Below, piece after piece: positions 1 to 41,305 of a DNA stretch of 41,305 bases. The notes beneath the pieces are model-generated. The model ran no database searches, was not told the origin of the DNA, and saw nothing but the letters and a program-made list of their open reading frames with translations. A program made the translations under genes and the position numbers. The stretch is taken from positions 1-41,305 of the forward strand of contig JAAYOH010000002.1 of NCBI GenBank assembly GCA_012520375.1, in the 5' to 3' direction. Positions within the stretch are counted from its first letter, which is position 1; every line of letters starts with the position of its first letter. This DNA is from Clostridiales bacterium (GTDB taxonomy: Bacteria > Bacillota > Clostridia > Christensenellales > Aristaeellaceae).

Positions 1-561
1 ATGCTCCTTGAAGATATCGTATAGTACAGTTCTGGGCAGACGACCATCCGACTGCTTAAAAAACCGGGTCATGGCGCGAATACCGATCCAGCTGCAGGAG
101 CCCTCATCACTGAAATATGTAGACCATCCGCCGACTCGCGCTTGATTGCCATGCTGGTCGATACCGAAGCCAATGGCGCCTGTACCCGCGACAATGTTGA
201 TAACCGGCTTACCCGCCAAGCTTCCAGCCCAGCAAACTACAGCATCGTTGGCGATGTTCACCTTCCCGCAGCCCGCCATCAACTCATGCAGTATGGCCAG
301 CATGGTTACTTTCGTTTCTTCCACTTCACCGTAGGTAGGAACGCCGAAGGTTACTTCGGTGATTTGCGCAGACATGATGCCGGCTATTTCCAAGTCTTCA
401 CCGACAAACAAGCTCATAGCACAGCGGAAATTCAATTCACAACCTAAGCTGCTGTAATTAGAGCCGCTGTTATGCGTCGAGGCCATGATGCAACCGTATT
501 CATCCGCTATGATGATGTCTGTCTTGGTGGAACCGCCGTCCAAGCCGAAAAAGAAATATAT
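1..561 (-). CDS. BadF/BadG/BcrA/BcrD-type sugar kinase (N-acetylglucosamine kinase-like), C-terminus cut by window edge
   Basis: The frame is open for 187 codons with no stop and runs off the left edge. It shows the ASKHA phosphate-1 motif DGGST close to the N-terminus, the second phosphate loop AGTGAIGFG, and the GGWSTYFSDEGS block. These match the complete kinase at 10633-11610 almost position for position, so this is a paralogue, expected to use ATP to phosphorylate a sugar or amino sugar in the cytoplasm. It lies 14 bases behind the SIS gene and the two are probably co-transcribed. The start is odd. The strong AAAGGAGG site overlapping the SIS stop is followed 8 bases later by ATA at 561-559, and that position aligns with the paralogue's start. 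No ATG, GTG or TTG occurs at a usable place before DGGST except a TTG inside the motif region. I therefore give ATA as the tentative start. An ATT at 567 is the alternative. Confidence 0.85.
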   Translation of the reverse strand, partial: MYFFFGLDGGSTKTDIIIADEYGCIMASTHNSGSNYSSLGCELNFRCAMSLFVGEDLEIAGIMSAQITEVTFGVPTYGEVEETKVTMLAILHELMAGCGKVNIANDAVVCWAGSLAGKPVINIVAGTGAIGFGIDQHGNQARVGGWSTYFSDEGSCSWIGIRAMTRFFKQSDGRLPRTVLYDIFKEH

Positions 562-575
562 GGCAATGTCCTCCT

Positions 576-1655
576 TTAGGCTTTGGTTTGCATCAAACTG
601 GCAAAATCTTCAAATCTGTTCTTGTCGATATTATACCCACACACTTCTGAGAGATCGGAACTGAGAATCTGGCCAGGCAACAGATAATTTAGGCTGTCGA
701 CGTAATCGCAGCCGGAAGAAATCAGCGATACCTGCCGCTGATCGGCAGGCTTGTCGCCGTTCATCAATACCGTATAACAGCTGGAACCCTTTTCTTCTGC
801 GAAACGGACAAGACGCGACATACGCTCTGCACTGGAGTCCGCCGGCATCAGCGCCAGAAGGAAATTGTTGTTTGCGCCAATGCTGTTTCCAACACCATGA
901 AGGTATTCTTCAAATTCATAGGCAGTGACCGGGCGGTAGATCGTTTCCAGCAGTTTCAGTGCGCATTCCATGCCGGCACCGAGATAGGCGCCTTGGGCGA
1001 GTATCAATAGGGCTGGCATGTTCTTCATTTCATCCGCGTTGTCAGCAACCCATCCGACTACCCTGCGCACGTTTTCGCTATGGTTTGTCACGAATGTTTC
1101 AAAGGCGGCGATGATGCTTTCGTAGCGTGCCTGTTGAATTTTACCCTTGGCCAGCGCCAGCTCTAGTGCAGCGAGCATCAGGACAACCGCGCTGCAGGTT
1201 ACGCCCTTGGTCTTTGCACCGACAATTTCCGGCGAATCCCAGGGCAATTGGATAAGAATCCCGGCCTCTTGTGCGACTGGAGAAGACGGATTCTCGGTTA
1301 TTGCAATGATGGAACGTCTGTCCAAACCACATTGCTTGGCGGCATCGATGGTGTTGGTGCTGTAGCCTCCCTGAGAGACCAGCACTAGCATGGATTTTTC
1401 AGTGGAAAACCTCCTGGCCGTATCAGCCCGGGAAGGCATGCATACCGTGGCTTCAACCTGGAGGATGTCTTCTATGAAGGGTTGCGCAATGAGCGCAGCG
1501 TTCCTGGAACTGCCAGCGCCAAACAGGAATATACGGTCGACGCCTCTATTGAGAAATCTGTCAATGACAGGCTGGGCAAGGCTTTTCCGCTTTGTTAGAA
1601 GTTCCTGAGTACACGAAGCCTCTTCCTGAATATAGGCAAACATCTGACGACTCAT
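576..1655 (-). CDS. SIS-domain sugar isomerase / GlmS-FrlB-AgaS-type aminosugar-phosphate enzyme
   Basis: This is a 359-residue protein with two SIS (sugar isomerase) domains, the layout of the isomerase half of GlmS and of FrlB/AgaS-type deglycases and deaminases. Visible motifs are FGAGSSRNAA (about 45-54), SQGGYSTNT (94-102) and the second-domain block ending EFEEYLHG (247-254), which in this family carries the catalytic Glu and His. There is no glutamine amidotransferase domain, so it is not a full GlmS. The family acts on ketose or aldose 6-phosphates and amino-sugar phosphates in the cytosol. It is followed by a BadF kinase, which could supply its phosphorylated substrate, and is divergent from a ROK repressor. 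The start has AAAGGAG 9 bases upstream and a perfect promoter about 45 bases upstream. The exact substrate cannot be read from the sequence. Confidence 0.88.
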   Translation of the reverse strand: MSRQMFAYIQEEASCTQELLTKRKSLAQPVIDRFLNRGVDRIFLFGAGSSRNAALIAQPFIEDILQVEATVCMPSRADTARRFSTEKSMLVLVSQGGYSTNTIDAAKQCGLDRRSIIAITENPSSPVAQEAGILIQLPWDSPEIVGAKTKGVTCSAVVLMLAALELALAKGKIQQARYESIIAAFETFVTNHSENVRRVVGWVADNADEMKNMPALLILAQGAYLGAGMECALKLLETIYRPVTAYEFEEYLHGVGNSIGANNNFLLALMPADSSAERMSRLVRFAEEKGSSCYTVLMNGDKPADQRQVSLISSGCDYVDSLNYLLPGQILSSDLSEVCGYNIDKNRFEDFASLMQTKA

Positions 1656-1686
1656 GATTATATTTCTCCTTTGTTATATTTGGGGC

Positions 1687-1727
1687 TTGACAAACGTTAT
1701 TATAATCGATATAATAAATACTGTCAA
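1687..1727. promoter_or_regulatory. Overlapping divergent promoters, both full sigma-A consensus, with central operator-like palindrome
   Basis: The plus strand has TTGACA (1687-1692), a 17-base spacer and TATAAT (1710-1715), facing the ROK gene. The minus strand has TTGACA (1727-1722), a 17-base spacer and TATAAT (1704-1699), facing the SIS gene. Both hexamers match the consensus fully in both directions, and the two promoters share one centre at 1707. The centre is a palindrome, TTATTATA-5-TATAATAA (1697-1717), a plausible operator for the adjacent ROK repressor. Only one polymerase could occupy the element at a time. Confidence 0.85.
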
Positions 1728-1805
1728 GTGCACAGAGCTTAAATTGTCGCTGAGGGTGTTTGAGGCACTAAATTAATGTATAGTATAGCAGAGATACGAT
1801 AGCCG

Positions 1806-3029
1806 ATGATAAGAAACATGGAATGGATCAAAATTACCAATATTAAACGGGCAATCGACTACGCATGCCAGATGGAATACTTTTCCAAGCGAGAGATGGC
1901 GGAGGCTTTGGGTGTTTGCTTTACAACAGCTTCCAAAATCGTCAATATGCTTGAAAATGTCTCCTTGCTGGATGAGGTGCCCCCTCCCAAGAATCGTGAG
2001 AATCGTGCGCTCGGCCGCGTGACAAAATGGTATAGATTGTTGGACACAAAGCTTTCCTTTTTGGTCATTAATTTTGCCAACACATCGCTGATTACCATTG
2101 CGTTGGTAAACCTGCGGCATGAAGTGGAAGCAAAAATTAAGTTTGTCATAGAAAAAGAAGAGGACTGGCAGGATGTTATCAGGAAGATGCAGAACACCTA
2201 CCGTACGTTACTAGAAAAAACCGGTCAAAAAGATGAAAACGTGGTGGCGGTAGGCGTATCTATTCAGGGTAGCTATAACGCAGCAGCGGATATTCTGTAT
2301 GGGATCGTGCAGCCGATAACCCACGGCAGACACATAGGTGCGGATTTTAAAGCACTGTTTTCCAAGCACGTTGTCATTCAGAATGATATTGATATGGCTG
2401 CGGCTTATATTGCGCGGACAATCAGTTGTAACCACCTTATATATGTCTACTTGGATTACCAGATCGGAATCGGAGTTATTAACGATGGCAAGGTTCTCAG
2501 CGGTGCCAATGGCCTGACCACCGAGATTGCCCACGCACCCTTAGGGGACAGCGGGAGAGTATGCCCAGGCTGCGGAGCGCGAAACTGCTTAGAGCTCAGC
2601 CTCGGGAAAGGTGCGTTCCTGGAGCATTGCTACGGTAGAAAATTCCCGATCTGCGCGAATGGATATAAGAGGGAATGGGCAGATTTCATGGAGTCCGTAC
2701 GCAAGGGCGAACCGCGCGCGATGAGCACTATTATTCAGAAGGCAGAACTGTTAACACGAATGCTGGTTATCGTATTGACGGTCACCCGGTCGTCCACTAT
2801 CATGATCGGGGGCATATGCAGGGAATTGTTTGAGATGCTGGACTCTCTGTTGGAGAAAAATATGACAGAATGGAAGAAACAATATAGTGTTGACGAGATC
2901 CTGTATGATTCAAACGCGGAAAGGACCATTTTGATTGGCACGATGGATGCTGTGTATCAAAAATGGTATCCCGATTTTGAAAGCGGTCAGTTATGGATTG
3001 ACCGAGGGGAGGCGTGGTCCCCTAGCTGA
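1806..3029 (+). CDS. ROK-family transcriptional repressor
   Basis: This 407-residue protein has a winged helix-turn-helix at the N-terminus (about residues 26-50, FSKREMAEALGVCFTTASKI) fused to a ROK sugar-binding/kinase-like domain. The ROK domain shows the VIQNDIDMAAA block (about 190-200), where the ROK catalytic Asp lies, and the zinc-type cysteine signature CPGCGARNCLE (253-263). ROK repressors of the NagC/XylR/Mlc type release DNA on binding a sugar or sugar phosphate. It is divergent from the SIS/kinase pair and upstream of the CUT1 operon, so it probably controls one or both, with its operator in the shared promoter element. The ribosome site before 1806 is weak, and 1818 is an alternative ATG in frame. 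The predicted plus-strand transcript has a leader of about 80 bases. Confidence 0.9.
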   Translation: MIRNMEWIKITNIKRAIDYACQMEYFSKREMAEALGVCFTTASKIVNMLENVSLLDEVPPPKNRENRALGRVTKWYRLLDTKLSFLVINFANTSLITIALVNLRHEVEAKIKFVIEKEEDWQDVIRKMQNTYRTLLEKTGQKDENVVAVGVSIQGSYNAAADILYGIVQPITHGRHIGADFKALFSKHVVIQNDIDMAAAYIARTISCNHLIYVYLDYQIGIGVINDGKVLSGANGLTTEIAHAPLGDSGRVCPGCGARNCLELSLGKGAFLEHCYGRKFPICANGYKREWADFMESVRKGEPRAMSTIIQKAELLTRMLVIVLTVTRSSTIMIGGICRELFEMLDSLLEKNMTEWKKQYSVDEILYDSNAERTILIGTMDAVYQKWYPDFESGQLWIDRGEAWSPS

Positions 3030-3113
3030 TTCTCTTCCCATGGTTCCATAGGTATCGGTATAATGGGTGCCATTTTCCCGAAGGGAGTCAGCGGAAAAAC
3101 ATATAAATTGATC

Positions 3114-3230
3114 TTGTCCTTATTGTGATAGTGATTTTAATATATGGGTATTTGTTGTAATCATCATAAAAAGGCGGTTAGTGAAAGACTTTCCTATGAA
3201 ACTTGAACTAATTGCAGGAAACTGCATTAG
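3114..3230 (+). promoter_or_regulatory. Candidate promoter and leader hairpin of the CUT1 operon
   Basis: TTGTCC (3114-3119), an 18-base spacer and TAATAT (3138-3143) form a plausible but imperfect promoter ahead of the binding-protein gene. Further down, CTAATTGCAG-GAAA-CTGCATTAG (3208-3230) is a hairpin with a GNRA-type tetraloop and one bulged base, ending 12 bases before the Shine-Dalgarno site. It may stabilise the 5' end of the message. Confidence 0.4.
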
Positions 3231-3255
3231 AAAATACAAAAAAGGAGAGAATACC

Positions 3256-4536
3256 ATGAAGAAGATTTTATCCATCGTCCTGACCCTGATACTGGTCGCA
3301 GTATGCTGTTCCGCACTGGCGGACGAGTATATCATCCAGTATCCGACGCACCAGATTGGCACGAATTCCTCTGCACCGGCGAATGCGGCCATGGTTCAAG
3401 GCTTCAATGAGCTGTATGAAGGCACGTATGAAATCCAGGTGGAAGATGTGCCTGGCGACACCAACTATCGCGACAAGATCCTGAACCTATTGCAGTCCAA
3501 GGATCTACCCTGTATGGTTTACGGTTCGAACCTGATCGATCCTTTCTACGCTCAGGAAGCTTTCGTGGATCTGAAACCCTACCTGGATGAAGATCCCGAG
3601 TGGGCTGCTGGGCTGTCTATTGCCAATATTGAGCAAAACAGTCGCGACGGTAAGGTTGTGGGTATTGCCAACGAGACCCAGTTGATTGGCTATTACTACA
3701 ACAAGGAAATCTTTGCGGAATGCGGCTTGGAAGGCCCTGCGAAGACCTGGGATGAATTCTTCGAGCAGTGCGCCATCATCAAGGATCACGGCTATATTCC
3801 GCTGTCCATGCAAACTGGTGACAACGCCTGGTGCTCCGGGCTGTTCCTGTCTGCTATGATCGACTACTGTGCTGGTGATCAGGAATCCTTCCTGGATTCC
3901 AATGAGAAAACCACCGATTACAATGTGGATTACTTCTATGATGCGCTGAACATGCTCAAGCGCATTTGGGACGAGGGCTATACCACCGAAGATTCTATCG
4001 GCGGCATGTATGAGAATGCTGCCATCAACTTCATCTCCGGCAACACCGCTATGATTGCCAACGGTGTTTGGATGATCGGTTCCTTTGCCGATCCGTCCCT
4101 GGGCGGCAGCGAAGAATTCGCGGAGAAGGTTGATATAGCGTTGTATCCTGAAGGCTTCTGCATGGAGAACCCGCTGGATGGCTGGATTGTTACCCCCGGT
4201 GACGAGGAGCACGTAGCAGCTGGTATCGCCCAGCTGAAGTATTGGACTTCCACCGACACCATGCTGAACAACCTGCGTGTGTGCGGCCTCGTGCCCGGCG
4301 GCAATTTGGAGATCCCCGATGACGTGATTGAGTCCAACCGCATGCTGGGTAAACTAATCGCCCTGAAGAGCGAAGATGGTGTGACCACTGCCCACTCCAT
4401 CGGCAACCGTATGTATGGCAACGTCGGTACTGAAGTATTCTCCCAGTATCTCACACTGTTCGCTCAGGGTGGATGCACTGCGGAAGAGATCGCCGCCGCC
4501 ATGACCGAATATGCTCAAGAGTACGCTGCGAAGTAA
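3256..4536 (+). CDS. Extracellular sugar-binding protein of a CUT1 ABC transporter
   Basis: This 426-residue solute-binding protein is of the MalE/UgpB-type cluster used by CUT1 (oligosaccharide, glycoside) importers. It begins with a signal peptide (MKK, then a hydrophobic stretch ending SALA before DEY) that would be cut by signal peptidase I. Two cysteines precede SALA but no good lipobox is seen. The body has the typical QLIGYYYNKEIFAECGLEGP segment and the late NGVWMIGSF block of the family. I chose ATG 3256 because AAAGGAGAG lies 5 bases upstream and it starts exactly at the signal peptide. An upstream in-frame start at 3181 would add non-signal residues. It heads an operon with two CUT1 permeases, but an MFS gene separates them. 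The ligand is unknown. Confidence 0.92.
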   Translation: MKKILSIVLTLILVAVCCSALADEYIIQYPTHQIGTNSSAPANAAMVQGFNELYEGTYEIQVEDVPGDTNYRDKILNLLQSKDLPCMVYGSNLIDPFYAQEAFVDLKPYLDEDPEWAAGLSIANIEQNSRDGKVVGIANETQLIGYYYNKEIFAECGLEGPAKTWDEFFEQCAIIKDHGYIPLSMQTGDNAWCSGLFLSAMIDYCAGDQESFLDSNEKTTDYNVDYFYDALNMLKRIWDEGYTTEDSIGGMYENAAINFISGNTAMIANGVWMIGSFADPSLGGSEEFAEKVDIALYPEGFCMENPLDGWIVTPGDEEHVAAGIAQLKYWTSTDTMLNNLRVCGLVPGGNLEIPDDVIESNRMLGKLIALKSEDGVTTAHSIGNRMYGNVGTEVFSQYLTLFAQGGCTAEEIAAAMTEYAQEYAAK

Positions 4537-4559
4537 TACCAGACAATAATAACCCTACG

Positions 4560-4598
4560 TCAGCCGTGAAGACTGGTTCATCCAGGCTTCGCGGCTGA
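4560..4598 (+). other. Intercistronic hairpin behind the binding-protein gene
   Basis: TCAGCCGTGAAG and CTTCGCGGCTGA form a 12-pair stem (one G-T wobble) with a 15-base loop, not followed by a T run. Such hairpins commonly protect the 3' end of highly expressed binding-protein messages. Confidence 0.6.
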
Positions 4599-4621
4599 TG
4601 CTGGAATCAGGGAGATCGCCT

Positions 4622-5836
4622 ATGCATAGGAATTCGGCTTCATTGGCGCGCTCTATCGGATGCATCCAGGCATCATATATTACAATGCAGTGCCTGAGCA
4701 CTTCGTTTTTTGTGCAAGCATACCAGCGCTTTGGCATTGACAAAATGACGATTAGCCTGATCGTCATGCTGTGTAATGCCACGGGAATCATATTCCAACC
4801 CGTGTGGGGACATTTTGTAGACCGCTCAAACCATCCCAGGGAAACCGTACTGGCATGCTGCGGCTTCAGTGTGGTGTGCTATTTTGTGCTGATGTATTCC
4901 AGGGGAACGGTATGGCTGATTACCTTGATGGCTATGCTGTTTTACGCCACCTTCCATTGCATGATGACCTTGATTGATTCTTGGGTTGCCAAACTGATTC
5001 GGGGCGGCTTGGAAGTAAACTACGGGCAAACCCGGAGCATTGGCTGCGTAGTATATGCGGTGGTAGCCGTGGCATTCGGCGCTTTGGTGACCCGGTTCGG
5101 CCAGCTGATTGCACCGTACTGCTTTGGCTTAGTATTCATCATTCTTTGTTCTGCGCTTGTGAGAGTGCCCAATCCGAAGGATGATTCCAGGGAAACTAGT
5201 AAGGTTTCCATCAGGGAAATGATCGGCTATCTCATGGGTAACAAGGCTTATTTAATCGTAGTATCCGCCCTGTTTTTGAGCACCTTTACTTCGTTTACAT
5301 TGAGCACTTTTTTCTCGGTTCATGTATTTGAACTGGGCGGCAACGAGTTAATCGTGGGAATCGGAACATTCTTTATGGCGATTTCTGAATTTCCGTTCAT
5401 GTTCCTGTTTACTACAATAAGCAAGCGGCTGAAGTGGTCTTCCATGACGGCGCTTGTTGTGGCTATGATATTCTATTCGGCTCACGCATTTCTGCTTGGC
5501 AGTGTCCGTCAAATAGGTCAGGTAATTGCCGTCAGCGTGCTTCACGGGCTCTCCTACGGTATCTACCAGCCTGCGAAGGTGATGTTTGTGGTTGAAAACG
5601 TCGAGTCCCGCTATATAGCTACTGCTCAGATGCTGATGAATGCGCTAGGGCAGAGTCTGCCTGCGGTGCTAGCCAGTCCGGTTAGCGGCGCGATTTCCAC
5701 GGTCACGTCCACTGGAGCGATGCTGCGTATGATAGCCGCTTTTTCGTTGGTTGGCGCCATAGTAATTGTCGTGGGCAGGAGGTTGCTAAGGGATATAAAC
5801 ATTAAACACGTCCATAAGCAGGACGTTCCGAGGTGA
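4622..5836 (+). CDS. Major facilitator superfamily transporter (LacY/nucleoside-symporter-like subgroup)
   Basis: The protein has 404 residues and about twelve hydrophobic segments. The early WGHFVDRSNHPRE loop matches the MFS loop 2-3 signature, and NYGQTRSIGC after helix 4 resembles the YGxxRxxGS block of the LacY/NHS-like (MFS_1_like) subgroup. That subgroup moves sugars or nucleosides with protons. I chose ATG 4622 because AGGGAG lies 6 bases upstream. The in-frame ATG at 4598 has no ribosome site and lies in the upstream hairpin. The gene is inserted between the CUT1 binding protein and its permeases, and its end lies 6 bases before the next start, so it is clearly part of the operon. 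Whether it imports a second substrate or exports a product cannot be told. Confidence 0.88.
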   Translation: MHRNSASLARSIGCIQASYITMQCLSTSFFVQAYQRFGIDKMTISLIVMLCNATGIIFQPVWGHFVDRSNHPRETVLACCGFSVVCYFVLMYSRGTVWLITLMAMLFYATFHCMMTLIDSWVAKLIRGGLEVNYGQTRSIGCVVYAVVAVAFGALVTRFGQLIAPYCFGLVFIILCSALVRVPNPKDDSRETSKVSIREMIGYLMGNKAYLIVVSALFLSTFTSFTLSTFFSVHVFELGGNELIVGIGTFFMAISEFPFMFLFTTISKRLKWSSMTALVVAMIFYSAHAFLLGSVRQIGQVIAVSVLHGLSYGIYQPAKVMFVVENVESRYIATAQMLMNALGQSLPAVLASPVSGAISTVTSTGAMLRMIAAFSLVGAIVIVVGRRLLRDINIKHVHKQDVPR

Positions 5837-5842
5837 GGCTAT

Positions 5843-6724
5843 ATGCATAAGGAAAAACTGAAGTGGTGCCTGGTGTTCCTGGTTCCGGTTGTGGTGATGT
5901 TCTGTTTCCTTTATGCCGTTCCGCTTGTCAAAGTAATCTATACTTCTTTCTTTGATTACAAGCTTACAGTTAAGGGGATGCAGTTTTCTGGGTTCAAGAA
6001 TTATGTCGAACTGTTTACCCAGGATTCCGTGTTCCGGGTTGCCTTGAAGAACACGATAGTGTGGATTCTGCTACACACATTCCTGCACGTAGCTTTAGGC
6101 GTGTTCCTGGCGCTGGTACTGAATCGTAAACCACGCGGTTGGCAGTTTGTACGCACGGTGTACATGAGCCCGAACATTATCGCGGCATCGGCAATGGCGC
6201 TGATTTGGCGCATCATATACAATCCCGACTGGGGTATCGTCAATGGCTTCCTGAAAGCCATCGGGCTTGGTTCGCTGGCGCAGAACTGGCTGTTCGGCGT
6301 GAATACGGCGTTCGGTGCAGTGACCGTGATCTGGTTTATCTACGCCGGTTACACCACCACGCTTGTCCTGGCACGCCTGCTGTCGATACCTTCGGATCTA
6401 CAGGAAGCGGCATTTATCGACGGGTGCACACCGATCCAGGTAGATTTTCGCATACTGTTGCCCATCGCCAAGGATACGATTACCACGACAATGATTATGG
6501 CGGCTTCCTACATGCTAACGATGTTCCCACTGATTTATATGACAACCGGCGGTGGCCCGGGGAACAAAACCTACAACCTTTCGCTGTTCTTGTACCAAAA
6601 AGCGATGATTGAAAATAACTACGGCTATGCAAACGCTGTGGGCGTGGTAGTAATCATCATGGGTATGGTATGTATGAATCTGATTAAATGGATGATGGGA
6701 GAAAGGGGGGACAGACAGACATGA
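5843..6724 (+). CDS. CUT1 ABC transporter permease (MalF/UgpA type)
   Basis: This 293-residue membrane protein has six predicted transmembrane segments and the cytoplasmic EAA loop, EAAFIDGCTPIQVDFRILLP (about 192-211), which docks onto the ATPase subunit. It is short for a MalF relative, matching the UgpA/LacF-type proteins of Gram-positive CUT1 importers. Its stop overlaps the start of the second permease (ATGA), which indicates translational coupling and a heterodimeric channel. No ATP-binding subunit is encoded nearby, so it probably uses a shared housekeeping ATPase of the MsmX type, as many Firmicutes CUT1 systems do. Confidence 0.93.
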   Translation: MHKEKLKWCLVFLVPVVVMFCFLYAVPLVKVIYTSFFDYKLTVKGMQFSGFKNYVELFTQDSVFRVALKNTIVWILLHTFLHVALGVFLALVLNRKPRGWQFVRTVYMSPNIIAASAMALIWRIIYNPDWGIVNGFLKAIGLGSLAQNWLFGVNTAFGAVTVIWFIYAGYTTTLVLARLLSIPSDLQEAAFIDGCTPIQVDFRILLPIAKDTITTTMIMAASYMLTMFPLIYMTTGGGPGNKTYNLSLFLYQKAMIENNYGYANAVGVVVIIMGMVCMNLIKWMMGERGDRQT

Positions 6725-7587
6725 ACGCTACGGTAGAAATACGGTCATTGAAGGCCACTACTCGCGCAAGGATTATCGCGGGCAAAGTATTCGTCTACTT
6801 GGTGATGGCGTGCATGGTGGTCGTATGCTTGTTCCCCATTGTGTGGATTATCCTTTCCTCGTTCAAAACGAACGCTGAGGTGTTCAAGGGCGCCTTCTTC
6901 CCGGGACAAGTGAATCTCGACGCTTACAAGTATGCGCTAAATATGGCGCCGATCATGCGTTTTTTTGTCAATTCGGTGTTCATCTCGGTGACAGCGATGC
7001 TCATCAATGTAACCGCTGTGTCCATGGGCGCCTATGCTTTTTCGCGGGGGGTTTTTAAGGGTAAGGAAACGCTGTTCACGATTATCATGGCCGCAATGGT
7101 ACTTCCTTCTACGGCTGTAATCCAACCGGTATATATGCAGCTTAGGACACTGGGTATGCTGGACACTAAGGCGGGATTGATCTTGGTTTACTGTTGCTTC
7201 GGTATGCCTGTGGGATTAATGTTACTACGCACGTTTTTTTCCAGTATACCACTGGAGACCGAGGAGTCTGCGGCTATCGACGGTGCCAGTTTTGTCATGA
7301 CGTTTGTCAGGATTTCCGTGCCGATGGCTAAGCCGGGCATCGCGACGGTCATGGTGCTGCGCTTTCTTGAGTATTGGAATGAGTTTACCTATGCGCTGGT
7401 GCTAACAACATCCGTCAACAACCGCACGATGCCGCTGTCGCTGGCGTATTTCGTGTCGTCGTTCAGTTTCAATTATCCGGCAATGTTCGCGGCGATAACG
7501 CTGTCGGTGCTCCCAGCGCTGGTCATATTTGCGCTGTTCAGCCGTCAAGTGGTAAACAGCATGGTAGCTGGAGCTGTCAAGGGCTGA
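6721..7587 (+). CDS. CUT1 ABC transporter permease (MalG/UgpE type)
   Basis: This 288-residue inner-membrane protein has the MalG-type N-terminus (a long first helix ending in FPIVWIILSSFK), six predicted helices and the EAA-type loop ESAAIDGASFVMTFVRISVP. I chose ATG 6721 because it overlaps the preceding stop in the ATGA arrangement and has a purine-rich GGGGGGA site upstream. An in-frame start at 6688 would overlap the previous gene by 36 bases. It pairs with the upstream permease to form the channel for the 3256-4536 binding protein. Confidence 0.93.
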   Translation: MNATVEIRSLKATTRARIIAGKVFVYLVMACMVVVCLFPIVWIILSSFKTNAEVFKGAFFPGQVNLDAYKYALNMAPIMRFFVNSVFISVTAMLINVTAVSMGAYAFSRGVFKGKETLFTIIMAAMVLPSTAVIQPVYMQLRTLGMLDTKAGLILVYCCFGMPVGLMLLRTFFSSIPLETEESAAIDGASFVMTFVRISVPMAKPGIATVMVLRFLEYWNEFTYALVLTTSVNNRTMPLSLAYFVSSFSFNYPAMFAAITLSVLPALVIFALFSRQVVNSMVAGAVKG

Positions 7588-7624
7588 AACTCCTACTCTA
7601 AAGACTCTTCCCGGTTGTATTCTG

Positions 7625-7639
7625 TGACACATAGTGTCA
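7625..7639. promoter_or_regulatory. Perfect 15-base palindrome before the dehydrogenase gene
   Basis: TGACAC-ATA-GTGTCA sits 15 bases before the AAGGAGG site of the next gene. It could be an operator or a small hairpin that sets the relative expression of transporter and enzyme genes. No promoter hexamers are evident beside it. Confidence 0.4.
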
Positions 7640-7660
7640 TATAAATAAGGAGGAAATAAA

Positions 7661-8752
7661 ATGATTCGTGTTGGTCTTATAGGCTGCGGCGGTATTGCCC
7701 AACTAGCTCACATTCCGATGTTGCGTGACCTGCCGGATATGTATACCATAGAGGGCTGCTATGATCTTTCCCCGTCTCTGCAGGAAACGGTTGCTCATCG
7801 CTATAACATCCCAAAGGTTTATACCAGCGAGGACGATTTAGTCAACGATAAGGACATCGACCTCGTGTTTGTACTGACATCCGATCCCCTGCATTGCACG
7901 ATGGCACTCAAAGCTATCGAAGCAGGCAAGCATGTGCTGGTAGAAAAGCCCCTATGCATGAATAGTGTAGACATCGAACGCCTAATCGCTGCCCAGAAGG
8001 AGCATCCGGGTGTGAAGGCCATGTGTGGGTATATGCGCCGCTACAGCCCGGCCTTCCTGAAGATGAGGGAGTTGCTTGAAAACGATAACCGTCCCATCCA
8101 GTATATCCGCTTCCGCGACATCATCCGCGAGGGAGATTTCTACATCGGGCAGACCTGGACACCGTTGCGTTCGCGCAACCTGAGCGATATGCCAGCCGGT
8201 GCTTTTGAGCAGATGAAGCAGATGAAGTACGAGCAGCATTCCATTGGTTTGGGCGAGGACGCCACCGATATGCAGCGCAACGCCTATCAGATGCTGCTGG
8301 GCTTGGGCTGTCACACCTTTGCTGCCGTACGGGAACTTGTGGGCCTTCCGAAGGAGATCAAGGCTGTTCTAACTTCCGGAAATGGTACGCATTTCGTGTC
8401 TCTGCTGCAATATAACGGCTTTATCGGCACCTATGAAATGATCAATGACCAGGATGTTGTGCAGTTTGATGCCGCCATCGAGGTGTATCAGGGCGACCGG
8501 CTAATCCGCATCAAATACGATACGCCGTATCTGCGCTATTTACCCAGCACCTGTGAAGTTATCGATTCTACAAAGAAGGATACCAAAACTACGCTGTATG
8601 GGCCGGATTACCATGATCCCTTCAAGAATCAGCTGATTCATCTATACGACTGTATTGTCAACGATAAGCAGCCCAAGAGCGACTTCAACGATGCCCTGCA
8701 AGATATAGTATTGTTCGAGAAAATGGCCCGGATGGTCGTCAGCGAAGGCTGA
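7661..8752 (+). CDS. Gfo/Idh/MocA-family NAD(P)-dependent sugar/cyclitol dehydrogenase
   Basis: This 363-residue protein is of the standard family length. It has an N-terminal Rossmann fold with GLIGCGGIAQ (5-14), the family hallmark EKP (95-97) that places the catalytic Lys, and the catalytic-histidine region LGLGCHTF (His about 218). Members oxidise a ring hydroxyl of inositols, sugars or glycosides, or reduce keto-sugars, using NAD(P). It directly precedes an IolE-like enzyme. In myo-inositol catabolism and in 3-keto-glycoside pathways a dehydrogenase of this family makes the keto compound that a TIM-barrel enzyme then dehydrates, isomerises or cleaves. The start has AAGGAGG 8 bases upstream. 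The substrate is unassigned. Confidence 0.93.
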   Translation: MIRVGLIGCGGIAQLAHIPMLRDLPDMYTIEGCYDLSPSLQETVAHRYNIPKVYTSEDDLVNDKDIDLVFVLTSDPLHCTMALKAIEAGKHVLVEKPLCMNSVDIERLIAAQKEHPGVKAMCGYMRRYSPAFLKMRELLENDNRPIQYIRFRDIIREGDFYIGQTWTPLRSRNLSDMPAGAFEQMKQMKYEQHSIGLGEDATDMQRNAYQMLLGLGCHTFAAVRELVGLPKEIKAVLTSGNGTHFVSLLQYNGFIGTYEMINDQDVVQFDAAIEVYQGDRLIRIKYDTPYLRYLPSTCEVIDSTKKDTKTTLYGPDYHDPFKNQLIHLYDCIVNDKQPKSDFNDALQDIVLFEKMARMVVSEG

Positions 8753-8773
8753 AGTGTTAAGGGAGGACAAGAA

Positions 8774-9649
8774 ATGAAAGTTGAACTAGCAACCTGTCCC
8801 TGTTCGTGGGGAATTTTCTGGCCGGACGGCGCTCCGACCTATGTTCCTGCGGATTCATTTCTCGATCAGGCAGCGAAAGCAGGCTATGTTGCCCTGGAAT
8901 TGGGGCCGGTGGGTTATCTGCCTACAGATCCGACAGAATTGAAAAAAGCGCTGGATAAGCGCGGTCTCGTGGCGCGGGCGGGCACAGCCTGTTACAAGAT
9001 TGACGAGATGGCGAGTTTTGAGGATGTACGCGAACGTGCTACGGCTCTGTGCAGCCTTCTGCAGTCGTTTGACGTAAAGTATCTAGTGATGATGGACGAA
9101 TCCCCAGCGGCCAAGACTTACGAATCCAAGGCTGGCTTCAGTCAGGAGCGCATTATGAAGAATCTCAGCATTATTAGGGATTACGTAGAATTCGCTAAGG
9201 GCTATGGCGTGACCGTAGTCTATCACCCACACATGCGTTCTATCGTGGAAACGGAAGCGGAAATCGAGCAACTCTTGGATGTCACCGGTTGCATGCTGTG
9301 TTTGGACACCGGTCATCACCAGGCAGTGAATGGCAAGCCTCTTCAGGGCGATCGCACGGCGATAGACTTCTACTTGAAGCATGCCGATCGTATTCCGTTC
9401 TTGCACTTCAAGAATGTTAACGGCGATGCGATGCGCAAGTATATGGCCAATCAAAAATGTGGCGTGCAAGTGTTCTGCCCGCTGGATGAGGGGATAATCG
9501 ATTTCAATGAATTCAAGAAGGCCCTGGAGCAGACCGACTATAACGGCATCGGTGTAGTGGAACAGGATATGGCCCGCCAGCCCGCAGAGTTGAGCTTCAA
9601 GCTTTCGGTCAGAAACCGTGAGTACCTGGAACGAATGGGAGTCGTCTGA
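8774..9649 (+). CDS. IolE-like TIM-barrel sugar isomerase/epimerase or inosose dehydratase
   Basis: This 291-residue protein belongs to the xylose-isomerase-like TIM-barrel family and most resembles IolE (myo-inosose-2 dehydratase). Features are the CSWGIFW opening, YHPHMRSIVET (150-160), CLDTGHH (176-182) and LHFKNV (210-215), and a final VVEQD block. These carry the divalent-metal ligands of the family. IolE removes water from 2-keto-inositol. Relatives catalyse epimerisation, isomerisation or beta-elimination of keto-glycosides. It begins 21 bases after the dehydrogenase and ends just before a terminator, so the pair forms the enzymatic tail of the CUT1 operon. Inosose dehydratase is the closest named function, but the other iol genes are absent from the window. 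Confidence 0.9.
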   Translation: MKVELATCPCSWGIFWPDGAPTYVPADSFLDQAAKAGYVALELGPVGYLPTDPTELKKALDKRGLVARAGTACYKIDEMASFEDVRERATALCSLLQSFDVKYLVMMDESPAAKTYESKAGFSQERIMKNLSIIRDYVEFAKGYGVTVVYHPHMRSIVETEAEIEQLLDVTGCMLCLDTGHHQAVNGKPLQGDRTAIDFYLKHADRIPFLHFKNVNGDAMRKYMANQKCGVQVFCPLDEGIIDFNEFKKALEQTDYNGIGVVEQDMARQPAELSFKLSVRNREYLERMGVV

Positions 9650-9682
9650 GCTGAGCCGTAGGCACTCTATGTGTCAGGAGGG

Positions 9683-9720
9683 GGGAGGATAAACTAGTTT
9701 CCTCCCTTTCTTGGTTTTTT
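9683..9720 (+). terminator. Rho-independent terminator of the CUT1/enzyme operon
   Basis: GGGAGG and CCTCCC enclose the self-complementary AAACTAGTTT, and the stem is followed by a T-rich tail ending in six T (9715-9720). Confidence 0.75.
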
Positions 9721-9743
9721 ATTCACAATGAACATGGGGGACG

Positions 9744-10598
9744 ATGAATGTAATGCGAGACAGAAGCCGTGGCGCCATTCGAATTTTACTGGCGGCAGCA
9801 TTGTGGAGCACCCAGGGCTGGTTGATCAAAGCCATACCCTGGAGCCCAATCTCCATACTAGGTCTTCGCGCGATATGCGTTAGCCTGTTCGTCTGTATCT
9901 GTCGGCGCAGCTTTGCTGTGGTAAACAATCACGGGACATGGTTGGCGGCACTGAGTGTCTCCGTGACTTCTGTTTTGTATGTAGCCGCCAACAAACTGAC
10001 CACAGCTGCAAATGCCGTGGTGCTACAATACGCGATGCCGCTTTTTGTGATTGCTATTGATTGGCTCCGTGACGGCAAGCGGCCTGGCTTATGGGACATC
10101 ATAACAGTGCTGGTCATCGCTGCCGGGATTGCGTTGTGTTTTGCGAACAATCTGAGCGGAGGACGGTTGATCGGTAATATCCTTGCCTTGCTTTCGGCAG
10201 GCACCTATTCCGTTATGTTCTATATTTCGCAAAATCAGAAGGTGGATTCCCTGCAATTCATTTATCAAGGCTTGTTAATCAGTTCGCTTGGTGTATTGTA
10301 TATCCCGTTTGATCCTGGATTTTATATCACGGTCAGGATCGTGGGCAGGTTTACCCTAGCGGCGGCGGTGCTATTCGGAGGATACATGTTTTTTTCGTCG
10401 GGTATGCGGATGGGAGTTTCTGCGATTCATGCGGCAATCTTATCCAATGTGGAACCGATTTTTAGCCCCGTATTTGCATGGATGATGATCGGAGAAAAAC
10501 CGGGAGCGTTGACGGTTGTAGGTGTGGTTGTTGTGCTGGTGACTGTCATGGCTTATAACATCATGAACTCTGCGCAGTGTCATGAGCTAAAGCAATGA
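9744..10598 (+). CDS. EamA/DMT-superfamily transporter
   Basis: This 284-residue membrane protein has ten hydrophobic segments arranged as two EamA repeats. The first opens with ILLAAALWSTQGWLIK. The second contains the AAILSNVEPIFSPVFAWMMIGEKP block characteristic of drug/metabolite exporters. Members move amino acids, sugars or metabolites across the membrane, usually outward. It lies behind a terminator but shares orientation and close spacing with the BadF kinase, so it may export a by-product or import the kinase substrate. A GGGGGA site is suitably placed before ATG 9744. ATG 9753 is an alternative. Confidence 0.87.
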   Translation: MNVMRDRSRGAIRILLAAALWSTQGWLIKAIPWSPISILGLRAICVSLFVCICRRSFAVVNNHGTWLAALSVSVTSVLYVAANKLTTAANAVVLQYAMPLFVIAIDWLRDGKRPGLWDIITVLVIAAGIALCFANNLSGGRLIGNILALLSAGTYSVMFYISQNQKVDSLQFIYQGLLISSLGVLYIPFDPGFYITVRIVGRFTLAAAVLFGGYMFFSSGMRMGVSAIHAAILSNVEPIFSPVFAWMMIGEKPGALTVVGVVVVLVTVMAYNIMNSAQCHELKQ

Positions 10599-10632
10599 TA
10601 TAGAAATGTAAACATGACAAAGAGGTAGTGAA

Positions 10633-11610
10633 ATGAAAAAGATGTTTTTCATGGGCTGCGATGGCGGCAGCACGAAATATGCATATGCAGTCTGCGACCA
10701 AACAGGACATGTGCTAGTACAACATACTGAGCCCGGTTTAAATTACATGAGGGGGACAGCGCAGAGTTTCGGCATGAGCATAAAGCGCCATTTGGCTGAA
10801 GTGCTTACAAAAGCTGACATTGAGGAAGAACAGATCAGCTATGCCGCATATGGACTGTCGGGCTACGGTGAAGGCCGTACGGTAAGCGAGGATATGTTCC
10901 GGATAATATCGTCGGCACTAGGGCATGACCGGCTGGTGGTTTGTAACGACAGCGTCATCGGATGGAGCGGCGCGTTAGCATCCAGACCGGGCATATCGGT
11001 GGTTTCAGGAACAGGATCCATCGCCTACGGTGAAGATGCCCATGGTATGTCCGCCCGAGCCGGTGGATGGTCGCTCGATTATGGCGACGAAGGTTCTTCG
11101 TGCTGGGTTGCCAAGCGTGCCATCAATGCCTTTTTCCGTCAGGCTGACGGCCGGATGCCCCGTACACTCCTGTATGATTGGTTTGTCCAACGCTTTAGGC
11201 TGGAAAATCCCCTGTATTTCATTCAAGCGATTCATGATTACGTGAACGGTAATTCAGCACGTTGCGCGTCCCTGCAGCGGGAAATTTTGCCATTGTATGA
11301 AGCGGGAGATCCCTGCATCAGGGAGATTTATAGGCAGGCAGCAGCAGAGCTGGCTCAGCTGGTGGCGGCTCTTCAAAGGGAGCTGTCCTTTGAGGGAGAG
11401 ACAATGCAGGTTTCTTATTCCGGTGGCCTGTTTAAAGGCGGCAGCTGCATTTTAGATCCTTTCAGCAATGAAATCGAAGCGCTTGGTGGCGAATTGGTTA
11501 TGCCGCGCTTTGGCCCATTGACTGGTGCACTCGGAATCGCTGCGCGAAACTGTCTCGGAGGTGGGGAGCTGAACCGCATGATGGATCGAGCAGGCAGTGA
11601 AATCGCCTGA
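10633..11610 (+). CDS. BadF/BadG/BcrA/BcrD-type sugar kinase (N-acetylglucosamine kinase-like)
   Basis: This 325-residue ASKHA-fold protein has the phosphate-1 motif DGGST (10-14), the phosphate-2 loop VSGTGSIAYG, the RAGGWSLDYGDEGSS block and the adenosine motif SGGLFKGG near the C-terminus. The family includes eukaryotic-type GlcNAc kinase and bacterial glucosamine/GlcNAc kinases. The iron-sulfur reductase activators of the same superfamily carry cysteines that are missing here. It is the complete paralogue of the truncated gene at the left edge. With the facing deacetylase and the SIS enzyme it fits amino-sugar salvage. The ribosome site AGAGGTAG lies just upstream of ATG. It is convergent with the next gene. 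Confidence 0.9.
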   Translation: MKKMFFMGCDGGSTKYAYAVCDQTGHVLVQHTEPGLNYMRGTAQSFGMSIKRHLAEVLTKADIEEEQISYAAYGLSGYGEGRTVSEDMFRIISSALGHDRLVVCNDSVIGWSGALASRPGISVVSGTGSIAYGEDAHGMSARAGGWSLDYGDEGSSCWVAKRAINAFFRQADGRMPRTLLYDWFVQRFRLENPLYFIQAIHDYVNGNSARCASLQREILPLYEAGDPCIREIYRQAAAELAQLVAALQRELSFEGETMQVSYSGGLFKGGSCILDPFSNEIEALGGELVMPRFGPLTGALGIAARNCLGGGELNRMMDRAGSEIA

Positions 11611-11716
11611 TTCGTGGGTAAAAGCACAGAAAATTAACGAAAGCCGACCAGCGGCAGCACCAGTTGATCTGATTATTGTTCAGAGATGTAACATCGAAGC
11701 CGTGATGCCATGGGAT

Positions 11717-12817
11717 TTATTGAATTTCATTGGCCCGGATCTCGCGGTGCTCTACGGCAGAGCGATAGAAAGCATCCAGGATACGTGTGACATTCAGCGT
11801 TTCCTCGGGCTTTATAGGTAGGGGGCATCCGAACTGAACATGATCCACCACATCCAGGATTAAATCGCGGTGGCCGGAGTTCCAAAGGCGCGCTTCGGCC
11901 GTAGTAGGGAAATGGATATCGGCCTGATGCCCGGCGTATTCGGAAAATACCGTATCTTCGGGTAAACACAAGCCCGCCCGAGTACCAGCAAGGCGGATAT
12001 TACGCTCGTCAGGTAGGTTTACTGCCCAGGATGTCTTGAAATCGATTCGGCAGCCGTTTTCTAATACGATACTTCCAGCAGCGAATTCCTCCACATCCAT
12101 TTCCGACGGATGGAATCGATGGGGCACCTTCCCATCCGGGGACGAGGGTTTATTGTCATCTTTCGATGGAGACTTCCGATTGCCAATGTGCGTGGCTGCG
12201 AAACCGGTGACCGATTCAAAACGTGGGTTGCCAAGGATCCAAAGCAATGCATCAAGCTGGTGTACGCCCAGATCGCACATACAGCCGCCTCCGTTGTCGG
12301 CCTTGCGGTGAAATCCTCCCCAGTCGGGAATGCCGCGCCGGCGCAAGTATGTGAATGTAGCGTAATAAATGTCACCCAGCTCGCCCCGTTCCACCAGATT
12401 GCGAGCCAGGACTATACTCGGATCGTAACGCATGTTCTGGCAAGCAACCAGCGAACGATGGTGGTCATTCGCGCATTGATAAAGCGCTTCCGCCTCTGCG
12501 GCGCAGATTGAAAGGGGTTTTTCACAGATTACATGAGCTCCGCATTCCAAGGCAAGCTTGGACAGCGGTCCATGTGATTGGTTTGGCGTACATATGCAGG
12601 CCAAATCGATGCGCTGCTCCCTAAACATCTTTTCACAGTCTGTATACCAATGGGAGAAGCCGTGGGTTTTCGCCATCGCTTTTGCATTCTCGGCTCGCCT
12701 GCTGCATATGGCTGTCAGCTCCACCCGTCCAGCCAAGGCTTTCAGTGCCGGGATATGGGCATCGTTCGCAATTCTTCCTGCTCCGATGACCACTGCCCGC
12801 AGTTTGCTTTCTTTCAT
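11717..12817 (-). CDS. Gfo/Idh/MocA-family oxidoreductase (second copy)
   Basis: This 366-residue dehydrogenase has the Rossmann motif VIGAGRIAND (10-19), CEKP (98-101) and DLGVHQLD (182-189), the last holding the metal-free catalytic Asp/His pair of the family. An insertion around SPSKDDNKPSSPDG is hydrophilic and probably a surface loop. It is not a close copy of the 7661 enzyme, so it likely oxidises a different position or substrate. I place the start at 12817 with AAGGA upstream. The open frame extends to 13006, but that extension overlaps the deacetylase gene and has no dehydrogenase character. It is the second gene of a two-gene minus operon with the LmbE deacetylase. Confidence 0.92.
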   Translation of the reverse strand: MKESKLRAVVIGAGRIANDAHIPALKALAGRVELTAICSRRAENAKAMAKTHGFSHWYTDCEKMFREQRIDLACICTPNQSHGPLSKLALECGAHVICEKPLSICAAEAEALYQCANDHHRSLVACQNMRYDPSIVLARNLVERGELGDIYYATFTYLRRRGIPDWGGFHRKADNGGGCMCDLGVHQLDALLWILGNPRFESVTGFAATHIGNRKSPSKDDNKPSSPDGKVPHRFHPSEMDVEEFAAGSIVLENGCRIDFKTSWAVNLPDERNIRLAGTRAGLCLPEDTVFSEYAGHQADIHFPTTAEARLWNSGHRDLILDVVDHVQFGCPLPIKPEETLNVTRILDAFYRSAVEHREIRANEIQ

Positions 12818-12855
12818 GATCCTTTCCTTCCGCATATGCGTTGATGATGGCCAGA

Positions 12856-13665
12856 TCAGAAGGGAAACAAGGCATCCAGCTGCGCTTTCGTCAGTTGTTC
12901 GCCGTACTCGCACAGCTCCAAAGCCTCTATGTAGCGCGTGTGCCGGCCGGCTTCGCCATACTTGGCGACGAGCATATCGCGAACATCCTCGCCAAATTTG
13001 GCGCACAGCGGCCCGCGCGTGCGTTTAAGCCATTCCAGACGGCCTGCGTTGTCGTCTTCATCAGGCATTTTAGGATCAATATTGTGATCGACCCAAGGTA
13101 GCCACTCGTACATCTGCGACGTGTGCTGATGAAGCATCTCCATTTTTCGATCAAAAACCGAATCGATATCAAATACCAAATCCGGCTGGAAAGGATAGGG
13201 TTTTTTAAAAAAATCCTGCATATAGAATACTGCAGGCATGTGATCCATAGCCGGTGTAAGCGGACACACATTCGGTACCTGTACCATGAACGAACAATCC
13301 TGAACTAACATGGAAGTCGCCCGGTGATCAGGATGGTAGTCACAGGGACGATGAGTGAGAATCACATCGGGATTGAATTCGCGGATAGAGCACATCATCA
13401 TCTTGCGCTCTGCCAACCCGGTAGTCAAGCTGCCGTCGTCGATCTCCAGCATTTCATATTCAACACCTACCAGCGCGGCGACCTTTTCGGTCTCACGCTT
13501 CCTGCGAACTGCTATGGCACCGCCCATTTGATCGTAATGCCCCGAGCAGCCGTTGGTCGCAGTGAGAAACTTAACCTTTTGACCCAGATCCAGCAACTTC
13601 AGCGCAATACCCGCCGCATACTCACAATCGTCCGGGTGAGCTCCAATGACCATGTATCTGTACAT
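12856..13665 (-). CDS. PIG-L/LmbE-family N-acetylglucosamine-type deacetylase
   Basis: This 269-residue protein has the zinc motif AHPDD (9-13) and the second ligand block HPDH (111-114), which together define the LmbE/PIG-L fold. Known members remove acetyl from GlcNAc-inositol (MshB, PIG-L), GlcNAc-malate (BshB) or chitobiose. Residues such as NGCSGHYDQMGG and the RxxE segment (57-60) are family-typical. The neighbouring dehydrogenase starts 38 bases after its stop, and a good promoter precedes it. Together with the nearby GlcNAc-kinase-like and SIS enzymes it argues that the locus handles an N-acetylated sugar. The start has GGGAGG 7 bases upstream. Confidence 0.92.
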   Translation of the reverse strand: MYRYMVIGAHPDDCEYAAGIALKLLDLGQKVKFLTATNGCSGHYDQMGGAIAVRRKRETEKVAALVGVEYEMLEIDDGSLTTGLAERKMMMCSIREFNPDVILTHRPCDYHPDHRATSMLVQDCSFMVQVPNVCPLTPAMDHMPAVFYMQDFFKKPYPFQPDLVFDIDSVFDRKMEMLHQHTSQMYEWLPWVDHNIDPKMPDEDDNAGRLEWLKRTRGPLCAKFGEDVRDMLVAKYGEAGRHTRYIEALELCEYGEQLTKAQLDALFPF

Positions 13666-13698
13666 ATTCGTGCCTCCCTAACGCTATGAAGTTAACTT

Positions 13699-13727
13699 AG
13701 CATACTATATAGCGATAATTATGTCAA
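13699..13727 (-). promoter_or_regulatory. Promoter of the deacetylase/dehydrogenase operon
   Basis: On the minus strand TTGACA (13727-13722), a 17-base spacer and TATGCT (13704-13699). The predicted leader is about 27 bases. A short inverted repeat, CGCTAT...ATAGCG (13682-13715), brackets the -10 and start site and could be an operator. Confidence 0.7.
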
Positions 13728-13764
13728 TCATAAAATGTATGGTCACATATTTGTTGAAGCACTA

Positions 13765-14205
13765 TGCCATCGCTATAATTTCGCTGATCCTCGTAAGTCC
13801 ATCTGCGCACAGTATCTGTATATCATCCACTCCCCTGGTTCTTGGGCTCGTTCAGCACAGATAGCCAGTATTTCGCGCTTTCATTCTCACCAACCTAAAT
13901 AAAAAGGACTACTTTCTGCCCTCGCAGGTATTCCCCAGCATCACATAAGCCGCCAGCTTCCGGATTACGTTGTTCTCTCCGCACCGAATAGTGGATCGCA
14001 TCGATGAACACCATCGGATAAACCTCGTTTAAAGGCCGTTTCTGCCACTCCTCAATCTGGGGAACGAGTTTGTTCGTTACGTCGAAGATAAAACCTCCGG
14101 GACATCAAATCCGTAGATCTCCTTCAGCGTATCGGCAATCTGACGGGTCGTCATCCCCTTGGCGTACATTGAGATGATCTTCTGGTCAATATCGGTAATG
14201 TTCTT
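13765..14205 (-). pseudogene. Decayed IS256-family (mutator) transposase fragment
   Basis: Minus-strand frames carry recognisable IS256 transposase segments in order: IISMYAKGMTTRQIADTL, then after a frameshift QIEEWQKRPLNEVYPMVFID plus AIHYSV (with the first catalytic Asp), NNVIRKLAAYVMLG, GENESAKYWLSVLNE, and DIQILCADGLTRI (with the second catalytic Asp). At least three frameshifts and several stops interrupt it. The N-terminal third and the C-terminal third with the catalytic Glu are missing, and I see no terminal inverted repeats. It is an inactive relic. It fills most of the gene-free stretch 13666-14370, which otherwise holds only the two flanking promoters. Confidence 0.85.
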
Positions 14206-14247
14206 CTACACCCCATATTAGGGCAACTTTGCATGCAGCAAGTGCGT

Positions 14248-14277
14248 TTGACGGTTTCTCTTCAGCTGTGATACAAT
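14248..14277 (+). promoter_or_regulatory. Promoter of the hydroxypyruvate-isomerase-like gene
   Basis: TTGACG (14248-14253), an 18-base spacer and TACAAT (14272-14277). Downstream the leader holds GACAGTGTC and GTGTC repeats (about 14308-14335) that could fold or serve as an operator. Confidence 0.55.
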
Positions 14278-14370
14278 AAATGCGATGCAAACCAGGACAG
14301 TGTCCCGGGCGTCACGATAGTGTCGGAGGACCTATCCATGTTCATACTATATAAAAGAGGAGGATAATGT

Positions 14371-15129
14371 ATGTATTACTCCGTATGTGCAAACGCAGTG
14401 TTTGATGGTGTTTCGATCCAGGATGCATTGCTCCGTATCCGACGCAGCGGCGCGGAATACTATGAATTCTGGAGTTGGTGGGATCAGGATATCCCTGCCA
14501 TCGAAGAAGCCCAGCGCCGTACGGGGCTCAAGCCCGCTGCCCTGTGCACCAAATTCATCCCGTTGAACGATCCCGAAAGGCGAAGCGAATACATCGAGGG
14601 ATTGCGCGAATCCATCGCCGTGGCAAAACGCCTCGGATGCCCCACCCTCATATCCCAGATCGGCCAGGCAAGTACCGCCTCCCGCAAAGAACAACGCGAT
14701 TGTATTGTGAACGGGCTCAGAGCCTGTGCGCCGATCTTGGAGGAAAACGACATCGTTCTCACCATAGAGCCCCTCAATGTGCTCGTTGATCACCCGGGCT
14801 ATTACCTCGTCACATCCGGCGAGGGCTTCGAGATCGTGCGGAAAACGGCAAGCCCCAACGTGAAGCTGTTGTTTGACATTTATCATCAGCAGATCAGCGA
14901 AGGGAATCTGATCTCCAACATAAGGGAAGGCATTTCCCTCATCGGGCACATCCACGCCGCCGGCAATCCCGGACGACATGAGCTTTTGGGAGAAAATGAG
15001 ATCTGCTACAAGAGTGTGTTTGCCGCGCTGAAAGCCAGCGGGTATGACAAGGCCATTGGGCTTGAATACTTCCCGCTGGAGGATCCTGAGGAAGGCTTGA
15101 AATCCTTGTTCGCGCAGCTCCCTCTGTAG
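14371..15129 (+). CDS. Hydroxypyruvate isomerase-like TIM-barrel enzyme
   Basis: This 252-residue protein of the xylose-isomerase-like TIM-barrel family is close in length and layout to hydroxypyruvate isomerase (Hyi) and OtnI-type 2-oxo-tetronate isomerases. Metal-ligand blocks visible are IEPLN (about 130-134, Glu), LLFDIYHQQ (Asp and His), GHIHAAGNPGRHEL and GLEYFP (the final Glu). Hyi interconverts hydroxypyruvate and tartronate semialdehyde. OtnI acts on four-carbon acid phosphates. AGGAGG lies 7 bases before ATG 14371. It is monocistronic or reads into the next operon, whose own promoter is 190 bases on. The substrate is not certain. Confidence 0.88.
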   Translation: MYYSVCANAVFDGVSIQDALLRIRRSGAEYYEFWSWWDQDIPAIEEAQRRTGLKPAALCTKFIPLNDPERRSEYIEGLRESIAVAKRLGCPTLISQIGQASTASRKEQRDCIVNGLRACAPILEENDIVLTIEPLNVLVDHPGYYLVTSGEGFEIVRKTASPNVKLLFDIYHQQISEGNLISNIREGISLIGHIHAAGNPGRHELLGENEICYKSVFAALKASGYDKAIGLEYFPLEDPEEGLKSLFAQLPL

Positions 15130-15319
15130 ACACTGGTGGAGGGTACATCGGGTACCAGAACCCCGAATAATTACGAAAGCAGGAACGACCGCACGCAAGA
15201 AACTGACCGTCCAGCCGGATACGGGAAATGGTCAGCTGTTTTCAAGTGCTGTGAACGGTTCGGACACCCAAAACTGCAATGGGCTGCTCCTGGGTTTAGG
15301 CTTTGTTTTTTTTATCTTG

Positions 15320-15348
15320 TTGCGGACATCTGCCAAATATGTTATAAT
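15320..15348 (+). promoter_or_regulatory. Promoter of the M24-like/CUT2 operon
   Basis: TTGCGG (15320-15325), a 17-base spacer and consensus TATAAT (15343-15348). An eight-T run upstream (15305-15313) may end the preceding transcript. I see no clear stem before it, and nothing else in the 280-base gap. Confidence 0.55.
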
Positions 15349-15411
15349 TTCTGTAAAGAATAGTGGACGGGATAACCCGGCCGCAGACAGCAACAAAGGG
15401 GGTAACCACAT

Positions 15412-16548
15412 ATGAAAGAGTACATCATGGACATGAGCATTTCCGGAAGGCTTGCCGAGATCGAGGGCAAACTGGTCCTTCTGCGCGCCGACATGGCGGA
15501 AAAGGGCTGGGACGCCCTGTACATCTCCAAGTCCGAGCACTTTGCGTGGATGACTGCCGGCGGCGACAACATCGTCACCCGTTACGTAGAGGGCGGCATC
15601 TGTGCCCTGCTCATCACAGCCGAGAAACGCTATTTCCTGTGCAACAACATCGAAACCAAGCGCATGCTCGTGGAAGAAAAACTGGACGAATTGGGCTTTG
15701 AGGAGAGAAGCTGGTATTGGTACGAAAACAAGACCGCCGCGATCCTGCAGGAAATCGTTGGCAATGGCAAACTGGCTTCCGACATCCCGCTGCCCGGCGC
15801 CGCAGACTGCAACGCTCTGTTGCTGGAGCGGGAAAAAGTGCTCTGTGAAAATGAGATCGCCCGGTATCTGCACATGGGCAAACGTTTCTCCGAAGTGATC
15901 GAGGCATACATCCCCACCATCCGTCCCGGCGACAGCGAGATCAAGATCGCCGGAGGTTTATCCGCAGCCATGTGGGAAGCGGGGCTGGATCCCGTACTCT
16001 TCCTGGTGGCCACTGACCACCGCATTTACGACTATCGCCATCCCATCGCCACCGACAAAAAACTGGAGAAATTCCTGATGATCTCCTGCAATTGCCGCTG
16101 GAAGGGTCTGATCACCAAAATTACCCGTATGGCCTACTTCGGTGATTTGCCTGCAGAGCTGAAGGAACAGTATGAGAAGACGCTGCACATCGAGAACGTC
16201 CTGGCCGCCGCTACCAAGCCCGGTGTGGATGATCTGGAATTGTTTGAGCTCTCCAAAAAGCTCTATGCCGAGGCAGGTTACCCCGAAATGTGGAAACTCC
16301 ACCACCAGGGCGGTCCCCAGAGCTATACAAACGGCTTCTACCTCATGAGCGAGGAAGCGCATGAGAAGGTCCGCCTGAACCAGGTCTACGGCTATAACCC
16401 CTCCATCACAGGCACCAAAACCGAGGACGGCTTCATCGTTACCGAGGATGGCCCTATCTTTGCCACCTTCCCTGTCACCTTCCCCGTGGTACGGGAGACC
16501 ATCGACGGCGTGGAGTACCTGCGTCCCGGCATTCTGGAAGTCAAATAA
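15412..16548 (+). CDS. M24 (creatinase/prolidase-fold) protein lacking the two metal-ligand aspartates
   Basis: This 378-residue protein has a creatinase-type N-terminal domain (about 12-140) and a pita-bread C-terminal domain. In active M24 peptidases the DxG...SDxTR strand pair supplies two metal Asp ligands. Here the aligned segment reads SCNCRWKGLITKITR (225-239), so the first is Ser and the second is Lys (236). The His block LHHQGGPQSY (296-305) and the Glu in NPSITGTKTEDG (329-340) remain. Creatinase itself works without metal using His and Glu, so a metal-free hydrolase or a binding role is possible. Classical Xaa-Pro peptidase activity is unlikely. It heads the operon with a CUT2 importer, 61 bases before the ATPase, suggesting it processes the imported compound. 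Confidence 0.85.
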   Translation: MKEYIMDMSISGRLAEIEGKLVLLRADMAEKGWDALYISKSEHFAWMTAGGDNIVTRYVEGGICALLITAEKRYFLCNNIETKRMLVEEKLDELGFEERSWYWYENKTAAILQEIVGNGKLASDIPLPGAADCNALLLEREKVLCENEIARYLHMGKRFSEVIEAYIPTIRPGDSEIKIAGGLSAAMWEAGLDPVLFLVATDHRIYDYRHPIATDKKLEKFLMISCNCRWKGLITKITRMAYFGDLPAELKEQYEKTLHIENVLAAATKPGVDDLELFELSKKLYAEAGYPEMWKLHHQGGPQSYTNGFYLMSEEAHEKVRLNQVYGYNPSITGTKTEDGFIVTEDGPIFATFPVTFPVVRETIDGVEYLRPGILEVK

Positions 16549-16553
16549 GCGAC

Positions 16554-16580
16554 GCCGCCCGCTGTTTGGTGGCGGGCGGC
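16554..16580 (+). other. GC-rich intercistronic hairpin
   Basis: GCCGCCCGC and GCGGGCGGC form a perfect 9-pair stem with a 9-base loop between the M24-like gene and the ATPase. A second short stem, CCCCCGACGGGGG, follows directly. There is no T run, so attenuation or RNA processing is more likely than full termination. Confidence 0.6.
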
Positions 16581-16609
16581 CCCCCGACGGGGGAGTCAGG
16601 AGGCCTCTT

Positions 16610-18109
16610 TTGAGTGACACCATCCTGGAAGTCAGGAACATATGCAAAGAGTTTCCCGGGGTAAAGGCCCTGGACAACGTATCCTTCGACCTGCGCAGGG
16701 GCGAGGTGCATGTATTGTTGGGTGAAAACGGCGCAGGCAAGTCCACCCTGATGAAAGTGCTCACCGGCGTGTACCATCCCGACAGCGGAGAGATCTATCT
16801 GCATGGAAAGCAGATGACCTTCCAGACGCCCCGGGATGCACAGAAAGCTGGTATAGCCATCATATTTCAGGAATTCAATTTGGCACCCAACCTCACCGTC
16901 GCCCAAAATATATACCTGGGCCGGGAGCCGTGCACCCGGGCCGGCTTTATTGACCGTGCAAAGCTGCTGCAGGATTCCCAACGCATCCTGGATTTTCTCA
17001 AAGTCGACATCGACCCCAACGCCAAGGTCGAGACTTTGGGCATAGCCCACCAACAGCTCGTCGAATTGGCCAAGGCGTTGAGCATTGACTCCGAGATCCT
17101 CATCATGGACGAGCCCACGGCTACGCTGTCCGATCGCGAGATCAACACCTTATTCGATACCATCCGTTCGCTGCAGGAACGGGGCGTTTCCATTATTTAC
17201 ATCTCCCACCGCCTGCAGGAACTGCGGGTCATCGGCAACCGCATCACCGTGCTTCGGGACGGACAGAGCGTAGGCACCCGCAACGCGGGAGACGTTGCCA
17301 TGGACGACCTGATCCGCATGATGGTAGGCCGCGAGCTGAAAAAAGAACGCATCCGTTCGGTCAATACCAGCCGTGAGGAATACGCCCTTGAAGTGGAAAA
17401 CCTCAGCCAGGGCAAGCTTCTGCGGGATATTTCCATTTATGTGCGCAAAGGGGAAGTCGTCTGTCTTGCCGGTCTTGTGGGCTCAGGGCGCACGGAACTT
17501 GCCCAGGCCATATATGGCATCACCCGCCGGGACAGCGGCAGCGTGCGCATTTGCGGCCGCGACATCCCCCGGCCGCTGCCCACTCGCTGCATCCGCCAGA
17601 AGATGGGTTTCATGTCCGAGAGCCGCAAAGAATTCGGCCTGGCATTGAATCTTCCCATCCGCACCAATATCACCCATGCCGGGCTGAAGACCATCTTCCC
17701 CTCCGGCATCGTGGATCTGCGCAAGGAACGTCGCATCGCCAAAGAATTCCGGGACAAACTGCGCATAGTGACCCCCGACGTGGAGCGCAATGTGATCAAC
17801 CTCTCTGGCGGCAACCAGCAAAAGGTGGTACTGGCCAAGTGGCTGTCCACCGATTCCGAATTCCTGGTCTTCGACGAACCCACCCGGGGCATCGACGTGG
17901 GCGCCAAAGAGGAGATCCACAACATGATCCATGACCTGGCTACCCAGGGCGTGGGGATCCTGATGATCTCCTCCGACCTTCCCGAAGTACTCACCCTGGC
18001 CGATCGCATCTACGTCATGCGGGAGGGGCGCATCGTAAAGGAGTTGGGCTACGAAGGCATCACCCAAGAAGAAGTCATAGCGTATGCGACGGGAGGTGTG
18101 GCCGGATGA
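16610..18109 (+). CDS. CUT2 sugar ABC transporter ATP-binding protein (RbsA/MglA type)
   Basis: The protein has 499 residues and two nucleotide-binding domains in one chain, the hallmark of CUT2 importers. The first has Walker A GENGAGKST (38-46) and Walker B LIMDEPTA. The second has a degenerate Walker A (GLVGSGRTE), signature LSGGNQQK and Walker B VFDEPTRG, as in RbsA. I chose the TTG at 16610 because AGGAGG lies 6 bases upstream and the protein then has the usual RbsA length. Upstream frame would run back into the M24-like gene. It overlaps the following permease by ATGA. It energises uptake of a pentose, hexose or related monomer of unknown identity. Confidence 0.94.
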   Translation: MSDTILEVRNICKEFPGVKALDNVSFDLRRGEVHVLLGENGAGKSTLMKVLTGVYHPDSGEIYLHGKQMTFQTPRDAQKAGIAIIFQEFNLAPNLTVAQNIYLGREPCTRAGFIDRAKLLQDSQRILDFLKVDIDPNAKVETLGIAHQQLVELAKALSIDSEILIMDEPTATLSDREINTLFDTIRSLQERGVSIIYISHRLQELRVIGNRITVLRDGQSVGTRNAGDVAMDDLIRMMVGRELKKERIRSVNTSREEYALEVENLSQGKLLRDISIYVRKGEVVCLAGLVGSGRTELAQAIYGITRRDSGSVRICGRDIPRPLPTRCIRQKMGFMSESRKEFGLALNLPIRTNITHAGLKTIFPSGIVDLRKERRIAKEFRDKLRIVTPDVERNVINLSGGNQQKVVLAKWLSTDSEFLVFDEPTRGIDVGAKEEIHNMIHDLATQGVGILMISSDLPEVLTLADRIYVMREGRIVKELGYEGITQEEVIAYATGGVAG

Positions 18110-19146
18110 ACGCCAAAAGCGGTAGACGCAGGGTGCAGGCTGTGCTGAAGAGGGTTCCCATGACGCTTTTTCTGTTGCTGGGGATCATTCTGGTGTTTTC
18201 CCTGCTCACCGGCCCGGCCAAGTATCTGAAGCTTTCCAACGTCATGAACGTCATCAACCAGTGCGCCTCCGGGGTCGGCATCCTGGCGCTTGGGTCCTTC
18301 CTGGCCATATGCTCCACCGGCGTGGACCTGTCCCTGGGCGGCATCGCCTCCCTTTCGGGGATGCTCACGGCCAAACTGCTCAGTTGGGCGCCGGCGCCCA
18401 TAGGCCCCGCCCTTCTGTTGGTCCTGGCCATATTCGTCGCCCTGGCCGCCGGTGCGGTGATGGGCAGCCTGAACGGCCTGATCCTCTCCCGTACGAACAT
18501 CCCTTCCTTTATCATCACCCTAGGCGTCTCCAAGATTTGCGAGACCCTCTCCCGGGTCATCGCCGGGGGAACGACCATCCGTGTCAATGGACACGCCGCC
18601 TTTGAGTTCATCGGTAGCGGCTCCCTGCTCAGCGTGCAGCAAACCACCATGAAGGGCGCCCGGGTCATCACCCGGAGCATCGGCATCCTGCCGGTGAGCG
18701 TGCTCATCATGCTGGCGCTGTATGTGCTCTTTTCCCTCCTGATGCGGCGCACCCCCTTCGGCACCTATGTATACGCCATCGGCGGCAACTACGAAGCAGC
18801 GGAACTTTCGGGCATCGACACCACCCGTACGCGCTTCCGGGTATTCCTGCTGGGCGGGCTGCTCGCCGCAGTCACGGGCATCATCATGACCTCGCGCCTG
18901 ACAGCCGCCAGCGCGGCAAACGGCCTGGGCATGGAATTCGACGGCATAGCCGCCGCCGTCGTCGGGGGTGCAGCCATGACGGGAGGCCGGAGCACGCCCT
19001 GGCGCACTTTCATCGGAGCGCTCACCATATCGGTACTGCGAAACGGCTTCAGCATGATCGAGATGCTCCCGGCAATGCAGATGATCGCCATCGGTCTGGT
19101 GCTGATCATCGTCGTCGCCATCGATGCCGCGCGAAACAGGAGGTGA
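18106..19146 (+). CDS. CUT2 sugar ABC transporter permease (RbsC type)
   Basis: This 346-residue membrane protein has about ten helices and the family blocks STGVDLSLGGIASLSGM, IPSFIITLGV, YAIGGNYEAAELSGI and GGAAMTGG. A tail of basic residues ends the chain. It starts inside the ATPase stop (ATGA), so the two are coupled. A second, different permease follows, and the two presumably form a heterodimer, unlike the RbsC homodimer. The insert VNGHAAFEFIGSG...VITRSIG lies in an external loop and could contact the binding protein. Confidence 0.93.
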   Translation: MNAKSGRRRVQAVLKRVPMTLFLLLGIILVFSLLTGPAKYLKLSNVMNVINQCASGVGILALGSFLAICSTGVDLSLGGIASLSGMLTAKLLSWAPAPIGPALLLVLAIFVALAAGAVMGSLNGLILSRTNIPSFIITLGVSKICETLSRVIAGGTTIRVNGHAAFEFIGSGSLLSVQQTTMKGARVITRSIGILPVSVLIMLALYVLFSLLMRRTPFGTYVYAIGGNYEAAELSGIDTTRTRFRVFLLGGLLAAVTGIIMTSRLTAASAANGLGMEFDGIAAAVVGGAAMTGGRSTPWRTFIGALTISVLRNGFSMIEMLPAMQMIAIGLVLIIVVAIDAARNRR

Positions 19147-19151
19147 GACAG

Positions 19152-20099
19152 ATGCAGTGGATCAAGAAACATTTGGCTACCCTGTCCCGGCTGTCAATCT
19201 TACTGGTCATGTTCCTGTTGCTGGTCATCGTCTCCCCTTCTTTCGGCACGATGACCAACATCCTGAACGTGCTGCGGGTCTCCTCGCTCACCCTGATGGT
19301 GGCTACGGGCATCGCGCTGTGCATGCTGGTGGGCGGCATCGACCTCTCCGTCGGCGCTACCATAGCCCTGACTTCCATTCTTTTCGGCAGTCGTTTCCAA
19401 TTGGGGCACGGCATCGGCGACATGGTGTTCGGCATAGCGGGCATCCTGGTCGTCAGCGCCCTCATCGGCGCCTGCAACGGTTTCTGCGTTGCCTGGCTGC
19501 GGATCCCCCCCTTCCTGGCGACCTACGGTATCCAACAGATCGCGCGCGGGCTTGCCTACGTCCTCACCAACGGCCTGGTCTATTCCAACTTCACCTCCAC
19601 CTTCCAGTTCATAGGAGGGGGGAGGATCCTGGGCATTCATACCCCTATCATTTTCGCTGCCCTGTTGCTGTTGATCGTCGGACTGATGCTGAACAAGACC
19701 ACCCTGGGCAGACGCATCTACGCCGTAGGCTCCAACCGGGAGGCAGCCCGCTACTCCGGCATCAACGTCAACGCCACCCTGATGATGGCCTACATCCTCT
19801 CCGGCATCATTGCCGGCTTTGCAGGCATCGTATACACCTCCCGGCTCAACTGTGCCGAGCCAACCATAGGCTCTGAATTCGCCCAGGAGGCCATCGCGGC
19901 TGCGGCCATCGGTGGCATCTCCTTCAAGGGGGGGCATGGCAATGTGTTCGGCGTGGTGGTGGGCGCCCTGATCCTGACCCTGATCACCAACGGCATGACG
20001 CTGCTGAGCATCGATTCCAACTGGCAGGTGGGCGCAACCGGAGTGATCATCATCCTGGCTGTCCTCATCGACCGGAACACTGCCAAAAAGAAGCACTGA
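19152..20099 (+). CDS. CUT2 sugar ABC transporter permease (RbsC type), second subunit
   Basis: This 315-residue membrane protein of the same family has the blocks VGGIDLSVGATIALTSI, IPPFLATYGI, YAVGSNREAARYSGI and AAIGGISFKGG. I place the start at ATG 19152, 8 bases after AGGAGG. GTG 19143 overlapping the upstream stop is possible but adds only three residues. It is shorter than its partner and follows it by 5 bases. Confidence 0.93.
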   Translation: MQWIKKHLATLSRLSILLVMFLLLVIVSPSFGTMTNILNVLRVSSLTLMVATGIALCMLVGGIDLSVGATIALTSILFGSRFQLGHGIGDMVFGIAGILVVSALIGACNGFCVAWLRIPPFLATYGIQQIARGLAYVLTNGLVYSNFTSTFQFIGGGRILGIHTPIIFAALLLLIVGLMLNKTTLGRRIYAVGSNREAARYSGINVNATLMMAYILSGIIAGFAGIVYTSRLNCAEPTIGSEFAQEAIAAAAIGGISFKGGHGNVFGVVVGALILTLITNGMTLLSIDSNWQVGATGVIIILAVLIDRNTAKKKH

Positions 20100-20146
20100 C
20101 ACGGTTTCTGCGCAATGCAGAACAAAATAAAAAGGAGGAAATCCAC

Positions 20147-21088
20147 ATGAAGAAGATCCTTGTTCTCTTTGTCGCCGTCCTGTTCCTGCTGTCGGGCGTA
20201 TCCGCCTGTGCAGAGGAATACGAGGTGACCCTCATCCTGAAGGACAACACCTCCGCCGGCTGGCGCTACCTTGCTTCCGCCGCCATCGCCATGGGCGAAG
20301 AAATCGGTGTAAAGGTCACCGAGAACTCCCCCCTGGAAACCCAGGACGCGGATCAGCAGTACAATGCGGTTCTCGATGCCATCGAGAAGGAAGTGGACGC
20401 CATTTGCATCGCCCCTGTGGACTCGGCTGGCATCGTTCCCGCCCTGACCAAGGCCTACGAAGCAGGTATCCCGGTGTTTACCACCAACACCCGCGCTTTC
20501 AACGAGGGCGATGAGGTCATTTCCTTCGTGGGCGTCGGCAACGAGCAGGGCGGCTATGATATCGCAAAGTACATGTTCGCCCAGTTCCCCGAGGATGAGA
20601 CCATCAACCTGATCATCATCGACGGCAACCGCACCGGCCAGACCACGCTGGATCGTATCGCCGGCATCGAGCGCGCCATCGCCGAGGACGGCCGCGTCAA
20701 CCTGCTGGACAGCCAGGAAGCCAAGTTCTCCCGCGCCCAGGCCCAGGAGACCATGGAGAACTTCCTGGTCAAGTACGACGACATCGATCTGGTCATCGCC
20801 CTGAACGACGAAATGGCCATCGGCTCCTACAACGCCATCGTGGCCGCCGGCCGTGTGGAAGAGATGCTCATCTCCGGCTTTGACGGGACCCCCGAAGGCC
20901 TGCAGGCCGTGCTGGATGGACAGATTTCCGCCTCCCTGAACCAGTCCCTGCCGGGACAGGGTTCTGAGGTCATCAAGGCCGTGAAAACCTACCTGGACGG
21001 CGGCGAAGTGGAAGAGTGGATCGTCGTCGGCGGCGAGGTCTGCACCCCGGAGAACGCCGGCGAACTCCTGACCAAACTGATCAAATAA
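20147..21088 (+). CDS. CUT2 sugar-binding protein (RbsB/periplasmic-binding-protein 1 fold)
   Basis: This 313-residue protein has an N-terminal signal (MKK plus hydrophobic core). The segment VSACAEE could be read as a lipobox with Cys 21 or as an AxA signal peptidase I site. The mature part has the two-lobed ribose/galactose-binding fold, with IAPVDSAGIVPALTKAYEAGIPV and VIALNDEMAIGSYNAI, where ALNDEMA matches the RbsB hinge and ligand-binding strand. AAAAGGAGG precedes ATG. It is the last gene of the operon, an arrangement that is less common than having the binding protein first, and is followed by a terminator. The ligand is probably a small monosaccharide or cyclitol. Confidence 0.93.
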   Translation: MKKILVLFVAVLFLLSGVSACAEEYEVTLILKDNTSAGWRYLASAAIAMGEEIGVKVTENSPLETQDADQQYNAVLDAIEKEVDAICIAPVDSAGIVPALTKAYEAGIPVFTTNTRAFNEGDEVISFVGVGNEQGGYDIAKYMFAQFPEDETINLIIIDGNRTGQTTLDRIAGIERAIAEDGRVNLLDSQEAKFSRAQAQETMENFLVKYDDIDLVIALNDEMAIGSYNAIVAAGRVEEMLISGFDGTPEGLQAVLDGQISASLNQSLPGQGSEVIKAVKTYLDGGEVEEWIVVGGEVCTPENAGELLTKLIK

Positions 21089-21107
21089 TCCTGAACAATG
21101 ATCTACG

Positions 21108-21144
21108 ACGGGTCCCGCACTTGCAAGCGGAGCCCGTCCTTTTC
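21108..21144 (+). terminator. Rho-independent terminator of the 15412-21088 operon
   Basis: ACGGGTCCCGC and GCGGAGCCCGT form an 11-position stem with one wobble and one mismatch and an 8-base loop, followed by TCCTTTT. Confidence 0.65.
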
Positions 21145-21156
21145 CGTTAGACAGGG

Positions 21157-21182
21157 GCGACCGCGTTGTTTGGCGCGGTCGC
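21157..21182 (-). terminator. Strong convergent hairpin, probable end of the minus-strand CUT2 operon
   Basis: GCGACCGCG and CGCGGTCGC form a perfect 9-pair stem with an 8-base loop, 39 bases after the minus-strand permease stop. There is no clear T run on the minus strand, so it may act as a 3' stabiliser instead. Confidence 0.45.
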
Positions 21183-21220
21183 ACAGGAAATATAAGCGAA
21201 GCGGCGCGCAGACCCCCCTA

Positions 21221-22270
21221 TTATTCCACCGCTTCTTTCTCTCCGGCCTGCTGCAACTGCCGTATGGCCGCACGATTGAGCCGGCGGGTTCGCTGGGTCT
21301 GGGATACGTAATCGATGAAGATAGACAGCACCAGAAGGATACCGAATATGGAGTCGCGGATCAGGGGGCTGATGCGCAGCAGGTTGAATCCTGTGCTGGT
21401 GATCTGTATGGTGATGATGGAGAGGATCAAATTGTAGTATTTCCCCGTGCCGCCGAGGGGGGATATGCCCGCGAGCACGCAGGTCAACAGTGCCTGGAAC
21501 ACATAGGTGCTTCCGTAGTCCGCCTTGGCGGAATTGGTTCGCGCCATGATGACCAAGCCCGCCAGCGCCGCCAACAGGCCGCTGAGTATGTATGTGACGT
21601 AGGTGATGCGGCGATTGTTGATGCCGGTGTACCAGGTGACTTTGCTGTTGGAACCCATCCACTGCAGCTTGCGCCCATATGGGGTCCTGTGCACCACCAC
21701 ACACATCAGCGCGTAGAGCAGCAAGAAGAGAAGCGTCAACAACGGGATCGGACCGACCATTGCGTTTCCGAAATCCATCAATGGCTGGGGGAAGTTGCCC
21801 TCGGCACGGCCCTGTGTCAGCATCATGGCAATGCCCATGAACAAGTTCTGGGTACCCAAGGTCACCAGGATGGGAAATATCCCGATGTTGGAGATGAAAA
21901 AGGCGTTGATGATGCCGCAGGTCAGGCCGACGCCAACGGCTATGACCACACACAGGGCCAGCAGCATACCCACATTGGAGCCGTCCGGGGCCAGGCAAGT
22001 GCGCAGCATGATGCCGTTGACCACCCCCACCAGGTTGGCTATGGTAACGACAGACAGGTCGATTCCCTTGGAGAGATAGGCCAGGCCGATACACATGGCG
22101 AACAGGCCGGGCTCTACCAGCTGAAAGAGCATCGATTCGATGTTCTTTGCCCGCAGAAACTTATCGCCCTTCAGGATGATCATCACCACGAACAGCACCA
22201 CCGCCAGGAGCAGCAGCTGGACGGTCTTGCGGTCAATACGCCTCAGCAATCTTTTGGTTGTGGTTTTCAT
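21221..22270 (-). CDS. CUT2 sugar ABC transporter permease (RbsC/LsrD type)
   Basis: This 349-residue membrane protein has a basic N-terminus (TTKRLLRRIDRK) followed by about ten helices. Family blocks are YLSKGIDLSVVTIANLVG, FPILVTLGTQNL, WMGSNSKVTWYTGI and CVLAGISPLGGTG. It ends the minus-strand operon (binding protein, ATPase, permease, permease) and follows the first permease by 12 bases. It differs from its partner, indicating a heterodimeric channel as in Lsr and rhamnose-type importers. Confidence 0.92.
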   Translation of the reverse strand: MKTTTKRLLRRIDRKTVQLLLLAVVLFVVMIILKGDKFLRAKNIESMLFQLVEPGLFAMCIGLAYLSKGIDLSVVTIANLVGVVNGIMLRTCLAPDGSNVGMLLALCVVIAVGVGLTCGIINAFFISNIGIFPILVTLGTQNLFMGIAMMLTQGRAEGNFPQPLMDFGNAMVGPIPLLTLLFLLLYALMCVVVHRTPYGRKLQWMGSNSKVTWYTGINNRRITYVTYILSGLLAALAGLVIMARTNSAKADYGSTYVFQALLTCVLAGISPLGGTGKYYNLILSIITIQITSTGFNLLRISPLIRDSIFGILLVLSIFIDYVSQTQRTRRLNRAAIRQLQQAGEKEAVE

Positions 22271-22282
22271 ATGCCGCAGCCC

Positions 22283-23293
22283 TCACTTTCTGTTCCGGAG
22301 CTTGGTTTGCAGCCCCTGCACGGTCGCCGCAAACAGCACCAGGATACCGAACACGAACTTGCTGTACTCCGGCTGCACGCCGATGAGAACCAGGTTCTGG
22401 GATATGATGTTCGTCAGGATGACCCCCAGAACCACGCCAATGACGCTGCCCGAACCCCCGGTGATCCGGGTCCCCCCAATGACCACCGCCGCAGTCACCG
22501 TCAGCTCGCGGTTCTGGAAGTCGTAGGGGTTGGCGACCTGGATGTTGCTGACACCCACGATCCCGGCCAGCCCTGCGATGGCGCCCGCCAACATGAAGAT
22601 AAACAGCCGCGTCCGGGTACGGCTGAAGCCCACGCGCTCGGCCGCTGCCTCGTCTCCGCCGATGCAGTACACGCTGCGCCCGACCAGGGTATAGCGCATG
22701 ATAAAGTGCACCACCAGGCAGACTCCTGCAGCCACAAGCACCGATGCGTGCAGCCCCACAGGAGTTCCGTCCGCGGATTGGGTAGTGAAGAGCAGCGTCT
22801 TGGAAAACTCGATCATGCGGACAGGCATCTGCGCAGGGAAGATGTACTCAGACCCGATGAACTGAAACATCACGCCCATAAATATATTTGCAGAGCTGAG
22901 GGTAGCAATGAACACGGGAAGGCGGAATTTGCTGACCAGCAACGCGTTGAAACTGCCCAGCAATGCACCGATACAGGTGCTGATGGCGAAGATCACCGGC
23001 AGCGGCATCACGATCCCCTGCCCCACCTGCAGCAGGGACAGCATCTTGCTGGTGGAGTACGCCGAGAACATGCCGATCCACATAAACGACATATCCAGAC
23101 CGCCGCTGATGAGCACGATCATGACCCCACAGGCGAAGATGGTTGGGTAAGAGCAGACCTTCAACAGATCCAGTATGTTGATGATGTGGAAAAAGGCCGG
23201 GTTGGCGATGCTGAAGGCGATGCACAGCAGTACGATCAACAGCAGCGAAAGCACCTCGCTTTTGAGCGCGATCCTGCGGACGTTTGTCTTCAT
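22283..23293 (-). CDS. CUT2 sugar ABC transporter permease (RbsC/LsrC type)
   Basis: This 336-residue membrane protein has blocks ISGGLDMSFMWIGMFSAY, LPVFIATLSSANIFMG, YCIGGDEAAAERVGF and VIGGTRITGGSGSVIG. The start overlaps the ATPase stop (ATGA at 23290-23293), so the two are translationally coupled. It forms the transport channel with the following permease. Confidence 0.93.
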   Translation of the reverse strand: MKTNVRRIALKSEVLSLLLIVLLCIAFSIANPAFFHIINILDLLKVCSYPTIFACGVMIVLISGGLDMSFMWIGMFSAYSTSKMLSLLQVGQGIVMPLPVIFAISTCIGALLGSFNALLVSKFRLPVFIATLSSANIFMGVMFQFIGSEYIFPAQMPVRMIEFSKTLLFTTQSADGTPVGLHASVLVAAGVCLVVHFIMRYTLVGRSVYCIGGDEAAAERVGFSRTRTRLFIFMLAGAIAGLAGIVGVSNIQVANPYDFQNRELTVTAAVVIGGTRITGGSGSVIGVVLGVILTNIISQNLVLIGVQPEYSKFVFGILVLFAATVQGLQTKLRNRK

Positions 23294-24807
23294 TTCACTG
23301 CCTCCTCCCGGTACGCGCCGATGATGCGATCGTTCAGCTCCGACTCGCTGACCTTTTCCGTATCGTTCTCGAACACAACACGCCCCCCCTGCATGATCAG
23401 TACGCGGTTGGAGCTCGCCATGATCTCCCCCACGTCATCCGACATCAGCACGATGGCCAACCCCTGCGCCGCCAAATCCCTGATGATGGCATGGATCTCA
23501 CTCTTGGACTTGACATCGACGCCCACCGTCGGACAGTTGAGCACGAAGATCCTCGGCTCGGAGGCCAGCCATTTGCCCAGGACAATGCGCTGTTGATTGC
23601 CTCCGGAAAAGTCACTGGCGAGGGTGGTATAGTGTTTGGGGGACATTTTGAGGTCGGTCATCCAGCGCACAGACAATTCTTCCACGCGCTTCTCGGATAC
23701 AAGGCCCAAACGGTTGGTCAACTTGTCGATCACCGCCGATGAAAAGTTGTCCCCCAAAGAGCGCCGGAGCATCAGCCCCTCGCTCAGCCGATCCTCGGGC
23801 AGATAGGCTATGCGGTTGTCCAGCGCATCCCTGCAACTGCGTATCGGCGTTTCGACCCCATCTATGTATATGGTACCGGAAGTGGCGGGGCGCAGCCCAA
23901 AGAGAGATTCCGCCAGTTCCGTGCGCCCGGAACCGAGCTGTCCGGTTACAGCCAGGATCTCACCGGGGCGAACCGAAAAACTGACATCGGTAAAGGCGCC
24001 CGCAAGGGAAAGCCCTTCCACCTGCAGCAGAGGCTTTGCTTCGGTCTCTTCCCCGGCGTAGTGGAACCCCTCCTCTTCGATCTCTTTCCCCGTCATGAAA
24101 AAGACGAGTTTCTCCCGCGGGAAGTCCTGGGCTTGGCTGTCGACGACCATCACCCCGTTGCGTATGATGACGATCCGGTCGCAGATGGCCATGACCTCGT
24201 CGAGCTTGTGGCTGACAAACATAACCGCGATGCCCTTTCTCTTCAGGCCGCGGATGATCTCAAACAGTTTTTCGATTTCCTTTTGCGTGATGGCGGTTGT
24301 CGGCTCGTCCATGATGATGAGCCGGACATCCTGACAGATGGCGCGGGATATGGCGACGATCTGCTTTTCTGCCACGGAGAGTTGCTCCACCATGGCATCC
24401 AGCGGCAGATCGACCCCCGTCTGTGCCAACGCCGAGCGGGCCAGTTCCCGATTGAATCGATCGCTGATAAAGCGCTTTTTGTTGTGTACCCGGTAGTTCA
24501 TGGCGATATTCTCGGCGACGCTCAGGTTGGTAAACACCGAGAAATCCTGGTAGATGACTTGTATGCCCTCGGCGATGGACTGTCTTGCCGACAATCGATG
24601 GTAACAGCGGCCGTTGATGGTAACTTCCCCGGCATCGAATGTGTATACGCCGGAGATGATCTTGATCAACGTGGACTTTCCGCTTCCGTTCTCGCCGCAA
24701 AGGCAAACGATCTCTCCGGGGTCGATGATCAAATCGACGTTGTTGAGAACGCGGTTGCCTGAAAAGGCTTTGGAAATGTTCCGCAGTTCCAGGATGTGTT
24801 CCGCCAT
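23290..24807 (-). CDS. CUT2 sugar ABC transporter ATP-binding protein with degenerate second Walker B
   Basis: This 505-residue double nucleotide-binding-domain protein has an intact first domain: Walker A GENGSGKST (38-46), Walker B LIIMDEPT (about 163-170) and the H-loop FVSHK. The second domain has the usual degenerate Walker A (GQLGSGRTE) and a good signature SGGNQQ (401-406). Its Walker B, however, reads VLNCPTVGVDV, so the conserved Asp-Glu is replaced by Asn424-Cys425. Hydrolysis is therefore expected only at one of the two sites. It lies between the binding-protein gene, 129 bases upstream, and the permeases it overlaps. Confidence 0.94.
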   Translation of the reverse strand: MAEHILELRNISKAFSGNRVLNNVDLIIDPGEIVCLCGENGSGKSTLIKIISGVYTFDAGEVTINGRCYHRLSARQSIAEGIQVIYQDFSVFTNLSVAENIAMNYRVHNKKRFISDRFNRELARSALAQTGVDLPLDAMVEQLSVAEKQIVAISRAICQDVRLIIMDEPTTAITQKEIEKLFEIIRGLKRKGIAVMFVSHKLDEVMAICDRIVIIRNGVMVVDSQAQDFPREKLVFFMTGKEIEEEGFHYAGEETEAKPLLQVEGLSLAGAFTDVSFSVRPGEILAVTGQLGSGRTELAESLFGLRPATSGTIYIDGVETPIRSCRDALDNRIAYLPEDRLSEGLMLRRSLGDNFSSAVIDKLTNRLGLVSEKRVEELSVRWMTDLKMSPKHYTTLASDFSGGNQQRIVLGKWLASEPRIFVLNCPTVGVDVKSKSEIHAIIRDLAAQGLAIVLMSDDVGEIMASSNRVLIMQGGRVVFENDTEKVSESELNDRIIGAYREEAVK

Positions 24808-24867
24808 ACACCGTTCCCCTCTTTCGCTTTCAACCGTTCTCCCGCTTCGGCCCGTAACATAAGTGGA

Positions 24868-24903
24868 GGGGACACGCCGACCCTGTCAGCCGGGCGTGTC
24901 CCC
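24868..24903 (-). other. Intercistronic hairpin between binding-protein and ATPase genes
   Basis: GGGGACACGCC and GGCGTGTCCCC form a perfect 11-pair stem with a 14-base loop in the 129-base gap. This is the usual place for a 3' stabilising or partial-terminating hairpin that raises binding-protein over transporter expression. Confidence 0.65.
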
Positions 24904-24936
24904 CTTCACCAGTCGGCGCCCAAAGGCGCGTTTGAA

Positions 24937-25932
24937 TCAGTAGTTGTACTCGCCCACGTTCTCGGCGGTGATCATGCGCCACTCGGTGCCGGTGATGACC
25001 TTGTCCTCAACGATGATGCTGTTGAAGCCGAACACGCCCAGGTCATCCCCCGTCTTTAGTTCCCGACCGGTCTTGACGGCGGCAGCAGCACGGCACATAG
25101 CCTGGGCAACCTCGCCGGGATCCCAGCTCATCAGAACATCGATGGAGCCGTCTTCGATGTAGGTACGGGTGGCATTGGGCAGGCCCACGGCCACATAGGT
25201 AATCTGGTTGGTCAGGCCCGCCTCCTGGATCGCGAGGGCGATGGAGGGGGTATCCGTAGAAGAGGGGCAGAAACATGCCTTGGCATTGGGGTAAGCCTTC
25301 AGGGCTTCCTTTGCCTTCTCGTAGGAATTGGCGGCGTTGTTGCCCGTTTCGATGAACACGCCACCCTCATTGGCGACCGCAATGTTGGGATAGGCCTCTG
25401 TCATTCTGTCCACAATGGCCTGGGCCCAGCCCACATGGGCGGTGGAAGCAAGGCTGCCGACGAAGACGATGATCTCACCCTCTTCGCCCATGCCCTGGGC
25501 CATCTTATCCGCTGCCATGGCGCCGAAGTCGGCGTTCTTGAAGGCCTCAATGTCGTAATCGATGTTAACCAGCGTCGAGCCCTCGTTGGAAATGACGATG
25601 ATGCCGTCTTCCCTGGCCTTGCCCAGATCCGCATCGATCTGCTCCGGAGAGAAGGGGCAAACTGCAATGACTTCCACGCCGCCTGCGACGGCATCCTGTA
25701 CACAGCGGTTCTGTGCAGCGGCATCACCGGCGCTGGGCCCGGACTGGAAAGAGGTGGAGCCGGACTCGGCTGCGTAGACTTCTATGCCGCCCTCATACAT
25801 ACGGGTAAACCATGCGCCGCCGACAGACTTGGGCAAGAAAGCGATGTCCATTTCCTGCAGAAGGTCTTCGGCCATTGCCACATTGAAGAGCAATACGCTC
25901 AGAACCAGGATGATAGCCAGAATTTTTTTCAT
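24937..25932 (-). CDS. CUT2 binding protein of the LsrB/RhaS-like group
   Basis: This 331-residue binding protein has a signal peptide (MKKILAIILVLSV...NVAMA before ED) cut by signal peptidase I and containing no cysteine. The mature start IAFLPKSVGGAWF resembles the IAFIPK-GxxF opening of LsrB and rhamnose-binding proteins. The VLMSWDPGEVAQ block near the C-terminus corresponds to their xxWD ligand segment. Known ligands of this group are AI-2, rhamnose and related small sugars. No lsrK, lsrF/G or rha genes are in the window, so I do not choose between them. The start at 25932 is set by GGAGGG upstream and the signal peptide. The open frame extends to 26244 without coding character. It is the first gene of its operon. 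Confidence 0.92.
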   Translation of the reverse strand: MKKILAIILVLSVLLFNVAMAEDLLQEMDIAFLPKSVGGAWFTRMYEGGIEVYAAESGSTSFQSGPSAGDAAAQNRCVQDAVAGGVEVIAVCPFSPEQIDADLGKAREDGIIVISNEGSTLVNIDYDIEAFKNADFGAMAADKMAQGMGEEGEIIVFVGSLASTAHVGWAQAIVDRMTEAYPNIAVANEGGVFIETGNNAANSYEKAKEALKAYPNAKACFCPSSTDTPSIALAIQEAGLTNQITYVAVGLPNATRTYIEDGSIDVLMSWDPGEVAQAMCRAAAAVKTGRELKTGDDLGVFGFNSIIVEDKVITGTEWRMITAENVGEYNY

Positions 25933-26013
25933 AGGGGTTCCCTCCATTTTTATATTATTTGGCTTGAGCCAAAACCGATTCTCATGACAGATCTCATAGC
26001 AGAAGCTTTGTAA

Positions 26014-26050
26014 AAAGAAACCGACCGTTCCAAACCAGACCGGTTTCTTT
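26014..26050 (-). promoter_or_regulatory. Leader inverted repeat at the transcription start of the minus CUT2 operon
   Basis: AAAGAAACCG and CGGTTTCTTT are perfect 10-base arms around a 17-base centre, beginning almost exactly at the predicted start site. On the minus strand the right arm runs on into TTTTT, so it could act as an attenuator. Its position directly downstream of the promoter also fits a repressor operator. Confidence 0.6.
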
Positions 26051-26055
26051 CCTTT

Positions 26056-26084
26056 ATCATAACCGAAACAGATGTTTTTGTCAA
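26056..26084 (-). promoter_or_regulatory. Promoter of the LsrB/RhaS-like CUT2 operon
   Basis: On the minus strand TTGACA (26084-26079), a 17-base spacer and TATGAT (26061-26056), nearly full consensus. The predicted start lies at about 26049, inside the inverted repeat. Confidence 0.8.
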
Positions 26085-26437
26085 TAGGGGAATTCACTTG
26101 TTTTGACAGGCCTGACGTTAGCCTCCATCGGGCTATGGGGCTAAAGCGCAGGCATCTGCACCTCCTGTCCCCAGGCTCGTCCACCTGTTGCCCGTTGGCT
26201 TTAGAAACCGCGCAAGATATATGCAGGAGTTTATCAGCAGGCAATCCAAGGCAGGCTGTTTTGCCTTTTTTGATTGGAGCTCGGCTTTTGGTCGTTTAAC
26301 AAAACGTAACTTGACGAATGGCCGGCAGATGTATACCATCATTACAATGATAACAGTTCCTCCTGCACCTGCATGTTTCGTGTGTGCGGTGCGCCGCGGG
26401 AGGATTTATTTGTGTACGTCGGGAGGTATCGTTCATT
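26085..26437. other. Gene-free stretch upstream of the acyltransferase gene
   Basis: No convincing gene is seen here. It holds a weak plus-strand terminator-like stem, AAGGCA/TGCCTT followed by T (26248-26271), possibly a relic. It also holds a possible acyltransferase promoter, TTGACG (26311-26316), a 17-base spacer and TACCAT (26334-26339). Confidence 0.35.
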
Positions 26438-27592
26438 ATGGATCCCAGGAATGGAGTAAGGGAATCGAAGCCGGCCGAGACTTGTGGGGAACAATTCGAT
26501 ATCCTCCAGTCTCGTAATCTTTGCGCTGATGATGATATGTCGGCGACGAACTGCTTCAGTGTTCCAATTGACAAGAAAACTCCTGGCTCTGGCAGGAATT
26601 ACCTATTAGATTTTATCAAGATAATCAGTGCCGTTTTTGTAATTATAACGCATCTGCCCTGGAGCAATGAACAAAGAAACTGTCCCATCTTTCCTCTGCT
26701 CATCGACATGGCTGTGCCGTTTTTTATGGTGGTTTCGGGCTATGTAGAATCAATAGGGATATCCAGATATGGAATCAGAGGATATTTTGCTCCAAAAAGA
26801 TTCTTTGTTTCTTTCATTGGTATTCTGCTCCCCTATGTTTGCTTGATATGTCTGGAGACGGTATTGAAATCAGGATTCTATTTTTCGGGTATTTCAAAAG
26901 AATTGAACATTTCAATCTCATGGCTCATGATTGGACTTTCCGGGCCCGGGAGTTACTATATCCCAATATTGTTTCAAATGATGTTATACTTTCCCATGTT
27001 GTTTTTTTTCATGAGACGCAAGCCCGTTCTCGGCTTACTGGTAGCGTTTGTTTTAAACTTGCTCTTTGAAATATACGTTTATCATTATGGTGTTTCGGTT
27101 CATCTTTATCGGCTTCTTATTTTCAGATATACTTTTCTGATAGCCAGTGGTATATATTTGTATCAAACCAAAGATAAGCGTTTCAGCAAAGCAGCCATTG
27201 CGGTTTCGTATTGTATTGGCGTAACATATATCATATTGAATCGGTATGTTTATGAGTTTGTGTTATTTGGAAAGTGGAAATCAACCTCTATGTTTGTTGC
27301 ATTTTATGTGTTTGCTATCATGGTTGTATTGCTTAGAAGATACGGGAACATAAGAAAAAGCAAGTTTGTTGTTATGGGAGAAGCGTCTTTGCATGTGTTT
27401 TTGATGCAAAAAGTTTGGTATGGGTATGGATTCCCAGCAGTATACAAAATGACAGGCAGCAAAACAGATGCTGCGAGCCTCCTTGTTTGGGGAGCAATAA
27501 ATATTCTTATTTGTTTCTCTTCCGGACTGCTTTTTTTCAAATTGGAAAGTACTATGCGGAGGAAGGTTATTTCAATGGTACTGTCTGAATAG
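26438..27592 (+). CDS. Membrane acyltransferase (acyltransferase-3 / fucose 4-O-acetylase-like)
   Basis: This protein of about 384 residues has an approximately 55-residue soluble N-terminus and then about ten hydrophobic segments. The motif LDFIKIISAVFVIITHLPW carries the conserved His of the acyltransferase-3 family at the end of the first helix, and DMAVPFFMVVSGYV follows in the second helix. Such proteins O-acetylate surface sugars or peptidoglycan, taking acetyl from the cytoplasm. GGGAGG lies 11 bases before ATG 26438. A GTG at 26384 in the same frame is possible. The gene is visibly AT-richer than its neighbours, uses many T- and A-ending codons, and has no functional partner around it, which suggests horizontal acquisition. 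Confidence 0.85.
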   Translation: MDPRNGVRESKPAETCGEQFDILQSRNLCADDDMSATNCFSVPIDKKTPGSGRNYLLDFIKIISAVFVIITHLPWSNEQRNCPIFPLLIDMAVPFFMVVSGYVESIGISRYGIRGYFAPKRFFVSFIGILLPYVCLICLETVLKSGFYFSGISKELNISISWLMIGLSGPGSYYIPILFQMMLYFPMLFFFMRRKPVLGLLVAFVLNLLFEIYVYHYGVSVHLYRLLIFRYTFLIASGIYLYQTKDKRFSKAAIAVSYCIGVTYIILNRYVYEFVLFGKWKSTSMFVAFYVFAIMVVLLRRYGNIRKSKFVVMGEASLHVFLMQKVWYGYGFPAVYKMTGSKTDAASLLVWGAINILICFSSGLLFFKLESTMRRKVISMVLSE

Positions 27593-27640
27593 ATGAGCCA
27601 CGTGCAATATTGGGATACCAAGAAAGGACACCATGCTCGC

Positions 27641-27673
27641 TGCACAATTCCATTGGATAAACCATATTGTGCA
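27641..27673. repeat. Short inverted repeat between convergent genes
   Basis: TGCACAAT and ATTGTGCA are perfect 8-base arms 17 bases apart, 48 bases after the acyltransferase stop. There is no T run. It may be a weak bidirectional terminator. Confidence 0.4.
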
Positions 27674-27708
27674 AAGCCGCTTGCGCTGGGTCCGGACTAA
27701 GGTTGGTT

Positions 27709-28065
27709 CTAAAGCACCGGGCAGACAATCATAAGATCGCCATAATTGTAAACGGTTACAGCCACGTGCGCGTCCAGAAGCTCGGGAAGCCTATCCCCCT
27801 CGTCATCCGCGACGGTCGCCCACAACTTGCCGTTGCTGATCAGGAACTTGGTCAGGTCGTCGCAATCTCCCGTCTTGTATGGCGCGTTCAGGTCGATTGC
27901 CAGGTCGCGGAATTTGAGAACACTATCGTCCCACAAATCTGACCAATTGCCCAAGCATATTTCCCAGCGCCCGAAGCCGTCGCGCCACATCATCAGCCCC
28001 CATTCCCGGTAGTTGGTAAGTTTGCCCAGTGTGATGGGTGGTTCGTCGGTGATGTGGTTCCTCAT
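27709..28065 (-). CDS. Small hypothetical protein, unrecognised family
   Basis: A 118-residue soluble, acidic protein with no signal peptide or membrane segment. It is rich in Trp (MMWRDGFGRWEICLGNWSDLW in the first third) and ends in a hydrophobic strand, VAVTVYNYGDLMIVCPVL, which looks like a folded small domain. I do not recognise it. Reasons to think it real: a purine-rich GGGGGGATAAGGG before the ATG, balanced amino-acid composition, and no overlapping gene. It lies between the acyltransferase (convergent) and two tRNA genes, in a patch unlike the flanking metabolic genes, so it may be a remnant of an inserted element. Confidence 0.6.
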   Translation of the reverse strand: MRNHITDEPPITLGKLTNYREWGLMMWRDGFGRWEICLGNWSDLWDDSVLKFRDLAIDLNAPYKTGDCDDLTKFLISNGKLWATVADDEGDRLPELLDAHVAVTVYNYGDLMIVCPVL

Positions 28066-28101
28066 CCCTTATCCCCCCTCTCTTGTCCCGGTTGGAGCGG
28101 T

Positions 28102-28136
28102 GATCCCACCCTGTCATATGCGGGGCGGGCTCTTTT
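28102..28136 (+). terminator. Plus-strand terminator-like hairpin
   Basis: GATCCCACCC and GGGCGGGCTC pair with two mismatches across an approximately 10-base loop and are followed by TTTTT. It points along the plus strand, although the nearest plus-strand gene ends 500 bases before. It could be the leader of the minus-strand small gene or a relic. Confidence 0.4.
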
Positions 28137-28147
28137 TGCTGGATTCC

Positions 28148-28168
28148 GTGTGCACTTTCGTGTGCACT
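28148..28168. repeat. Tandem 9-base repeat GTGTGCACT
   Basis: Two exact copies (28148-28156 and 28160-28168) are separated by TTC, each containing the palindrome GTGCAC. They lie upstream of the small hypothetical gene and may be a protein-binding site. Confidence 0.45.
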
Positions 28169-28243
28169 ATTTTCCTTAACTGTCTGTATTTGTCGCTTAT
28201 ATTTCAGCGACAGATAAACACTTTTCAGCCCCAAAACCTTTAT

Positions 28244-28277
28244 GCGGCAAGGGCTTCTGTTCGAAAACCCTTGCCGC
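28244..28277 (-). terminator. Hairpin downstream of the tRNA-Ser pair
   Basis: GCGGCAAGGG and CCCTTGCCGC form a perfect 10-pair stem with a 14-base loop, 19 bases beyond the 3' end of tRNA-Ser(GCT). It probably ends the tRNA transcript, although the T run is poor. Confidence 0.5.
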
Positions 28278-28295
28278 ACAAAGCTTACTGAAAAG

Positions 28296-28384
28296 CGGAG
28301 AAGGAGGGATTTGAACCCTCGCGACAGTCAACCCGTCCTACTCCCTTAGCAGGGGAGCCCCTTCGGCCACTTGGGTACTTCTCC
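28296..28384 (-). tRNA. tRNA-Ser (anticodon GCT)
   Basis: The acceptor stem GGAGAAG/CTTCTCC, anticodon loop CTGCTAA between CTCCC and GGGAG, the long class-II variable arm of serine tRNAs, and the T loop GGTTCAAATCC are all present. CCA is not encoded (the 3' end reads G then C, TTTT). It reads AGC/AGT codons and is the distal member of a two-tRNA unit. Confidence 0.95.
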
Positions 28385-28391
28385 ATGTGCA

Positions 28392-28480
28392 TGGCGGAGA
28401 GAGAGGGATTCGAACCCCCGGTGCCTTTCGACATCACTGGTTTTCAAGACCAGCGCCTTCAACCACTCGGCCATCTCTCC
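28392..28480 (-). tRNA. tRNA-Ser (anticodon TGA)
   Basis: The acceptor stem GGAGAGA/TCTCTCC, anticodon stem CTGGT/ACCAG around CTTGAAA, a long variable arm and the T loop GGTTCGAATCC are visible, with CCA encoded. It reads TCA-type serine codons. It lies first after the promoter, 7 bases ahead of the GCT tRNA. Confidence 0.96.
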
Positions 28481-28500
28481 TTGACAAACCAGCGTAAAAT

Positions 28501-28529
28501 ATTTTAGCAGTTTGGCCGGCTTCTGTCAA
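28501..28529 (-). promoter_or_regulatory. Promoter of the tRNA-Ser pair
   Basis: On the minus strand TTGACA (28529-28524), a 17-base spacer and TAAAAT (28506-28501), about 20 bases before the first tRNA. Confidence 0.75.
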
Positions 28530-28602
28530 TGGAAGGAATTGTAAAGTTCAGGACAACCCCCCTTGTGGCATTGGTATCTCTGTAATCTCTTTTCCTTTTC
28601 CC

Positions 28603-29379
28603 CTACTTGAGCGCCTCACGCACCGCCCGAACCCGGCCGACCAGGCGCTCAAACTGCCCCGGGGTAAGGGACTGATGCCCGTCGCTCAGGGCTTTTCCGG
28701 GGTCGTCGTGGACCTCGATCATCAGCCCGTCCGCTCCGCAGGCTGCCGCCGCCAGGGCCATGGGCTCCACCAGGGAAGCCCGCCCCGTGGCATGACTGGG
28801 ATCCACGATGACCGGCAGGTGGGTCAGCTCCTTCAGCACCGGCACGGCGGACAGGTCCAGGGTATTGCGGGTATAGCCTCCGTCAAAGGTACGGATGCCC
28901 CGCTCGCACAAAATGACCTGCTGGTTGCCGCTGGCCATGATGTACTCGGCGCTCAGCAGCAGCTCTTTGATGGTGCCCGCAATGCCCCGCTTCAAAAGAA
29001 TGGGTTTATGGGTCCTGCCCAGCTCCCGTAAGAGATCGTAATTTTGGGTGTTGCGGGCGCCCACCTGGAGGATATCCACGCCTTCAAACAGGTCGATGGT
29101 GCGGATGTCCATGATTTCGCTCACCACCGCCAAGCCCTGTTCCCGCCCCGCTTGCACCAAAAGTTCTATGCCCTCGGCCCCCAGCCCCTGAAAGCCATAG
29201 GGGGAAGTGCGGGGCTTAAAGGCGCCGCCCCGCAAAAACGAAGCCCCGGCAGCCTTGACCCGGGCAGCTATCCGATGGATCTGCCCGGCGCTCTCCACCG
29301 AGCAAGGCCCGGCGATGAAGCCAAAGCATCCGCCGCCGATACGGGCCCCGTATTCCTTGATCTCAATCACGGTATTCAT
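28603..29379 (-). CDS. aroF: 3-deoxy-7-phosphoheptulonate (DAHP) synthase, AroA-beta/KDOPS-like type
   Basis: This 258-residue cytosolic enzyme joins phosphoenolpyruvate and erythrose 4-phosphate in the first step of aromatic amino-acid synthesis. Visible blocks are AGPCSVES (23-30), [10 protein letters not shown] (51-60), the LLKRGIAGT phosphate-binding segment, CERGIRTFD and DPSHATG, all typical of the short DAHP synthase related to KDO8P synthase. It has no N-terminal ACT/FRP regulatory domain and no chorismate mutase fusion, so feedback control through such domains is not expected. The start ATG has no real Shine-Dalgarno site, and the promoter hexamers lie so close that the transcript should begin at the ATG itself. 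It is monocistronic. A KDO8P synthase is excluded by the [11 protein letters not shown] form of the motif. Confidence 0.93.
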
Positions 29380-29385
29380 GGCCCC

Positions 29386-29413
29386 ATTCTATCACGAAAC
29401 ACGATGCTGTCAA
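29386..29413 (-). promoter_or_regulatory. Promoter of the DAHP synthase gene, positioned for a leaderless transcript
   Basis: On the minus strand TTGACA (29413-29408), a 16-base spacer and TAGAAT (29391-29386). Seven bases on from the -10 end is 29379, the A of the start codon. Confidence 0.65.
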
Positions 29414-29456
29414 GCAGTTTTCCCTGAAAGCCGGTGCAACGAGAGGCCCCGGCGTC

Positions 29457-29485
29457 TTGACAGACCGGGCTTTTGGTGATACCAT
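29457..29485 (+). promoter_or_regulatory. Promoter of the FucU-type gene
   Basis: TTGACA (29457-29462), a 17-base spacer and TACCAT (29480-29485), about 38 bases before the start codon. Confidence 0.55.
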
Positions 29486-29523
29486 GCCCTCAGGATTCAA
29501 ACAAGCAATAAGGAGTGCTTTGT

Positions 29524-29964
29524 ATGTTGAAAGGCATGAGCAAATTGCTCACCGGCGACCTGCTGAAGATCCTGTGCGATATGGGACACGGGGATGAACT
29601 CGTCATTGTGGACGGCAATTTCCCGGGAGTGACCATGGCCAAGCGCCTGGTGAGCTTTCCCGGCATCGACGCAGTCACCTTGCTGCGGGAGATCGTGAAG
29701 GTATTCCCTCTGGACACCTACTGTGAGGCCCCTGCCGCCATCATGCGGATGACCGACAGCGACCAGGCTTCCGGTATGGCTACCCCCGCCATCTGGGGCG
29801 AGTTCGACGCGGTCATGAAGAACGAGTTCGGCCCGGACACCGAGCTGGCAAAGATCGAGCGCTTCGAATTCTACGAGCGCAGCAAAAAGGCCTACGCCAT
29901 CGTGCAGAGCGGCGAGGAGCGCATTTACGGCAACATCATCCTGTCCAAGGGCGTGGTGAAGTAG
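29524..29964 (+). CDS. fucU: L-fucose mutarotase (FucU/RbsD family)
   Basis: This 146-residue protein of the RbsD/FucU fold interconverts sugar anomers so that transported sugar matches its kinase or isomerase. It follows FucU rather than RbsD: LLKILCDMGHGDELVIVDGNFP with catalytic His22, RFEFYERSKKAYAIV, and IYGNIILSKGVV at the C-terminus with Tyr135. FucU acts on L-fucose and also on galactose and ribose pyranoses. AAGGAG lies 8 bases before ATG 29524. It has its own promoter and is followed by a hairpin, so it is probably monocistronic, but it lies just ahead of sugar-metabolising genes and a CUT2 importer that may share its substrate. Confidence 0.9.
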   Translation: MLKGMSKLLTGDLLKILCDMGHGDELVIVDGNFPGVTMAKRLVSFPGIDAVTLLREIVKVFPLDTYCEAPAAIMRMTDSDQASGMATPAIWGEFDAVMKNEFGPDTELAKIERFEFYERSKKAYAIVQSGEERIYGNIILSKGVVK

Positions 29965-29987
29965 GGTTTCCCCAAATGGTTTTTCGC

Positions 29988-30016
29988 CCCGGCTGTGCAG
30001 AGGCTGTGCAGCCGGG
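29988..30016 (+). terminator. Terminator-like hairpin after the FucU gene
   Basis: CCCGGCTG and CAGCCGGG form a perfect 8-pair stem with a 13-base loop that contains a repeated TGTGCA. The downstream ATCTTGTT is a weak T tract. Confidence 0.5.
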
Positions 30017-30076
30017 ATCTTGTTCCTGACGGAAAAACGATGGAAAAAAGGGATGCCGACCCTGTCCCGCATTTCA

Positions 30077-30106
30077 TTGACACTTCAGCCCCTTTTGGAG
30101 TATAAT
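30077..30106 (+). promoter_or_regulatory. Promoter of the aldo/keto reductase-GatZ operon
   Basis: TTGACA (30077-30082), an 18-base spacer and TATAAT (30101-30106), both hexamers full consensus, about 38 bases before the start codon. Confidence 0.75.
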
Positions 30107-30144
30107 TATACCCATCCACATACAACTACACGGGAGGGATTGCC

Positions 30145-31194
30145 ATGAAGACGTTTCAGCCCGCACCGGATGCGGTGGACCAGGCGCTGATCCCCCGGAA
30201 AACGCTGTATACCGGGGCAAAGATGCCCGGGATCGGGCTGGGTACCTTCGGCTCCGACCACGCAGATGCCGCCCTGGTGGCGAACACCGTCCGGGAAGCG
30301 CTGCGGATGGGCTACCGCTACATCGACTGCGCCGCCTGCTACGGCAACGAGCCCGAAGTGGGGGAAGTCCTGGGCGAGGCCCTGAAAGAAGGGCTGCCCC
30401 GGTCGGAGCTCTTCATCTTGAGCAAACTGTGGAACGACAAACATGAGCCCGAGGCAGCGGTGGCGGCCTGCAAAAAGAGCATCGAAGACCTGCAGGTGGG
30501 CTACCTGGACATGTATCTGGTCCATTGGCCCTTCCCCAACTATCACGAACCGGGCTGCAGCGGCGATGCCCGGCATCCCAATTCCCGGCCCTACATCCAT
30601 GAGGAGTTCATGACCACCTGGCGCGCCCTGGAGGAACTGGTAGACCAGGGGCTGGTCAAGGCTTTGGGCGTGTCCAACGTGACCATCCCCAAGCTGTCCC
30701 TGATCCTCCGGGATGCCCGGATCAAGCCTGCCGTCAACGAGATGGAGATGCACCCCACCTTCCAGCAGGGCAGGCTGTTCCAGTTCTGCCTGGACCATGG
30801 GATACAGCCCATCGGCTACTGCCCCCTGGGTTCCCCCGCCCGGCCCGACCGGGACAAGGCAGAGGGGGACCTGGTGGACATGGACCAGGAAGCGGTGCAG
30901 GCCATCGCCCGGGCCCACGGGATCCATCCCGCCCTGGTGTGCCTGAAGTGGGCTGCCCAGCGGGGACAGGTGCCCATTCCCTTCACCACCAAGCGGCGCA
31001 ATGCCCTGGCCAATTTGCGCGCCCTCACCGAAGACAAACTCACCGCCCTGGAAATGGAGCAGATGAAAGGCGCGGAGCGCAACTGCCGCCTGATCAAGGG
31101 GCAGGTCTTCCTGTGGGAAGGGGCGGATACCTGGCAGGATCTGTGGGACGTGGACGGCACCATCCCGGGCTGGCATGGCTACGAAAACAAATAG
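30145..31194 (+). CDS. Aldo/keto reductase
   Basis: This 349-residue NAD(P)H-dependent (beta/alpha)8 reductase has the catalytic tetrad Asp61 and Tyr66 (YIDCAACYGNE), Lys94 (LSKLWND) and His127 (LVHWP), plus the cofactor segment GYCPLGSP and a late PIPFTTKRRN block for NADP phosphate binding. Members reduce aldehydes and aldoses to alcohols and polyols in the cytosol. An insertion after the His (PNYHEPGCSGDARHPNSRPY) and an approximately 30-residue C-terminal extension (VFLWEGADTWQDLWDVDG) make it longer than the 280-residue bacterial form and nearer to aldose/xylose-reductase-type enzymes. It is co-transcribed with the GatZ-like gene 18 bases downstream, hinting at a polyol-ketose route. Confidence 0.93.
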   Translation: MKTFQPAPDAVDQALIPRKTLYTGAKMPGIGLGTFGSDHADAALVANTVREALRMGYRYIDCAACYGNEPEVGEVLGEALKEGLPRSELFILSKLWNDKHEPEAAVAACKKSIEDLQVGYLDMYLVHWPFPNYHEPGCSGDARHPNSRPYIHEEFMTTWRALEELVDQGLVKALGVSNVTIPKLSLILRDARIKPAVNEMEMHPTFQQGRLFQFCLDHGIQPIGYCPLGSPARPDRDKAEGDLVDMDQEAVQAIARAHGIHPALVCLKWAAQRGQVPIPFTTKRRNALANLRALTEDKLTALEMEQMKGAERNCRLIKGQVFLWEGADTWQDLWDVDGTIPGWHGYENK

Positions 31195-31212
31195 GGAAGG
31201 GACAGGGTACAG

Positions 31213-32511
31213 ATGAACATCAATCCCATCCGCAAGATCCTGCAGGAGAAGGGAAAGGGTATCCCCTCCTATTGCACGGCCAACGGGCTGGTGATCCGGG
31301 CGCTTCTGGAGCAGGCCAAGCGCTTTGACGCCCCGGTGCTGCTGGAGGCCACCGCCAACCAGGTAAACCAGTTCGGCGGCTACACCGGCATGCAGCCCGT
31401 GGACTACCGAAACCATGTGTACGCCATCGCCGACAAAGCGGGTTTTCCCCGAGGGTGCATCCTGCTGGGGGGCGACCACCTGGGTCCCCTTACCTGGGCA
31501 GGAGAGCCGGAGGAGAGCGCTATGGCCAAGGCGGAGGAACTGGTGCGCCTCTTCGTACTGGCAGGATACACCAAGATCCACCTGGATACCAGCATGCGCC
31601 TGGCGGACGACCCAACGGACGTCCCTTTAAGCGACGAGACCATCGCAAGGCGGGGCGCCCGGCTGTACAAGGCCTGTGACGAGGCCTACGCCCGGCTGCT
31701 GGAGCGGGAGCCCGACGCGGTGCACCCGGTGTACATCATCGGCAGCGAGGTCCCCATCCCCGGGGGCGCCACCCAGGCGGAAGAAGGCGTCCCGGTCACG
31801 GACCCTTCCGCCCTGCAACACACCATAGCGGTGTACCGGCAGGTGTTTGAAACCCAGGGGCTTGCGGACGCCTTCCAACACATCGTGGGCGTTGTGGTGC
31901 AGCCCGGGGTAGAGTTCGGGGACGACGAAATCCACCATTACCGCCGATCGGCCGCCGCAGCCCTGTGTGAAAAAGCCCGGGAGCTGGGCATCACCCTGGA
32001 GGGACATTCCACAGACTACCAGTCGCCGAAGCATCTCCGGGAAATGTGTGAGGACGGCATCGCCATCCTGAAGGTGGGGCCCGCCGCAACCTTCGCCCTG
32101 CGGGCGGGGCTGTTCGCCCTCAGCTTCATGGAGGAATACCTGATCCCCCGGGAAAAGCGGGCGGACTTCATGGGGACCCTGGAACGGGTCATGCTGGAAG
32201 CCCCGGGCAACTGGGCCCGGCACTACCACGGCACCCAGGAACAATTGGCTCTGAAGCGCAGGTTCAGCTTCTCCGACCGCTGCCGTTACTACTTCGCCCT
32301 CCCCGAGGTCCAAAGGGCCATGGATACACTGCTGGGCAACCTGCGGGGGGTACACATTCCCCTGTCCATGCTGCACCAGTACATGCCCATCCAGTACGCC
32401 AGGGTGCGGGACGGCCAACTGCCCTCTGAGCCCGAAGCCCTGCTCTTCGACTGTGTCCGGGAGATGGCGGAAGACTACAATTATGCTGCGGGGTACCTGG
32501 CCAATCGGTAG
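31213..32511 (+). CDS. GatZ/KbaZ-family protein (tagatose-bisphosphate aldolase 'non-catalytic subunit' or ketose-phosphate epimerase)
   Basis: The protein has 432 residues and the length and layout of GatZ/KbaZ. It opens with NPIRKILQEKGKGIPSYCTA and continues with LLEATANQVNQFGGYTGM, GGDHLGP, IHLDTSM and EVPIPGG, then GHSTDYQ and the LKVGPAATFALR block near residue 290, which are family signatures. In E. coli GatZ is required for GatY aldolase activity. Other members of the family act by themselves as epimerases on ketohexose phosphates or uronates. No GatY/KbaY partner is present in the window, which favours the independent-enzyme reading. It is followed by a separate CUT2 promoter. Confidence 0.9.
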   Translation: MNINPIRKILQEKGKGIPSYCTANGLVIRALLEQAKRFDAPVLLEATANQVNQFGGYTGMQPVDYRNHVYAIADKAGFPRGCILLGGDHLGPLTWAGEPEESAMAKAEELVRLFVLAGYTKIHLDTSMRLADDPTDVPLSDETIARRGARLYKACDEAYARLLEREPDAVHPVYIIGSEVPIPGGATQAEEGVPVTDPSALQHTIAVYRQVFETQGLADAFQHIVGVVVQPGVEFGDDEIHHYRRSAAAALCEKARELGITLEGHSTDYQSPKHLREMCEDGIAILKVGPAATFALRAGLFALSFMEEYLIPREKRADFMGTLERVMLEAPGNWARHYHGTQEQLALKRRFSFSDRCRYYFALPEVQRAMDTLLGNLRGVHIPLSMLHQYMPIQYARVRDGQLPSEPEALLFDCVREMAEDYNYAAGYLANR

Positions 32512-32563
32512 GATAAAATGGTATAAAATGCCTTTACGACTGCCTTACAGCAAAAAAAGCCGC

Positions 32564-32592
32564 TTGACAGATGTATACATGTCTTGTATACT
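32564..32592 (+). promoter_or_regulatory. CUT2 operon promoter with GntR-like operator in the spacer
   Basis: TTGACA (32564-32569), a 17-base spacer and TATACT (32587-32592). The spacer contains the palindrome ATGTATACAT (32571-32580), and TTGTATAC repeats its half across the -10. TGTATACA-type palindromes are typical of GntR-family repressor sites. No GntR gene is in the window. Confidence 0.7.
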
Positions 32593-32647
32593 GTTGTGGT
32601 AGGTTTTGCCGATCAAATTGTCGGCTGCATTGAAAGAGGGATATGCT

Positions 32648-34162
32648 ATGGGTGAGATTATTTTGACCATGAAGGGGATCGACAAGTCCTTCCCCGGCGT
32701 TCACGCCCTGGACCGGGTGGATTTTGAAGTACGCAAGGGCGAGGTGCACGCGCTGATGGGGGAAAACGGCGCAGGCAAGTCCACCCTGATGAAGGTGCTG
32801 ACGGGCATCTACAGCAAGGATGCGGGCACCATCATCTACGAGGGCAAAGAAGTAGACTTTGCCAATCCCCGGGAAGCACAGCAGGCCGGCGTGGTCATCG
32901 TGCACCAGGAGCTGAACATGATGGGGCACCTGACCGTAGCCCAGAACATCTTCATCGGGCGGGAACCCCGCAAGGGTTTCGTGATCGATGACGGTGCAAT
33001 GAACAAAGAAGCCCGCAAGCTGTTCGTCCAGCTGGGCATCGAAATCGACCCAAAGGAAACCATGAGCAACCTGACGGTGGCCAAGCAGCAGATGTGCGAG
33101 ATCGCCAAAGCCATCTCCCACGAAGCCAAGGTCATCATCTTTGACGAGCCCACCGCAGCCCTCACGGACACCGAGATCGAGCAGCTCTTCGCCATCATCC
33201 GGGATCTGCGCAGCCGCGACTACGGTATCGTGTACATCTCCCATCGGATGGACGAGATCAAGCTCATCACCGATCGCGTCTCGGTCATGCGGGACGGCCA
33301 GTACATCGGCACCCTGATCACCGAGGACTGCACCAAGGAAGACATCATCAACATGATGGTGGGCCGGGTCATTTACGAAGAGCCCAAGACCCACAGCCAC
33401 TGCCCCCCCGACGCCCCGGTGGTGCTGAAGGTGGAGCATCTGAACGCGGGCAAGATGGTGCAGGACGTCAGCTTCGAGCTGCGCCAGGGCGAGATCCTGG
33501 GTTTCGCCGGGCTGGTGGGCGCAGGGCGTACCGAGACCGCCCGGGCCCTCTTCGGCGCGGATCCCAAGCAGAGCGGCGACATCTACATCGACGGCAACAA
33601 GGTAGACATCACCTCCCCCAAGGACGCGGTGGAAAAGGGGATCAGCTACCTGTCGGAAGACCGCAAGCGCTACGGCATCGTGCTGAAAAAGAGCATCGTG
33701 GAAAACTCCACCCTGGCCACCCTGAAAGAGTACACCAGCGGCCTGTTCATCAACAAGCCCGAAGAGGAAAAAGTGACCACCCAGTATGTGGAGACGCTGC
33801 AGACCAAGACCCCCAGTATCCATCAGCTGGTCATCAACCTGTCCGGCGGCAATCAGCAAAAGGTGGTCATCGCCAAATGGCTGGTGAACGACTCCCGCAT
33901 CATGATCTTCGACGAGCCCACCCGGGGCATCGACGTGGGCGCCAAGCAGGAGATCTACGAATTGATGAACCAGCTGGCCCGGGAGGGCAAGTCCATCATC
34001 ATGATCTCCTCCGATATGACGGAGATCCTGCGCATGTCCGACCGGATCCTGGTGATGTGCGAGGGGAAGAAGACCGGGGAACTGGACATCGCCGAAGCCA
34101 CCCAGGAAAAGATCATGAACCTTGCGACCCGGGACATCGATATGCAGGAGGGTAAAAAATGA
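32648..34162 (+). CDS. CUT2 sugar ABC transporter ATP-binding protein (RbsA/MglA type)
   Basis: This 504-residue tandem nucleotide-binding-domain protein has Walker A GENGAGKST (38-46) and Walker B VIIFDEPTAALTD in the first half. The second half has the family-typical degenerate Walker A GLVGAGRTE, signature LSGGNQQK and intact Walker B MIFDEPTRGIDVGAK. I place the start at ATG 32648, 7 bases after an AGAGGG site. An in-frame start at 32606 lacks a ribosome site. The last codons overlap the next permease by ATGA. It is the first gene of a complete importer: ATPase, two permeases, binding protein. Confidence 0.94.
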   Translation: MGEIILTMKGIDKSFPGVHALDRVDFEVRKGEVHALMGENGAGKSTLMKVLTGIYSKDAGTIIYEGKEVDFANPREAQQAGVVIVHQELNMMGHLTVAQNIFIGREPRKGFVIDDGAMNKEARKLFVQLGIEIDPKETMSNLTVAKQQMCEIAKAISHEAKVIIFDEPTAALTDTEIEQLFAIIRDLRSRDYGIVYISHRMDEIKLITDRVSVMRDGQYIGTLITEDCTKEDIINMMVGRVIYEEPKTHSHCPPDAPVVLKVEHLNAGKMVQDVSFELRQGEILGFAGLVGAGRTETARALFGADPKQSGDIYIDGNKVDITSPKDAVEKGISYLSEDRKRYGIVLKKSIVENSTLATLKEYTSGLFINKPEEEKVTTQYVETLQTKTPSIHQLVINLSGGNQQKVVIAKWLVNDSRIMIFDEPTRGIDVGAKQEIYELMNQLAREGKSIIMISSDMTEILRMSDRILVMCEGKKTGELDIAEATQEKIMNLATRDIDMQEGKK

Positions 34163-35184
34163 AAGAAGCACTGAACAAATTCAAATCCCTCAAGCTGGTT
34201 CGCATCATCGGCTTCAACCGGGTCGTGCTGTTGGGGGTCATCGTGTTGATCTCCCTGCTCTTCCAGGTGCTGTCCGCCGTTCTCAACCACGGCAACCAGT
34301 TCCTCACCTACGCCCGGTTCACCAGCGCCATGAACTATGGCTACTTCATCGGCTTCCTGGCTTTGGGCGTCACCTTTGTCATTGCCACGGGCAACATCGA
34401 CTTTTCCATCGGGCCGGTGATGTTCACGTCGGCCCTGATCTCGGGCTACTGCCTGAACAACTACGGTTTCCCGCTGATCCTGTCCCTGTTCCTGTGCGTA
34501 CTCATCGGGGCAGTTTTTGGCACCATCGGCGGCGCCTTCGTAGCCTATCTGCACCTGCCCTCCTTCATCACCTCCATGGCCCTGATGCAGGTGGCCAAGG
34601 GCGTGGGTTCCCTCTTCACCAAGACCCAGAACGTGTCCTGGCCCAACGCCTCCATGGCCAACGGCTGGTACCGATATCTGTCCAACTACGAGATCCAGAC
34701 CGCAAGCGGCAAGGTGATGATCCCCATGGGGGCCATCATCCTGCTGGTGGTGGCCGTCCTCTGCGCCATCCTGCTGAACAAGACCCGGGCGGGCCGCTAC
34801 ATGATCTGCCTGGGCGCCAACCGGGAGGCCGTGCGCCTGTCCGGTGTGGACACCCGGCGCTGGGAGATGCTGGCCTTCATCATCTGCGGCGCGCTGGCGG
34901 GCTTTGCGTCCATCTTCTACGTGGGTTGCTACACCACGGTACAGCCCAGCAAGGGGGACACCTTCAACAACGAAGCCATCGCGGCCTGCGTCATGGGGGG
35001 CACCTCCATGGCGGGGGGCCTGGCCTCCATCCTGGGCACCGTCATCGGCTCGTTCATCGTGGCCATCATGCAGGAGGGCATCCTGGCCATGGGCTTCACC
35101 ATTTCCTATCAGTATGTGCTGACCGGTCTGATCGTGCTGGGCGCCGTCATCGCCGACACCCTCAGCCGCCGGCGCAAGAACTGA
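34159..35184 (+). CDS. CUT2 sugar ABC transporter permease (RbsC type)
   Basis: This 341-residue membrane protein has about ten helices and the blocks ATGNIDFSIGPVMFTSAL, LPSFITSMALMQVAKG, ICLGANREAVRLSGV and CVMGGTSMAGG. The periplasmic segment after FTKTQNVSWPN is longer than in RbsC. It is coupled to the ATPase by the ATGA overlap and paired with the different permease that follows. Confidence 0.93.
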   Translation: MKEALNKFKSLKLVRIIGFNRVVLLGVIVLISLLFQVLSAVLNHGNQFLTYARFTSAMNYGYFIGFLALGVTFVIATGNIDFSIGPVMFTSALISGYCLNNYGFPLILSLFLCVLIGAVFGTIGGAFVAYLHLPSFITSMALMQVAKGVGSLFTKTQNVSWPNASMANGWYRYLSNYEIQTASGKVMIPMGAIILLVVAVLCAILLNKTRAGRYMICLGANREAVRLSGVDTRRWEMLAFIICGALAGFASIFYVGCYTTVQPSKGDTFNNEAIAACVMGGTSMAGGLASILGTVIGSFIVAIMQEGILAMGFTISYQYVLTGLIVLGAVIADTLSRRRKN

Positions 35185-35209
35185 CCGACCGATAGAAAGG
35201 AGATTCACC

Positions 35210-36220
35210 ATGGAAGCAAAATTGGCAGGACGCAGAAGCGCCTCTTCCTTTGTCCGGTCGGACGTGTTCCAGCGGCTGGTGATCCTGGCCGCCGTGGTGC
35301 TGGTCTACCTGGTTTTCTTTGCCGCCAGCCCCTCCTTCCGCAAGTATACCACCGTCGTGCAGATCTGCAGCAATATGTACTACTTGCTGCTCATGGCCAT
35401 CGGCGTCACCTTCCCCCTGATCACGGGGGGCAACGACCTGAGCATGGGGACCGGCCTCATCTGCTACTCCCTGGTGGGATCCTTCCTCATCCGCATCAAC
35501 GGCTGGTCCATCTGGCCCGCCATGCTGGTGACCGTGCTGATGGGCGTAGCGATCGGCACCGTGAACGGCCTGATCGTGGCCAAGCTGGAACTCCCCCCCT
35601 TCATCGTGACCCTGTCGGCCATGATGTTCTGCCGGGGCATGGGCTCGGTGCTCACCAACAACTTCTCCGGCACCTGGCCGGACGGTGCCGAGACGGGGGC
35701 CTGGTTCCGCAGCATCTTCAAGATCGTGCTGCGCACGGAAAGCGGGCGCACCCCCGTTCCACTCGGTATCGTCTGGATGGTTCTCCTGGTGATCATCATG
35801 GAATTCGTGCTGAAACACACAAGGGTGGGGCGTTACGCCATCGCCATCGGCTCCAACAAAGAGGCCCTCAAGCTGTCCGGCGTCAGCGTCGTCCGCTGGC
35901 ACGTGCTGGCCTACATCATCTCCGGCTTCTTCACCGGCCTGGCAGCCATCGCCTACGCCGCCACCTTCTCCAATATCACCCCGGGCCAGGGCGCCGGCTA
36001 CGAGCTGAACGCCATCGGTTCCGCCATCATCGGCGGCACCGCCATGACGGGGGGCTCGGGCTCCATCGTGGGCACCTTCCTGGGGGTGCTGCTGATCTCT
36101 GTGCTGCAGGCCGGCCTGCCCTTCATCGGGCTGAACGCGGACTGGCAGCTGCTGATCACCGGCTGCATCCTGCTGGGCGCCGTCACCGTGGACATGATGC
36201 GCCACAGCAAGCGCGCATAG
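35210..36220 (+). CDS. CUT2 sugar ABC transporter permease (RbsC type), second subunit
   Basis: This 336-residue membrane protein has the family blocks ITGGNDLSMGTGLICY, LPPFIVTLSAMMFCRG, IAIGSNKEALKLSGV and AIIGGTAMTGGSGS. AAAGGAG lies 7 bases before ATG. An external loop (NNFSGTWPDGAETGAWFR) probably faces the binding protein. With the 34159 gene it forms a heterodimeric channel. Confidence 0.93.
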   Translation: MEAKLAGRRSASSFVRSDVFQRLVILAAVVLVYLVFFAASPSFRKYTTVVQICSNMYYLLLMAIGVTFPLITGGNDLSMGTGLICYSLVGSFLIRINGWSIWPAMLVTVLMGVAIGTVNGLIVAKLELPPFIVTLSAMMFCRGMGSVLTNNFSGTWPDGAETGAWFRSIFKIVLRTESGRTPVPLGIVWMVLLVIIMEFVLKHTRVGRYAIAIGSNKEALKLSGVSVVRWHVLAYIISGFFTGLAAIAYAATFSNITPGQGAGYELNAIGSAIIGGTAMTGGSGSIVGTFLGVLLISVLQAGLPFIGLNADWQLLITGCILLGAVTVDMMRHSKRA

Positions 36221-36275
36221 ACCGATGTATCCGCCCTGTGGGGCGTGTGCATAAATTCTATAGGAGGTACTTATT

Positions 36276-37364
36276 ATGAAGAAAGTACTCGTACTCATCC
36301 TCGCATTGATCATGGCTCTGTCCATGGTCACCGTCGCAACGGCTGAACAGCCCACCTACCACTTTGAAATCGTGTCCAAGGGCTTCCAGTCCACCTATTG
36401 GCAGGCCGTCCTCAAGGGCGCCGAAGCCGAGATCGAAGTCCTCAACGGCGAAGCCGGTTACGAAATGATCACCATGAATTTCGTGGGGCCCGACTCCGAG
36501 TCCGACATTGCCCAGCAGGTGCAGCAGTTCCAGAACGCCCTGAACGCCAATCCTGCCGCCATCGGCTTTGCCGCGGTGGACCAGCAAGCTTTCATGGAGC
36601 TGCTCCAGCAGGCCATGGACGCGGGCATCCCGATCATCGGTTTTGACTCCGGTGTGCCCGGCGCTCCCGAAGGCGCCGTGTATGCCAACGCTTCCACCGA
36701 CAACTACTATGCCGGCGGCGTAGCAGCCGAAGGCATGTGGGCCAAGATCAAGGATCGCATCGCCGCCGCCGAAGGCGCCGTGCGCATCGGCGAAGTCAAC
36801 CAGGACGCCACCGGTGAGTCCGTGACCCAGCGCGGTCTGGGCTTCATCGACAAGATCATCGAGCTGGCCGGCGCCGAAGGCTGGGGCGTTGCCGTCACCG
36901 GTAACGAGTTCTACGTCAACGGCAACAAGGGCGGCGCGGTGGCCGAAGCCGACGCCAAGATCATCATCGAAGCCCGCGTGCCCTCCCAGACCACCGTGGA
37001 GCTGTGCGCCAACGAGGCTGCCGTTCTGCTGAACGCTGCCGACACCATCGCCGTGTTCGGTTCCAACCAGACCGCTGCTGAGGGCGTCGTGGCTGCCGAC
37101 GGCAACCTGTACGTCTGCGGCACCGGCGACAGCGACATCATCGCCGTGGGCTTCGACTCCGGTGCGACCCTGAAGGCTGCCATCAGGGACGGCGTCATGT
37201 ATGGTGCTGTGACCCAGGCCCCCGTGGGCATCGGCCGCGTGACCATCGACCTGCTCCTGGCCGTCTCCAATGGCGAAACCGTCGCCGACACCGACACCGG
37301 CTGCGCGTTCTACACTGCCGAGAATATCGACAACGAAGAGATCGCCCAGAACCTGTACGACTAA
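36276..37364 (+). CDS. CUT2 sugar-binding protein (RbsB-like)
   Basis: This 362-residue binding protein has a signal peptide (MKKVLVLILALIMALSM...VATA before EQ) with no cysteine, so it is predicted to be a secreted or periplasm-type protein rather than a lipoprotein. The two-lobed fold is seen in EIVSKGFQSTYWQAVLKGAE at the start, GFAAVDQQAFMELLQQAMDAGIPIIGFDSG for the first hinge and VAVGFDSG-type segments later. It is about 40 residues longer than RbsB because of insertions in the central part (residues about 145-225). AGGAGG precedes the start, and it closes the operon before a strong terminator. Confidence 0.93.
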   Translation: MKKVLVLILALIMALSMVTVATAEQPTYHFEIVSKGFQSTYWQAVLKGAEAEIEVLNGEAGYEMITMNFVGPDSESDIAQQVQQFQNALNANPAAIGFAAVDQQAFMELLQQAMDAGIPIIGFDSGVPGAPEGAVYANASTDNYYAGGVAAEGMWAKIKDRIAAAEGAVRIGEVNQDATGESVTQRGLGFIDKIIELAGAEGWGVAVTGNEFYVNGNKGGAVAEADAKIIIEARVPSQTTVELCANEAAVLLNAADTIAVFGSNQTAAEGVVAADGNLYVCGTGDSDIIAVGFDSGATLKAAIRDGVMYGAVTQAPVGIGRVTIDLLLAVSNGETVADTDTGCAFYTAENIDNEEIAQNLYD

Positions 37365-37386
37365 TTCCGGATCCCCCTGAAAAAGG

Positions 37387-37424
37387 GAGGCTTCCGCGTC
37401 TTTTGACTGCGGAAGCCTCTTTTT
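37387..37424 (+). terminator. Rho-independent terminator of the third CUT2 operon
   Basis: GAGGCTTCCGC and GCGGAAGCCTC form a perfect 11-pair stem with an 11-base loop, followed by TTTTT. It is largely symmetrical and also has an A run on the other side, so it could serve the convergent minus-strand gene. Confidence 0.85.
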
Positions 37425-37462
37425 ATGTGATGCCTGAACAGCGGTAGTGGGGATATCCCCGT

Positions 37463-38554
37463 TCACCCGATCATCCGTTCCACCATGGCAATCAAAATGC
37501 CCCCGGCGATGACGGACATGATCTGTCCCGACACGTTGCAGCCCGCCGCGTGCATCAGCAGGAAGTTCTCCGGATCTTCTTTGCGGCCCATCTTGTGGAT
37601 CACCCGGGAACTCATGGGGAAAGCGGAGATGCCCGCCGCCCCGATCATGGGGTTCACCTTCTTGGGCAGGAACAGGTTGAGCAGCTTGGCAAACAGCACG
37701 CCCCCCGCAGTATCCAACACAAAAGCCACCAGGCCCAGGCCGATAATCATCAGCGTCGCGGTATTCACAAACAGCTCCGCTTGCATTTTCAGGGACACCG
37801 TCAACCCCAGCACCAGGGTGATCAGGTTGGCCAGGACGTTCTGGGCGGTGGCGGACAGGCTGTCCAGCACGCCGCACTCCCGGACCAGGTTGCCGAACAT
37901 GAGGAAGCCGATCAGCTCGGCGGAGGCGGGGGCGATGGTGCCCGCAATCAGGGTGACGATGATGGGGAACAGGATGCGCTTGCGGCGCGTCACCTTGCCC
38001 GGCTTGTATTCCATGCGGATCAACCGCTCTCTCCTGGTGGTCAAAAGCCGGATCACCGGGGGCTGAATGATGGGCACCAGGGCCATGTAGGAGTATGCTG
38101 CCACCATGATGGCGCCCTGGTACTGGGAGCGGAAGTAGTTGGCCACATAGATGGAGGTAGGGCCGTCCGCCGCCCCGATGATGGCGATGGACGCCGCGTC
38201 CTCCAGCCTGAACCCAATCGCCAGGGCGATGCCCAGGGTCAGGAAGATGCCCGCCTGGGCCGCCGCGCCAAAGAGCAGAAGCTTGGGGTTCTCCAGCAAA
38301 GGCCCGAAGTCCATCATGGCGCCGATGCCGATGAACAGCAGCAGGGGAAACAGCTCGTTGGCGATGCCCATGTTGAACAGGGTAGTGATCGCCGCGTTGT
38401 GGGCAAAGGGCAGGTTGACCATGATGGTTCCAAAGCCCATGGGCAAAAGCAGTGCAGGCTCCATGTCCCGCTTAATCGCCAGGTAGATCAGGAGACCGCC
38501 TACCCCCAACATCAGGAGGCTCTGCCAGGTGCATTCCGCCAGAAAAGCCTGCAT
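37463..38554 (-). CDS. Sodium-pump decarboxylase beta subunit (OadB/MmdB/GcdB family), orphan
   Basis: This 363-residue polytopic membrane protein carries family marks: GIGAMMDFGPLLENPKLL (about 76-93), GAADGPTSI (127-135) with the Asp needed for sodium-coupled decarboxylation, and a C-terminal HAAGCNVSGQIMSV block equivalent to the conserved Asn/Gly/Ser helix. In complete pumps this subunit decarboxylates carboxybiotin and drives sodium out. No alpha carboxyltransferase, biotin carrier or gamma subunit gene lies in the window, so partners must be elsewhere or the protein works differently. AAGGAAGGAT precedes the start. The gene has a promoter far upstream and a structured leader with an intrinsic terminator, so it is probably switched by early termination. 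Confidence 0.92.
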   Translation of the reverse strand: MQAFLAECTWQSLLMLGVGGLLIYLAIKRDMEPALLLPMGFGTIMVNLPFAHNAAITTLFNMGIANELFPLLLFIGIGAMMDFGPLLENPKLLLFGAAAQAGIFLTLGIALAIGFRLEDAASIAIIGAADGPTSIYVANYFRSQYQGAIMVAAYSYMALVPIIQPPVIRLLTTRRERLIRMEYKPGKVTRRKRILFPIIVTLIAGTIAPASAELIGFLMFGNLVRECGVLDSLSATAQNVLANLITLVLGLTVSLKMQAELFVNTATLMIIGLGLVAFVLDTAGGVLFAKLLNLFLPKKVNPMIGAAGISAFPMSSRVIHKMGRKEDPENFLLMHAAGCNVSGQIMSVIAGGILIAMVERMIG

Positions 38555-38587
38555 AATGGATCCTTCCTTTCTCTTCAGAGGGCGAAC

Positions 38588-38625
38588 AAAAAGAGACCCC
38601 GCCCATATCGCTTGGGCAAAGTCTC
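38588..38625 (-). terminator. Intrinsic terminator inside the leader of the decarboxylase beta-subunit gene
   Basis: On the minus strand GAGAC...GTCTC with an inner GCCCA/TGGGC stem is followed by TTTTT (38592-38588). It ends 33 bases before the start codon, so it would block expression unless an upstream structure competes with it. Confidence 0.75.
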
Positions 38626-38728
38626 ACCACCTGGCAAAACTGCCGGGGACCGTTCCGGGCCTGCTATGGCAAACCGCACTGCCGGAATCAGCCATTCCCC
38701 CGGAGGGAAACCGGTCACGCCCTGTCGC
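38626..38728 (-). ncRNA. Structured leader RNA, candidate riboswitch or attenuator of unknown class
   Basis: The roughly 100-base transcript between promoter and terminator is dense in potential stems: GGAAT-GGCTG-ATTCC, GGCA...TGCC around GTGCGGTT, and a CCGG...CCGG pair around AACGGTCC. It is not coding: the open frame across it has no gene character. The GCCAGGTGG next to the terminator's 5' arm could be part of an antiterminator. I compared it from memory with cobalamin, TPP, lysine, c-di-GMP, ZTP and T-box leaders, and none fits well. The rest of the 337-base gap holds the flanking promoter and the terminator of the flavoprotein gene. Confidence 0.5.
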
Positions 38729-38734
38729 AAACGC

Positions 38735-38763
38735 AGTATACAGCGCCCGGCCCTCCTTGTCAA
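38735..38763 (-). promoter_or_regulatory. Promoter of the leader/decarboxylase beta-subunit unit
   Basis: On the minus strand TTGACA (38763-38758), a 17-base spacer and TATACT (38740-38735). This puts the transcription start near 38728 and gives a leader of about 175 bases before the start codon. Confidence 0.75.
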
Positions 38764-38828
38764 GCACTTTTGTCGGACTCTTCATTTGCGCTGCCCCCAT
38801 TTGGGCGGTTCCTTTGCAGTACATGGGC

Positions 38829-38864
38829 AAAAGAACAAAAGGGCGATCGCAACCGACCGCCCTT
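38829..38864 (-). terminator. Terminator of the secreted flavoprotein gene
   Basis: On the minus strand AAGGGCG and CGCCCTT pair across a 12-base loop and are followed by TTGTTCTTTT, 28 bases after the gene's stop. Confidence 0.7.
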
Positions 38865-38891
38865 GCCCCATGGTTTCTTCCCTGTCTCCTG

Positions 38892-40352
38892 CTACTTGTA
38901 GTTGTCCAGGCCCGTGCCGGTATAGGGCACGTATTCGGCGCTTCCGCGCACCTCGGTGGCTGCGCGCTCTCCGGCGATCTTGCCAAAGACCAGCGCCTGC
39001 AGCAATCCATTCCCGGACATGTAGTCGGCGCCCGCGTGGGTGGAGAACCCTTCGGTCACACCGCCGGCCGCGTACAGGCCCTGAATCACTTCATTGTCCT
39101 CGGTGAGCACATGTGCCGCCACGTCGGTGACAAGTCCGCCCTGGGTATGGCGCAGGTCCGCCGTCATATAAATGGCGTAATAGGGCGCCTCGAAGCTGTC
39201 GGGCAGCTTGGTGCGGTTCATGACGTCCTCGCCCTTTTCGATGCCCTCGCGGTAGGCGTCCACGACGGCCGCCAACTTGCCGCCGTCCAAGCCGGTCTTC
39301 TCTGCCAATTCTTCAATGGTGTCCGCTTTGATGAGCAGATCCTTTTCTTCGTAGCGGGTCAAGTTGGTCGCCTGGGCGTTTGCCTCGTCAAAGATCAGGT
39401 ATACATGATGCTTGGGCTGTGCGATCACATGGGGCGCGATCTGGGAATATCCATCGTACTCGTTGCAGAAGCGCTCGGTGTTCAGGTTGACCATGATGCC
39501 GCCCCGATTGGCAATCCCCTGATCCATGGCGCCCACGCCCTCACAGTAGAAGCCATAGCCCTGGTATGCGTGCATGTTGTCCACAGCCGCACCCAATTCC
39601 ATGCCCCACAGGATGCCCTCGCCGGTAGCGCCGGGGGCCACCATGGGATAGGCGTCGACGATCTCGGGGATGTACTTGCGCAGCATGTCCTCATTGGCCG
39701 CAAAGCCGCTGGTAGCCAGCACCACGTTCTTTGCCAGGATGGTGATTTCGCCCAGCTCCTTGCTGTTGGCCGTGGCTCCGATCACCTCTCCCTTCCCGTT
39801 GGTGACGAGACCGGTGCCGGGGATTTCAAAGAGAACGGTAATGTTCTCCAGGCTGTTGAGGTAATCGATCATCTTGGTGGTCATCCCGGCGCCGTTGTCC
39901 ACGGAATGGAGCATGCGGTACTCGGTCTGGCCATAGTAAAGGGAATCCATCAGCCGCCATTCGACGCCCATCTCCTCCATCCATTCGGAGACGCCCTTGG
40001 CGTTCTCGGCCACGGTGTACACCAGTTCCTGACGGGCGCTGTAGTTGGAAGGCCGCAGGATATCCCGGGCCAGGGCAGCCACGCTGTCCTCGATGCCGGC
40101 TTCCTGTTGCAGCTTGGTGTTGGCTGCGGGGATCTTGCCCCCCGACATGATGGTGGCGCCGCCCAGATAGCCCACCTTTTCGATCAGAAGTACTTGTGCA
40201 CCCTGCTGCGCCGCCGCAATGGCCGCGGAGATCCCTGCGCCGCCGCCGCCGATCACCAGCACGTCGGTTTCAAATGCGCTTTGGGCGCCCGTGGCGCATG
40301 CCATTCCCAGCACCATGAACAGGGCAATTGCGAGACTTATAAACCTCTTCAT
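38892..40352 (-). CDS. Secreted FAD-dependent fumarate-reductase/flavocytochrome-c-like oxidoreductase
   Basis: The protein has 486 residues. The N-terminal signal (MKRF, hydrophobic core, MACATGAQSA) has Cys19 in a weak lipobox context. The FAD Rossmann motif VLVIGGGGAGISAAIAAA (31-48), ...EKVGYLGGATIMSGG, and the C-terminal GADYMSGNGLLQALVFGKIAG block place it in the FAD_binding_2 flavoprotein family (fumarate, urocanate or other enoate reductases). It lacks the FMN-binding domain and heme motifs that feed electrons in flavocytochrome c and in extracellular FrdA-type proteins, so a separate electron donor is needed. It would act outside the membrane on a small unsaturated acid. GGAGGAG lies before the start. 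It is monocistronic, between a promoter and a terminator. Confidence 0.9.
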   Translation of the reverse strand: MKRFISLAIALFMVLGMACATGAQSAFETDVLVIGGGGAGISAAIAAAQQGAQVLLIEKVGYLGGATIMSGGKIPAANTKLQQEAGIEDSVAALARDILRPSNYSARQELVYTVAENAKGVSEWMEEMGVEWRLMDSLYYGQTEYRMLHSVDNGAGMTTKMIDYLNSLENITVLFEIPGTGLVTNGKGEVIGATANSKELGEITILAKNVVLATSGFAANEDMLRKYIPEIVDAYPMVAPGATGEGILWGMELGAAVDNMHAYQGYGFYCEGVGAMDQGIANRGGIMVNLNTERFCNEYDGYSQIAPHVIAQPKHHVYLIFDEANAQATNLTRYEEKDLLIKADTIEELAEKTGLDGGKLAAVVDAYREGIEKGEDVMNRTKLPDSFEAPYYAIYMTADLRHTQGGLVTDVAAHVLTEDNEVIQGLYAAGGVTEGFSTHAGADYMSGNGLLQALVFGKIAGERAATEVRGSAEYVPYTGTGLDNYK

Positions 40353-40398
40353 TTTTTCTCCTCCTTTATGGTTGTTGCCGCTCTTGCAGCCTGTTTAC

Positions 40399-40427
40399 AG
40401 TATATCAGGCGCACACTTGGGTGTCAA
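40399..40427 (-). promoter_or_regulatory. Promoter of the secreted flavoprotein gene
   Basis: On the minus strand TTGACA (40427-40422), a 17-base spacer and TATACT (40404-40399), about 45 bases before the start codon. Confidence 0.75.
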
Positions 40428-40463
40428 TGGCTTGGTCCGGCCGCCGATCCCCCTCCCGCAAAT

Positions 40464-40898
40464 TCAAGGCCCCTCATTTCCGACCCCCAACATCCGGAGG
40501 GTCTTCTCGTCCATTTCTCCCCGGAAAAACTTCTCCAGCACCCGGGTGAACACCGGCTCCTTTGGATCCGCCAATGCGAACAGCGTCATGGAAGACCATA
40601 GCTTCAGGTCGTCCGGACTTCCCATCACGCTCCGCGCGTCATCACAGTCCAGTTGAAGGAGGGCCGCCGAGATCTCTTTCAGGTTCGCGCCGAGGTATTC
40701 GTCTTCCAAAAAGGCCCTCGCTTCCTCCAGATCCCGGATCCCATAATGTGCGGCATATGAACTGCGCCCCAGGCCCTGTAGCTGGGGAAAAATATACCAC
40801 ATCCAGTGGCTCTCTTTCCGCCCCCTCCGGATCTCCGCCAAGGCGGTCGGATAATCCCTTCCATGGGCTTCCGCAAACCTCGTCAGATCGTTCCTCAT
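40464..40898 (-). CDS. DUF1810-family protein
   Basis: The 144-residue protein has the layout of DUF1810: opening LTRFAEAHG, then EIRRGRKESHWMWYIFPQLQGLG, a HYGIRDLEEARAFL helix, MGSPDDLKLWSSMTLFA and a C-terminal VLEKFFRGEMDEKTLRMLG. The family is short, soluble and widespread, and its biochemical role is not established. I place the start at 40898, with AAGGAGG 9 bases upstream. The open frame extends to 40931 without a ribosome site. It follows the iron-sulfur gene by 78 bases in the same direction and may be co-transcribed with it. Confidence 0.88.
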   Translation of the reverse strand: MRNDLTRFAEAHGRDYPTALAEIRRGRKESHWMWYIFPQLQGLGRSSYAAHYGIRDLEEARAFLEDEYLGANLKEISAALLQLDCDDARSVMGSPDDLKLWSSMTLFALADPKEPVFTRVLEKFFRGEMDEKTLRMLGVGNEGP

Positions 40899-40976
40899 AA
40901 TACATGGCCTCCTTGGCCCCGTATCCTGCAACCCCGGCGAAGGGCGCCGGCAGTCCTTGGGGCAGCCCTATCCCCC

Positions 40977-41305
40977 TCAGGCATCTTCCGCCGTTCTCCC
41001 GGGGATCCTCCTTTCGCAGGGCACCCCCGTCTGGCACAGGCCACAGCCGTAGGTGCCGTCAAAGCCGTAGGCTGTGGCGCAGTAGGGAACCACGAAACTT
41101 TCCTGGTAGGCCCTGCACTTTTCCTTGTCGTGGCCGCCCTCCCGGGTGATGGCCCCCGCCGGGCAGCGGCGGATGCAGGCGTCGCAGCCCCGGTCCGCCA
41201 GGCAGTACTCATTATAGCGGGTGTAAGGCCGGGGCGTGGGCTCCAGCCGCAGGGCGGCGATGGCCGAGCCGTAGCGCATGGCCTTGCCCAGGGGGGAGAT
41301 CAGCC
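40977..41305 (-). CDS. QueG-like double [4Fe-4S] cluster protein, N-terminus cut by window edge
   Basis: The frame is open through the right edge (first residues LISPLGKAMRYGSA). It contains one ferredoxin-like set, GCDACIRRCP, with CRAYQ supplying a further cysteine, and a second set, CGLCQTGVPCE, with PYCATAYG between them. This matches the two-cluster C-terminal module of epoxyqueuosine reductase (QueG) and its relatives. The cobalamin-binding N-terminal part lies outside the window, so QueG proper cannot be told from the related reductase-like proteins that lack it. The gene ends 78 bases before the DUF1810 gene. Confidence 0.8.
   Translation of the reverse strand, partial: LISPLGKAMRYGSAIAALRLEPTPRPYTRYNEYCLADRGCDACIRRCPAGAITREGGHDKEKCRAYQESFVVPYCATAYGFDGTYGCGLCQTGVPCERRIPGRTAEDA

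Follow-up and report, generated by a model that had tools for sequence, protein, structure and literature searches.

Gene content and composition of the locus

The window (the whole 41,305-nucleotide stretch of DNA that was analysed) begins with the 13 genes that the first-pass annotation had placed at positions 1-13665. The gene set is real: all 13 are present and each reaches at least the Pfam gathering score for its named family (13/13). On the minus strand, a BadF-type kinase gene cut by the contig start (BadF1, 1-543; PF01869, 84.2 bits) lies beside a gene for an SIS protein resembling the GlmS isomerase domain (576-1655; PF01380). A plus-strand run then encodes a ROK-family repressor (1806-3029; PF00480, 87.3 bits), a CUT1 sugar-binding protein (3256-4536; PF13416), an MFS transporter (4598-5836; PF12832/PF07690), CUT1 permeases A (5843-6724; PF00528) and B (6688-7587; PF00528), the Gfo/Idh dehydrogenase Gfo1 (7661-8752; PF01408), the IolE-like TIM barrel TIM1 (8774-9649; PF01261), an EamA/DMT transporter (9744-10598; PF00892, 81 bits) and, as its last gene, a second BadF-type kinase (BadF2, 10633-11610; PF01869, 114 bits). 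The strand switches again for a second Gfo/Idh dehydrogenase (Gfo2, 11717-12817, minus strand), which carries the usual C-terminal domains (PF01408, PF22725 and PF02894) and lies 38 bases from a PIG-L/LmbE deacylase gene on the same strand (12856-13665; PF02585, 80.6 bits against a cut-off of 28.2). A transposase remnant lies immediately outside the PIG-L gene, and a second TIM barrel is encoded nearby (14371-15129).

The 15 proteins scanned gave no match to glycoside-hydrolase or ABC-ATPase families at an E-value of 0.001, in agreement with the earlier claim that the locus holds no glycoside hydrolase, and none of them was a NagA. The G+C content is 0.503 in 1-13665 and 0.587 in 16500-41305. 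A block on contig C60 of the same genome is likewise low in G+C; both blocks adjoin high-G+C DNA, and in both cases the shift is located within a single contig. The import and enzyme block was probably acquired. Its components are of known kinds, and their combination appears to be undescribed.

Transport and regulation

The CUT1 importer set is complete for the binding protein and two BPD_transp_1 permeases, with no ATPase in the locus. The nearest solved relative of the binding protein is the chitin-oligosaccharide binder 7eho, a weak match that covers residues 126-280 only. We propose that the MFS protein is either an exporter of a cleavage product or a second importer. The palindrome TTATTATAATCGATATAATAA (1697-1717), between the SIS and ROK genes, is a candidate ROK operator. 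A search of the other nine intergenic stretches found no convincing shared operator, the only partial match being a weak one upstream of PIG-L (4 mismatches in 18).

Conservation of the neighbourhood

In a spirochaete, the genes for PIG-L, the binding protein, MFS, the two permeases, TIM1 and Gfo1 are contiguous at 37-63% identity (PIG-L 48%, binding protein 54%, MFS 37%, permease A 56%, permease B 58% and Gfo1 63%), with PIG-L on the strand of the binding protein and 85 bases ahead of it. The kinase, SIS, ROK and DMT genes have no match in the 11.8 kb covered of this contig, which ends inside Gfo1. In G914, which belongs to a different family of that class and is listed as 99% complete, a single contig carries the importer (binding protein 58%, permease A 62% and permease B 56% identity), MFS (39%), TIM1, Gfo1 (69%), SIS (33%), ROK (28%), a DMT gene that ends the locus (30%) and one BadF kinase, which precedes the binding protein and is 48% identical to BadF1 and 41% to BadF2 (BadF1 and BadF2 share 39%). 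On this contig, TIM1 and Gfo1 are separated by about 15 kb. Starting 46 bases past Gfo1 are genes for a type II GAPDH, PGK-like, transketolase-like and IolB-like proteins (the last at 95 bits against a cut-off of 205) and IolD (993 bits against a cut-off of 715). The sole IolE-family match in G914 is the TIM1 orthologue (82 bits against a cut-off of 290), and TIM1 is therefore the one recognised candidate for supplying IolD. PIG-L had no match in a search of the G914 genome, run without a positive control, and there is none on the 47-kb contig.

Because seven of the genes are contiguous in the spirochaete and most are on one contig in G914, the grouping exceeds chance. That the genes belong together, as first suggested, is supported by their joint retention in these distant genomes, including the placement of PIG-L ahead of the spirochaete binding protein.

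Gfo/Idh and IolE-like genes also occur on many rhizobial plasmids. In all 13 related plasmid loci a Gfo/Idh and a TIM barrel gene lie together within the compared stretch. Six of the 13 also encode a ROK kinase and a NagB-like protein, a pair that may be the functional counterpart of BadF and SIS, and this lends support to the suggested combination of a sugar kinase with an amino-sugar isomerase. The pair is absent from the other seven, two of which have a GH38 gene nearby. The window PIG-L, SIS and BadF proteins have matches in 0/13 plasmid stretches at an E-value of 1e-8. Deacetylation, one of the steps first suggested, is not a fixed one, because PIG-L was not found in G914 or in the 13 plasmid stretches. 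Independent occurrence of the genes had been named as what would refute the suggestion, and on this test the result counts against it as first stated: the presence of PIG-L and of the kinases does not follow that of the importer/Gfo/TIM core. None of the other loci compared showed Gfo2 or a second BadF gene.

Contig C85 of the window genome carries IolD (878 bits) with a true IolE and two IolG genes alongside, and the window TIM1 and Gfo1 are therefore extra, divergent copies; IolD is absent from the window. A Gfo/Idh gene is adjacent to a TIM barrel gene in the window, in L006 and on C60, and in the same genome a deacylase again stands beside such a pair on contigs C6 (PIG-L) and C60 (a carboxylesterase).

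TIM1 and Gfo1

TIM1 scores 102 bits against the IolE model TIGR04379, below the curated cut-off of 290; its orthologues score 83 and 91 bits, the C60 copy 119 and the true IolE of the same genome 395. Similarly, Gfo1 (97 bits) and Gfo2 (97.5 bits) fall below the cut-off of 355 for the IolG model TIGR04380, against which the true IolG copies score 476 and 439 bits. Beyond PF01408, Gfo1 has no C-terminal Pfam domain and belongs to a subfamily whose C-terminal part is distinct; K96 and H218 are invariant in 12 full-length members of the subfamily (window included).

Residues E42, H151, H153, D178, H181, H211 and E263 (TIM1 numbering) are invariant in all nine aligned sequences, the C85 IolE included. 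The model and alignments place H151-x-H153, D178, H211 and E263 on strands β5, β6, β7 and β8, respectively. For the glycoside β-eliminase AtOGE, His132/His134, Asp163, His189 and Glu233 are reported in that order (PMC10628242); the TIM1 order is the same when compared with these published residues rather than by direct alignment. With the metal site assigned from this AtOGE order, TIM1 shares its metal-site residues with true IolE. The nearest solved relative of TIM1 by sequence is IolE, which is also the first Foldseek match to the TIM1 model (mean pLDDT 73); further matches include DgpB-C (7drd, rank 15), AtHYD (8ro4) and the lyase AL1 (8tcd). In a VIA-align comparison of the same model, IolE is tied with another isomerase. 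No oxidation-elimination eliminase of the DgpABC/CGE, AtOGE or AL1 type is among the PDB sequence matches to TIM1 at E-values up to 1. We propose that TIM1 is a metal-dependent β-eliminase or dehydratase. The earlier suggestion that the substrate is oxidised and then cleaved fits a protein that has its metal/H-x-H site in the order reported for a 3-keto-glycoside eliminase and IolE as its nearest solved relative.

Kinase, SIS and PIG-L proteins

The nearest solved relative of BadF2 is the MurNAc/GlcNAc kinase 8zo3 (E-value 1.8e-27), and we propose that BadF2 is a hexosamine kinase; its score against the NagK model NF046058 is 74.2 bits, below the cut-off of 370. The SIS protein scores 109 bits against the GlmS-type model (cut-off 381) and 47.4 bits against the NagB-II model NF046059 (cut-off 430). 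Its nearest solved relatives, 3g68, 3knz and 2aml (98-109 bits), are SIS proteins with no assigned function, with weaker matches to GlmS structures (41-45 bits), and in the alignment to GlmS 1moq K234, E237 and H253 are kept. A role as an amino-sugar-phosphate deaminase/isomerase is proposed. PIG-L carries AHPDD and HPDH motifs, and its nearest solved relatives are the unnamed protein 3wl4 and, in second place, the diacetylchitobiose deacetylase 8bgn (E-value 1.4e-15). Against the model of the bacillithiol deacetylase BshB1 it scores 89.2 bits, below the cut-off of 182.5.

Proposed pathway

Our tentative reading, which we hold with something less than even confidence, is that the genes in 1-13665 break down an N-acylated conjugate of an amino sugar, probably with a cyclitol, by a route other than hydrolysis. 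The substrate is a guess; an amino sugar is suggested by the nearest relatives of BadF2, PIG-L and, weakly, the binding protein, by the alignment of SIS with GlmS and by the ROK kinase/NagB-like pair of the six plasmid loci. In the scheme that we infer, which extends to the oxidised carbon, the bond cut, the activities, the directions of transport and the regulation, the CUT1 proteins would import the conjugate, most likely of a hexosamine with inositol or another cyclitol, and PIG-L would remove the acyl group. Gfo1 would then oxidise a hydroxyl to a ketone, read here as on the cyclitol ring, and TIM1, with its metal, would abstract the proton beside the ketone and expel the group on the β-carbon. 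If that group were the glycosidic oxygen, the conjugate would be split without hydrolysis. A BadF kinase would phosphorylate the released hexosamine and SIS would convert the product to fructose-6-phosphate and ammonia, while the cyclitol part would become trihydroxycyclohexanedione, to be consumed by IolD. MFS and DMT may transport a by-product, and ROK may repress the gene set. The inositol link is suggested by one genome (G914) and by likeness to IolE and IolG below curated cut-offs. Counting against the reading are the missing PIG-L in G914 and the plasmid loci, an IolD that lies outside the window next to an IolE and IolG of its own, the seven plasmid loci with no ROK kinase/NagB-like pair, the distance between TIM1 and Gfo1 in G914, the lack of kinase, SIS, ROK and DMT matches on the spirochaete contig, the low identity of SIS and ROK to their G914 counterparts, the closer likeness of SIS to proteins of no assigned function than to GlmS, the VIA-align tie and the want of a convincing shared operator.

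Alternative explanations and known pathways

A possible but rather doubtful alternative is that Gfo1 oxidises C3 of an imported (deacylated) glycoside and TIM1 expels the C1 aglycone in the manner of AtOGE or the C-glycoside deglycosidases, after which a second Gfo/Idh and another TIM barrel rehydrate and reduce the sugar and MFS or DMT carries the aglycone out. The partner types are those of known oxidation-elimination modules (DgpABC/CGE, AtOGE/AtHYD, the levoglucosan pathway and AL1-type lyases), which share with the locus a Gfo/Idh, a TIM barrel with ordered H-x-H, D, H and E, and the absence of any glycosidase seen. The AtOGE-like order, the two Gfo/Idh genes with a second TIM barrel nearby, the three Foldseek matches to such enzymes and the GH38 genes beside two plasmid loci all favour this route. 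However, the nearest match to TIM1 by sequence and by Foldseek is IolE and not an eliminase, in G914 the genes are linked to IolD and an IolB-like gene and TIM1 is the sole member of the IolE family matched, and the chemistry would be awkward with an amino group at C2. The locus also differs from these modules in its added amino-sugar-type kinase and deaminase, in its deacylase and, in G914, in the linkage to IolD. That linkage would also suit the use of inositol or a simply substituted inositol, with the importer, Gfo1 and TIM1 serving the cyclitol and BadF, SIS and PIG-L loosely attached from another pathway. These three are unmatched in many Gfo1/TIM1 loci, and the strand switches set SIS/BadF1 and Gfo2/PIG-L apart from the plus-strand run. 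We nevertheless consider this unlikely: BadF2 closes that run after DMT, BadF and PIG-L precede the binding protein in G914 and the spirochaete, respectively, and plasmid operons repeatedly carry a kinase and a NagB-like protein that are unrelated to BadF and SIS. The locus resembles myo-inositol catabolism (IolG, IolE, IolD and IolB) in pairing a Gfo/Idh with an IolE-like barrel, in having IolE as the solved protein closest to TIM1 and, in G914, in an IolD gene within the same row. It departs from that pathway in that TIM1 and Gfo1 score under the IolE and IolG cut-offs, that Gfo1 is without the C-terminal Pfam domains usual in such enzymes, that a kinase, SIS and PIG-L are added and that true copies of IolE, IolG and IolD are already present in the window genome.

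MocA is a dehydrogenase and MocC is IolE-like, and rhizopine-type aminocyclitol catabolism, acting on scyllo-inosamine derivatives from which PIG-L would strip an N-acyl group, is a further reading, though a very improbable one. Rhizopines are amines derived from inositol, and their breakdown requires moc genes, mocA, mocB and mocC among them (PMC10107442); Gfo/Idh and IolE-like genes do occur on many rhizobial plasmids. Yet the BadF kinase and GlmS-like SIS would be left unexplained, PIG-L also sets the locus apart, and in engineered strains MocB functions with an inositol ABC transporter (PMC10107442), in contrast to the CUT1 importer here. Least credible of all, in our judgement, is a chance or binning artefact in which unrelated sugar genes lie on a low-G+C, possibly mis-binned contig: the low-G+C blocks beside high-G+C DNA and the transposase remnant would fit, but the G+C changes inside the same contigs and the gene order is conserved in two other genomes.

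Two amino-sugar routes also invite comparison. GlcNAc/MurNAc salvage (NagK/MurK, NagB-II and NagA) has the same kinase and isomerase/deaminase logic, but PIG-L stands in for NagA, which is not among the proteins scanned, and the scores of BadF2 and SIS fall well short of the cut-offs for NagK and NagB-II. The diacetylchitobiose deacetylase route of chitin use shares the PIG-L family, with that deacetylase among the nearest solved relatives, whereas the locus has a Gfo/TIM pair and no glycoside hydrolase. The original catabolic interpretation is partly supported, in its gene set, its oxidise-and-cleave chemistry and its kinase/isomerase pair, and not in deacetylation as a step of every such locus.

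Implications

Within the non-hydrolytic amino-sugar conjugate pathway that we favour, a more speculative proposal, which we think unlikely, is that TIM1 acts as a lyase on a hexosaminyl-inositol conjugate and cuts it from the inositol side once Gfo1 has formed the ring ketone, expelling the intact amino sugar where IolE would expel water and yielding the IolD substrate and free hexosamine in one step. Such a step would fuse glycoside breakdown with inositol catabolism and make a glycosidase dispensable. That bacteria using sugars can cleave glycosides by oxidation and elimination, and not by hydrolysis, is a theme of recent work. If the proposed pathway is correct, it would extend this theme to conjugates of amino sugars, possibly with inositol, would assign a function to the Gfo/Idh and IolE-like pair of the window genome, G914, the spirochaete and the rhizobial plasmids, and would suggest head groups like GlcN-inositol as nutrients.

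Gene content and setting of the locus

The first-pass annotation had placed 13 genes at 1-13665, and all of them are found there, each at or above its Pfam gathering score. They comprise two BadF-type kinases (BadF1, 1-543; BadF2, 10633-11610), a SIS protein (576-1655), a ROK protein (1806-3029), a CUT1 binding protein (3256-4536) with two permeases (5843-6724 and 6688-7587), MFS (4598-5836) and DMT (9744-10598) transporters, two Gfo/Idh proteins (Gfo1, 7661-8752; Gfo2, 11717-12817), the IolE-like TIM barrel TIM1 (8774-9649) and a PIG-L protein (12856-13665). BadF1 is incomplete, the gene being cut by the contig start. The absence of a glycoside hydrolase holds among the 15 proteins of the window that were scanned, and the same proteins gave no match to an ABC ATPase.

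The G+C content of the locus is 0.503, compared with 0.587 for 16500-41305. A broken remnant of a Mutator-family transposase (13700-14340, minus strand; 27.8 bits for PF00872 over 42 residues) lies where the low-G+C block ends and separates the PIG-L gene from the next gene, a TIM barrel. The low G+C and the transposase remnant together indicate that the block is probably acquired DNA. The genes that come after the locus (14371-21088) are possibly a further catabolic set: they include this TIM barrel, which resembles hydroxypyruvate isomerase, a gene for an M24/creatinase-like protein, and genes for the ATPase, two permeases and binding protein of a CUT2-type importer. An operator search of the locus gave one palindrome (1697-1717) and no convincing second copy of it, and an Rfam scan found nothing beyond two tRNAs.

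Putative amino-sugar genes

The nearest solved relative of BadF2 is the MurNAc/GlcNAc kinase 8zo3, and those of PIG-L are the unnamed protein 3wl4 and diacetylchitobiose deacetylase. Among solved structures the SIS protein is closest to three functionally uncharacterised SIS proteins, with GlmS more distant; in an alignment to 1moq it keeps K234, E237 and H253, which align with catalytic residues of GlmS. The binding protein has as its nearest, weak relative a chitin-oligosaccharide binder. None of these four proteins reaches equivalog cut-offs.

Candidate active-site residues of TIM1 and Gfo1

IolE is the nearest relative of TIM1 both by sequence and by Foldseek; in VIA-align IolE again ranks first, with a Z of 25.3 that is level with the 24.9 of the isomerase Art22. 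Residues E42, H151, H153, D178, H211 and E263 are kept throughout two alignments (9/9 and 13/13 sequences), and in the TIM1 model (mean pLDDT 73.2) H151, D178, H211 and E263 lie in or end strands 5, 6, 7 and 8. In the O-glycoside β-eliminase AtOGE, His132, Asp163, His189 and Glu233 are reported to lie on β5, β6, β7 and β8, respectively, with His134 as the base (PMC10628242). Judged from these reported positions, the order of residues is alike in the two proteins. By analogy with IolE and AtOGE, TIM1 may catalyse metal-assisted proton removal beside a ketone followed by β-elimination.

In Gfo1 no C-terminal Pfam domain was detected. K96 and H218 are invariant in 12 full-length members, including the window copy; the model (mean pLDDT 49.8) is too poor for use. 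Distances among Gfo1 sequences follow those among TIM1 sequences (correlation 0.98 over 13 rows; 0 of 9999 permutations as high), a result for which co-inheritance alone suffices and in which several rows are near-identical, the Spirochaetia Gfo1 is shortened by a contig end and the Roseateles TIM has one stop.

Conservation of the gene neighbourhood

Close relatives of Gfo1 and TIM1 are rare. At E 1e-50, Gfo1 matched two of 391 genomes of the class, the window genome and a second genome, G914, from another family (1/1 in that family, 1/58 in its order). TIM1 at E 1e-40 matched only the window genome itself among 398 genomes of the phylum; at E 1e-30 it matched 2/150 in the family, the non-self match (32%) adjoining a Gfo/Idh only 21% identical to Gfo1. 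The DNA of 7000-13700 was found in the window genome alone (1/2 in the genus). A genome-contig collection yielded two loci, one a mere 29% partial match, while viral contigs searched with TIM1 and Gfo1 profiles and plasmids searched by blastn with 7661-11610 gave no match.

A similar arrangement is found in Spirochaetia bacterium MS502-93, where seven consecutive genes on a single strand encode PIG-L (48% identity to the window), binding protein (54%), MFS (37%), two permeases (56 and 58%), TIM1 (59%) and Gfo1 (63%), within which the contig terminates. BadF, SIS, ROK and DMT had no match in this 11.8 kb stretch.

G914 has a listed completeness of 99%. One of its contigs, C70, carries MFS (39%) and TIM1 (68%), then genes judged by reading to be sensor/regulator-like, followed by ROK (28%) and SIS (33%). 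Beyond three intervening genes come BadF (41-48%), the binding protein (58%), the permeases (62 and 56%) and Gfo1 (69%), which is ~15 kb from TIM1. The intervening genes (L026 8353-11059) encode proteins resembling a 2-hydroxyacid dehydrogenase and a dihydroorotate dehydrogenase, the latter with ferredoxin domains, and a DUF3830 protein. PIG-L had no match in the G914 genome in a search without a positive control, nor on this 47-kb contig, although the same query detected the spirochaete PIG-L.

Of the gene set whose conservation the first-pass annotation proposed to test, an importer/Gfo/TIM core is kept in these genomes, but the presence of PIG-L and of the kinases changes independently of that core. 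Deacetylation as a fixed step has the spirochaete row in its favour and the lack of a PIG-L match in G914 and in 13 plasmid loci against it, and this version of the pathway becomes less likely.

The window genome itself holds similar loci. A low-G+C contig end (C60, 251-5833), with an abrupt G+C step at ~6 kb, encodes Gfo1-like and TIM1-like proteins (42% identity each) together with a carboxylesterase and with a permease and binding protein of CUT2 type. Another contig (C6, 2061-10180) has a CUT2-type transporter and TIM barrel with divergent ROK, PIG-L (29%) and Gfo/Idh proteins, the subfamilies differing. Importer, deacylase, Gfo/Idh and TIM barrel thus occur together at least three times in this genome with differing parts, a recurrence that argues for a deacylation step coupled to Gfo/TIM chemistry.

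Plasmid loci

Full-length Gfo1 relatives are encoded on 29 plasmid records at E 1e-40, 13 of which were sampled. A TIM-barrel gene lies within the fetched stretch in all 13 (nine of TIM1 type, four of another, shorter type); window PIG-L, SIS and BadF matched none at E 1e-8. Six of the 13 (two Ensifer, two Shinella, Sinorhizobium RAC02 and one labelled Roseateles) carry a ROK kinase and a NagB-like protein. The Shinella copy bears the annotation 6-phosphogluconolactonase; it reaches 109 bits with the NagB model (cut-off 237) and 31 bits with the 6-phosphogluconolactonase model (cut-off 124), and the remaining five are 70-96% identical to it. Kinase and NagB-like protein probably perform the same steps as the window kinase and GlmS-like SIS using different families, and the pair provides independent support for the amino-sugar side. 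Against that side count the seven of 13 loci without the pair, the failure of window PIG-L, SIS and BadF to match any of the 13, and a GH38 gene near the locus in A. vitis and Martelella mediterranea. Loci from Priestia, Sinorhizobium numidicum and R. etli, found via TIM1 alone and outside the 13, have the TIM gene adjoining Gfo/Idh among other neighbours.

The NagB-like gene of the Roseateles-labelled record (L040 6420-7201) matches as two pieces, and in Martelella sp. NC18 (L044 8146-11394) the annotation splits the TIM and binding-protein genes; decay or sequencing error may be the cause. In Sinorhizobium mexicanum (L039 8693-10120) a 475-residue gene lies between the importer ATPase and TIM barrel.

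Possible link to inositol catabolism and proposed pathway

The window genome has a standard inositol set on another contig, C85, with IolE (395 bits; cut-off 290), two IolG (476 and 439; cut-off 355) and IolD (878; cut-off 715). TIM1 (102 bits as IolE) and Gfo1 (97 bits as IolG) fall below the same cut-offs, and are therefore additional, divergent copies. ORFs beside the C85 set (L033) resemble, from their first residues, the type II GAPDH and PGK of G914, so that inositol genes are paired with lower-glycolysis genes in G914 (L026/L027) and apparently on C85.

In G914, Gfo1 is followed after 46 bases, in the same direction, by type II GAPDH (414 bits; cut-off 185), a PGK-like gene (317; cut-off 883), two transketolase-like genes (the first assigned by reading only, the second 273 bits; cut-off 488), an IolB-like gene (95; cut-off 205), IolD (993; cut-off 715) and DMT. 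The TIM1 orthologue is the sole IolE-family match in G914 (82 bits; cut-off 290), so the IolD substrate would come either from TIM1, from an unrecognised enzyme or from a missing part of the genome.

The first-pass annotation knew of no matching pathway; the parts are of known kinds, and among the open-access papers listed for this question we found neither the combination nor any paper linking PIG-L or amino-sugar genes to a Gfo/Idh and TIM-barrel pair (related papers: PMC10628242, PMC8563793, PMC10107442, PMC4101496, PMC10066097, PMC7676230). The main rival reading, 3-keto chemistry on the sugar, is somewhat less likely than the proposal made next. Our tentative proposal, for which we claim somewhat less than an even chance, is that the locus imports a hexosamine-cyclitol conjugate, removes its acyl group, oxidises it and then splits it by β-elimination. 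From general chemistry, with a ring ketone present the glycosyl oxygen at the β carbon could leave instead of water, giving the same dione. Under this hexosamine-cyclitol proposal, the released hexosamine would pass through BadF and SIS to glycolysis and the cyclitol part would be passed to IolD.
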